A DNA stretch of 64,000 nt from positions 4,234,001 through 4,298,000 of the forward strand of contig OX387201.1 in the NCBI GenBank assembly GCA_947561715.1. The letters run 5' to 3'. The notes below the pieces were generated by a model. The model saw only the letters and a program-made list of their open reading frames with translations, was not told the origin of the DNA and did no database searches. Positions 1 through 64,000 of the stretch are shown in pieces. The stretch's first letter is position 1; the number at the start of each line of letters is the position of its first letter. The translations under genes were made by a program, and so were the position numbers. This stretch comes from Ascidia mentula. Lineage: Eukaryota; Chordata; Ascidiacea; Phlebobranchia; Ascidiidae.

Positions 1-237
1 AAATGCGTGAAACGTGCCTTGATTAGCTGCACCATTGGTGTCAGCACTGACGCCTTGGGTGCCCTAGTGGCAATTTGGCTTCCGCAAACAACACCGTTTA
101 TGGTGCTGAGCGTCCTTTACGAATGTAACATTTTACTGAACCTGTTGTGTTTGCTTTATACTTATACCAAGTGGAAAAGCATCATTTGGCCATTTTGTGG
201 GCGAAACAATGAAAATCAGGACTTCGACTCAACGTAA
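1..237 (+). CDS. C-terminal end of a multi-pass membrane protein, possibly a 7TM receptor (partial at 5' end)
   Basis: An open frame enters from the left edge and ends at TAA 235-237, giving about 78 residues. Two hydrophobic stretches are seen: one starting RALISCTIGVSTDALGALVA, the other FMVLSVLYECNILLNLLCLL. The second is followed by Tyr-Thr-Lys-Trp-Lys and a WPFC cysteine. A last helix with Asn residues, then a basic amphipathic stretch and a Cys, resembles TM7 plus helix 8 of class A GPCRs, but the NPxxY motif is not present as such. No family can be named. The frame has no internal intron signal in this piece and is followed by an AATAAA. A transporter or other membrane protein is equally possible. 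Confidence 0.45.
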   Translation, partial: KCVKRALISCTIGVSTDALGALVAIWLPQTTPFMVLSVLYECNILLNLLCLLYTYTKWKSIIWPFCGRNNENQDFDST

Positions 238-342
238 CACATTTGTTACAAAGCTGATTTTTTGAGTAATGTTTTATGTTTCAAATATTAATGTAATTTA
301 TTTACGATGTGTTAGCGCTGTATTACTTACTTGTATATAATA

Positions 343-348
343 AATAAA
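343..348 (+). promoter_or_regulatory. poly(A) signal AATAAA of the left-edge gene
   Basis: AATAAA lies 106 nt after the stop of the partial plus-strand gene, in AT-rich sequence just before the 18S-like fragment begins. It probably ends that transcript. Confidence 0.55.
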
Positions 349-371
349 GTGAAGGGCATCTAATTTAAGTT

Positions 372-948
372 TAATACATGCGGTCAGCGCCTGCCTTGCG
401 GCGGGCACGCTTCATCAGTACAAAAACCGACCGGGCCGGCTTCGTTTTGGCGGCTCTGGATAACTGAGCGGATCGCACGGTCTCGAACCGGCGACAGATC
501 ATTCAAGTGTCTGCCCTATCAACTTTCGTCGGTAGGGTAATGGCCTACCGAGGTTCTTACGGGTGACGGGTAATCAGGGTTCGATTACAGGGAGGGAGCC
601 TGAGAAACGGCTACCACATCCGATAAAGGCAGCAGGCGCGCAAATTACCCGTTCCCGACGCGGGGAGGTAGTGACGAAAAATAACAATACAGGACTCTAA
701 ACGAGGCCCTGTAATTGGAATGAGCACACTTTAAAACCTTTAGAGAGTATCCATTGGAGGGCAAGTCTGGTGCCAGCAGCCGCGGTAATTCCAGCTCCAA
801 AAGTGTATATTTAAGTTGTTGCGGTTAAAAAGCTCGTAGTTGGACGTTGGGCGCAGGCGGCAGGTCCGACGCAAGGCGTGCACTGGCCGCACCTGGCCCT
901 CTCCCCCGGCGCTTCGCCGGTTCCCTTGACTGAGTGTCGGCGGCGGGC
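372..948 (+). pseudogene. 18S rRNA fragment (5' domain to V4), diverged
   Basis: This GC-rich stretch aligns by eye with nuclear small-subunit rRNA, from the TAATACATGC helix to the V4 region. The universal 530-loop (GTGCCAGCAGCCGCGGTAAT at about 770-789) and the AAAAAGCTCGTAGTTGGA segment (about 827-844) are intact. Elsewhere there are many changes in normally invariant stretches, for example around the AGGCAGCAGGCGCG helix and the GGAATGAG...TTTAAA segment. Neither the 18S 5' end nor anything beyond V4 is present, and flanking sequence is ordinary AT-rich DNA. It is therefore an isolated, inactive rDNA fragment rather than a working rRNA gene. GC content contrasts sharply with both sides. 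Confidence 0.9.
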
Positions 949-1717
949 ATTGTTTCCAGATTTGTTTCTCACGGCTGTCATGGTTACGTTAGCGAAAGCG
1001 ATCAAAATAAATCATGCGCATCCAACCTTAATGTGAATTTAAAAAACAGAATTGAGTTCCCAAAGTCGGATACAAAAAGTAAGAAAGTGATCAGCAGTTT
1101 GCAATGGGGATTTCAAAGGTGATTGAAACAAATGTTTCGTCAAATGTTGCACTTTGAAACCCGTGTTTTTTTACAAATCGCCAATAAGATTTTTATGGAT
1201 TTTTATTAGACCAAAAGTGTTCAAAGGCTGTCAGAATCACGCTCGTTTTAAGTAATATATTTCTTACATACAACACCGTTTCGAGACAGTTGATAACGTG
1301 CTGCCGTGTTCAGCGGTAATACATGACCTTATAAGGAAAGAAACATGTTTTTCTGTGGAAAACAAAATGTTATGCAAATTGGTTTTCGCAAAGCAGAGTA
1401 GGCCTACATACGTACTTTAAGTAGCAACTTCGTGTGGAAGTTGTAAAACAAGTACAGTGTAAGTTGTTCATAAAAATGAAAAGAATTACAAATGTTGTAA
1501 ATCCAATTGCATTAAAGCAAACTTCTGGCGCAAAACAAACACTACTATTATCCCTGTGAGTTGGAAATCAACTCGCCATGAAAGAATCTTCTTTTCACAA
1601 AACGTTTGGATGGCTACATTTGACCTTAATGACGTACAACGAAGAATTGTTACAATTTGCCTTTTTTGATTCGGCATTGCAAAACAATTGCTGATCTGCG
1701 AAAAAATGGTGTGATGA
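949..1717. other. Intergenic / 3' flank of the SH2-kinase gene
   Basis: AT-rich with no coding exon that I can support. On the minus strand an AATAAA (1207-1202) lies about 510 nt past the kinase stop codon and could end its 3' UTR. Confidence 0.4.
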
Positions 1718-4700
1718 TCAGCTTTGATCCAGTTCAACGTATCCAGCATCAAAGTCACTGAAGAATTGCTGCAAATAAAGTAAATTTTAAATTAACAATG
1801 AACTGTTTCTTCCACTGCCCATGCTGATTAATCGTTGGAATGAACGTCAAAGCAACTTGGCACACCATGGAGACGTGCGGTGTTTCCTTAACTAAAAATT
1901 TGTCGGGGTTTAACAAGGCGATGTATTAAAATGTGAAGTATTCTAGGGTGACTTTTATGTCTTTAAATAAGGGGCTCGAATTGAACATAACAACAAACAG
2001 CAAAAAAAAAAACGCAACGTACGTAAAGGGATTTAAAAGTGGGCCTTTCAATTGCTTCGAGTACACAGCAGTTCCTTATGACTGTGTAAATAACGTCTTC
2101 GCATTCGTTTGGCTTCAAAGGCACCCCGCCGTTGATGATGTGACCTCTCACGTCTTTTTCCGGTATTTCTGCCCACAAAAGTGGTTGTAATCACCCCTTT
2201 TATAACATAATAAAACCTGCAGACAACTATGTGAAATTAAAGCGAAATTTCGTGATGATCTAAGGTGAAAAAAACTAAAACTTTTCGTGACGATCTTAAT
2301 ACAACAAACAGGAGAGGCAGAAACCAAAAATAAACTATCAAAAAAGCTAAAAAATGATAATCAGGGTCCTCTTGGGTGGTTGGAACTTCATCTCTGTATG
2401 ATCATCCATACAAGCTTACGTACATCCCTTAACGCCTATAGACTTTCAAAAACCGTTTTCCTTGTTTCCCATTGCACTTTTGCTATGCTTTGTTCATCAG
2501 CTAGATTTTCGCGTTTTGGAGTAAAATTTACTGAAAACCACGAAATTTTTGACAAAGATTCACCTTCAAAGGGAAGTCTGCCCTTGGTGGTGACTTCGTA
2601 CATGAATGGTCCAAAGCTGAATACGTCCGACCTGATGGTGAACTTGTTGAATTGCAAAGACTCCGGGGCTGTCCACCGAGTGGGAAATTTAAAATCTCCT
2701 GCATAAAAGAAAACGCCACAATGTCTTGAAAAAATGGTATTTCTGGCAAACCTGTGGCGTCGTATTCTCCATCCTCCAATTTTCTTGACGACGCTAAGTC
2801 TCCAATCTTGTATATTCCCTTCTTGATAACCAATACCTTGGAAGCTCTCAAGTTTCTGTGGACGTAGTTGTTCTCCTCCAGGAATACCATTGCATTTAAC
2901 ACCTTATGAAAAATTCAAGTAAAAGAAATATAAATTTTATTGCGATGGTAAAGTATTGCTGCTATGTCTTTACACCGTTTACTCTGCGTGTTTCTTAAAT
3001 GCCCGGACAATTATATTGTAATAGAAACACGTGGGTTATTCATATTATGCCCGCACAAATGAGATAATAAACAAATTCCATTTTTTGCTAAATAATAATA
3101 AATAAACACTAAGTGATTAACTTGAGCATCACGTACGGTGTTCCAATGTTTAGTTTTTAAACCCCTACTTGTTGAGCAACAACAATCTGATCATCTATCT
3201 GAAAGTCTTGTATGGTCTTCCAGTAGTCATGCAAACACCCAAGAGGAGCGAACTCCACAACCATCGAAATAGTTTGTTCGTCCTTAAACTAAATGCAACA
3301 TGCGAAATATATGTAAAATCGTGGTGTGCGTTTCTTAAATCGCAAAATACAGACCAGTCCGTAAAACTGGAGTATGTGATTGTGCTTTAAAATCTTCAGT
3401 TTTTCTGCTTCAATCATACTCATTTTACTTGTGGTCAGATCCCTCGTTTTTGGCTTTTTTATGGCTATCTCCATATTACCGCTTAGTTTACCTTGATCAG
3501 TACAACCACTTTAAACAAAAGCGCATTTCCCTAAACTTTGCAATAACCTTACCTTTATACAGGCGCCATAATTGCCCTTCGGCGATCAATTCCTTTTGAA
3601 GAATGTCTGTAGTTTTCAAAGTAAAGTTGTCCATGCGCTGGGGAATTGTCACCATATTGCGTTTGCGAACAACGGGAACGCTCAGTCTTTCGACTGAACC
3701 TGATCTGTTGTCTGCAATAGCAACATTCCTTTACTTTGTGATATGAGTTACAGTCGTTATACAGATCAACGCATTGCACCTGTAAAATGTTTGATCAAAT
3801 CGTGCAAATTTGAAAACATGTAATTAGGTTCCACTGCGACATAGTATTTTTGCAGGTGTGTTCGCATCTTGTATGGCTTGCATCTACCCTCGGCGGAACA
3901 AACGCACAGCACAAAGCTACCTGTAATTATAGTTGTTGAGTTATAAAAAGAGTTAACTTCAATTTCAAAATGTTCTGCAAGCTACATTAAATTATACAAA
4001 TTATGAGTTTGGTGTTAACCATAATATCCATACACTTTAGAAATGACTTGGGAACGCAGTTTAGTTCATCGGCATTGCAGAATATTCGCTCACCAGGCTC
4101 TGTGGCTGACTTTCGAATGAGGAACCTTCCTTGTTTGTACGGCGGTTCGACGACCAACTGTTCCGCCTCTTGTTTGCTTATGTCCAGAACGGGATAACTA
4201 ACGGGGAATTGGAAATAAATTAAACAGCACCGTTAATTTGAACATTCCATGGGTGTAACAAATCTCACCTTTTGTCCGGCCGAATTATCATATCGATGTA
4301 ATCGCCATCCTCGTCAATGTACTCTGTTTCAACAAAATGGTTGAAAGTTACATTGTCGTAATTTGTTGTTAGACGTTGCAAGTAGTAATAAATACGTATG
4401 ACGTATACAGAGCGTGATTTTAACGTAGAGACTTACCGGATGATTGCGACGGATGACCACTGAATCTCGGTATAGCCGAAGAGTGGCGGCCCGTTGATGA
4501 TGCGTCTGAAGAAACACGTGCTGTTATACCAGACATAAACATTCACAAAGTTACGCCAAAACTCCAAACGCTAGAAGCAAAAAAATGCAAAATACAGTTG
4601 ACTAAAGCAGATTATGTTGGATTTAAAGCTGTGACATGCGCAATCTGCCTCAAGTTTTACGACACCTTTTCGTTTAAAGTTATTTGTTGTTTGGAGAGGT

Positions 4701-4968
4701 GTGCCAAATCATCACTTTCTGGTTTAATTCAACATTGAAGTTTATCAGGCTCGATCTGTATGGTACGTATCCATGAAAAGAGTTGTAATTATCTTAAAAC
4801 TCCTTTGTCCTTCTGCACTGTACCTGATGTAAAAGCGTTGTTTGATTGTCCCTGGCCGGTGTTGGCAGGCGACGTGTTCCTCCTGCATCCTTGGCAGCAA
4901 AACAGGCAACGGCATAGTTTCGTAATAGGATGGTACCACTTATTATCCATATTTGCGTACCGCGCCAT
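1718..4968 (-). CDS. Src-like SH2-tyrosine kinase, predicted pseudokinase (12 exons)
   Basis: Exons: 4968-4824, 4520-4437, 4323-4269, 4197-4094, 3920-3780, 3711-3553, 3491-3355, 3288-3169, 2902-2752, 2698-2564, 2168-2023, 1768-1718. All junctions are GT-AG and phases agree (1428 nt, 475 aa plus stop). The ATG follows an in-frame TAA. N-terminus: Cys cluster LCRCLFCCQGC (possible palmitoylation), a Ser-rich stretch, an acidic stretch with YIDM; no SH3 and no Gly2 for myristoylation. SH2 at about 96-178 has FLIRKS with the phosphotyrosine-binding Arg. Kinase at about 205-460: AIKK with Lys241, alpha-C Glu257, EDGEY activation-loop Tyr362, RWTAPE at 373-378, and a Src-like tail with Tyr469. Catalytic changes: HRD reads HRN (330-332), the catalytic-loop Asn is Lys337, DFG reads DLA (350-352), and the glycine loop keeps only one Gly. 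Family membership is sure; loss of phosphotransfer is inferred. The 3355 donor (GTCTGT) is the weakest junction. Confidence 0.85.
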
Positions 4969-6026
4969 GGCGCCAATTGTCCAACTTTACACTGACATAC
5001 ACCCGCCCTTTTCGTTGCTGACACAAAGAACAGAACGTTTGTTTGTTTGTTTGTTGACCCCCACATACCGCAACAACTCGCCCGGCAAATAGTGCAAAGC
5101 AAACTGCACGAGTTACCACTTTGCATTTTATTTTTCGTATTGGCTCAACGTTAAACGCGTTTATAATAGTACAGGCCATTGTATTATACGAACATCAATT
5201 ACTTTTGCTCAATGATAGCAAACATTAAAATGATTTTGAAAGAGAATTCGAAGTATGGGGGCAATTTGTAATTTAACAACATTTTTGCGGTATTTTTTAC
5301 GAAGGTATGCAAACATTGAAAGTTAATCGTTCACGTTTCTTTGTTTCTAGTTTATTTTGATTACGTTCGTCGCCCAAAGGTTTCACTTGCATACATCGCG
5401 TGTCTTTCCTGGTCGGAAGCGACATTTGCGCCTATGCTTTACAGTGGTATTTTGCTTAATTCTCCCAATATACCAAGTTTAAAAGTCCAAATAGGTATAA
5501 AATAACAATCACCATGACAAAACACTACCTACATACGACATTTCGACCGCTAGTCCTTGGTCTGCATCGAGTCCGCAAGCACCTTATGTGGTCGGCAAAA
5601 TTACATACAAAGAATAATATCCCTGCTAACCGCACTACCTGAAGTATAAAACAATGCCTTAAGTGTTACTGTACCCAGCATACCTGCAGGTAAACCTCCC
5701 ACTGCTACTGTATAAACAGCGACTCGCTATTTGCTTTTCAGGTTGACAATAATTGTTTTTACTGCATGTTTGCAATGCTTCGGAGCTAATGTTTGATCGC
5801 GCATGTCGCAACGCAGCGTCTGTGTGTGCAGTTGCTTCAGGTGACGGCTGTTAAATCAGTTTCGTTTTTTTCGTCTGCATTGAAAGATCCACAATGCAGT
5901 ACATTTAATACTATGTAAATATATGATCCACATTTGAGAGACCGACCGAATTTAACCTTGAAACTTGACGTTTTCCTATGAATATGTGTGTATGTCAATA
6001 TGTCAAATCAAAAGTCGGTTCCATCA
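4969..6026. other. Intergenic region between the two minus-strand genes
   Basis: AT-rich; it serves as the 5' flank of the SH2-kinase gene and the distal 3' flank of the EGF gene. A short (TTTG)n run lies at about 5037-5055. I see no supported exon or RNA gene. Confidence 0.4.
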
Positions 6027-6032
6027 TTTATT
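6027..6032 (-). promoter_or_regulatory. poly(A) signal AATAAA of the EGF-repeat gene
   Basis: On the minus strand AATAAA lies 50 nt past the proposed stop codon at 6084-6082. This supports 6145-6082 as the terminal exon. Confidence 0.6.
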
Positions 6033-6081
6033 TTATGTTTTCAATTTGGCGAGGCGAGTGGAATTTTGCTCTTCGCCCAGC

Positions 6082-9000
6082 TTACGAGCATTGAATTTGG
6101 TAGACGATTTTTGTCGTAGTGGCCAGGACACGTCTTTGGGTGACTCTGCACGACATAATCAACAACATTATAACTTTTCTCGACGGAGAAAACAATCCTT
6201 AAGGACGAAATTCAGTCTTGATATTCTTTAACTCACGTCAATATAATATAATTCGATTTGAAAGCATTTGGCCTAATCTAAGATTGTGTAGAAATCGCCT
6301 TTAGGTTATTAGATGTTTCGTAAAATGACAAAACAAAGCAATTATAATCAAATTAGTTACTAAAGCCGATTTTGCATCTAAACCAGATCTATATTGTAGG
6401 TTGCGCAATCCTAGGTTTATGCATCCAATGATATTCACACACAGTCTCACCTCCACTTTGTACAAAGGCGGTGGCCGCAACGGCCGGTGTAGCTCACATC
6501 CAAATTCTTTCTCACGTAGCGCTCATCGGGAACAGTAATTGGCACATGACGACACGACCTTCGAGAAAATTCTGTGTCAACCAAGACTAGACTCTGAGCT
6601 ATGGCAGTAAATACCTTCCGAGATGTTGACAACGATAACCGGTTGTCCCTACTTGACAGGTGCATCTGTTTCTGGAAACGCACGTGCCTCCGTTCATGCA
6701 CGGGGGGCGACATCTCTCCACGATTTCTGCACAAATGTTGGATTGAATTCTGCATGCTCAGCTTCTCGCGAAATACCCACAAAGAGTGAGTAATCTATGC
6801 CAAAATCTTATTTGGAATTAGTGCGATAAATGGAAAGTGCTTGTCTCCTTCCAAGACTTTTCGACCAGAAATTATTTCTGGGGTCCGCTTACCCGTTTGG
6901 CAATGATCTCCACGAAATGTTCGAGTACATCTACAAGTGTTGGTGGCGATGCACTTGCCGCCGTTTCGGCATGCTGGATTGCAGGTGTAGGGAAGCGAAC
7001 CTAAAACCACACCGAAGTGGAAAGTAGCTTTAGTCTTTTAACAAACAAAATCCTTTTTATCCATAAATACATGAGCAATAGTAACTATTGATAAGATAAT
7101 TATTCGTTATACGCACTTACCTGCACGAAAACCCGAACACCAACTTAAATACATTAAATTTTAACACACCAAGGCAATGACTTCATAACTACACAAAACT
7201 TATCCCATACTCACGGGTCTGACATCTGGCTCCGACCCAGCCTCGCCGACAGACGCACTTGTTTCTACCGACGCATATACCGCCGTTACGGCACTCTGGG
7301 TGGCATGCAGGAGCCTGGCATGTTCTTCCTGCGTAAAAGCGCGTGCACTCGCAACGATTTGGCGCCACACAGCGGCCACCGTTTGCGCATGGTGGCTGAC
7401 ATCGTGCTGAAAGAAAAGTATCTTTGCTGTTCAGGTGCTTCACCACAAGACTTTGTTTGGATAAAAAAAAACAAGGCCTTCGAATCTACCTTTTTTGCAG
7501 TCGGGTCCGTTCCATCCAGGGCGACAAAGGCACAAGTTGTATCTCATGCAGGTACCGCCATGGGCACATGAAGGGGAACAAAGTGCTGAGAAGACAACGT
7601 GTTGTAGCTTCCTTATTTGTCACCACCCAAACATTTATATGTTTCTTACCAGTGCAGTCAGGCCCAGGGTAACCCAGCGGACAGAAGCACTTATCCGGGG
7701 CAACGCAAATCCCGTTGTTGATACACGGAGTCGAGCAGACGGGCTGACATGCATACAAGCTGTCGTTCCTCCTTTGGTAACCCTCGTTGCATTCGCAAGT
7801 CCAGCTTCCCGGGGTGTTGACGCATAATTGTTCGCAGTTTCCGTCAGACGCGAGGGCGCATTCATCAACATCTAAAGATTGGTGGAAAATGCACAAATAG
7901 AAGCCAGCGTGATTGGAAGAAAAAATGCGCACAAAAATATGGATAAAAGTGGGACGTTCAATTTGAGTTGTTGGTCATTTTGTTTAATCAAGCGACATGC
8001 CACGTAAGAGAATATGCTATCAGCTAGGTCTTTCTCATGTGGAGATTTGCATTTCTTTTAGCCCTATTTGCTTTCTTATCATTTCTGTATTGTAGAGTTA
8101 ACGATTTGATGTCTGACGTATGAAATGCCAAAAAACATTCCAACCAATTACTCTATAGTGAGCTGCAGACAGGGCCCCTGTTTCGACCAAATAGGTCTCA
8201 TCAGTACAGCCATAGTGTGACTTACCACGATCTGTCAGCTAAATTGCTAATAAATTACTCTGTAAATAATCAATTGGTGAATCATCAGAATTGATTGAAG
8301 CATCCCACATACCGTCGCATTGACGCCCGTCTTCATTCAACACCCAGCCGGGGTCGCATTCGCAAACAACTTGATCATCTTGACCGTATCCACAAGTCTG
8401 CTCGCATCCCCCGTTCTTCTCGTCGCACGATGTTATCGCTGCGTCAAATTATCAAAAACATACACCCTTATGCTTCTAAGAAATTCTTATTAGTTCTACG
8501 GCACAAGTGCACTGACCATCGCACGAATACTGGTTGATGTTCAAGGTCATATTTCCAGGACATTCGCACTGGTATCTGCCAGGCTGGTTCACGCAAATAT
8601 GGGAGCAGCCACCGTTCTGGACTTGACACTCGTTTAAGTCTTAAGGCATCAAAGTGAAATTGTTAATACGAAAGCATAGTAAACGTCAGTGGTGTGACAA
8701 ATGCTCTACCTATGCAGCTTCGGCCATTGATGTGTAGGAGAAAGCCGAATTCGCAGGAACAAATATGGGTTCCAACCACGTTCTGACAAAACTGATCGCA
8801 GCCGCCGTTGTTCTCCACGCACTCATCAATGTCTGTAAACGTACAAATGTTCAGATATGTGTGTTCATTTTAACGTATGTGCAGCACCTTAGCAGACAAA
8901 ACTTATCTGATAATAGTTAGACAAATGTGTTGGAATGCTAATTAACTACACGTGAATATAAAAGAAAAAAAGGAATAAATGACTTCTTACTTGTGGTTGC

Positions 9001-12000
9001 AATACCGTCCTTATTTTTAAGAATTGTCTATTTGAGACTGGTCGACTTTAATACAAACAAAACAGCCAATGCACTGGTTGAGAACTTTATGCTATAATTG
9101 TAGAAAACAAACAAAATGTCTGTAGCATGAAGTTCTCAGCCATTGCATTGGCTAGTTTGTTTGTATTAAAGATATATAAAACCATCAGTTCCTGGTCGAC
9201 TTTATTTTTGGACTCCAACAACTTTATTTGTCTATTTTTATTTTTTAATGTAGTGTCATCGAAGATCTTCGAAGATGGAAGGTTACCATCGAAGATCATA
9301 TTCATTTTCAGCCGTCTTTATTTGCGGTTTGACATCGATGGCAACTCTTCCATAGATAAATGTAACCATAAGAGGAAGTCTATAATCTAACCTATACATG
9401 AACTTCCATCCTCGTCGATTTGGTAACCTTCGACGCACGTACAAACATAGCTGCCAATTTGGTTCTGACATCCGATTTCACATTGATTATCTTCCGACTG
9501 ACACTCGTCAACGTCTGTAAAAATGCAAACTTAATCATCAATGGTTGTACCCTTACCAATATTTTTCTTCCTGGAGAATAGGAAAATTATTGCCATTCGC
9601 TAAAATTTTGTAACCCTGGCAAATTACATTTATCATATTCTGCTAATGCAGCCGGGCATATTTATAATGTATAAAAGGCCTACTGGCAATACCAAACCTC
9701 TGATTTTACTTCGGTTTAAGTTGTAATGGAACAACCTTTATCAGAAGTAATGCATGCAAAAACACTGTAGTAAAATTCCAAAACGCGTCAAAACCACAAA
9801 AAGGGCAAGAAAAGAAAAGAACGACACGGCAACACACCAAAACCCACGCACCTGCAATATAATCTTAACGGAGACAACGAAAACGTGCTAATTATCACAG
9901 GTACAGAGGCAGTTTCGAACCAATGCAGGCATGCTATTTGTTTTCTCTTGCGCGAAACTTTAAATCTGCGGTTTTGTATTGCCAAAGAACCTTTTTTTAT
10001 GTTACATTTTTCAATTTATCGATTTAAAGCTTGTTGTTTCATTTGAACAATGTAGGTGAGTACAGGGCAGATCAAACCTGTGCAGTTTCTTCCGTCGCCT
10101 TCAAAACCATCCAGACAACTGCATGTAAATGATCCGACAACGTTGGAACAGGAAGCCTCAGTACTGCAGTCGTGTTCCCCAGTCACGCATTCATCCTTGT
10201 CTGGGCACCGCAGAGAAAAAGTTCATTACGTGTAATAGTTTTCCTAATTCAACCTATTTTATGTCTATGCTATATTCATATTGCTTCGCTCTTCGTCGTG
10301 GCGGCTCTGTTATCAAAAGCGTCTCAACATAGACATCAAGAAATGGAAAGGAGATGTTAGTAATACTGTGATGCTATTAAAAACATTAGATAATTCAACA
10401 ATGCAACTAACTATCATCAAATATAATAGAAACAGTTTATCTGAAAATGCGATATGGCTAGCGCGATAGAGAAAGTAAATATTCTTCCGAAGGCAATACG
10501 CATGATACAAACCTTCGCAGTCTATTCCAACAATCAGAAATCCTTGTGGACAAACGCAGGCGTAGGAACCAAACGTGTTCTCACAGATGCTGGGAGGTGC
10601 GCAGGTCCTCACGGAACGTTGGCATTCGTCGACGTCTATATTCACAGAAGGGAAATATGAGCTTGTTTTTGAGACTGCTTCTTCGGCGATACCTACCGAT
10701 ACACTCAAGACCGTCGCTCGACAGTTGAAAACCACGTGCCTGGCAGTCACACGTGTAACTCCCCTCGCTGTTGACGCATTGGTTGCCGTGGAGTCGTTGG
10801 CAGCCCTCGGAAAATTGACATTCGTCGATGTCTGGGCGTAAAAATGAACTGTCGGAAACGCACACGCAAATTTTTTTTAGCCGAAAGTAAGTTTCAATAA
10901 ATTATGCAATGCAACCAACCACATGTTTGGTCTTCCTGCATAATCTTGCTGTCGACATTTACCTTCGCAATGACCACGTGTCCAAACATATCCAACGCCG
11001 CACGAGCAGTAAAATGAGCCCTGAGTGTTGTGACAAGCAGAAGCCGAGACTGGGCATGGATGAAGCTCAGGAAAGTTGCATTCGTTTACATCTGCGTACA
11101 AAACAGGCTTGTTTGTATGGGTGGTATAGGCAAGTTTGAGTTAGGTTGTAGTATTGAAACTACTCGCACACTATACGCACCACAACCAGGCTCAAGTTTC
11201 AAAAACACTAGTGCAGATAAATAATTTACGTCATTATTATTTGAAACCGATATTCAAAAATAAATTGCCTTTAATGGGATAGTGTGAGAGTTCATCAAAT
11301 ATGTGGCTTAAATAATGCAAAGGTTTATATAAACGACAAATGATTTGTTTAGTACCAGCCACAGGTCAGGAATCTTATCTACCAGACATTTGAAACAACC
11401 GGCGGGCTTATTAACCAGGCAAAATTTTGATTTCTATGTTAAAGGAGTTATACCTTCACAAAATCCGTCAGCCGTTTTTACGTATCCATTCTCGCATACG
11501 CACTCAAACAGTCCCTCAGTGTTGATGCAAATGCTCCCAGCCCCGCACACATCCGGTGTCTGTTCGCACTCGTCAGAATCTAGAACCAAAAACAAAAAGG
11601 TTTAAACGTACACTTATAGGTCGTAGTTTCGAGGTTTTATAGCAGGGATTAAGTTTTTATCACAAGCACCATGGAAACGTTTATTTCCGTGGTAAGAATC
11701 AGCCAGCTTTCTTACTTAAGACAGCATAAATGGACTAAAACAAGCAGGAATGACTTTACTCGTAGTTTCAAACAACCTATGCATTGCCCGATTTCCTCAT
11801 TCCATTCAAATCCACTCAAACACGTGAGAATGTTGGTGTCTTCATCTGGATAATCTTCTCCGTAATCTGTTTGAAAATATATATCGCAAAATCACACACA
11901 GTCGAAAAGGTGCAAGGAAAATCCACAGCAAAAAAGAGGCACAACCAATCCATTTGAACACAAACGCAGCAGTTAAACTTGTGCGTCATGCAGGGTCCCG

Positions 12001-12976
12001 CCACAGTCGCTTTGTAACAATTCGAGTCATGACTGAAACGTGCTTAAATAAATGCCCGACCGGATCGAATTGACAATGAATTGCTGCAACAATTGCACTT
12101 GTAGTGCTTCAACGAAATATGCAAGCAGGCTCAGATGGTTTCCTGCCAGCCAGACGTACTTTGACACTTTCGTCACTAACTGCTGAAGGAAACGCCTTAC
12201 GATTTTTAAATGCAGTTATATTGACGATTTGATGTTTTGTCGGCAAAAAAACAACGGCATTGACACATGGAATTTTTAATTTGACCATTCAAAGGAGACA
12301 CATGACCATTTTAAACGCAGCGCGGGCACCACTTAGCGCTGGTCGTGTTAGTGTCTGCAAACCTTGTGATTAGGTGTGGTAAAGATATCACAAAAGAAAC
12401 CCTTACGTTGTTAACCGAGCAAGAGCGCATAAATTTTACCACGTTCTTGTTCTGAACAGCCACTTTATAACAACTTAGTTTTAAAGTACTTCTTATCTTC
12501 TGTGTTTACCTCCAACATCTTCGCCCACGTATTCTCCCACAACGTACTGTAACAAATCAGACATTTCGGGGTTAAGTCAACACAGGTCTAGTGGGCAAAG
12601 CAAATATTAGGAGTTTATCTGTGCGAAAACTAGGCTGACAAACGCGCATTACATCAGGTTTAGATCCTGAAAAACCGGAGTCGAAACATTAGCCTTACGA
12701 TAAAAACTAAATTTAAATTTTCCACAGAAAATGTAGAGAATGGACATAATCAACGTTTAAATTAGGTTGTGTAAATTAGGTACCTATACGACAAAACATA
12801 TGAGGATAAGACAAGATTAGGATCCCAATAATGTAGTCAAATTAAAGTGATAATAGTTAAATCTAACCCACCGTTGCTGTAGGATTCACATCATCGACGA
12901 TCGGTTCAACTTGACAACAACAAAGTCGTATCAATACAAACAAACATGCTGTGTTAAAAATAACCGCAAATTCCAT
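6082..12976 (-). CDS. Secreted EGF-repeat protein with C-terminal EMI-like segment (19 exons)
   Basis: Exons: 12976-12872, 12546-12510, 11866-11777, 11579-11454, 11091-10963, 10831-10697, 10635-10513, 10200-10078, 9514-9392, 8832-8710, 8639-8517, 8438-8313, 7871-7650, 7585-7490, 7406-7215, 7000-6893, 6726-6615, 6558-6451, 6145-6082 (2265 nt, 754 aa plus stop). The ATG follows an in-frame TAG. A signal peptide ([20 protein letters not shown]) is followed by an acidic linker. Nine single-module exons come next, eight opening with D-x-[DN]-E-C (calcium-binding type: DSDEC, DVNEC, DIDEC, DLNEC and others). Then come seven modules, mostly of the shorter C-x-P-x-C-x-N-G-G-x-C kind. Exons 3-16 are phase 1-1, as usual for shuffled EGF modules. 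The last two exons carry a Cys-spaced segment ([25 protein letters not shown]) resembling an EMI domain. No membrane segment is seen, so a matrix or plasma protein of the fibulin/EGF-EMI kind is inferred. A GTAAGC overlapping the stop could be a donor instead, but the nearby poly(A) signal argues against it. Confidence 0.85.
9038..9204. repeat. Intronic inverted repeat with flanking direct repeats
   Basis: Two 47-nt arms, 9047-9093 and 9124-9170, are reverse complements at about 42 of 47 positions around a 30-nt loop. A 13-nt direct repeat, CTGGTCGACTTTA, stands at 9038-9050 and 9192-9204. The structure sits inside the intron between the exons at 9392 and 8832. It could be a small MITE-like insertion with duplicated flanks or a hairpin RNA source; the sequence alone does not decide. 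Confidence 0.7.
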
Positions 12977-13250
12977 AATTTCGGGCTAACATCCAGTTAC
13001 AAGGAAACAACATGTGAATCAACGTGAGCCAGACGATAATAAAAGGCCAGCAAACACGCAATCAAGCGTGAAGGAAAAAAGCAGTTATTAAACTACAAAA
13101 GCAGGTATTATGAAAAAATGATGAGAAGGGACTAGCAATGGACGAAAAAGCTAGACTAATAATTATTCAAAAGTCAAAATATATACTGCTAAACAAACGA
13201 AATTTAAATGTGCACTGTTCACATGAACACGAAAGTTGCTTCCAAACAAT
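12977..13250. promoter_or_regulatory. Upstream region of the EGF gene, between it and the tRNA array
   Basis: About 275 bp separate the EGF gene start codon from the first tRNA-derived sequence. This must hold the pol II promoter and 5' UTR unless an upstream non-coding exon exists. No clear TATA box or other motif is visible. Confidence 0.35.
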
Positions 13251-13284
13251 GCGTCAGTCACGTTATCCATTGCGCCACGCGCCC
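13251..13284 (-). pseudogene. Truncated tRNA-Arg copy at the left edge of the array
   Basis: Only the 5' half of the tRNA remains (acceptor 5' strand, D-arm and a scrambled anticodon-stem start). It is followed by a normal unit spacer and marks the point where the array joins unique DNA. Confidence 0.8.
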
Positions 13285-13413
13285 ACGAAATTTACACACA
13301 CATGGAATATTTGAACCTTGACCAGCCACACAAGTCGATAAAAAAAACAGTCTCACCACGACTCGAATCATTCCCGATTTTATGCTTGTCCTCCATAATA
13401 TTGATGAAAAAAG

Positions 13414-13486
13414 CGAGCACGCCAGGACTCGAACCTCGATTCTTCTGATCCGAAGTCAGACGCGTTATCCATTGCGCCACGCGCCC
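13414..13486 (-). tRNA. tRNA-Arg (TCG), first full copy
   Basis: 73 nt, no intron. Acceptor GGGCGCG pairs with CGTGCTC (two G-U pairs) and the discriminator is G73. Anticodon stem is TCTGA/TCAGA with loop CTTCGGA, giving anticodon TCG for CGA codons. The D-loop has GGA with A20, the usual arginine identity base. A T-run follows the 3' end. This edge copy has a G-G mismatch in the T stem, so it may be weaker than the array consensus. Confidence 0.9.
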
Positions 13487-13556
13487 ACGAAAGTTACATA
13501 CAAACATGGAATATTTGATCCTTGTCCAGCCACAATAGTCGATTAAAACAACAGAC

Positions 13557-13560
13557 TTTC
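13557..13560. repeat. Target-site duplication TTTC, left copy
   Basis: TTTC just before the 5' LTR is matched by TTTC at 19471-19474 just after the 3' LTR. Without the element, the site reads as a normal unit spacer, close to the usual sequence between AAACAACAG and CCACGACTCG. Confidence 0.8.
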
Positions 13561-14082
13561 TGTAAACGTCTTTGTTCGTTTTGTTTTTCACACGCTTTAT
13601 TTCTTTTAGTATTTTCACTTCACCTTCACTTTAACTCACATGTTTTTCTTTGTTTACTTTTCACACTCACCTTTACAATATATTTGTAATTATTTTGCAA
13701 TTTACTCGTTTTAATATGCCCGAGTGATCATGCTTGCGTGGCAAACGCGGGCAGAAATGATTGGTCAAGCGCTGGCGAGAGAAATAATGAGCGAAAAGCC
13801 AGACAGTTCTCTGGTGGTGGCGTGTGGTAAACACTGTTTTTGGTGGGAGATCTTATGTGGTAATTGCTGATGAACGCTAGTCGTAGTGGAATGTGTATTT
13901 TGTGCCAGTCTTAGAACAAACGTTGTTTTATTCGCGCTTTTATCGTTTTATTCTTTTTATACCTATTAGCGTTTTTCTATTGTATTACACAAATAGCCAC
14001 CTTGGTCGTGTGACTCCAGGCCTCTGCGATAGGCCGTTAGTGCAGAGTAGCCTAGGCCCAAGACAAGCTAATTTCGGTTACA
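13561..14082 (+). repeat. 5' LTR (522 bp)
   Basis: Begins TGTAAACG and ends GGTTACA. It matches 18949-19470 at 520 of 522 positions. It contains the U3/R/U5 signals by position, but the transcription start is not evident. Confidence 0.95.
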
Positions 14083-14084
14083 TT

Positions 14085-14104
14085 TGGCGAGCACGCCAGG
14101 ACTC
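14085..14104 (+). other. Primer-binding site for tRNA-Arg
   Basis: TGGCGAGCACGCCAGGACTC lies 2 nt after the 5' LTR. It is the exact complement of the last 17 nt of the array's consensus tRNA-Arg plus the post-transcriptional CCA. The TGG is absent from the tRNA genes themselves, where A-runs precede CGAGCACG, so this is a true primer site and not a piece of array DNA. Confidence 0.95.
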
Positions 14105-14146
14105 TGCTATCGCTTATAAGGGGTCACACGGCTTTCAGAGAACTTA

Positions 14147-17100
14147 ATGTCATTTAATTTGTTTTTATCGCCACCGCGCTTTGTACCGGGACAAGATGTT
14201 GGCCAGTTTGTTGCCTTATTTGAATCGTACTGTGAGAGTGTGAAAGCTAGTGAGGAAGTTAAACGTCATCTTTTTTTGACATCAATTGATGATGACCTCC
14301 GCTGGCTAGTTCAGGGAAACGACAATAATGTTTTTCAACTGAAGTACGATGAGTTAATTAGTCGCGCCCTAAAGCAAGGTTCTGACCACTCGCGTCTCCA
14401 TGAAACACGCGCAATGTTGTTTGGCCGGCGGCAGTTGCCACAGGAAAGCATTAAGGACTTTGTGTATGCTTTGAAAGCTCTTGGCGACAAGGCTTATCCT
14501 ACGGAGGAGGCTGTTAAAAATGAGGTGTTATATTCATTACTCTTTGTTGGCATGTTGGACCAGCACATGGCCAGATCCCTGCCGCAACGGTTGGAATATA
14601 AACGGGACTTTTGGACGGCCGCTCAGATGGTCTTGTCCACGCATGTACCGGAAATGTCCCAGGTTTTAGGCGTGTGTCGTCGTGATGTTCAAGGTCCATC
14701 AGTATCAAAACAACCGGAAAAGGATGCAGACATCAGCGTTCGAGAATTCAAAAAAACTGTGACCGCGCTCCAGAAGGACATTGAGCTTGTACGCCGCGAG
14801 GTGCAGCGATTGGGGAAACCAACACCACATCAGATGGCAGACAGGTTGGATCGACGCTGTTATGCCTGTGGTAAACCAGGACACTTGCAAAGATTTTGCC
14901 CAATGCAAGGTAAGCGCGGCTTTCATACCAGTTTTACGCCTCGCAGGAATTTCAATAAAAGACCTGGTACCCCTGTGACCCAAGAGGCAAAAGCAAGTGT
15001 ATGTTTGAAGGACACCGAACCCAAAACTTCGAATCCTACCAATAATCAGAACACGAGCGAGAATCCCACCAAACCCCGATTAGTACGGTTTGTCAACATT
15101 TCTATCGCTTCAGAGCCGGTATGTGCTTTAGTTGATACTGGTGCAAGTGTCTCTTTGATTAGCCAAAAGTGTTTAGAGACGTTGAACAATGATCGCCTCA
15201 AAATCTTCCCGCTGGGCCAAAACGAACGTTTTTCTGGAATTAACGGTAGTTTGGTTTCAGTTACTGGGAAAATCACTGTAAATGTTAAACTGGGAGGGCT
15301 AGATGTTCCCACGTGTTTATATGTCGCGTCGGGCGTCGCTCACCACTTAATTTTGGGTTTGGATTTTCTGCAGAAGAACCGCTGCAGTGTGTGTTACGAC
15401 CAAAATTTGTTGACAGCGGGCCGTGCTAAGGTGCCATTACTCTCGTCGTCTTTCGTACAACGTACCAGAGATATTTGTGTGACCGATGCCACAGAAGTCC
15501 CTCCAATGTCGGAGGTGTGGGCCACATGTAGTTACCACCTTGACGTCTGCGGAGAAGACATCCCTGACTTTGAAGTGTATATTGCGCGAAGACCGGGGTT
15601 TACAGAAAAGATTGGACTCTGTACAGCGAACTGTGTTTCAACTGTGCGGAAAAATGAGGTAAACATACGTATAGCCAATTTTACCGATGACCCAATCCTA
15701 GTACCATCAGCAACTAGGGTTGCTGTCGCGATTCCAGTACACGCTTTTGGCAACGTTGCATGTCCATTATCGGAATGGTGTGTTGTTGTTGAAGATAGCA
15801 GTGTGCAACCTACAGAGGAAGTTTGCAATATCTCCTATGCACAGACACCGACCAATGAAGAAAGTTGGGAATGCATTCACCAAGGCGTGAGTATCGGAGA
15901 TGGGTTGTCAGCAACCCAGAGGGAGGATGTTTTAAAACTTCTTCGTCGCCATCAAAAAGCATTTTCGACATGTAACTTTGACCTAGGCCGGACTGATCTT
16001 GTTCGACATTCGATCGACACCGGGGATGCGGCACCAATCCGTCAACATCCTCGAAGAATGTCCATCCATCATAAAACGGAGGTTGAGAAGATCATCAACG
16101 AAATGCGAAGCCAAGGACTCGTGAGACCTTCAACCTCGCCATGGTCAAGTTCGATTGTTCTGGTGAAAAAGAAGTCTGGTGAGTTACGATTTTGCGTCGA
16201 CTATCGACAAGTAAACGAAGCAACCAAAAAAAACAGTTACCCTATTCCCCGGGTTGATGATAGCCTGGATGAAATGTCTGGGTCACGTTTCTTTTCCACC
16301 CTTGATCTAAAATCTGGCTACTGGCAGATCCCCATGGACGAACAATCAAGGGAGAAGACAGCCTTTGCCAGTCACATGGGTTTGTTTGAATTCACCGTGA
16401 TGCCTATGGGATTATGCAACTCAGCGGCAAGCTTCCAACACCTAATGCGTATTGTGCTGCAGGGTATAGAGTGGCAAGGAACACTCGCATACTTAGACGA
16501 TGTGATTGTTTATGGTAGAAATTTCAACGAACACATGCAGCGTCTTGAAGATGTTCTTTCACGCCTAGAGTCGGCTGGACTTACACTAAAGCCCACGAAG
16601 TGCGACCTGTTCAAAGATGAAGTGCGATTCCTTGGTCACGTAGTGTCAAAACATGGAATACGATGCGACCCCGATAAGGTACGATCAGTTAAAGATTGGC
16701 CAGTACCAAAATCTGTAAAACAGGTGCGTCAATTTGTGGGTCTTACATCGTATTACAGAAAGTTTGTTAAAGATTACGCTCGTATTGCCTCCCCCTTGCA
16801 CAAATTGACAGAAAAGGGACGTCGTTTTGTCTGGACGGACAGTTGCCAGCAGGCGTTCGCCAGACTGAAAAGAATTCTGACAACAGCTCCAGTCCTACAG
16901 TATCCCGACTTAAGCCGACCCTTCGTGTTGGACACCGATGCCTCGGACACAGCCGTGGGTTGTGTTCTCGGTCAGGAAATTGACGGTAAGGAGCATGTGA
17001 TCGCTTACGGCAGTAGGTCATTGAGCAAAGCTGAAAAGCATTATTCCACAACTCGCAAGGAATTGCTGGCCGTCATATTTGCGACTAAGTTGTATCGCAG

Positions 17101-18919
17101 TTATTTGCTCGGATCGAAATTTTTGTTGCGCACAGACCATTCATCCCTTCGCTGGCTGTGGAGATCCAGGGAACTCTATGGACAATGTGCTCGATGGGTT
17201 GAACACCTGGCTAGTTACAATTTTGATCTTCAACACCGGCCCGGAAAGAAGCACACAAACGCAGACGCGCTTAGCCGGAGGCAACCGGAAGATGACGGAT
17301 TCCCTTACACAGTTCGTGAGGATGAGTCATTGGAAGAGGTACTTGCACTTGATTTAAAGGCGGAGTACGGGTATGAGTCCACCCATGTAGCAGAAGCGCA
17401 GTATGGGGACTTAAGTTTGCGTCCTGTAGTAAAATGGGTGCAACAGGGTATAAGGCCGTCTTTTCGCCACGTCAAACGCCTGTCGGCAGAGACAAAACAC
17501 TTATGGAGCCTTTTCGAGCGGCTATCATGTCACGGTGGGGTGCTATTCATTACTGACCCTGGTGCGGTGCCAGGTTTAAACGATGTTCAGAAAGTGTTGG
17601 TACCCTTTGCCATGCGCAGCGAAGTGCTGTCCGCGTGCCACGACCAGGTACACGGCGGGGGACACTTGGGAATGGCTAAAACCCTGAGCAAACTGTCACA
17701 GCGTTTTTACTGGCTAAAATGGAGAGAAGAGACCGAGGCTTATTGCCGTAAATGCGAACACTGTCAACGAAACAAGAAACCAACCACTACCACCCGAGCA
17801 CCGTTAGTTCCATCACAAGAAATGCGACCGATGCAACGCGTTGAGATTGATGTGCTTGGTCCACTTCCGTTAACCAGGACAGGATACCAGTATATCCTAG
17901 TCGCTTGTGATTTATTCACAAAATATGTCAGAGCGTGGCCTATGCGGCATCAAACCGCACATGAAACAGCGAGCATTTTGTTTCACAGGTGGCTAACGGT
18001 ACATGGGGTACCTGAGGTAATTCACTCCGATCAAGGGGGGAATTTCGAAAGCAAATTATTTGCAGAACTGGTGAGGTTGATGGGTTGTAAAAAGACCCGA
18101 ACGACGCCATATCACCCCGCGAGCAATGGGGGAGTCGAACGCAACAACCGCACCATCATAACAATGCTCCGCAATTACGTCCAACGCGATAGTAAACAAT
18201 GGGATGAAGCACTGTCGGCGGTGGTGGCTTCGTACAACGCAAGCCGGCATGAAAGCACGGGGGTATCCCCTCACTTTCTATTTACAGGACACGAACTGCG
18301 CCTACCCGCCGATCTCATTTCTCCAGATCATGAAGTGGCAACGACTCCGCTGGTTTATTTGGATGGGCTACGAGCTCGGTTGCGACTGGCCGAGGAGGTA
18401 GCCAGAGAAACCCTGACGACCCAACGAGTTCACATGCAAGAACAATATAATAGACGACGGCATGGAGACGAAATCACGAAAGGCGACATCGTTCTGTTGG
18501 AGAATCCAGTGGTTCCGCCTGGCGAGTGCCGAAAATTCATCAGACCATACAAAGGCCCTTTTAAAGTTATTGAGCAACACGGTATGGTGAATTACCTTAT
18601 TGAAGGAGAGGATGGCAAACAGCAGCAAGTACATTTCAACCGCTTGAAAAAGGCAAACATGCCTTACCATGAAAAAGAACGCCGAAACACGCAGCCGGAT
18701 GAGCTCGGGCTGCACGACACAGACAATTTTGTTATCTACACACCACAAAGCGAAACACCCACGGACGCACCCACTGTGCAGGATACAGGGTTGCCTACAC
18801 GGCCATTGATGGACGTTGGTCAAGGTTTGGGCGCCGACATAAATGACGCTGCGGCGACGATGAATGATAGCCGGCCACAGCGAAATCGGCGACAAACCAA
18901 ATTTTATCAAGCGTCCTAA
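14147..18919 (+). CDS. gag-pol polyprotein of the LTR element
   Basis: One 1590-codon frame. Order of parts: gag region with a C-x2-C-x4-H-x4-C zinc knuckle at about 238-251; aspartic protease with DTGA at about 330; reverse transcriptase with YLDD at about 782; RNase H with a DTDAS start at about 929; integrase with an HHCC zinc domain from about 1165. The integrase core has Asp1235, Asp1295 and Glu1331 (D,D-35-E spacing), followed by a GPF-like module. No chromodomain is evident at the C-terminus. Gag and pol share one frame. The family's usual products would be made by proteolysis of the single precursor. It looks whole. Confidence 0.95.
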   Translation: MSFNLFLSPPRFVPGQDVGQFVALFESYCESVKASEEVKRHLFLTSIDDDLRWLVQGNDNNVFQLKYDELISRALKQGSDHSRLHETRAMLFGRRQLPQESIKDFVYALKALGDKAYPTEEAVKNEVLYSLLFVGMLDQHMARSLPQRLEYKRDFWTAAQMVLSTHVPEMSQVLGVCRRDVQGPSVSKQPEKDADISVREFKKTVTALQKDIELVRREVQRLGKPTPHQMADRLDRRCYACGKPGHLQRFCPMQGKRGFHTSFTPRRNFNKRPGTPVTQEAKASVCLKDTEPKTSNPTNNQNTSENPTKPRLVRFVNISIASEPVCALVDTGASVSLISQKCLETLNNDRLKIFPLGQNERFSGINGSLVSVTGKITVNVKLGGLDVPTCLYVASGVAHHLILGLDFLQKNRCSVCYDQNLLTAGRAKVPLLSSSFVQRTRDICVTDATEVPPMSEVWATCSYHLDVCGEDIPDFEVYIARRPGFTEKIGLCTANCVSTVRKNEVNIRIANFTDDPILVPSATRVAVAIPVHAFGNVACPLSEWCVVVEDSSVQPTEEVCNISYAQTPTNEESWECIHQGVSIGDGLSATQREDVLKLLRRHQKAFSTCNFDLGRTDLVRHSIDTGDAAPIRQHPRRMSIHHKTEVEKIINEMRSQGLVRPSTSPWSSSIVLVKKKSGELRFCVDYRQVNEATKKNSYPIPRVDDSLDEMSGSRFFSTLDLKSGYWQIPMDEQSREKTAFASHMGLFEFTVMPMGLCNSAASFQHLMRIVLQGIEWQGTLAYLDDVIVYGRNFNEHMQRLEDVLSRLESAGLTLKPTKCDLFKDEVRFLGHVVSKHGIRCDPDKVRSVKDWPVPKSVKQVRQFVGLTSYYRKFVKDYARIASPLHKLTEKGRRFVWTDSCQQAFARLKRILTTAPVLQYPDLSRPFVLDTDASDTAVGCVLGQEIDGKEHVIAYGSRSLSKAEKHYSTTRKELLAVIFATKLYRSYLLGSKFLLRTDHSSLRWLWRSRELYGQCARWVEHLASYNFDLQHRPGKKHTNADALSRRQPEDDGFPYTVREDESLEEVLALDLKAEYGYESTHVAEAQYGDLSLRPVVKWVQQGIRPSFRHVKRLSAETKHLWSLFERLSCHGGVLFITDPGAVPGLNDVQKVLVPFAMRSEVLSACHDQVHGGGHLGMAKTLSKLSQRFYWLKWREETEAYCRKCEHCQRNKKPTTTTRAPLVPSQEMRPMQRVEIDVLGPLPLTRTGYQYILVACDLFTKYVRAWPMRHQTAHETASILFHRWLTVHGVPEVIHSDQGGNFESKLFAELVRLMGCKKTRTTPYHPASNGGVERNNRTIITMLRNYVQRDSKQWDEALSAVVASYNASRHESTGVSPHFLFTGHELRLPADLISPDHEVATTPLVYLDGLRARLRLAEEVARETLTTQRVHMQEQYNRRRHGDEITKGDIVLLENPVVPPGECRKFIRPYKGPFKVIEQHGMVNYLIEGEDGKQQQVHFNRLKKANMPYHEKERRNTQPDELGLHDTDNFVIYTPQSETPTDAPTVQDTGLPTRPLMDVGQGLGADINDAAATMNDSRPQRNRRQTKFYQAS

Positions 18920-18940
18920 CGGAGTAGGACAATTTTTAAC

Positions 18941-18948
18941 GTGGGGGG
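18941..18948 (+). other. Polypurine-type tract before the 3' LTR
   Basis: GTGGGGGG abuts the 3' LTR, where plus-strand priming occurs in this class. It is short and has one T. Confidence 0.6.
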
Positions 18949-19470
18949 TGTAAACGTCTTTGTTCGTTTTGTTTTTCACACGCTTTATTTCTTTTAGTAT
19001 TTTCACTTCACCTTCACTTTAACTCACATGTTTTTCTTTGTTTACTTTTCACACTCACCTTTACAATATATTTGTAATTATTTTGCAATTTACTCGTTTT
19101 AATATGCCCGAGTGATCATGCTTACGTGGCAAACGCGGGCAGAAATGATTGGTCAAGCGCTGGCGAGAGAAATAATGAGCGAAAAGCCAGACAGTTCTCT
19201 GGTGGTGGCGTGTGGTAAACACTGTTTTTGGTGGGAGATCTTATGTGGTAATTGCTGATGAACGCTAGTCGTAGTGGAATGTGTATTTTGTGCCAGTCTT
19301 AGAACAAACGTTGTTTTATTCGCGCTTTAATCGTTTTATTCTTTTTATACCTATTAGCGTTTTTCTATTGTATTACACAAATAGCCACCTTGGTCGTGTG
19401 ACTCCAGGCCTCTGCGATAGGCCGTTAGTGCAGAGTAGCCTAGGCCCAAGACAAGCTAATTTCGGTTACA
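18949..19470 (+). repeat. 3' LTR (522 bp)
   Basis: Near-identical partner of the 5' LTR. It ends TTACA and is followed by the TTTC duplication and then the resumed tRNA-unit spacer. Confidence 0.95.
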
Positions 19471-19531
19471 TTTCCACGACTCGAATCATTCCCTATTTTA
19501 TGCTTGTCCATCATAATATTGATGAAAAAAT

Positions 19532-21859
19532 CGAGCACGCCAGGACTCGAACCAGGAATCTTCTGATCCGTAGTCAGACGCGTTATCCATTGCGCCACGC
19601 GCCCACGTCAGTAACATTAACAAGTTGAATATTTGATCCTTGTCCAGCCACAATAGTCGATTAAAACAACAGTCTTACCACGACTCGAATCATTTTGCTT
19701 GATGCTTGTGCTCCAACGATATTGATGAAAAAAGCGAGCACGCCAGGACTCGAACCAGGAATCTTCTGATGCGTAGTCAGACGTGTTATCCATTGCGCTA
19801 CGCGCCCACGTCAGTAACATTAACAAGTTGAATATTTGATCCTTGTCCAGCCACAATAGTCGATTAAAACAACAGTCTTACCACGACTCGAATCATTTTG
19901 CTTGATGCTTGTGCTCCAACGATATTGATGAAAAAAGCGAGCACGCCAGGACTCGAACCAGGAATCTTCTGATCCGTAGTCAGACGCGTTATCCATTGCG
20001 CCACGCGCCCACGTCAGTAACATTAACAAATTGAATGTTTTACCCTTGTCCAGCTACAATATTCGATTAAAACAACAGTCTCCCCACGACTAGAATCATT
20101 CCCGATTTAATGCTTGTCCTACATAATATTGATGAAAAAAGCGAGCACGCCAGGACTCGAACCTGGAAACTTCTGATCCGAAGTCAGACGCGTTATCCAT
20201 TGCGCTACGCGCACACGTCAGTAACATTAACAAGTTGAATATTTGATCCTTGTCCAACAACAATATTGGATTAAAACAACAGTCTTACCACGACTCGAAT
20301 CATTCCCGATTTTTTGCTTGTCCTCCATAATATTGATGAAAAAAGCGAGCACGCCAGGACTCGAACCTGGATTCTTCTGATCCGAAGTCAGACGCGTTAT
20401 CCATTGCGCCACGCGCCCACGAAATTTACATACACACATGGATTATTTGATCCTTGTCCAGCCACAATAGTCGATTAAAACAACAGTCTTACCACGACTC
20501 GAATCATTTTGCTTAATGCTTGTTCTCCAACGATATTGATGAAAAAATCGAGCACGCCAGGACTCGAACCTGGATTCTTCTGATCCGAAGTCAGACGCGT
20601 TATCCATTGCGCCACGCGCCCACGAAATTTACATACACACATGGAATACTTGATCCTTGTCCAGCCACAAGAGTCGATTAAAACAACTGTCTCACCACGA
20701 CTCGAATCATTCCCGATTTTATGCTTGTGCTCCTACGAGTGCTCCTACGATATTGATATAAAAAGCGAGCACGCCAGGACTCGAACCTGGAATCTTCTGA
20801 TCCGTAGTCAGACGCGTTATCCATTGCGCCACGCGCCCACGTCAGTAACATCAACAAATTGAATGTTTCAACCTTGTCCAGCTACAATATTTAATTAAAA
20901 CAACAGTCTCCCCACGACTCGAATCATTCCCGATTTTATGCTCGTCCTCCATAATATTGATGAAAAAAGCGAGCACGCCAGGACTCGAACCTGGAATCTT
21001 CTGATCCGAAGTCAGACGCGTTATCCATTGCGCCACGCGCCCAAGAAATTTACACACACACAAGGAATATTTGATCCTTGTCCAGCCACACTAGTCGACA
21101 AAAACAACAGTCTCACCACGACTCGAATCATTCCTGATTTTATGCTTGTCCTCCATAATATTGATGAAAAAAGCGAGCACGCCAGGACTCGAATCTGGAA
21201 TCTTCTGATCCGAAGTCAGACGCGTTATCCATTGCGCCACGCGCCCACATCAGTAACATTAACAAATTGAATGTTTTACCCTTGTCCAGCCACAATATTG
21301 GATCAAAACAACAGTCTCCCCACGACTAGAATCATTCCTGATTTTATGCTTGTCCTCCATAATATTGATGAAAAAAACGAGCACGCCAGGACTCGAACCT
21401 GGAATCTTCTGATCCGAAGTCAGACGCGTTATCCATTGCGCCACGCGCCCACGAAAGTTACATACAAACATGGAATATTTGATCCTTGTCCAGCCAAAAT
21501 AGTCGATGAAAACAACTGTCTCACCACGACTCGAATCATTCCCGATTTTATGCTTGTGCTCCAACGATATTGATGAAAAAAGCGAGCACGCCAGGACTCG
21601 AACCTGGAATCTTCTGATCCGTAGTCAGACGCGTTATCCATTGCGGCACGCGCCCACGTCAGTAAAATCAACAAATTGAATGTTTTAACCTTGTCCAGCT
21701 ACAATATTTAATTAAAACAACAGTCTCCCCACGACTCGAATCATTCCCGATTTTATGCTTGTCCGCCATAATATTGATGAAAAAAGCGAGCACGCCAGGA
21801 TTCGAACCTGGAATCTTCTGATCCGTAGTCAGACGCGTTATCCATTGCGCCACGCGCCC
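19532..21859 (-). tRNA. tRNA-Arg block I: 12 copies, edge zone
   Basis: Each gene runs from the plus-strand start given here for 73 nt; suffix A marks anticodon ACG, the others are TCG. Starts: 19532A, 19735A, 19938A, 20142, 20346, 20549, 20766A, 20970, 21174, 21378, 21583A, 21787A. The first three have a T-stem mismatch (ACCAGG for ACCTGG on the plus strand), and 19735 also has C at position 37. The 20549-20766 spacer has a 12-13 bp internal duplication. Sequence variety is higher here than deeper in the array. Confidence 0.9.
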
Positions 21860-21990
21860 ACATCAGTAACATTAACAAATTGAATGTTTTACCCTTGTCC
21901 AGCCACAATATTGGATTAAAACAACAGTCTCCCCACGACTAGAATCATTCCTGATTTTATGCTTGTCTTCCATAATATTGATGAAAAAAA

Positions 21991-24650
21991 CGAGCACGCC
22001 AGGACTCGAACCTGGAATCTTCTGATCCGAAGTCAGACGCGTTATCCATTGCGCCACGCGCCCAAGAAAGTTACATACAAACATGGAATATTTGATCCTT
22101 GTCCAGCCAAAATAGTTGATAAAAACAACAGTCTTACCACGACTAGAATCATTCCCGATTTTATGCTTGTCCTCCATAATATTGACAAAAAAAGCGAGCA
22201 CGCCAGGTCTCGAACCTGGAATCTTCTGATCCGTAGTCAGACGCGTTATCCATTGCGCTACGCGCCCACGTCAGTAACATTAACAAGTTGAATATTTGAT
22301 CCTTGTCCAGCCACAATAGTCGATTAAAACAACAGTCTTACCACGACTCGAATCATTCCCAATTTTATGCTTGTCCTCCATAATATTGATGAAAAAAGCG
22401 AGCACGCCAGGACTCGAACCTGGAATCTTCTGATCCGAAGTCAGACGCGTTATCCATTGCGACACGCGCCCACGAAATTTACATACACACATGGAATATT
22501 TGATCCTTGTCCAGCCACAATAGTCGATTAAAACAACAGTCATACCACGACTCGAATCATTTTGCTTGATGCTTGTTCTCCAACGATATTGATGAAAAAA
22601 GCGAGCACGCCAGGACTCGAACCTGGAATCTTCTGATCCGAAATCAGACGCGTTATCCATTGCGCCACGCGCCCACGAAAGTTACATACACACATGGAAT
22701 ATTTGATCCTTGTCCAGCCACAATAGTCGATGAAAACAACTGTCTCACCACGACTCGAATCATTCCCGATTTTATGCTTGTGCTCCAACGATATTGATGA
22801 AAAAAGCGAGCACGCCAGGACTCGAACCTGGAATCTTCTGATCCGAAGTCAGACGCGTTATCCATTGCGCCACGCGCCCACGAAAGTTACATACACACAT
22901 GGAATATTTGATCCTTGTCCAGCCACACTAGTCGATGAAAACAACTGTCTCCCCACGACTCGAATCATTCCCTATTTTATGCTTGTTCTCCAACGATATT
23001 GATGAAAAAAGCGAGCACGCCAGGATTCGAACCTGGAATCTTCTGATCCGTAGTCAGACGCGTTATCCATTGCGCCACGCGCCCACATCAGTAACATTAA
23101 CAAATTGAATATTTGATACTTGTCCAGCCACAATAGTCGATTAAAACAACAGTCTTACCACGACTCGAATCATTCCCGATTTTATGCTTGTTCTCCAACG
23201 ATATTGATGAAAAAAGCGAGCACGCCAGGATTCGAACCTGGAATCTTCTGATCCGTAGTCAGACGCGTTATCCATTGCGCCACGCGCCCACATCAGTAAC
23301 ATTAACAAATTGAATATTTGATACTTGTCCAGCCACAATAGTCGATTAAAACAACAGTCTTACCACGACTCGAATCATTCCCGATTTTATGCTTGTCCTC
23401 CATAATATTGATGAAAAAAGCGAGCACGCCAGGACTCGAACCTGGAATCTTCTGATCCGAAGTCAGACGCGTTATCCATTGCGCCACGCGCCCACGAAAG
23501 TTACATACACACATGGAATATTTGATCCTTGTCCAGCCACACTAGTCGATAAAAACAACAGTCTTACCACGACTCGAATCATTATCTATTTTATGCTTGT
23601 TCTCCAACGATATTGATGAAAAAAGCGAGCACGCCAGGATTCGAACCTGGAATCTTCTGATCCGTAGTCAGACGCGTTATCCATTGCGCCACGCGCCCAC
23701 ATCAGTAACATTAACAAATTGAATATTTGATCCTTGTCCAGCCACACTAGTCGATAAAAACAACAGTCTTACTACGACTCGAATCATTCCCTATTTTATG
23801 CTTGTTCTCCAACGATATTGATGAAAAAAGCGAGCACGCCAGGATTCGAACCTGGAATCTTCTGATCCGTAGTCAGACGCGTTATCCATTGCGCCACGCG
23901 CCCACATCAGTAACATTAACAAATTGAATATTTGATACTTGTCCAGCCATAATAGTCGATTAAAACAACAGTCTTACCACGACTCGAATCATTCCCTATT
24001 TTATGCTTGTTCTCCAACGATATTGATGAAAAAAGCGAGCACGCCAGGATTCGAACCTGGAATCTTCTGATCCGAAGTCCGACGCGTTATCCATTGCGCC
24101 ACGCTCCCCTTGTCCAGCCACACTAGTCCACAAAAACAACAGTCTCACCACGACTCGAATCATTCCCGATTTTATGCTTGTCCTCATTAATATTGATGAA
24201 AAAACGAGCACGCAAGGACTCGAACCTGGAATCTTCTGATCCGTAGTCCAACGCGTTATCCATTGCGCCTCTCGCCCCTTGTCCAGCCACACTAGTCCAC
24301 AAAAACAACAGTCTCACCACGACTCGAATCATTCCCGATTTTATGCTTGTCCTCCATAATATTGATGAAAAAACGAGCACGCCAGGACTCGAACCTGGAA
24401 TCTTCTGATCCGAAGTCAGACGCGTTATCCATTGCGCCACGCGCCCACGAAATTTACATACACACATGGAATATTTGATCCTTGTCCAGCCACACTAGTC
24501 GATAAAAACAACAGTCTCACCACGACTCGAATCATTCCCGATTTTATGCTTGTCCTCCATAATATTGATAAAAAAAGCGAGCACGCCAGGACTCGAACCT
24601 GGAATCTTCTGATCCGAAGTCAGACGCGTTATCCATTGCGCCACGCGCCC
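21991..24650 (-). tRNA. tRNA-Arg block II: 14 copies
   Basis: Starts (73 nt each; A = ACG): 21991, 22195A, 22399, 22602, 22807, 23012A, 23217A, 23421, 23626A, 23831A, 24036, 24205A, 24374, 24578. Nearly the same series recurs 4630 bp later (21991-22807) and 4220 bp later (23421-24374). The copies at 24036 and 24205 are the first of two damaged classes in 169-bp units that lack the normal 5' flank. Confidence 0.9.
24205..24277 (-). pseudogene. Damaged tRNA-Arg class with short 5' flank (type copy)
   Basis: Compared with the consensus, the anticodon stem has a mismatch, the T stem has lost a pair, and positions at the acceptor/D junction differ (plus strand CTCTCGCCC for CACGCGCCC). About 34 bp of the usual 5' flank is missing, so units are 169 bp. 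Sister copies start at 28425, 29612, 30799, 31986 and 36016. A related class with an altered acceptor (CGCTCCC or CGCACCC) starts at 24036, 28256, 33990 and 35847. Expression is unlikely but not excluded, as the B box largely survives. Confidence 0.75.
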
Positions 24651-24780
24651 ACGTCAGTAACATTAACAAATTGAATATTTGATCCTTGTCCAACAACAAT
24701 ATTGGATTAAAACAACAGTCTCCCCACGACTCGAATCATTCCCGATTTTATGCTTGTCCTCCATAATATTGATGAAAAAA

Positions 24781-26489
24781 CGAGCACGCCAGGACTCGAA
24801 CCTGGAATCTTCTGATCCGAAGTCAGACGCGTTATCCATTGCGCCACGCGCCCACGAAATTTGCATATACACATGGAATATTTGATCCTTGTCCAGCCAC
24901 AATAGTCGATTAAGACAACAGTCTCCACACGACTCGAATCACTCCCTATTTTATGTTTGTCCTCCATAATATTGATGAAAAAAGCGAGCACGCCAGGACT
25001 CGAACCTGGAATCTTCTGATCCGAAGTCAGACGCGTTATCCATTGCGCCACGCGCCCAAGAAATTTACACACACACAAGGAATATTTGATCCTTGTCCAG
25101 CCACACTAGTCGACAAAAACAACAGTCTCACCACGACTCGTATCATTTCTGATTTTATGCTTGTCCTCCATAATATTGATGAAAAAAGCGAGCACGCCAG
25201 GACTCGAACCTGGAATCTTCTGATCCGAAGTCAGACGCGTTATCCATTGCGCCACGCGCCCACGTCAGTAAAATCAACAAATTGAATGTTTTAACCTTGT
25301 CCAGCTACAATATTTAATTAAAACAACAGTCTCCCCACGACTCGATTCATTCCCGATTTTATGCTTGTCCGCCATAATATTGATGAAAAAAGCGAGCACG
25401 CCAGGACTCGAACCTGGAATCTTCTGATCCGAAGTCAGACGCGTTATCCATTGCGCCACGCGCCCACGAAATTTACATACACACCTGGAATATTTGATCC
25501 TTGTCCAGCCACACTAGTCGATGAAAACAACTGTCTCCCCACGACTCGAATCATTCCCTATTTTATGCTTGTTCTCCAACGATATTGATGAAAAAAGCGA
25601 GCACGCCAGGATTCGAACCTGGAATCTTCTGATCCGTAGTCAGACGCGTTATCCATTGCGCCACGCGCCCACATCAGTAACATTACCAAATTGAATATTT
25701 GATACTTGTCCAGCCACAATAGTCGATTAAAACAACAGTCTTACCACGACTCGAATCATTCCCGATTTTATGCTTGTCCTCCATAATATTGATGAAAAAA
25801 GCGAGCACGCCAGGACTCGAACCTCGAATCTTCTGATCCGAAGTCAGACGCGTTATCCATTGCGCCACGCGCCCACGAAAGTTACATACACACATGGAAT
25901 ATTTGATCCTTGTCCAGCCACACTAGTCGATAAAAACAACAGTCTTACCACGACTCGAATCATTATCTATTTTATGCTTGTTCTCCAACGATATTGATGA
26001 AAAAAGCGAGCACGCCAGGATTCGAACCTGGAATCTTCTGATCCGTAGTCAGACGCGTTATCCATTGCGCCACGCGCCCAAATCAGTAACATTAACAAAT
26101 TGAATATTTGATCCTTGTCCAGCCACACTAGTCGATAAAAACAACAGTCTTACTACGACTCGAATCATTCCCTATTTTATGCTTGTTCTCCAACGATATT
26201 GATGAAAAAAGCGAGCACGCCAGGATTCGAACCTGGAATCTTCTGATCCGTAGTCAGACGCGTTATCCATTGCGCCACGCGCCCACATCAGTAACATTAA
26301 CAAATTGAATATTTGATACTTGTCCAGCCATAATAGTCGATTAAATCAACAGTCTTACCACGACTCGAATCATTCCCTATTTTATGCTTGTTCTCCAACG
26401 ATATTGATGAAAAAAGCGAGCACGCCAGGATTCGAACTTGGAATCTTCTGATCCGAAGTCAGACGCGTTATCCATTGCGCCACGCGCCC
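24781..26489 (-). tRNA. tRNA-Arg block III: 9 copies
   Basis: Starts (73 nt each; A = ACG): 24781, 24985, 25189, 25393, 25598A, 25802, 26007A, 26212A, 26417. The run 25802-26417 is a copy of 23421-24036 at an offset of 2381 bp. Confidence 0.9.
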
Positions 26490-26620
26490 ACATCAGTAAC
26501 ATTAACAAATTGAATGTTTTACCCTTGTCCAGCCACAATATTGGATAAAAACAACAGTCTCCCCACGACTAGAATCATTCCTGATTTTATGCTTGTCTTC
26601 CATAATATTGATGAAAAAAA

Positions 26621-28497
26621 CGAGCACGCCAGGACTCGAACCTGGAATCTTCTGATCCGAAGTCAGACGCGTTATCCATTGCGCCACGCGCCCAAGAAAG
26701 TTACATACAAACATGGAATATTTGATCCTTGTCCAGCCAAAATAGTCGATGAAAACAACAGTCTTACCACGACTCGAATCATTCCCGATTTTATGCTTGT
26801 CCTCCATAATATTGACAAAAAAAGCGAGCACGCCAGGTCTCGAACCTGGAATCTTCTGATCCGTAGTCAGACGCGTTATCCATTGCGCTACGCGCCCACG
26901 TCATTAACATTAACAAGTTGAATATTTGATCCTTGTCCAGCCACAATAGTCGATTAAAACAACAGTCTTACCACGACTCGAATCATTCCCAATTTTATGC
27001 TTGTCCTCCATAATATTGATGAAAAAAGCGAGCACGCCAGGACTCGAACCTGGAATCTTCTGATCCGAAGTCAGACGCGTTATCCAATGCGACACGCGCC
27101 CACGAAATTTACATACACACATGGAATATTTGATCCTTGTCCAGCCACAATAGTCGATTAAAACAACAGTCATACCACGACTCGAATCATTTTGCTTGAT
27201 GCTTGTTCTCCAACGATATTGATGAAAAAAGCGAGCACGCCAGGACACGAACCTGGAATCTTCTGATCCGAAATCAGACGCGTTATCCATTGCGCCACGC
27301 GCCCACGACAGTTACATACACACATGGAATATTTGATCCTTGTCCAGCCACAATAGTCGATGAAAACAACTGTCTCACCACGATTCGAATCATTCCCGAT
27401 TTTATGCTTGTGCTCCAACGATATTGATGAAAAAAGCGAGCACGCCAGGACTCGAACCTGGAATCTTCTGATCCGAAGTCAGACGCGTTATCCATTGCGC
27501 CACGCGCCCACGAAAGTTACATACACACATGGAATATTTGATCCTTGTCCAGCCACACTAGTCGATGAAAACAACTGTCTCCCCACGACTCGAATCATTC
27601 CCTATTTTATGATTGTCCAACATAATATTGATGAAAAAAGCGAGCACGCCAGGACTCGAACCTGGAATCTTCTGATCCGAAGTCAGACGCGTTATCCATT
27701 GCGCCACGCGCCCACGAAAGTTACATACACACATGGAATATTTGATCCTTGTCCAGCCACACTAGTCGATAAAAACAACAGTCTTACCACGACTCGAATC
27801 ATTATCTATTTTATGCTTGTTCTCCAACGATATTGATGAAAAAAGCGAGCACGCCAGGATTCGAACCTGGAATCTTCTGATCCGTAGTCAGACGCGTTAT
27901 CCATTGCGCCACGCGCCCACATCAGTAACATTAACAAATTGAATATTTGATCCTTGTCCAGCCACACTAGTCGATAAAAACAACAGTCTTACTACGACTC
28001 GAATCATTCCCTATTTTATGCTTGTTCTCCAACGATATTGATGAAAAAAGCGAGCACGCCAGGATTCGAACCTGGAATCTTCTGATCCGTAGTCAGACGC
28101 GTTATCCATTGCGCCACGCGCCCACATCAGTAACATTAACAAATTGAATATTTGATACTTGTCCAGCCATAATAGTCGATTAAAACAACAGTCTTACCAC
28201 GACTCGAATCATTCCCTATTTTATGCTTGTTCTCCAACGATATTGATGAAAAAAGCGAGCACGCCAGGATTCGAACCTGGAATCTTCTGATCCGAAGTCC
28301 GACGCGTTATCCATTGCGCCACGCTCCCCTTGTCCAGCCACACTAGTCCACAAAAACAACAGTCTCACCACGACTCGAATCATTCCCGATTTTATGCTTG
28401 TCCTCATTAATATTGATGAAAAAACGAGCACGCAAGGACTCGAACCTGGAATCTTCTGATCCGTAGTCCAACGCGTTATCCATTGCGCCTCTCGCCC
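26621..28497 (-). tRNA. tRNA-Arg block IV: 10 copies, second copy of block II
   Basis: Starts (73 nt each; A = ACG): 26621, 26825A, 27029, 27232, 27437, 27641, 27846A, 28051A, 28256, 28425A. It matches block II except that two units (23012, 23217) are absent, which changes the offset from 4630 to 4220 bp. 28256 and 28425 are the damaged classes. Confidence 0.9.
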
Positions 28498-28593
28498 CTT
28501 GTCCAGCCACACTAGTCCACAAAAACAACAGTCTCACCACGACTCGAATCATTCCCGATTTTATGCTTGTCCTCCATAATATTGATGAAAAAA

Positions 28594-31500
28594 CGAGCAC
28601 GCCAGGACTCGAACCTGGAATCTTCTGATCCGAAGTCAGTCGCGTTATCCATTGCGCCACGCGCCCACGTCAGTAACATTAACAAATTGAATAGTTGATC
28701 CTTGTCCAACAACTATATTGGATTAAAACAACAGTCTCCCCACGACTCGAATCATTCCCGATTTTATGCTTGTCCTCCATAATATTGATGAAAAAACGAG
28801 CACGCCAGGACTCGAACCTGGAATCTTCTGATCCGAAGTCAGACGCGTTATCCATTGCGCCACGCGCCCACGAAATTTACATACACACATGGAATATTTG
28901 ATCCTTGTCCAGCCACACTAGTCGATAAAAACAACAGTCTCACCACGACTCGAATCATTCCCGATTTTATGCTTGTCCTCCATAATATTGATAAAAAAAG
29001 CGAGCACGCCAGGACTCGAACCTGGAATCTTCTGATCCGAAGTCAGACGCGTTATCCATTGCGCCACGCGCCCACGAAATTTGCATACACACATGGAATA
29101 TTTGATCCTTGTCCAGCCACACTTGTCGATAAAAACAACAGTCTTACCACGACTCGAATCATTCCCGATTTTATGCTTGTCCTCCATAATATTGATAAAA
29201 AAAGCGAGCACGCCAGGACTCGAACCTGGAATCTTCTGATCCGTAGTCAGACGCGTTATCCATTGCGCCACGCGCCCACATCAGTAACATTAACAAATTG
29301 AATATTTGATCCTTGTCCAGCCACACTAGTCGATAAAAACAACAGTCTTACTACGACTCGAATCATTCCCGATTTTATGCTTGTCCTCCATAATATTGAT
29401 AAAAAAAGCGAGCACGCCACGACTCGAACCTGGAATCTTCTGATCCGAAGTCAGACGCGTTATCCATTGCGCCACGCGCCCACGAAATTTGCATACACAC
29501 ATGGAATATTTGATCCTTGTCCAGCCACACTTGTCGATAAAAACAACAGTCTCACCACGACTCGAATCATTCCCGATTTTATGCTTGTCCTCATTAATAT
29601 TGATGAAAAAACGAGCACGCAAGGACTCGAACCTGGAATCTTCTGATCCGTAGTCCAACGCGTTATCCATTGCGCCTCTCGCCCCTTGTCCAGCCACACT
29701 AGTCCACAAAAACAACAGTCTCACCACGACTCGAATCATTCCCGATTTTATGCTTGTCCTCCATAATATTGATGAAAAAACGAGCACGCCAGGACTCGAA
29801 CCTGGAATCTTCTGATCCGAAGTCAGTCGCGTTATCCATTGCGCCACGCGCCCACGTCAGTAACATTAACAAATTGAATAGTTGATCCTTGTCCAACAAC
29901 TATATTGGATTAAAACAACAGTCTCCCCACGACTCGAATCATTCCCGATTTTATGCTTGTCCTCCATAATATTGATGAAAAAACGAGCACGCCAGGACTC
30001 GAACCTGGAATCTTCTGATCCGAAGTCAGACGCGTTATCCATTGCGCCACGCGCCCACGAAATTTACATACACACATGGAATATTTGATCCTTGTCCAGC
30101 CACACTAGTCGATAAAAACAACAGTCTCACCACGACTCGAATCATTCCCGATTTTATGCTTGTCCTCCATAATATTGATAAAAAAAGCGAGCACGCCAGG
30201 ACTCGAACCTGGAATCTTCTGATCCGAAGTCAGACGCGTTATCCATTGCGCCACGCGCCCACGAAATTTGCATACACACATGGAATATTTGATCCTTGTC
30301 CAGCCACACTTGTCGATAAAAACAACAGTCTTACCACGACTCGAATCATTCCCGATTTTATGCTTGTCCTCCATAATATTGATAAAAAAAGCGAGCACGC
30401 CAGGACTCGAACCTGGAATCTTCTGATCCGTAGTCAGACGCGTTATCCATTGCGCCACGCGCCCACATCAGTAACATTAACAAATTGAATATTTGATCCT
30501 TGTCCAGCCACACTAGTCGATAAAAACAACAGTCTTACTACGACTCGAATCATTCCCGATTTTATGCTTGTCCTCCATAATATTGATAAAAAAAGCGAGC
30601 ACGCCACGACTCGAACCTGGAATCTTCTGATCCGAAGTCAGACGCGTTATCCATTGCGCCACGCGCCCACGAAATTTGCATACACACATGGAATATTTGA
30701 TCCTTGTCCAGCCACACTTGTCGATAAAAACAACAGTCTCACCACGACTCGAATCATTCCCGATTTTATGCTTGTCCTCATTAATATTGATGAAAAAACG
30801 AGCACGCAAGGACTCGAACCTGGAATCTTCTGATCCGTAGTCCAACGCGTTATCCATTGCGCCTCTCGCCCCTTGTCCAGCCACACTAGTCCACAAAAAC
30901 AACAGTCTCACCACGACTCGAATCATTCCCGATTTTATGCTTGTCCTCCATAATATTGATGAAAAAACGAGCACGCCAGGACTCGAACCTGGAATCTTCT
31001 GATCCGAAGTCAGTCGCGTTATCCATTGCGCCACGCGCCCACGTCAGTAACATTAACAAATTGAATAGTTGATCCTTGTCCAACAACTATATTGGATTAA
31101 AACAACAGTCTCCCCACGACTCGAATCATTCCCGATTTTATGCTTGTCCTCCATAATATTGATGAAAAAACGAGCACGCCAGGACTCGAACCTGGAATCT
31201 TCTGATCCGAAGTCAGACGCGTTATCCATTGCGCCACGCGCCCACGAAATTTACATACACACATGGAATATTTGATCCTTGTCCAGCCACACTAGTCGAT
31301 AAAAACAACAGTCTCACCACGACTCGAATCATTCCCGATTTTATGCTTGTCCTCCATAATATTGATAAAAAAAGCGAGCACGCCAGGACTCGAACCTGGA
31401 ATCTTCTGATCCGAAGTCAGACGCGTTATCCATTGCGCCACGCGCCCACGAAATTTGCATACACACATGGAATATTTGATCCTTGTCCAGCCACACTTGT

Positions 31501-32634
31501 CGATAAAAACAACAGTCTTACCACGACTCGAATCATTCCCGATTTTATGCTTGTCCTCCATAATATTGATAAAAAAAGCGAGCACGCCAGGACTCGAACC
31601 TGGAATCTTCTGATCCGTAGTCAGACGCGTTATCCATTGCGCCACGCGCCCACATCAGTAACATTAACAAATTGAATATTTGATCCTTGTCCAGCCACAC
31701 TAGTCGATAAAAACAACAGTCTTACTACGACTCGAATCATTCCCGATTTTATGCTTGTCCTCCATAATATTGATAAAAAAAGCGAGCACGCCACGACTCG
31801 AACCTGGAATCTTCTGATCCGAAGTCAGACGCGTTATCCATTGCGCCACGCGCCCACGAAATTTGCATACACACATGGAATATTTGATCCTTGTCCAGCC
31901 ACACTTGTCGATAAAAACAACAGTCTCACCACGACTCGAATCATTCCCGATTTTATGCTTGTCCTCATTAATATTGATGAAAAAACGAGCACGCAAGGAC
32001 TCGAACCTGGAATCTTCTGATCCGTAGTCCAACGCGTTATCCATTGCGCCTCTCGCCCCTTGTCCAGCCACACTAGTCCACAAAAACAACAGTCTCACCA
32101 CGACTCGAATCATTCCCGATTTTATGCTTGTCCTCCATAATATTGATGAAAAAACGAGCACGCCAGGACTCGAACCTGGAATCTTCTGATCCGAAGTCAG
32201 TCGCGTTATCCATTGCGCCACGCGCCCACGTCAGTAACATTAACAAATTGAATAGTTGATCCTTGTCCAACAACTATATTGGATTAAAACAACAGTCTCC
32301 CCACGACTCGAATCATTCCCGATTTTATGCTTGTCCTCCATAATATTGATGAAAAAACGAGCACGCCAGGACTCGAACCTGGAATCTTCTGATCCGAAGT
32401 CAGACGCGTTATCCATTGCGCCACGCGCCCACGAAATTTACATACACACATGGAATATTTGATCCTTGTCCAGCCACACTAGTCGATAAAAACAACAGTC
32501 TCACCACGACTCGAATCATTCCCGATTTTATGCTTGTCCTCCATAATATTGATAAAAAAAGCGAGCACGCCAGGACTCGAACCTGGAATCTTCTGATCCG
32601 AAGTCAGACGCGTTATCCATTGCGCCACGCGCCC
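28594..32634 (-). tRNA. tRNA-Arg block V: 21 copies in 1187-bp higher-order repeats
   Basis: Starts (73 nt each; A = ACG): 28594, 28797, 29001, 29205A, 29409, 29612A; 29781, 29984, 30188, 30392A, 30596, 30799A; 30968, 31171, 31375, 31579A, 31783, 31986A; 32155, 32358, 32562. Semicolons separate 1187-bp repeats of six units: five of about 204 bp and one of 169 bp. I saw no base differences between the three full repeats in the stretches I compared. Each repeat carries one damaged copy (29612, 30799, 31986). Confidence 0.92.
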
Positions 32635-32765
32635 ACGAAATTTGCATACACACATGGAATATTTGATCCTTGTCCAGCCACACTTGTCGATAAAAACAAC
32701 AGTCTTACCACGACTCGAATCATTCCCGATTTTATGCTTGTCCTCCATAATATTGATAAAAAAAG

Positions 32766-35700
32766 CGAGCACGCCAGGACTCGAACCTGGAATCTTCTGA
32801 TCCGAAGTCAGACGCGTTATCCATTGCGCCACGCGCCAACGTCAGTAACATTAACAAATTGAATATTTGATCCTTGTCCAGCCACACTAGTCGATAAAAA
32901 CAACAATCTCACCACGACTCGAATCATTCCCGATTTTATGCTTGTCCTCCATAATATTGATAAAAAAAGCGAGCACGCCAGGACTCGAACCTGGAATCTT
33001 CTGATCCGAAGTCAGACGCGTTATCCATTGCGCCACGCGCCCACGTCAGTAACATTAACAAATTGAATATTTGATCCTTGTCCAACAACAATATTGGATT
33101 AAAACAACAGTCTCCCCACGACTCGAATCATTCCCGATTTTATGCTTGTCCTCCATAATATTGATGAAAAAACGAGCACGCCAGGACTCGAACCTGGAAT
33201 CTTCTGATCCGAAGTCAGACGCGTTATCCATTGCGCCACGCGCCCACGAAATTTGCATATACACATGGAATATTTGATCCTTGTCCAGCCACAATAGTCG
33301 ATTAAGACAACAGTCTCCACACGACTCGAATCACTCCCGATTTTATGTTTGTCCTCCATAATATTGATGAAAAAACGAGCACGCCAGGACTCGAACCTGG
33401 AATCTTCTGATCCGAAGTCAGACGCGTTATCCATTGCGCCACGCGCCCACGAAATTTGCATACACACATGGAATATTTGATCCTTGTCCAGCCACACTAG
33501 TCGATAAAAGCAACAGTATCACCACGACTCGAATCATTCCCGATTTTATGCTTGTCCTCCATAATATTGTTGAAAAAAGCGAGCACGCCAGGACTCGAAC
33601 CTGGAATCTTCTGATCCGAAGTCAGACGCGTGGTCCATTGCGCCACGCGGCCACGAAATATACATACACTCATGGAATTTTTTATCCTTGTCCAGCCACA
33701 ATAGTCGATTAAAACAACAGTCTCCTCACGACTCGAATCATTCCCTATTTTATGCTTGTGCTCCAACGATATTGATGAAAAAAGCGAGCACGCCAGGACT
33801 CGAACCTGGAATCTTCTGATCCGTAGTCAGACGCGTTATCCATTGCGCCACGCGCCCACATCAGTAACATTAACAAATTGAATATTTGATACTTGTCCAG
33901 CCATAATAGTCGATTAAAACAACAGTCTTACCACGACTCGAATCATTCCCTATTTTATGCGTGTTCTCCAACGATATTGATGAAAAAAGCGAGCACGCCA
34001 GGATTCGAACCTGGAATCTTCTGATCCGAAGTCAGACGCGTTATCCATTGCGCCACGCACCCCTTGTCCAGCCACACTAGTCCACAATAACAACAGTCTC
34101 ACCACGACTCGAATCATTCCCGATTTTATGCTTGTCCTCCATAATATTGATGAAAAAACGAGCACGCCAGGACTCGAACCTGGAATCTTCTGATCCGAAG
34201 TCAGACGCGTTATCCATTGCGCCACGCGCCCACGTCAGTAACATTAACAAATTGAATAGTTGATCCTTGTCCAACAACTATATTGGATTAAAACAACAGT
34301 CTCCCCACGACTCGAATCATTCCCGATTTTATGCTTGTCCTCCATAATATTGATGAAAAAACGAGCACGCCAGGACTCGAACCTGGAATCTTCTGATCCG
34401 AAGTCAGACGCGTTATCCATTGCGCCACGCGGCCACGAAATTTACATACACACATGGAATATTTGATCCTTGTCCAGCCACACTAGTCGATAAAAACAAC
34501 AGTCTCACCACGACTCGAATCATTCCCGATTTTATGATTGTCCTCCATAATATTGATAAAAAAAGCGAGCACGCCAGGACTCGAACCTGGAATCTTCTGA
34601 TCCGAAGTCAGACGCGTTATCCATTGCGCCACGCGCCCACGAAATTTGCATACACACATGGAATATTTGATCCTTGTCCAGCCACACTAGTCGATAAAAA
34701 CAACAATCTCACCACGACTCGAATCATTCCCGATTTTATGCTTGTCCTCCATAATATTGATAAAAAAAGCGAGCACGCCAGGACTCGAACCTGGAATCTT
34801 CTGATCCGAAGTCAGAAGATTCCAGGTCCACAATAACAACAGTCTCACCACGACTCGAATCATTCCCGATTTTATGCTTGTCCTCCACGCGCCCACGAAA
34901 TTTACATACACACCTGGAATATTTGATCCTTGTCCAGCCACACTAGTCGATGAAAACAACTGTCTCCCCACGACTCGAATCATTCCCTATTTTATGCTTG
35001 TGCTCCAACGATATTGATGAAAAAAGCGAGCACGCCAGGACTCGAACCTGGAATCTTCTGATCCGAAGTCAGACGCGTTATCCATTGCGCCACGCGGCCA
35101 CGAAATTTACATACACTCATGGAATTTTTTATCCTTGTCCAGCCACAATAGTCGATTAAAACAACAGTCTCCTCACGACTCGAATCATTCCCTATTTTAT
35201 GCTTGTGCTCCAACGATATTGATGAAAAAAGCGAGCACGCCAGGACTCGAACCTGGAATCTTCTGATCCGTAGTCAGACGCGTTATCCATTGCGCCACGC
35301 GGCCACGAAATTTACATACACTCATGGAATTTTTTATCCTTGTCCAGCCACAATAGTCGATTAAAACAACAGTCTCCTCACGACTCGAATCATTCCCTAT
35401 TTTATGCTTGTGCTCCAACGATATTGATGAAAAAAGCGAGCACGCCAGGACTCGAACCTGGAATCTTCTGATCCGAAGTCAGACGCGTTATCCATTGCGC
35501 CACGCGGCCACGAAATTTACATACACTCATGGAATTTTTTATCCTTGTCCAGCCACAATAGTCGATTAAAACAACAGTCTCCTCACGACTCGAATCATTC
35601 CCTATTTTATGCTTGTGCTCCAACGATATTGATGAAAAAAGCGAGCACGCCAGGACTCGAACCTGGAATCTTCTGATCCGTAGTCAGACGCGTTATCCAT

Positions 35701-36257
35701 TGCGCCACGCGCCCACATCAGTAACATTAACAAATTGAATATTTGATACTTGTCCAGCCATAATAGTCGATTAAAACAACAGTCTTACCACGACTCGAAT
35801 CATTCCCTATTTTATGCGTGTTCTCCAACGATATTGATGAAAAAAGCGAGCACGCCAGGATTCGAACCTGGAATCTTCTGATCCGAAGTCAGACGCGTTA
35901 TCCATTGCGCCACGCACCCCTTGTCCAGCCACACTAGTCCACAATAACAACAGTCTCACCACGACTCGAATCATTCCCGATTTTATGCTTGTCCTCATTA
36001 ATATTGATGAAAAAACGAGCACGCAAGGACTCGAACCTGGAATCTTCTGATCCGTAGTCCAACGCGTTATCCATTGCGCCTCTCGCCCCTTGTCCAGCCA
36101 CACTAGTCCACAAAAACAACAGTCTCACCACGACTCGAATCATTCCCGATTTTATGCTTGTCCTCCATAATATTGATGAAAAAACGAGCACGCCAGGACT
36201 CGAACCTGGAATCTTCTGATCCGAAGTCAGACGCGTTATCCATTGCGCCACGCGCCC
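32766..36257 (-). tRNA. tRNA-Arg block VI: 18 copies, one rearranged
   Basis: Starts (73 nt each; A = ACG): 32766, 32970, 33173, 33376, 33580, 33785A, 33990, 34159, 34362, 34566, 34770 (rearranged), 35027, 35232A, 35437, 35642A, 35847, 36016A, 36185. 33990 and 35847 have the altered acceptor and 36016 is the damaged short-unit class. Units 35027-35642 alternate TCG and ACG in otherwise near-identical 205-bp units. Confidence 0.88.
34770..34890 (-). pseudogene. Rearranged tRNA-Arg copy with fold-back inversion
   Basis: The 3' half of the tRNA is normal up to the anticodon stem. There it turns back into a reverse-complement copy of itself: arms 34789-34804 and 34812-34827 are perfect 16-bp inverted repeats around loop TCCGAAG. 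Spacer sequence then resumes, is cut again after CTTGTCCTCC at 34886, and continues at CACGCGCCC of a tRNA 5' end. No full tRNA can be made from it. Confidence 0.9.
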
Positions 36258-36387
36258 ACGTCAGTAACATTAACAAATTGAATAGTTGATCCTTGTCCAA
36301 CAACTATATTGGATTAAAACAACAGTCTCCCCACGACTCGAATCATTCCCGATTTTATGCTTGTCCTCCATAATATTGATGAAAAAA

Positions 36388-39300
36388 CGAGCACGCCAGG
36401 ACTCGAACCTGGAATCTTCTGATCCGAAGTCAGACGCGTTATCCATTGCGCCACGCGGCCACGAAATTTACATACACACATGGAATATTTGATCCTTGTC
36501 CAGCCACACTAGTCGATAAAAACAACAGTCTCACCACGACTCGAATCATTCCCGATTTTATGCTTGTCCTCCATAATATTGATAAAAAAAGCGAGCACGC
36601 CAGGACTCGAACCTGGAATCTTCTGATCCGAAGTCAGACGCGTTATCCATTGCGCCACGCGCCCACGAAATTTGCATTCACACATGGAATATTTGATCCT
36701 TGTCCAGCCACACTAGTCGATAAAAACAACAATCTCACCACGACTCGAATCATTCCCGATTTTATGCTTGTCCTCCATAATATTGATAAAAAAAGCGAGC
36801 ACGCCAGGACTCGAACCTGGAATCTTCTGATCCGAAGTCAGACGCGTTATCCATTGCGCCACGCGCCCAGGTCAGTAACATTAACAAATTGAATATTTGA
36901 TCCTTGTCCAACAACAATATTGGATTAAAACAACAGTCTCCCCACGACTCGAATCATTCCCGATTTTATGCTTGTCCTCCATAATATTGATGAAAAAACG
37001 AGCACGCCAGGACTCGAACCTGGAATCTTCTGATCCGATGTCAGACGCGTTATCCATTGCGCCACGCGCCCACGAAATTTGCATATACACATGGAATATT
37101 TGATCCTTGTCCAGCCACAATAGTCGATTAAGACAACAGTCTCCACACGACTCGAATCACTCCCGATTTTATGTTTGTCCTCCATAATATTGATGAAAAA
37201 ACGAGCACGCCAGGACTCGAACCTGGAATCTTCTGATCCGAAGTCAGACGCGTTATCCATTGCGCCACGCGCCCACGAAATTTGCATACACACATGGAAT
37301 ATTTGATCCTTGTCCAGCCACACTAGTCGATAAAAGCAACAGTCTCACCACGACTCGAATCATTCCCGATTTTATGCTTGTCCTCCATAATATTGTTGAA
37401 AAAAGCGAGCACGCCAGGACTCGAACCTGGAATCTTCCGATCCGAAGTCAGACGCGTTGTCCATTGCGCCACGCGGCCACGAAATATACATACACTCATG
37501 GAATTTTTTATCCTTGTCCAGCCACAATAGTCGATTAAAACAACAGTCTCCTCACGACTCGAATCATTCCCGATTTTATGCTTGTGCTCCAACGATATTG
37601 ATGAAAAAAGCGAGCACGCCAGGACTCGAACCTGGAATCTTCTGATCCGTAGTCAGACGCGTTATCCATTGCGCCAAGGGCCCACGTCAGTAACATTAAC
37701 AAATTGAATATTTGGTCCATGTCCAACAACTATATTGGATTAAAACAACAGTCTCCCCACGACTCGAATCATTCCCGATTTTATGCTTGTCCTCCATAAT
37801 ATTGATGAAAAAACGAGCACGCCAGGACTCGAACCTGGAATCTTCTGATCCGTAGTCAGACGCGTTATCCATTGCGCCACGCGCCCACGTCAGTAACATT
37901 AACAAATTGAATATTTGATCCTTGTCCAACAACTATATTGGATTAAAACAACAGTCTCCCCACGACTCGAATCATTCCCGATTTTATGCTTGTCCTCCAT
38001 AATATTGATGAAAAAACGAGCACGCCAGGACTCGAACCTGGAATCTTCTGATCCGAAGTCAGACGCGTTATCCATTGCGCCACGCGCCCACGAAATTTGC
38101 ATACACACATGGAATATTTGATCCTTGTCCAGCCACAATAGTCGATTAAGACAACAGTCTCCAGATGACTCGAATCACTCACTATTTTATGTTTGTCCTC
38201 CATAATATTGATGAAAAAATCGAGCACGCCAGGACTCGAATCTGGAATCTTCTGATCCGAAGTCAGACGCGTTATCCATTGCGCCACGCGCCCACGAAAT
38301 ATACATACACTCATGGAATTTTTGATCCTTGTCCAGCCACAATAGTCGATTAAAACAACAGTCTCCTCACGACTCGAATCATTCCCGATTTTATGCTTGT
38401 CCTCCATAATATTGTTGAAAAAAGCGAGCACGCCAGGACTCGAACCTGGAATCTTCTGATCCGAAGTCAGACGCGTTATCCGTTGCGCCACGCGCCCACG
38501 AAATATACATACACACATGGAATATTTGATCCTTGTCCAGCCACAATAGTCGATTAAAACTACAGTCTCCTCACGACTCGAAATATTCCCGATTTTATGT
38601 TTGTGCTCCATAATATTGATGAAAAAACGAGCACGCCAGGACTCGAACCTGGAATCTTCTGATCCGAAGTCAGACGCGTTATTCATTGCCCCACGCGCCC
38701 ACGAAATTTGCATACACACATGGAATATTTGATCCTTGTCCAGCCACACTAGTCGATAAAAGCAACAGTCTCACCACGACTCGAATCATTCCCGATTTTA
38801 TGCTTGTCCTCCATAATATTGATGAAAAAATCGAGCACGCCAGGACTCGAACCTGGAATCTTCTGATCCGAAGTCAGACGCGTTATCCATTGCGCCACGC
38901 GCCCACGAAATATACATACACTCATGGAATTTTTGATCCTTGTCCAACCACAATATTCGATTAAAACAACAGTCTCCTCACGACTCGAATCATTCACGAT
39001 TTTTTGCTTATGCTCCAACGATATTGATGAAAAAAGCGAGCACGCCAGGACTCGAACCTGGAATCTTCTGATCCGTAGTCAGACGCGTTATCCATTGCGC
39101 CACGCGCCCACGAAATATACATACACACATGGAATATTTGATCCTTGTCCAGCCACAATAGTCGATTAAAACTACAGTCTCCTCACGACTCGAAATATTC
39201 CCGATTTTATGTTTGTGCTCCAACGATATTGATGAAAAAACGAGCACGCCAGGACTCGAACCTGGAATCTTCTGATCCGAAGTCAGACGCGTTATTCATT

Positions 39301-42300
39301 GCCCCACGCGCCCACGAAATTTGCATACACACATGGAATATTTGATCCTTGTCCAGCCACACTAGTCGATAAAAGCAACAGTCTCACCACGACTCGAATC
39401 ATTCCCGATTTTATGCTTGTCCTCCATAATATTGATGAAAAAAGCGAGCACGCCAGGACTCGAACCTGGAATCTTCTGATCCGAAGTCAGACGCGTTATC
39501 CATTGCGCCACGCGCCCACGAAATATACATACACTCATGGAATTTTTGATCCTTGTCCAACCACAATATTCGATTAAAACAACAGTCTCCTCACGACTCG
39601 AATCATTCCCGATTTTTTGCTTATGCTCCAACGATATTGATGAAAAAAGCGAGCACGCCAGGACTCGAACCTGGAATCTTCTGATCCGTAGTCAGACGCG
39701 TTATCCATTGCGCCACGCGCCCACGTCAGTAACATTAACAAATTGAATATTTGATCCTTGTCCAACAACTATATTGGATTAAATCAACAGTCTCCCCACG
39801 ACTCGAATCATTCCCGATTTTATGCTTGTCCTCCATAATATTGATGAAAAAACGAGCACGCCAGGACTCGAACCTGGAATCTTCTGATCCGTAGTCAGAC
39901 GCGTTATCCATTGCGCCACGCGCCCACGTCAGTAACATTAACAAATTGAATATTTGATCCTTGTCCAACAACTATATTGGATTAAAACAACAGTCTCCCC
40001 ACGACTCGAATCATTCCCGATTTTATGCTTGTCCTCCATAATATTGATGAAAAAAGCGAGCACGCCAGGACTCGAACCTGGAATCTTCTGATCCGAAGTC
40101 AGTCGCGTTATCCATTGCGCCACGCGCCCACGAAATATACATACACTCATGGAATTTTTGATCCTTGTCCAACCACAATATTCGATTAAAACAACAGTCT
40201 CCTCACGACTCGAATCATTCCCGATTTTTTGCTTATGCTCCAACGATATTGATGAAAAAAGCGAGCACGCCAGGGCTCGAACCTGGAATCATCTGATCCG
40301 AAGTCAGACGCGTTATCCATTGCGCCACGCGCCCACGAAACATGTATACACACATGGAATATTTGATCCTTGTCCAGCCACAATAGTCGATTAAAACAAC
40401 AGTCTCCTCACGACTCGAATCATCCCCGATTTTATGCTTGTGCTCCAACGATGTTGATGAAAAATAGCGAGCACGCCAGGACTCGAACCTGGAATCTTCT
40501 GATCCGTAGTCAGACGCGTTATCCATTGCGCCACGCGCCCACCTCAGTAACATTAACAAATTGAATATTTGATCCTTGTCCAACAACTATATTGGATTAA
40601 AACAACAGTCTCCCCACGACTCGAATCATTCCCGATTTTATGCTTGTCCTCCATAATATTGATGAAAAAACGAGCAGGCCAGGACTCGAACCTGGAATCT
40701 TCTGATCCGAAGTCAGACGCGTTATCCATTGCGCCACGCGCCCACGAAATTTACATACACACATGGAATATTTGATCCTTGTCCAGCCACAATAGTCGAT
40801 TAAAACAACAGTCTCCACACGACTCGAATCACTCCCGATTTTATGTTTGTCCTCCATAATATTGATGAAAAAATCGAGCACGCCAGGACTCGAAACTGGA
40901 ATCTTCTGATCCGAAGTCAGACGCGTTATCCATTGCGCCACGCGCCCACGAAATATACATACACTCATGGAATTTTTGATCCTTGTCCAACAACTATATT
41001 GGATTAAAACAACAGTCTCCCCACGACTCGAATCATTCCCGATTTTATGCTTGTCCTCCATAATATTGATGAAAAAACGAGCACGCCAGGACTCGAACCT
41101 GGAATCTTCTGATCCGAAGTCAGACGCGTTATCCATTGCGCCACGCGCGCACGAAATTTACATACACACATGGAATATTTGATCCTTGTCCAGCCACAAT
41201 AGTCGATTAAGACAACAGTCTCCACACGACTCGAATCACTCCCGATTTTATGTTTGTCCTCCATAATATTGATGAAAAAATCGAGCACGCCAGGACTCGA
41301 ACCTGGAATCTTCTGATCCGAAGTCAGACGCGTTATCCATTGCGCCACGCGCCCACGAAATATACATACACTCATGGAATTTTTGATCCTTGTCCAGCCA
41401 CAATAGTCGATTAAAACAACAGTCTCCTCACGACTCGAATCATTCCCGATTTTATGCTTGTCCTCCATAATATTGTTGAAAAAAGCGAGCACGCCAGGAC
41501 TCGAACCTGGAATCTTCTGATCCGAAGTCAGACGCGTTATCCATTGCGCCACGCGCCCACGAAATATACATACACTCATGGAATTTTTGATCCTTGTCCA
41601 GCCACAATAGTCGATTAAAACTACAGTCTCCTCACGACTGGAAATATTCCCGATTTTATGTTTGTGCTCCAACGATATTGATGAAAAAACGAGCACGCCA
41701 GGACTCGAACCTGGAATCTTCTGATCCGAAGTCAGACGCGTTATTCATTGCCCCACGCGCCCACGTCAGTAACATTAACAAATTGAATAGTTGATCCTTG
41801 TCCAACAACGATATTGGATTAAAACAACAGTCTCCCCACGACTCGAATCATTCCCGATTTTATGCTTGTCCTCCATAATATTGATGAAAAAACGAGCACG
41901 CCAGGACTCGAACCTGGAATCTTCTGATCCGAAGTAAGACGCGTTATCCATTGCGCCACGCGGCCACGAAATTTGCATATACACATGGAATATTTGATCC
42001 TTGTCCAGCCACACTAGTCGATAAAAACAACAGTCTCACCACGACTCGAATCATTCCCGATTTTATGCTTGTCCTCCATAATATTGATAAAAAAAGCGAG
42101 CACGCCAGGACTCGAACCTGGAATCTTCTGATCCGAAGTCAGACGCGTTATCCATTGCGCCACGCGCCCACGAAATTTGCATACACACATGGAATATTTG
42201 ATCCTTGTCCAGCCACACTAGTCGATAAAAACAACAATCTCACCACGACTCGAATCATTCCCGATTTTATGCTTGTCCTCCATAATATTGATAAAAAAAG

Positions 42301-42779
42301 CGAGCACGCCAGGACTCGAACCTGGAATCTTCTGATCCGAAGTCAGACGCGTTATCCATTGCGCCACGCACCCAGGTCAGTAACATTAACAAATTGAATA
42401 TTTGATCCTTGTCCAACAACAATATTGGATTAAAACAACAGTCTCCCCACGACTCGAATCATTCCCGATTTTATGCTTGTCCTCCATAATATTGATGAAA
42501 AAACGAGCACGCCAGGACTCGAACCTGGAATCTTCTGATCCGAAGTCAGACGCGTTATCCATTGCGCCACGCGCCCACGTCAGTAACATTAACAAATTGA
42601 ATAGTTGATCCTTGTCCAACAACAATATTGGATTAAAACAACAGTCTCACCACGACTCGAATCATTCCCGATTTTATGCTTGTCCTCCATAATATTGATG
42701 AAAAAACGAGCACGCCAGGACTCGAACCTGGAATCTTCTGATCCGAAGTCAGACGCGTTATCCATTGCGCCACGCGCCC
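36388..42779 (-). tRNA. tRNA-Arg block VII: 32 copies, first 6.5-kb repeat
   Basis: Starts (73 nt each; A = ACG): 36388, 36592, 36796, 36999, 37202, 37406, 37611A, 37814A, 38017, 38221, 38425, 38628, 38832, 39037A, 39241, 39445, 39650A, 39853A, 40057, 40262, 40468A, 40671, 40875, 41078, 41282, 41486, 41690, 41893, 42097, 42301, 42504, 42707. 36999 has A in place of U33 before the anticodon. 38628, 39241 and 41690 have the D-arm change described at 38628. 40671 has a G67C acceptor mismatch and 40875 a T-stem/B-box change. Confidence 0.92.
38628..38700 (-). pseudogene. tRNA-Arg class with altered D-arm and A box (type copy)
   Basis: The plus strand reads TTATTCATTGCCCCACGCGCCC where the consensus has TTATCCATTGCGCCACG. 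On the tRNA, C11 becomes G (breaking the 11-24 pair) and the invariant loop GG becomes GA. The A box loses its final G. The same change stands at 39241, 41690, 45151, 45764, 48213, 50657, 52903, 53106, 54127, 56557, 62865 and 63886, usually beside the same spacer variant. Poor transcription or folding is inferred; the anticodon and T-arm are normal. Confidence 0.65.
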
Positions 42780-42909
42780 ACGTCAGTAACATTAACAAAT
42801 TGAATAGTTGATCCTTGTCCAACAACTATATTGGATTAAAACAACAGTCTCCCCACGACTCGAATCATTCCCGATTTTATGCTTGTCCTCCATAATATTG
42901 ATGAAAAAA

Positions 42910-45900
42910 CGAGCACGCCAGGACTCGAACCTGGAATCTTCTGATCCGAAGTCAGACGCGTTATCCATTGCGCCACGCGGCCACGAAATTTACATACACA
43001 CATGGAATATTTGATCCTTGTCCAGCCACACTAGTCGATAAAAACAACAGTCTCACCACGACTCGAATCATTCCCGATTTTATGCTTGTCCTCCATAATA
43101 TTGATAAAAAAAGCGAGCACGCCAGGACTCGAACCTGGAATCTTCTGATCCGAAGTCAGACGCGTTATCCATTGCGCCACGCGCCCACGAAATTTGCATT
43201 CACACATGGAATATTTGATCCTTGTCCAGCCACACTAGTCGATAAAAACAACAATCTCACCACGACTCGAATCATTCCCGATTTTATGCTTGTCCTCCAT
43301 AATATTGATAAAAAAAGCGAGCACGCCAGGACTCGAACCTGGAATCTTCTGATCCGAAGTCAGACGCGTTATCCATTGCGCCACGCGCCCAGGTCAGTAA
43401 CATTAACAAATTGAATATTTGATCCTTGTCCAACAACAATATTGGATTAAAACAACAGTCTCCCCACGACTCGAATCATTCCCGATTTTATGCTTGTCCT
43501 CCATAATATTGATGAAAAAACGAGCACGCCAGGACTCGAACCTGGAATCTTCTGATCCGATGTCAGACGCGTTATCCATTGCGCCACGCGCCCACGAAAT
43601 TTGCATATACACATGGAATATTTGATCCTTGTCCAGCCACAATAGTCGATTAAGACAACAGTCTCCACACGACTCGAATCACTCCCGATTTTATGTTTGT
43701 CCTCCATAATATTGATGAAAAAACGAGCACGCCAGGACTCGAACCTGGAATCTTCTGATCCGAAGTCAGACGCGTTATCCATTGCGCCACGCGCCCACGA
43801 AATTTGCATACACACATGGAATATTTGATCCTTGTCCAGCCACACTAGTCGATAAAAGCAACAGTCTCACCACGACTCGAATCATTCCCGATTTTATGCG
43901 TGTTCTCCATAATATTGTTGAAAAAAGCGAGCACGCCAGGACTCGAACCTGGAATCTTCCGATCCGAAGTCAGACGCGTTGTCCATTGCGCCACGCGGCC
44001 ACGAAATATACATACACTCATGGAATTTTTTATCCTTGTCCAGCCACAATAGTCGATTAAAACAACAGTCTCCTCACGACTCGAATCATTCCCGATTTTA
44101 TGCTTGTGCTCCAACGATATTGATGAAAAAAGCGAGCACGCCAGGACTCGAACCTGGAATCTTCTGATCCGTAGTCAGACGCGTTATCCATTGCGCCAAG
44201 GGCCCACGTCAGTAACATTAACAAATTGAATATTTGGTCCATGTCCAACAACTATATTGGATTAAAACAACAGTCTCCCCACGACTCGAATCATTCCCGA
44301 TTTTATGCTTGTCCTCCATAATATTGATGAAAAAACGAGCACGCCAGGACTCGAACCTGGAATCTTCTGATCCGTAGTCAGACGCGTTATCCATTGCGCC
44401 ACGCGCCCACGTCAGTAACATTAACAAATTGAATATTTGATCCTTGTCCAACAACTATATTGGATTAAAACAACAGTCTCCCCACGACTCGAATCATTCC
44501 CGATTTTATGCTTGTCCTCCATAATATTGATGAAAAAACGAGCACGCCAGGACTCGAACCTGGAATCTTCTGATCCGAAGTCAGACGCGTTATCCATTGC
44601 GCCACGCGCCCACGAAATTTGCATACACACATGGAATATTTGATCCTTGTCCAGCCACAATAGTCGATTAAGACAACAGTCTCCAGATGACTCGAATCAC
44701 TCACTATTTTATGTTTGTCCTCCATAATATTGATGAAAAAATCGAGCACGCCAGGACTCGAATCTGGAATCTTCTGATCCGAAGTCAGACGCGTTATCCA
44801 TTGCGCCACGCGCCCACGAAATATACATACACTCATGGAATTTTTGATCCTTGTCCAGCCACAATAGTCGATTAAAACAACAGTCTCCTCACGACTCGAA
44901 TCATTCCCGATTTTATGCTTGTCCTCCATAATATTGTTGAAAAAAGCGAGCACGCCAGGACTCGAACCTGGAATCTTCTGATCCGAAGTCAGACGCGTTA
45001 TCCATTGCGCCACGCGCCCACGAAATATACATACACACATGGAATATTTGATCCTTGTCCAGCCACAATAGTCGATTAAAACTACAGTCTCCTCACGACT
45101 CGAAATATTCCCGATTTTATGTTTGTGCTCCAACGATATTGATGAAAAAACGAGCACGCCAGGACTCGAACCTGGAATCTTCTGATCCGAAGTCAGACGC
45201 GTTATTCATTGCCCCACGCGCCCACGAAATTTGCATACACACATGGAATATTTGATCCTTGTCCAGCCACACTAGTCGATAAAAGCAACAGTCTCACCAC
45301 GACTCGAATCATTCCCGATTTTATGCTTGTCCTCCATAATATTGATGAAAAAAGCGAGCACGCCAGGACTCGAACCTGGAATCTTCTGATCCGAAGTCAG
45401 ACGCGTTATCCATTGCGCCACGCGCCCACGAAATATACATACACTCATGGAATTTTTGATCCTTGTCCAACCACAATATTCGATTAAAACAACAGTCTCC
45501 TCACGACTCGAATCATTCACGATTTTTTGCTTATGCTCCAACGATATTGATGAAAAAAGCGAGCACGCCAGGACTCGAACCTGGAATCTTCTGATCCGTA
45601 GTCAGACGCGTTATCCATTGCGCCACGCGCCCACGAAATATACATACACACATGGAATATTTGATCCTTGTCCAGCCACAATAGTCGATTAAAACTACAG
45701 TCTCCTCACGACTCGAAATATTCCCGATTTTATGTTTGTGCTCCAACGATATTGATGAAAAAACGAGCACGCCAGGACTCGAACCTGGAATCTTCTGATC
45801 CGAAGTCAGACGCGTTATTCATTGCCCCACGCGCCCACGAAATTTGCATACACACATGGAATATTTGATCCTTGTCCAGCCACACTAGTCGATAAAAGCA

Positions 45901-48896
45901 ACAGTCTCACCACGACTCGAATCATTCCCGATTTTATGCTTGTCCTCCATAATATTGATGAAAAAAGCGAGCACGCCAGGACTCGAACCTGGAATCTTCT
46001 GATCCGAAGTCAGACGCGTTATCCATTGCGCCACGCGCCCACGAAATATACATACACTCATGGAATTTTTGATCCTTGTCCAACCACAATATTCGATTAA
46101 AACAACAGTCCCCTCACGACTCGAATCATTCCCGATTTTTTGCTTATGCTCCAACGATATTGATGAAAAAAGCGAGCACGCCAGGACTCGAACCTGGAAT
46201 CTTCTGATCCGTAGTCAGACGCGTTATCCATTGCGCCACGCGCCCACGTCAGTAACATTAACAAATTGAATATTTGATCCTTGTCCAACAACTATATTGG
46301 ATTAAATCAACAGTCTCCCCACGACTCGAATCATTCCCGATTTTATGCTTGTCCTCCATAATATTGATGAAAAAACGAGCACGCCAGGACTCGAACCTGG
46401 AATCTTCTGATCCGTAGTCAGACGCGTTATCCATTGCGCCACGCGCCCACGTCAGTAACATTAACAAATTGAATATTTGATCCTTGTCCAACAACTATAT
46501 TGGATTAAAACAACAGTCTCCCCACGACTCGAATCATTCCCGATTTTATGCTTGTCCTCCATAATATTGATGAAAAAAGCGAGCACGCCAGGACTCGAAC
46601 CTGGAATCTTCTGATCCGAAGTCAGTCGCGTTATCCATTGCGCCACGCGCCCACGAAATATACATACACTCATGGAATTTTTGATCCTTGTCCAACCACA
46701 ATATTCGATTAAAACAACAGTCTCCTCACGACTCGAATCATTCCCGATTTTTTGCTTATGCTCCAACGATATTGATGAAAAAAGCGAGCACGCCAGGACT
46801 CGAACCTGGAATCATCTGATCCGAAGTCAGACGCGTTATCCATTGCGCCACGCGCCCACGAAACATGTATACACACATGGAATATTTGATCCTTGTCCAG
46901 CCACAATAGTCGATTAAAACAACAGTCTCCTCACGACTCGAATCATCCCCGATTTTATGCTTGTGCTCCAACGATGTTGATGAAAAATAGCGAGCACGCC
47001 AGGACTCGAACCTGGAATCTTCTGATCCGTAGTCAGACGCGTTATCCATTGCGCCACGCGCCCACCTCAGTAACATTAACAAATTGAATATTTGATCCTT
47101 GTCCAACAACTATATTGGATTAAAACAACAGTCTCCCCACGACTCGAATCATTCCCGATTTTATGCTTGTCCTCCATAATATTGATGAAAAAACGAGCAG
47201 GCCAGGACTCGAACCTGGAATCTTCTGATCCGAAGTCAGACGCGTTATCCATTGCGCCACGCGCCCACGAAATTTACATACACACATGGAATATTTGATC
47301 CTTGTCCAGCCACAATAGTCGATTAAAACAACAGTCTCCACACGACTCGAATCACTCCCGATTTTATGTTTGTCCTCCATAATATTGATGAAAAAATCGA
47401 GCACGCCAGGACTCGAAACTGGAATCTTCTGATCCGAAGTCAGACGCGTTATCCATTGCGCCACGCGCCCACGAAATATACATACACTCATGGAATTTTT
47501 GATCCTTGTCCAACAACTATATTGGATTAAAACAACAGTCTCCCCACGACTCGAATCATTCCCGATTTTATGCTTGTCCTCCATAATATTGATGAAAAAA
47601 CGAGCACGCCAGGACTCGAACCTGGAATCTTCTGATCCGAAGTCAGACGCGTTATCCATTGCGCCACGCGCGCACGAAATTTACATACACACATGGAATA
47701 TTTGATCCTTGTCCAGCCACAATAGTCGATTAAGACAACAGTCTCCACACGACTCGAATCACTCCCGATTTTATGTTTGTCCTCCATAATATTGATGAAA
47801 AAATCGAGCACGCCAGGACTCGAACCTGGAATCTTCTGATCCGAAGTCAGACGCGTTATCCATTGCGCCACGCGCCCACGAAATATACATACACTCATGG
47901 AATTTTTGATCCTTGTCCAGCCACAATAGTCGATTAAAACAACAGTCTCCTCACGACTCGAATCATTCCCGATTTTATGCTTGTCCTCCATAATATTGTT
48001 GAAAAAAGCGAGCACGCCAGGACTCGAACCTGGAATCTTCTGATCCGAAGTCAGACGCGTTATCCATTGCGCCACGCGCCCACGAAATATACATACACTC
48101 ATGGAATTTTTGATCCTTGTCCAGCCACAATAGTCGATTAAAACTACAGTCTCCTCACGACTGGAAATATTCCCGATTTTATGTTTGTGCTCCAACGATA
48201 TTGATGAAAAAACGAGCACGCCAGGACTCGAACCTGGAATCTTCTGATCCGAAGTCAGACGCGTTATTCATTGCCCCACGCGCCCACGTCAGTAACATTA
48301 ACAAATTGAATAGTTGATCCTTGTCCAACAACGATATTGGATTAAAACAACAGTCTCCCCACGACTCGAATCATTCCCGATTTTATGCTTGTCCTCCATA
48401 ATATTGATGAAAAAACGAGCACGCCAGGACTCGAACCTGGAATCTTCTGATCCGAAGTAAGACGCGTTATCCATTGCGCCACGCGGCCACGAAATTTGCA
48501 TATACACATGGAATATTTGATCCTTGTCCAGCCACACTAGTCGATAAAAACAACAGTCTCACCACGACTCGAATCATTCCCGATTTTATGCTTGTCCTCC
48601 ATAATATTGATAAAAAAAGCGAGCACGCCAGGACTCGAACCTGGAATCTTCTGATCCGAAGTCAGACGCGTTATCCATTGCGCCACGCGCCCACGAAATT
48701 TGCATACACACATGGAATATTTGATCCTTGTCCAGCCACACTAGTCGATAAAAACAACAATCTCACCACGACTCGAATCATTCCCGATTTTATGCTTGTC
48801 CTCCATAATATTGATAAAAAAAGCGAGCACGCCAGGACTCGAACCTGGAATCTTCTGATCCGAAGTCAGACGCGTTATCCATTGCGCCACGCACCC
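42910..48896 (-). tRNA. tRNA-Arg block VIII: 30 copies, second 6.5-kb repeat
   Basis: Starts (73 nt each; A = ACG): 42910, 43114, 43318, 43521, 43724, 43928, 44133A, 44336A, 44539, 44743, 44947, 45151, 45355, 45560A, 45764, 45968, 46173A, 46376A, 46580, 46785, 46991A, 47194, 47398, 47601, 47805, 48009, 48213, 48416, 48620, 48824. Offset from block VII is 6522 bp, then 6523 bp after a 1-bp difference near 45130. Anticodons agree position by position. Only a handful of substitutions separate the two, and defective copies (43521, 45151, 45764, 47194, 47398, 48213) are shared. Confidence 0.92.
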
Positions 48897-49026
48897 AGGT
48901 CAGTAACATTAACAAATTGAATATTTGATCCTTGTCCAACAACAATATTGGATTAAAACAACAGTCTCCCCACGACTCGAATCATTCCCGATTTTATGCT
49001 TGTCCTCCATAATATTGATGAAAAAA

Positions 49027-52000
49027 CGAGCACGCCAGGACTCGAACCTCGAATCTTCTGATCCGAAGTCAGACGCGTTATCCATTGCGCCACGCGCCCA
49101 CGAAATTTGCATATACACATGGAATATTTGATCCTTGTCCAGCCACAATAGTCGATTAAGACAACAGTCTCCACACGACTCGAATCACTCCCGATTTTAT
49201 GTTTGTCCTCCATAATATTGATGAAAAAACGAGCACGCCAGGACTCGAACCTGGAATCTTCTGATCCGAAGTCAGACGCGTTATCCATTGCGCCACGCGC
49301 CCACGAAATTTGCATACACACATGGAATATTTGATCCTTGTCCAGCCACACTAGTCGATAAAAGCAACAGTCTCACCACGACTCGAATCATTCCCGATTT
49401 TATGCTTGTCCTCCATAATATTGTTGAAAAAAGCGAGCACGCCAGGACTCGAACCTGGAATCTTCTGATCCGAAGTCAGACGCGTTGTCCATTGCGCCAC
49501 GCGGCCACGAAATATACATACACTCATGGAATTTTTTATCCTTGTCCAGCCACAATAGTCGATTAAAACAACAGTCTCCTCACGACTCGAATCATTCCCG
49601 ATTTTATGCTTGTGCTCCAACGATATTGATGAAAAAAGCGAGCACGCCAGGACTCGAACCTGGAATCTTCTGATCCGTAGTCAGACGCGTTATCCATTGC
49701 GCCAAGGGCCCACGTCCGTAACATTAACAAATTGAATATTTGGTCCATGTCCAACAACTATATTGGATTAAAACAACAGTCTCCCCACGACTCGAATCAT
49801 TCCCGATTTTATGCTTGTCCTCCATAATATTGATGAAAAAACGAGCACGCCAGGACTCGAACCTGGAATCTTCTGATCCGTAGTCAGACGCGTTATCCAT
49901 TGCGCCACGCGCCCACGTCAGTAACATTAACAAATTGAATATTTGATCCTTGTCCAACAACTATATTGGATTAAAACAACAGTCTCCCCACGACTCGAAT
50001 CATTCCCGATTTTATGCTTGTCCTCCATAATATTGATGAAAAAACGAGCACGCCAGGACTCGAACCTGGAATCTTCTGATCCGAAGTCAGACGCGTTATC
50101 CATTGCGCCACGCGCCCACGAAATTTGCATACACACATGGAATATTTGATCCTTGTCCAGCCACAATAGTCGATTAAGACAACAGTCTCCAGATGACTCG
50201 AATCACTCCCTATTTTATGTTTATCCTCCATAATATTGATGAAAAAATCGAGCACGCCAGGACTCGAATCTGGAATCTTCTGATCCGAAGTCAGATGCGT
50301 TATCCATTGCGCCACGCGCCCACGAAATATACATACACTCATGGAATTTTTGATCCTTGTCCAGCCACAATAGTCGATTAAAACAACAGTCTCCTCACGA
50401 CTCGAATCATTCCCGATTTTATGCTTGTCCTCCATAATATTGTTGAAAAAAGCGAGCACGCCAGGACTCGAACCTGGAATCTTCTGATCCGAAGTCAGAC
50501 GCGTTATCCATTGCGCCACGCGCCCACGAAATATACATACACACATGGAATATTTGATCCTTGTCCAGCCACAATAGTCGATTAAAACTACAGTCTCCTC
50601 ACGACTCGAAATATTCCCGATTTTATGTTTGTGCTCCAACGATATTGATGAAAAAACGAGCACGCCAGGACTCGAACCTGGAATCTTCTGATCCGAAGTC
50701 AGACGCGTTATTCATTGCCCCACGCGCCCACGAAATTTGCATACACACATGGAATATTTGATCCTTGTCCAGCCACACTAGTCGATAAAAGCAACAGTCT
50801 CACCACGACTCGAATCATTCCCGATTTTATGCTTGTCCTCCATAATATTGATGAAAAAAGCGAGCACGCCAGGACTCGAACCTGGAATCTTCTGATCCGA
50901 AGTCAGACGCGTTATCCATTGCGCCACGCGCCCACGAAATATACATACACTCATGGAATTTTTGATCCTTGTCCAACCACAATATTCGATTAAAACAACA
51001 GTCTCCTCACGACTCGAATCATTCCCGATTTTTTGCTTATGCTCCAACGATATTGATGAAAAAAGCGAGCACGCCAGGACTCGAACCTGGAATCTTCTGA
51101 TCCGTAGTCAGACGCGTTATCCATTGCGCCACGCGCCCACGTCAGTAACATTAACAAATTGAATATTTGATCCTTGTCCAACAACTATATTGGATTAAAT
51201 CAACAGTCTCCCCACGACTCGAATCATTCCCGATTTTATGCTTGTCCTCCATAATATTGATGAAAAAACGAGCACGCCAGGACTCGAACCTGGAATCTTC
51301 TGATCCGTAGTCAGACGCGTTATCCATTGCGCCACGCGCCCACGTCAGTAACATTAACAAATTGAATATTTGATCCTTGTCCAACAACTATATTGGATTA
51401 AAACAACAGTCTCCCCACGACTCGAATCATTCCCGATTTTATGCTTGTCCTCCATAATATTGATGAAAAAAGCGAGCACGCCAGGACTCGAACCTGGAAT
51501 CTTCTGATCCGAAGTCAGTCGCGTTATCCATTGCGCCACGCGCCCAAGAAATATACATACACTCATGGAATTTTTGATCCTTGTCCAACCACAATATTCG
51601 ATTAAAACAACAGTCTCCTCACGACTCGAATCATTCCCGATTTTTTGCTTATGCTCCAACGATATTGATGAAAAAAGCGAGCACGCCAGGACTCGAACCT
51701 GGAATCATCTGATCCGAAGTCAGACGCGTTATCCATTGCGCCACGCGCCCACGAAACATGTATACACACATGGAATATTTGATCCTTGTCCAGCCACAAT
51801 AGTCGATTAAAACAACAGTCTCCTCACGACTCGAATCATCCCCGATTTTATGCTTGTGCTCCAACGATGTTGATGAAAAATAGCGAGCACGCCAGGACTC
51901 GAACCTGGAATCTTCTGATCCGTAGTCAGACGCGTTATCCATTGCGCCACGCGCCCACATCAGTAACATTAACAAATTGAATATTTGATCCTTGTCCAAC

Positions 52001-52975
52001 AACTATATTGGATTAAAACAACAGTCTCCCCACGACTCGAATCATTCCCGATTTTATGCTTGTCCTCCATAATAGTGATGAAAAAACGAGCACGCCAGGA
52101 CTCGAACCTGGAATCTTCTGATCCGAAGTCAGACGCGTTATCCATTGCGCCACGCGCCCACGAAATTTACATACACACATGGAATATTTGATCCTTGTCC
52201 AGCCACAATAGTCGATTAAAACAACAGTCTCCACACGACTCGAATCACTCCCGATTTTATGTTTGTCCTCCATAATATTGATGAAAAAATCGAGCACGCC
52301 AGGACTCGAAACTGGAATCTTCTGATCCGAAGTCAGACGCGTTATCCATTGCGCCACGCGCCCACGAAATTTACATACACACATGGAATATTTGATCCTT
52401 GTCCAGCCACAATAGTCGATTAAGACAACAGTCTCCACACGACTCGAATCATTCCCGATTTTATGTTTGTCCTCCATAATATTGATGAAAAAATCGAGCA
52501 CGCCAGGACTCGAACCTGGAATCTTCTGATCCGAAGTCAGACGCGTTATCCATTGCGCCACGCGCCCACGAAATATACATACACTCATGGAATTTTTGAT
52601 CCTTGTCCAGCCACAATAGTCGATTAAAACAACAGTCTCCTCACGACTCGAATCATTCCCGATTTTATGCTTGTCCTCCATAATATTGTTGAAAAAAGCG
52701 AGCACGCCAGGACTCGAACCTGGAATCTTCTGATCCGAAGTCAGACGCGTTATCCATTGCGCCACGCGCCCACGAAATATACATACACTCATGGAATTTT
52801 TTATCCTTGTCCAGCCACAATAGTCGATTAAAACTACAGTCTCCTCACGACTGGAAATATTCCCGATTTTATGTTTGTGCTCCAACGATATTGATGAAAA
52901 AACGAGCACGCCAGGACTCGAACCTGGAATCTTCTGATCCGAAGTCAGACGCGTTATTCATTGCCCCACGCGCCC
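49027..52975 (-). tRNA. tRNA-Arg block IX: 20 copies, third and shortened 6.5-kb repeat
   Basis: Starts (73 nt each; A = ACG): 49027, 49230, 49434, 49639A, 49842A, 50045, 50249, 50453, 50657, 50861, 51066A, 51269A, 51473, 51678, 51884A, 52087, 52291, 52495, 52699, 52903. Offset from block VIII is 5506 bp to 50861 and 4893 bp from 51066, so three whole units were lost between them. Entry into the third repeat lies in unit 49027, which joins the context of 42504 to that of 43521. Confidence 0.92.
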
Positions 52976-53105
52976 ACGTCAGTAACATTAACAAATTGAA
53001 TATTTGATCCTTGTCCAACAACTAAATCGGATTAAAACAACAGTCTCCCCACGACTCGAATCATTCCCGATTTTATGCTTGTCCTCCATAATATTGATGA
53101 AAAAA

Positions 53106-56100
53106 CGAGCACGCCAGGACTCGAACCTGGAATCTTCTGATCCGAAGTCAGACGCGTTATTCATTGCCCCACGCGCCCACGTCAGTAACATTAACAAATT
53201 GAATATTTGATCCTTGTCCAACAACTATATTGGATTAAAACAACAGTCTCCTCACGACTCGAATCATTCCCGATTTTATGCTTGTGCTCCAACGATGTTG
53301 ATGAAAAATAGCGAGCACGCCAGGACTCGAACCTGGAATCTTCTGATCCGTAGTCAGACGCGTTATCCATTGCGCCACGCGCCCACCTCAGTAACATTAA
53401 CAAATTGAATATTTGATCCTTGTCCAACAACTATATTGGATTAAAACAACAGTCTCCCCACGACTCGAATCATTCCCGATTTTATGCTTGTCCTCTATAA
53501 TATTGATGAAAAAACGAGCACGCCAGGACTCGAACCTGGAATCTTCTGATCCGAAGTCAGATGCGTTATCCATTGCGCCACGCGCCCACTGAATTTACAT
53601 ACACACATGGAATATTTGATCCTTGTCCAGCCACAATAGTCGATTAAGACAACAGTCTCCACACGACTCGAATCACTCCCGATTTTATGTTTGTCCTCCA
53701 TAATATTGATGAAAAAACCGAGCACGCCAGGACTCGAACCTGGAATCTTCTGATCCGAAGTCAGACGCGTTATCCATTGCGCCACGCGCCCACGAAATTT
53801 GCATACACACATGGAATATTTGATCCTTCTCCAGCCACACTAGTCGATAAAAGCAACAGTCTCACCACGACTCGAATCATTCCCGATTTTATGCTTGTCC
53901 TCCATAATATTGATGAAAAAAGCGAGAACGCCAGGACTCGAACCTGGAATCTTCTGATCCGAAGTCAGACGCGTTATCCATTGCGCCACGCGCCCACGAA
54001 ATATACATACACACATGGAATATTTGATCCTTGTCCAGCCACAATAGTCGATTAAAACTACAGTCTCCTCACGACTCGAAATATTCCCGATTTTATGTTT
54101 GTGCTCCAACGATATTGATGAAAAAACAAGCACGCCAGGACTCGAACCTGGAATCTTCTGATCCGAAGTCAGACGCGTTATTCATTGTCCCACGTGCCCA
54201 CGAAATTTGCATACACACATGGAATATTTGATCCTTGTCCAGCCACACTAGTCGATAAAAGCAACAGTCTCACCACGACTCGAATCATTCCCGATTTTAT
54301 GCTTGTCCTCCATAATATTGATGAAAAAAGCGAGCACGCCAGGACTCGAACCTGGAATCTTCTGATCCGAAGTCAGACGCGTTATCCATTGCGCCACGCG
54401 CCCACGAAATATACATACACTCATGGAATTTTTGATCCTTGTCCAACCACAATAGTCGATTAAAACAACAGTCTCCTCACGACTCGAATCATTCCCGATT
54501 TTATGCTTGTCCTCCATAATATTGATGAAAAAACGAGCACGCCAGGACTCGAACCTGGAATCATCTGATCCGAAGTCAGACGCGTTATCCATTGCGCCAC
54601 GCGCCCACGAAACATGCATACACACATGGAATATTTGATCCTTGTCCAGCCACAATAGTCGATTAAAACAACAGTCTCCTCACGACTCGAATCATCCCCG
54701 ATTTTATGCTTGTGCTCCAAATGAAAAATAGCGAGCACGCCAGGACTCGAACCTGGAATCTTCTGATCCGAAGTCAGACGCGTTATCCATTGCGCCACGC
54801 GCCCACGAAACATGCATACACACATGGAATATTTGATCCTTGTCCAGCCACAATAGTCGATTAAAACAACAGTCTCCCCACGACTCGAATCATTCCCGAT
54901 TTTATGCTTGTCCTCCATAATATTGATGAAAAAACGAGCACGCCAGGACTCGAACCTGGAATCTTCTGATCCGAAGTCAGACGCGTTATCCATTGCGCCA
55001 CGCGCCCACGAAATTTACATACACACATGGAATATTTGATCCTTGTCCAGCCACAATAGTCGATTAAGACAACAGTCTCCACACGACTCGAATCACTCCC
55101 GATTTTATGTTTGTCCTCCATAATATTGATGAAAAAATCGAGCACGCCAGGACTCGAACCTGGAATCTTCTGATCCGAAGTCAGACGCGTTATCCATTGC
55201 GCCACGCGCCCACGAAATTTACATACACACATGGAATATTTGATCCTTGTCCAGCCACAATAGTCGATAAAAACAACAGTCTCCCCACTACTCGAATCAC
55301 TCCCGATTTTATGTTTGTCCTCCATAATATTGATGAAAAAACGAGCACGCCAGGACTCGAACCTGGAATCTTCTGATCCGAAGTCAGACGCGTTATCCAT
55401 TGCGCCACGCGCCCACGAAATATACATACACTCATGGAATTTTTGATCCTGGTCCAGCCACAATAGTCGATTAAAACAACAGTCTTCTCACGACTCGAAT
55501 CATTCCCGATTTTATGCTTATGCTCCAACGATATTGATGAAAAAAGCGAGCACGCCAGGACTTGAACCTGGAATCTTCTGATCCGAAGTCAGACGCGTTA
55601 TCCATTGCGCCACGCGCCCACGAAATTTGCATACACACATGGAATATTTGATCCTTGTCCAGCCACACTAGTCGATTAAGACAACAGTCTCCCCACGACT
55701 CGAATCACTCCCGATTTTATGTTTGTCCTCCATAATATTGATGAAAAAACGAGCACGCCAGGACTCGAACCTGGAATCTTCTGATCCGAAGTCAGACGCG
55801 TTATCCATTGCGCCACGCGCCCACGAAATATACATACACTCATGGAATTTTTGATCCTTGTCCAGCCACAATAGTCGATTAAAACAACAGTCTCCCCACG
55901 ACTCGAATCATTCCCGATTTTATGCTTGTCCTCCATAATATTGATGAAAAAACGAGCACGCCAGGACTCGAACCTGGAATCATCTGATCCGAAGTCAGAC
56001 GCGTTATCCATTGCGCCACGCGCCCACGAAACATGCATACACACATGGAATATTTGATCCTTGTCCAGCCACAATAGTCGATTAAAACAACAGTCTCCTC

Positions 56101-56629
56101 ACGACTCGAATCATCCCCGATTTTATGCTTGTGCTCCAACTGAAAAATAGCGAGCACGCCAGGACTCGAACCTGGAATCTTCTGATCCGTAGTCAGACGC
56201 GTTATCCATTGCGCCACGCGCCCACCTCAGTAACATTAACAAATTGAATATTTGATCCTTGTCCAACAACTATATTGGATTAAAACAACAGTCTCCCCAC
56301 GACTCGAATCATTCCCGATTTTATGCTTGTCCTCCATAATATTGATGAAAAAACGAGCACGCCAGGACTCGAACCTGGAATCTTCTGATCCGAAGTCAGA
56401 CGCGTTATCCATTGCGCCACGCGCCCACGAAATTTACATACACACATGGAATATTTGATCCTTGTCCAGCCACACTAGTCGATTAAGACAACAGTCTCCC
56501 CACGACTCGAATCACTCCCGATTTTATGTTTGTCCTCCATAATATTGTTGAAAAAACGAGCACGCCAGGACTCGAACCTGGAATCTTCTGATCCGAAGTC
56601 AGACGCGTTATTCATTGTCCCACGTGCCC
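53106..56629 (-). tRNA. tRNA-Arg block X: 18 copies
   Basis: Starts (73 nt each; A = ACG): 53106, 53312A, 53515, 53719, 53923, 54127, 54331, 54534, 54732, 54935, 55139, 55342, 55547, 55750, 55953, 56151A, 56354, 56557. ACG copies are scarce here (2 of 18). Units ending at 54732 and 56151 are about 198 bp because part of the GATATTGATG stretch after the tRNA is missing. 53106, 54127 and 56557 carry the D-arm change. Confidence 0.9.
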
Positions 56630-56760
56630 ACGAAATTTGCATACACACATGGAATATTTGATCCTTGTCCAGCCACACTAGTCGATAAAAGCAACAGTCT
56701 CACCACGACTCGAATCATTCCCGATTTTATGCTTGTCCTCCATAATATTGATGAAAAAAG

Positions 56761-59700
56761 CGAGCACGCCAGGACTCGAACCTGGAATCTTCTGATCCGA
56801 AGTCAGACGCGTTATCCATTGCGCCACGCGCCCACGAAATATACATACACTCATGGAATTTTTGATCCTTGTCCAACCACAATAGTCGATTAAAACAACA
56901 GTCTCCTCACGACTCGAATCATTCCCGATTTTATGCTTGTCCTCCATAATATTGATGAAAAAACGAGCACGCCAGGACTCGAACCTGGAATCATCTGATC
57001 CGAAGTCAGACGCGTTATCCATTGCGCCACGCGCCCACGAAACATGCATACACACATGGAATATTTGATCCTTGTCCAGCCACAATAGTCGATTAAAACA
57101 ACAGTCTCCTCACGACTCGAATCATCCCCGATTTTATGCTTGTGCTCCAAATGAAAAATAGCGAGCACGCCAGGACTCGAACCTGGAATCTTCTGATCCG
57201 AAGTCAGACGCGTTATCCATTGCGCCACGCGCCCACGAAATTTACATACACACATGGAATATTTGATCCTTGTCCAGCCACAATAGTCGATTAAGACAAC
57301 AGTCTCCACACGACTCGAATCACTCCCGATTTTATGTTTGTCCTCCATAATATTGATGAAAAAATCGAGCACGCCAGGACTCGAACCTGGAATCTTCTGA
57401 TCCGAAGTCAGACGCGTTATCCATTGCGCCACGCGCCCACGAAATTTACATACACACATGGAATATTTGATCCTTGTCCAGCCACAATAGTCGATAAAAA
57501 CAACAGTCTCCCCACTACTCGAATCACTCCCGATTTTATGTTTGTCCTCCATAATATTGATGAAAAAACGAGCACGCCAGGACTCGAACCTGGAATCTTC
57601 TGATCCGAAGTCAGACGCGTTATCCATTGCGCCACGCGCCCACGAAATATACATACACTCATGGAATTTTTGATCCTGGTCCAGCCACAATAGTCGATTA
57701 AAACAACAGTCTTCTCACGACTCGAATCATTCCCGATTTTATGCTTATGCTCCAACGATATTGATGAAAAAAGCGAGCACGCCAGGACTTGAACCTGGAA
57801 TCATCTGATCCGAAGTCAGACGCGTTATCCATTGCGCCACGCGCCCACGAAACATGCATACACACATGGAATATTTGATCCTTGTCCAGCCACAATAGTC
57901 GATTAAAACAACAGTCTCCTCACGACTCGAATCATCCCCGATTTTATGCTTATGCTCCAACGATATTGATGAAAAAAGCGAGCACGCCAGGACTCGAACC
58001 TGGAATCTTCTGATCCGTAGTCAGACGCGTTATCCATTGCGCCACGCGCCCACCTCAGTAACATTAACAAATTGAATATTTGATCCTTGTCCAACAACTA
58101 TATTGGATTAAAACAACAGTCTCCCCACGACTCGAATCATTCCCGATTTTATGCTTGTCCTCCATAATATTGATGAAAAAACGAGCACGCCAGGACTCGA
58201 ACCTGGAATCTTCTGATCCGAAGTCAGACGCGTTATCCATTGCGCCACGCGCCCACGAAATTTACATACACACATGGAATATTTGATCCTTGTCCAGCCA
58301 CACTAGTCGATTAAGACAACAGTCTCCCCACGACTCGAATCACTCCCGATTTTATGTTTGTCCTCCATAATATTGATGAAAAAATCGAGCACGCCAGGAC
58401 TCGAACCTGGAATCTTCTGATCCGAAGTCAGACGCGTTATCCATTGCGCCACGCGCCCACGAAATATACATACACTCATGGAATTTTTGATCCTTGTCCA
58501 GCCACAATAGTCGATTAAAACAACAGTCTCCCCACGACTCGAATCTTTACCGATTTTATGCTTGTCCTCCATAATATTGATGAAAAAACGAGCACGCCAG
58601 GACTCGAACCTGGAATCATCTGATCCGAAGTCAGACGCGTTATCCATTGCGCCACGCGCCCACGAAACATGCATACACACATGGAATATTTGATCCTTTT
58701 CCAGCCACAATAGTCGATTAAAACAACAGTCTCCTCACGACTCGAATCATCCCCGATTTTATGCTTGTGCTCCAACTGAAAAATAGCGAGCACGCCAGGA
58801 CTCGAACCTGGAATCTTCTGATCCGTAGTCAGACGCGTTATCCATTGCGCCACGCGCCCACGTCAGTAACATTAACAAATTGAATATTTGATCCTTGTCC
58901 AACAACTATATTGGATTAAAACAACAGTCTCCCCACGACTCGAATCATTCCCGATTTTATGCTTGTCCTCCATAATATTGATGAAAAAACGAGCACGCCA
59001 GGACTCGAACCTGGAATCTTCTGATCCGAAGTCAGACGCGTTATCCATTGCGCCACGCGCCCACGAAATTTACATACACACATGGAATATTTGATCCTTG
59101 TCCAGCCACAATAGTCGATTAAGACAACAGTCTCCACACGACTCGAATCACTCCCGATTTTATGTTTGTCCTCCATAATATTGATGAAAAAATCGAGCAC
59201 GCCAGGACTCGAAACTGGAATCTTCTGATCCGAAGTCAGACGCGTTATCCATTGCGCCACGCGCCCACGAAATTTGCATACACACATGGAATATTTGATC
59301 CTTGTCCAGCCACAATAGTCGATAAAAACAACAGTCTCCCCACTACTCGAATCACTCCCGATTTTATGTTTGTCCTCCATAATATTGATGAAAAAACGAG
59401 CACGCCAGTACTCGAACCTGGAATCTTCTGATCCGAAGTCAGACGCGTTATCCATTGCGCCACGCGCCCACGTAATATACATACACTCATGGAATTTTTG
59501 ATCCTTGTCCAGCCACAATAGTCGATTAAAACAACAGTCTTCTCACGACTCGAATCATTCCCGATTTTATGCTTATGCTCCAACGATATTGATGAAAAAA
59601 GCGAGCACGCCAGGACTCGAACCTGGAATCTTCTGATCCGAAGTCAGACGCGTTATCCATTGCGCCACGCGCCCACGAAATTTGCATACACACATGGAAT

Positions 59701-60900
59701 ATTTGATCCTTGTCCAGCCACACTAGTCGATTAAGACAACAGTCTCCCCACGACTCGAATCACTCCCGATTTTATGTTTGTCCTCCATAATATTGATGAA
59801 AAAACGAGCACGCCAGGACTCGAACCTGGAATCTTCTGATCCGAAGTCAGACGCGTTATCCATTGCGCCACGCGCCCACGAAATATACATACACTCATGG
59901 AATTTTTGATCCTTGTCCAGCCACAATAGTCGATTAAAACAACAGTCTCCTCACGACTCGAATCATTCCCGATTTTATGCTTGTCCTCCATAATATTGAT
60001 GAAAAAAGCGAGCACGCCAGGACTCGAACCTGGAATCTTCTGATCCGAAGTCAGACGCGTTATCCATTGCGCCACGCGCCCACGAAATTTGCATACACAC
60101 ATGGAATATTTGATCCTTGTCCAGCCACACTAGTCGATAAAAGCAACAGTCTCACCACGACTCGAATCATTCCCGATTTTATGCTTGTGCTCCAACGATA
60201 TTGATGAAAAAAAGCGAGCACGCCAGGACTCGAACCTGGAATCTTCTGATCCGTAGTCAGACGCGTTATCCATTGCGCCACGCGCCCACGTCAGTAACAT
60301 TAACAAACTGAATATTTGATCCTTGTCCAACAACTATATTGGATTAAAACAACAGTCTCCTCACGACTCGAATCATTCCCGATTTTATGCTTGTGCTCCA
60401 ACGATGTTGATGAAAAATAGCGAGCACGCCAGGACTCGAACCTGGAATCTTCTGATCCGTAGTCAGACGCGTTATCCATTGCGCCACGCGCCCACCTCAG
60501 TAACATTAACAAATTGAATATTTGATCCTTGTCCAACAACTATATTGGATTAAAACAACAGTCTCCCCACGACTCGAATCATTCCCGATTTTATGCTTGT
60601 CCTCTATAATATTGATGAAAAAACGAGCACGCCAGGACTCGAACCTGGAATCTTCTGATCCGAAGTCAGACGCGTTATCCATTGCGCCACGCGCCCACGA
60701 AATTTACATACACACATGGAATATTTGATCCTTGTCCAGCCACAATAGTCGATTAAGACAACAGTCTCCACACGACTCGAATCACTCCCGATTTTATGTT
60801 TGTCCTCCATAATATTGATGAAAAAATCGAGCACGCCAGGACTCGAACCTGGAATCTTCTGATCCGAAGTCAGACGCGTTATCCATTGCGCCACGCGCCC
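56761..60900 (-). tRNA. tRNA-Arg block XI: 21 copies
   Basis: Starts (73 nt each; A = ACG): 56761, 56964, 57162, 57366, 57569, 57774, 57979A, 58182, 58386, 58589, 58787A, 58990, 59194, 59397, 59602, 59805, 60009, 60215A, 60421A, 60624, 60828. The first six copy 54331-55547 (offset 2430, then 2227 bp after loss of the unit equivalent to 54935). 59194 and 59397 have T-arm changes. Confidence 0.9.
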
Positions 60901-61031
60901 ACGAAATATACATACACTCATGGAATTTTTGATCCTTGTCCAGCCACAATAGTCGATTAAAACAACAGTCTCCTCACGACTCGAATCATTCCCGATTTTA
61001 TGCTTGTCCTCCATAATATTGTTGAAAAAAG

Positions 61032-63958
61032 CGAGCACGCCAGGACTCGAACCTGGAATCTTCTGATCCGTAGTCAGACGCGTTATCCATTGCGCCACGC
61101 GCCCACCTCAGTAACATTAACAAATTGAATATTTGATCCTTGTCCAACAACTATATTGGATTAAAACAACAGTCTCCCCACGACTCGAATCATTCCCGAT
61201 TTTATGCTTGTCCTCTATAATATTGATGAAAAAACGAGCACGCCAGGACTCGAACCTGGAATCTTCTGATCCGAAGTCAGACGCGTTATCCATTGCGCCA
61301 CGCGCCCACGAAATTTACATACACACATGGAATATTTGATCCTTGTCCAGCCACACTAGTCGATTAAGACAACAGTCTCCACACGACTCGAATCACTCCC
61401 GATTTTATGTTTGTCCTCCATAATATTGATGAAAAAATCGAGCACGCCAGGACTCGAACCTGGAATCTTCTGATCCGAAGTCAGACGCGTTATCCATTGC
61501 GCCACGCGCCCACGAAATATACATACACTCATGGAATTTTTGATCCTTGTCCAGCCACAATAGTCGATTAAAACAACAGTCTCCTCACGACTCGAATCAT
61601 TCCCGATTTTATGCTTGTCCTCCATAATATTGTTGAAAAAAGCGAGCACGCCAGGACTCGAACCTGGAATCTTCTGATCCGTAGTCAGACGCGTTATCCA
61701 TTGCGCCACGCGCCCACCTCAGTAACGTTAACAAATTGAATATTTGATCCTTGTCCAACAACTATATTGGATTAAAACAACCGTCTCCCCACGACTCGAA
61801 TCATTCCCGATTTTATGCTTGTCCTCTATAATATTGATGAAAAAACGAGCACGCCAGGACTCGAACCTGGAATCTTCTGATCCGAAGTCAGACGCGTTAT
61901 CCATTGCGCCACGCGCCCACGAAATATACATACACTCATGGAATTTTTGATCCTTGTCCAGCCACAATAGTCGATTAAAACAACAGTCTCCTCACGACTC
62001 GAATCATTCCCGATTTTATGCTTGTCCTCCATAATATTGTTGAAAAAAGCGAGCACGCCAGGACTCGAACCTGGAATCTTCTGATCCGAAGTCAGACGCG
62101 TTATCCATTGCGCCACGCGCCCACGAAATATACATACACTCATGGAATTTTTGATCCTTGTCCAGCCACAATAGTCGATTAAAACAACAGTCTCCTCACG
62201 ACTCGAATCATTCCCGATTTTATGCTTGTCCTCCATAATATTGTTGAAAAAAGCGAGCACGCCAGGACTCGAACCTGGAATCTTCTGATCCGAAGTCAGA
62301 CGCGTTATCCATTGCGCCACGCGCCCACGAAATATACATACACTCATGGAATTTTTGATCCTTGTCCAACAACTATATTGGATTAAAACAACAGTCTTCC
62401 CACGACTCGAATCATTCCCGATTTTATGCTTATCCTCCATAATATTGATGAAAAAACGAGCACGCCTGGACTCGAACCTGGAATCTTCTGATCCGAAGTC
62501 AGACGCGTTATCCATTGCGCCACGCGCCCACGAAATATACATACACTCATGGAATTTTTGATCCTTGTCCAGCCACAATAGTCGATTAAAACAACAGTCT
62601 CCTCACGAATCGAATCATTCCCGATTTTATGCTTGTCCTCCATAATATTGTTGAAAAAAGCGAGCACGCCAGGACTCGAACCTGGAATCTTCTGATCCGA
62701 AGACAGACGCGTTATCCATTGCGCCACGCGCCCACGAAATATACATACACTCATGGAATTTTTGATCCTTGTCCAGCCACAATAGTCGATTAAAACAACA
62801 GTCTCCTCACGACTCGAAATATTCCCTATTTTATGTTTGTGCTCCAACGATATTGATGAAAAAACGAGCACGCCAGGACTCGAACCTGGAATCTTCTGAT
62901 CCGAAGTCAGACGCGTTATTCATTGCCCCACGCGCCCACGTCAGTAACATTAACAAATTGAATATTTGATCCTTGTCCAACAACTATTTTGGATTAAAAC
63001 AACAGTCTCCCCACGACTCGAATCATTCCCGATTTTATGCTTGTGCTCCAACGATGTTGATGAAAAACAGCGAGCACGCCAGGACTCGAACCTGGAATCT
63101 TCTGATCCGAAGTCAGACGCGTTATCCATTGCGCCACGCGCCCACGAAATTTACATACACACATAGAATATTTGATCCTTGTCCAGCCACAATAGTCCAT
63201 TAAGACAACAGTCTCCACACGACTCGAATCACTCCCGATTTTATGTTTGTCCTCCATAATATTGTTAAAAAAAGCGAGCACGCCAGGACTCGAACCTGGA
63301 ATCTTCTGATCCGAAGTCAGACGCGTTATCCATTGCGCCACGCGCCCACGAAATATACATACACTCATGGAATTTTTGATCCTTGTCCAACAACTATATT
63401 GGATTAAAACAACAGTCTCCCCACGACTCGAATCATTCCCGATTTTATGCTTATCCTCCATAATATTGATGAAAAAACGAGCACGCCTGGACTCGAACCT
63501 GGAATCTTCTGATCCGAAGTCAGACGCGTTATCCATTGCGCCACGCGCCCACGAAATATACATACACTCATGGAATTTTTGATCCTTGTCCAGCCACAAT
63601 AGTCGATTAAAACAACAGTCTCCTCACGAATCGAATCATTCCCGATTTTATGCTTGTCCTCCATAATATTGTTGAAAAAAGCGAGCACGCCAGGACTCGA
63701 ACCTGGAATCTTCTGATCCGAAGACAGACGCGTTATCCATTGCGCCACGCGCCCACGAAATATACATACACTCATGGAATTTTTGATCCTTGTCCAGCCA
63801 CAATAGTCGATTAAAACAACAGTCTCCTCACGATTCGAAATATTCCCGATTTTATGTTTGTGCTCCAACGATATTGATGAAAAATCGAGCACGCCAGGAC
63901 TCGAACCTGGAATCTTCTGATCCGAAGTCAGACGCGTTATTCATTGCCCCACGCGCCC
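61032..63958 (-). tRNA. tRNA-Arg block XII: 15 copies to the window edge
   Basis: Starts (73 nt each; A = ACG): 61032A, 61235, 61439, 61643A, 61846, 62050, 62254, 62457, 62661, 62865, 63071, 63275, 63478, 63682, 63886. 62457-62865 repeats as 63478-63886 at 1021 bp (five units). 62865 and 63886 carry the D-arm change; 62661 and 63682 have an anticodon-stem substitution (CGAAGACAG). The spacer at 63959-64000 is normal, so the array goes on. Confidence 0.9.
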
Positions 63959-64000
63959 ACGTCAGTAACATTAACAAATTGAATATTTGATCCTTGTCCA

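Follow-up and report, generated by a model that had tools for sequence, protein, structure and literature searches.

A wobble-mixed tandem array of about 330 tRNA-Arg genes in Ascidia mentula, one of several Pol III gene arrays in the genome

Chromosome 5 of Ascidia mentula carries a tandem array of tRNA-Arg genes, which spans 72.8 kb (C69:4247253-4320075) including one LTR retrotransposon and lies on the minus strand throughout. The window (the whole stretch of DNA that was analysed, 64,000 nucleotides) takes in its left part, and the features discussed below are, in window coordinates:

13253..64000, onward to window coordinate 86075 (C69:4320075), minus strand: tRNA-Arg tandem array, unit about 204 bp
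13253..13284, minus strand: truncated tRNA copy at the left end of the array, gene positions 1-32 (BLAST)
13414..13486, minus strand: the full-length tRNA-Arg(TCG) copy nearest the LTR element on its left (ARAGORN, Rfam)
13561..19470, plus strand: Ty3-type LTR retrotransposon, 5910 bp, within the spacer of one unit
14085..14104, plus strand: primer-binding site of the retrotransposon, complementary to the 3'-terminal 17 nt of the array tRNA-Arg plus CCA
19532..20010, minus strand: first three copies right of the LTR element, anticodon ACG (ARAGORN)
28498..32838, minus strand: higher-order block of 16 units recurring at a 6-unit offset, 2 differences
34770..34816, minus strand: copy aligning at positions 27-73 only, then a 257-bp spacing (BLAST)
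36259..49099, minus strand: 31-unit block recurring at a 32-unit offset, 10 differences (both copies spanned)

The initial annotation had proposed at least 221 head-to-tail copies on a single strand, in units of about 204 bp covering about 44.8 kb without the LTR element, and our analysis bears this out. BLAST with one copy as query returned 220 near-full-length copies and three partial matches in the window, one of the latter being the LTR element's primer-binding site and not a gene. ARAGORN called 215 tRNA-Arg genes there, all 215 on the minus strand, as is every copy found by BLAST. The array minus the LTR element occupies the same 44.8 kb or so of the window, starting at 13253, and the whole array comes to 329 tRNA copies, 326 of which yielded excisable units. 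Unit length is 203-206 bp in 302 of these, the remainder measuring 169 bp (n = 10), 190 bp (n = 6), 198 bp (n = 4) or one of four lengths found once each.

The internal higher-order structure that had been suggested is likewise present, in the form of the 16-unit and 31-unit blocks repeated at offsets of 6 and 32 units. An identical twin exists for 180 of the 326 units, the nearest relative of a unit lies at a median distance of 29 units, and adjacent units show a mean of about 20 differences. The array turns over via duplicated blocks of units, up to 31 units in size. Tandem arrays are a known difficulty for assemblers, and the many identical twins leave some room for a copy number inflated by the assembler. 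However, we judge such an expansion very improbable, given an array sequence that contains no N and a divergence between adjacent units that makes reads placeable within the array. The read technology also argues against it, as the figures given for this assembly are 74-fold HiFi coverage, QV 64.9 and a contig N50 of 11.9 Mb (PMC11109543).

The retrotransposon has two LTRs of 522 bp with 2 differences and a 4-bp target duplication (TTTC). Pieces of the element match zinc knuckle, protease, reverse transcriptase (RT), RNase H and integrase, and its LTRs, tRNA primer-binding site and protease-RT-RNase H-integrase order are those of the Ty3 type.

Most copies of the gene appear sound, in agreement with what had been noted of their cloverleaf, A and B boxes and terminator. 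The array consensus has intact cloverleaf stems, and with the natural C13-A22 mismatch (the 13-22 pair) excluded, all cloverleaf pairs are intact in 202 of the 326 units, one is broken in 96, more than one in 21, and seven units are gapped. The consensus A box is exact in 281 units and the B box in 279, and a T4+ terminator is present in 318. Scoring with a tRNA model had been named as a check for pseudogenes. With the Rfam tRNA model, 13 copies from window positions 1-22000 scored 42.1 to 61.7 bits and the lowest-scoring row of L010 reached 36.7 bits, against a cut-off of 29 bits. These scores, together with the intact cloverleaves and terminators, lend no support to the idea of mass pseudogenes.

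The description of the array as single-isotype holds for the amino acid, arginine, but not for the anticodon, which is TCG in 250 of the 326 units and ACG in the other 76. The tRNA body is of the Arg(ACG) type, with the wobble base A34 changed to T in the 250 units, and position 34 alone among the tRNA sites has a minor allele exceeding 10%. Canonical Arg(UCG) belongs to a separate family, with nine exact anticodon arms in the genome and at least nine copies. Of the exact anticodon arms of the array tRNA, 277 of 279 genome-wide lie inside the array stretch, and U34 on the Arg(ACG) body has no exact match outside the array. Because both solitary genes with the array-type body carry ACG, and are identical to the array ACG copies over all 73 nt, the array is derived from an Arg(ACG) gene. 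The change is of the kind described as an anticodon-shift substitution, a single-base anticodon change with the tRNA body otherwise unchanged (PMC7884595); the cases described there are single genes, whereas the shift in A. mentula is spread through the greater part of a tandem array. A single amplified lineage, in which the wobble allele would be bound to one spacer family, was considered and rejected: r2 values with common spacer sites do not exceed 0.20, and each of the four allele combinations is present, for example, with site 90.

An adenine at position 34 (as inosine) and a uridine decode overlapping but non-identical sets of CGN codons. This difference, along with the exceptional variability of position 34, would suit a constitutive dosage array that raises tRNA-Arg in all cells for CGA and CGG, with U34 selected for that role. 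We consider this explanation improbable, as the canonical Arg(UCG) gene is already multicopy and an array for alanine is likewise wobble-mixed (C34 in 12 of 42), a mixture expected from drift at a synonymous position.

With the wobble position left out of the tRNA and columns 74-80 left out of the spacer, the tRNA has 3 common and 77 rare variants as against 38 and 148 in the spacer, a depletion of common variants in the tRNA (Fisher p = 3e-4), and a Lys/Glu array shows the same trend more weakly (tRNA 9 to 79, spacer 26 to 87, p = 0.024). Singletons are equally dense in the two parts (30 over 73 sites in the tRNA, 51 over 124 in the spacer), so individual copies look dispensable, with per-copy selection not visible; transcription-associated mutation may lie behind this equality. 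Alleles per site are 0.56 for C>T and 0.62 for G>A, in tRNA and spacer alike, and A>G alleles are fewer in the tRNA (0.15) than in the spacer (0.54). Among distinct stem variants, 41 of 53 break a pair, compared with 98 of 120 among the possible ones. Identity-changing anticodon alleles are absent from the Arg, Lys, Glu and Ala arrays (0 observed vs 5.66 expected over 27 possible changes, p = 0.0035). This test omitted five odd-length Lys/Glu copies, including a decayed terminal copy called Asp(GTC), and counting the latter gives p = 0.023.

Part of this pattern would be expected of a satellite made of tRNA genes that expands by unequal exchange, is mostly silent, for example under heterochromatin, and stays intact only through recent homogenising expansion, an explanation that we regard as possible but somewhat doubtful. 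The even singleton density, the lack of any avoidance of pair-breaking variants and the large, recent block duplications are all in its favor. However, a functionless satellite should show no constraint on its tRNA part, whereas here only the youngest variants are unconstrained; the retention of terminators and the absence of identity-changing anticodon variants also speak against it. The choice originally offered, between a tRNA factory and a homogenised satellite born of a tRNA gene, therefore does not divide cleanly, since the array has traits of both, with intact genes and terminators as well as free singletons and 31-unit blocks. From the variant patterns, we infer that selection protects the array as a whole and purges anticodon changes that alter the amino acid. 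Such purging, in turn, suggests that the array copies are transcribed.

The array had been called unusual, which it is not within its own genome: we found six more arrays of tRNA genes (Lys/Glu, Arg-CCU, Ala, two Ser and Gly) and one 5S array, and the arrays as a whole, that of tRNA-Arg included, lie on C2, C67, C69 and C70. The arrays sampled hold one isotype each, the Lys/Glu dimer excepted, and ARAGORN found no tRNA in four other candidate clusters (L034, L035, L047 and L048). Copies in the Ala array that ARAGORN called "Cys(gca)" have an altered anticodon stem and a loop that, by eye, still reads TGC, and were counted as Ala. One of the Ser arrays, Ser(TGA), contains an amplified version in which an additional A follows the T stem (25 of the 40 rows listed, counted by eye). 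This version is probably defective, and its amplification is a further point for the satellite explanation. As with tRNA-Arg, high-copy arrays coexist with few dispersed genes for 5S, where 16 of the 1231 cores are exact matches to the dispersed type and 1215 are not. Among the matches listed, every one of the latter maps to C2 at 19.39-19.46 Mb. Of the 16 "dispersed" cores, several are close together on C1. The two 5S types are 16-18 of 119 sites apart in the three genes compared in full, two of them dispersed, whereas array and dispersed tRNA-Arg differ by the wobble base alone; the one solitary Lys gene seen equals its array consensus in mature sequence. The UCG variant aside, the tRNAs thus have no "maternal" type of their own as 5S does, which tells against a separate egg set.

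Tandem tRNA genes are found elsewhere, in differing arrangements. The tRNA repeat unit of Xenopus contains several isotypes, unlike the A. mentula unit with its one tRNA, though high-number tandem Pol III repeats are common to both. For 5S in Xenopus, 20,000 oocyte-type copies are reported against 400 somatic ones (PMC5513064). Nearly all tRNA genes of Entamoeba are reported to lie in 25 array units of at most five genes each, with short tandem repeats between genes and, in some units, 5S as well (PMC2652664). A. mentula likewise carries tRNA genes in tandem array units, but together with dispersed tRNA genes, and no short repeats are reported in the array spacer. Clusters of at least 50 tRNA genes are described in Nematostella and zebrafish, mostly as mixed pairs (PMC2888827), and differ from the single isotype with wobble polymorphism observed here. 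The closest likeness is to zebrafish chromosome 4, in that repetitive tRNA genes exist alongside scattered ones; egg-stage isodecoders are described as products of highly repetitive regions, with scattered genes as the source of the late ones (PMC11417395). For 5S, too, a high-number array accompanies a dispersed type of about a dozen genes or cores; the zebrafish figures are 2330 maternal genes, located on chromosome 4, and 12 somatic ones (PMC5513064). However, the A. mentula arrays lie on several chromosomes and, where sampled, hold one isotype each apart from the Lys/Glu dimer, and, unlike the zebrafish set, the array tRNAs compared are the same as the solitary genes, except for the Arg wobble base.

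These likenesses hint at a set of mass-production small-RNA genes akin to the egg-stage sets of fish and frogs. With middling confidence, we favor the explanation that the tRNA-Arg array is one of several Pol III arrays growing by block duplication, with supply during oogenesis as their likeliest use. An Arg(ACG) gene gave rise through such duplication to about 330 copies with Pol III signals, and wobble changes that keep arginine would drift freely, leaving UCG as the anticodon in three quarters of the array. The arrays would serve as the bulk supply of tRNA and 5S in oogenesis and the few dispersed genes would serve the soma, comparable to zebrafish and Xenopus. A stronger version, which we put forward as tentative and rather unlikely, is a tunicate two-set Pol III system like that of fish and frogs, in which array-borne tRNA and 5S supply the egg and dispersed genes supply the soma; the egg set of A. 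mentula would then have its own tRNA-Arg with a UCG anticodon on an ACG body. If so, a tRNA encoded by hundreds of copies in the array, and by no gene seen elsewhere, would alter arginine codon reading in the embryo.

Large tRNA arrays as such were known already; the interest of this one lies in the use made of such copies and in what keeps them intact. Since U34 on the ACG body tags the array, its output would be directly measurable by ordinary tRNA-seq; no such measurement could be made if the solitary genes were identical to the array copies. The pattern of single copies without visible protection, absent identity changes and a free wobble position makes the array a test case for selection on redundant arrays. 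Finally, the presence of two 5S types suggests that the split of Pol III genes between egg and soma may extend beyond vertebrates.

The tRNA-Arg array is one of several Pol III gene arrays in this genome, and it continues beyond the window. Within the window, ARAGORN predicts 215 tRNA-Arg genes, 215/215 on the minus strand, and BLAST with a single copy as query returns 220 near-full-length matches and three partial ones, one of which is an LTR element's primer-binding site. The start, the length of 44.8 kb without the LTR element and the roughly 221 window copies given in the initial annotation are correct. Following the array past the window, with the adjoining 100 kb of its contig (C69, chromosome 5) included, we place its end at C69:4320075 and count 329 copies, with no N anywhere; the assembly, kaAscMent1.1, is described as built from 74-fold HiFi reads with a QV of 64.9 (PMC11109543).

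We excised 326 units from the 329 copies, 302 of them 203-206 bp long. Read on the minus strand, each begins with a 73-nt tRNA-Arg, followed directly by a T-run and then by a spacer of roughly 125 bp. That most copies retain a sound cloverleaf, A and B boxes and a terminator, as initially proposed, is borne out: all cloverleaf pairs are intact in 202/326 units when position 13-22, C-A in the array consensus, is excluded, the A box matches its consensus exactly in 281/326 and the B box in 279/326, and a run of at least four Ts follows in 318/326. One pair is broken in 96/326 units and more than one in 21/326 (13-22 again excluded), and 7/326 are gapped. Apart from the wobble base (position 34), 157/326 units match the consensus exactly (117 with T, 40 with A). 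Positions 118-128 of the spacer consensus hold a B-box-like stretch, GATTCGAGTCG, perhaps the relic of a second tRNA.

One mobile element interrupts the array:

Window 13561-19470: Ty3-type LTR element, 522-bp LTRs, TTTC target duplication

Its two LTRs differ at 2 sites, and its domains were searched as three pieces. At 14085-14104, its primer-binding site is complementary to the 3'-terminal 17 nt of the array tRNA plus CCA, so that by sequence its primer would be the tRNA-Arg of the very array that hosts it; a single insertion in the array shows no preference. To the left of the array, open frames with tyrosine kinase and EGF domains lie on the minus strand at 2436-2914, 7486-7974 and 10313-10876, and window 1-868 holds a diverged fragment resembling eukaryotic 18S rRNA (Rfam RF01960, 312 bits), clipped by the window start and probably a pseudogene piece.

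The array had been described as single-isotype, which holds for the amino acid, always arginine, but not for the anticodon, which is TCG in 250/326 units and ACG in 76/326. Outside the array we find two solitary copies of this tRNA, L029 on contig C2 and L030 on contig C70, both ACG and both identical to the array ACG copies at 73/73 sites. The canonical Arg(TCG) gene is a separate sequence with 83-87% identity to the array tRNA (aligned part only), and its 9 exact anticodon arms all lie on contig C52. Since the solitary copies are ACG and the canonical Arg(TCG) is a different sequence, the array most likely arose from an Arg(ACG) gene, with a wobble change that kept arginine most likely having spread through three quarters of the units. 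Wobble alleles do not follow spacer families (r2 <= 0.20), so exchange or recurrent change has shifted them among backgrounds.

Across the 195.8 Mb and 79 contigs of the genome examined, pairs of B boxes 120-180 bases apart give 1363 pattern matches, versus 1 in a reversed control. Contig C79 (19,461 bp) is mitochondrial, its cytochrome oxidase I frame staying open when translated with the ascidian mitochondrial code. The arrays and clusters other than the tRNA-Arg array are as follows; except for Lys/Glu, the tRNA isotypes come from short samples of 5 to 42 copies (L numbers denote stretches taken from the genome).

C70:14198647-14281939 (L019-L024): alternating Lys(TTT)/Glu(CTC), 303-bp dimers, ~83 kb
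C2:13133147-13146549 (L040, L043): Arg(CCT) array, 142-bp units
C2:14740392-14746891, at least (L041, L042): Ala(TGC/CGC) array, 140-bp units
C67:10659553-10668729 (L044): Ser(AGA) array, 151-bp units
C67:14573475-14580607, perhaps further (L045): Ser(TGA) array
C69:9737018-9750300 (L046): Gly(TCC) cluster, sharing its chromosome with the tRNA-Arg array
C2, first and last places seen 19393136 and 19810287: 5S rRNA array, 184-bp units, with its own 5S type

The Lys/Glu array, sampled in six 10-kb stretches, holds about 275 dimers as reckoned from its span, and on C2 roughly 10 kb separate the Arg(CCT) array from the solitary Arg(ACG) gene. The Ala array too is mixed at the wobble base, with TGC in 30/42 (including six copies that ARAGORN calls Cys) and CGC in 12/42. 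In 25/40 of the Ser(TGA) copies listed, the T stem is followed by an additional A, a version that is probably defective and has been amplified.

How do such arrays grow, and what is kept in them? In the tRNA-Arg array, 180/326 units are identical to at least one other unit. A block of 31 units is found again 32 units away with 10 differences, and one of 18 units again 27 units away with 2. The array thus grows by block copying. Variants above 5% number 4 alleles over 73 tRNA sites (3 without the wobble) and 38 over 124 spacer sites (columns 74-80 excluded), and rarer ones 77 and 148; with the wobble excluded, common variants are fewer in the tRNA (Fisher p=3e-4), in a test that takes variants as independent events and whose frequencies are rough owing to block duplication. 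Singleton density is equal (30 over 73 tRNA sites, 51 over 124 spacer sites), and among 319 ungapped copies we see no avoidance of pair-breaking changes (41/53 distinct stem variants versus 98/120 possible). The Lys/Glu array, represented by 134 units drawn from 6 of its roughly 10 stretches, shows the same trend: rare alleles per site are 0.54 in tRNA and 0.55 in spacer, and common alleles 9 over 145 tRNA sites and 26 over 158 spacer sites (p=0.024, under the same assumption). We read these patterns to mean that a single array copy would be dispensable, while the whole array would not.

The anticodons bear on expression. None of the 27 possible one-base anticodon changes that would alter the amino acid is seen in the Arg, Lys, Glu and Ala arrays (326, 140, 139 and 42 copies), where variation at the remaining tRNA sites leads one to expect 5.66 (p=0.0035). 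Five copies of unusual length were excluded: 2 Lys, 2 Glu, one of them called TTC with its amino acid unchanged, and an Asp(GTC)-called copy of 70 nt at the Lys/Glu array end, with which p=0.023. Anticodon changes that preserve the amino acid are frequent in two of the arrays (Arg A34, 76/326; Ala C34, 12/42). Because harm from misreading requires transcription, the missing identity-altering changes offer indirect evidence that array copies are expressed.

The 5S genes are likewise of two kinds. A core 33-mer fitting both matches exactly 1231 times; 16 of these matches belong to a dispersed type and lie outside the array. A full comparison of two dispersed genes with the array type gives 18 and 16 differences over 119 sites. 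At 17/61 and 31/46 the changes are paired, and pairing is kept in 3/3 folds. Paired changes at 68/107 and 69/106 preserve it when the C1 gene is set against the array type, while the C70 gene is predicted to fold differently there. Pair 2-117 is lost in the predicted fold of the array type (-39.0 kcal/mol, versus -49.8 and -48.5 for the dispersed genes). Judged by these models, both look like sound 5S, with weaker folding in the array type.

Frogs are known to have tandem tRNA arrays or large tRNA clusters. Such arrangements are also reported from Entamoeba (PMC2652664), Nematostella (PMC2888827) and fish (PMC11417395). Among the matches listed in open-licence literature on ascidian or tunicate tRNA genes, no title concerns such arrays, and the available text on Didemnum gives 5313 tRNA loci and reports no arrays (PMC5006418). 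Zebrafish is described as having 12 somatic 5S genes and, on chromosome 4, 2330 maternal ones (PMC5513064), a layout that our array and dispersed 5S types resemble, and its egg-stage tRNA isodecoders are reported to come from highly repetitive regions and later ones from scattered genes (PMC11417395). As A. mentula shares this layout of arrays and scattered genes, we consider it most likely that its arrays would serve tRNA and 5S RNA supply during oogenesis; counting against this, the array tRNAs compared are identical to solitary genes, the Arg wobble excepted. What is unusual in the tRNA-Arg array is precisely that exception, an isoacceptor shift that has spread through it and tags its product.
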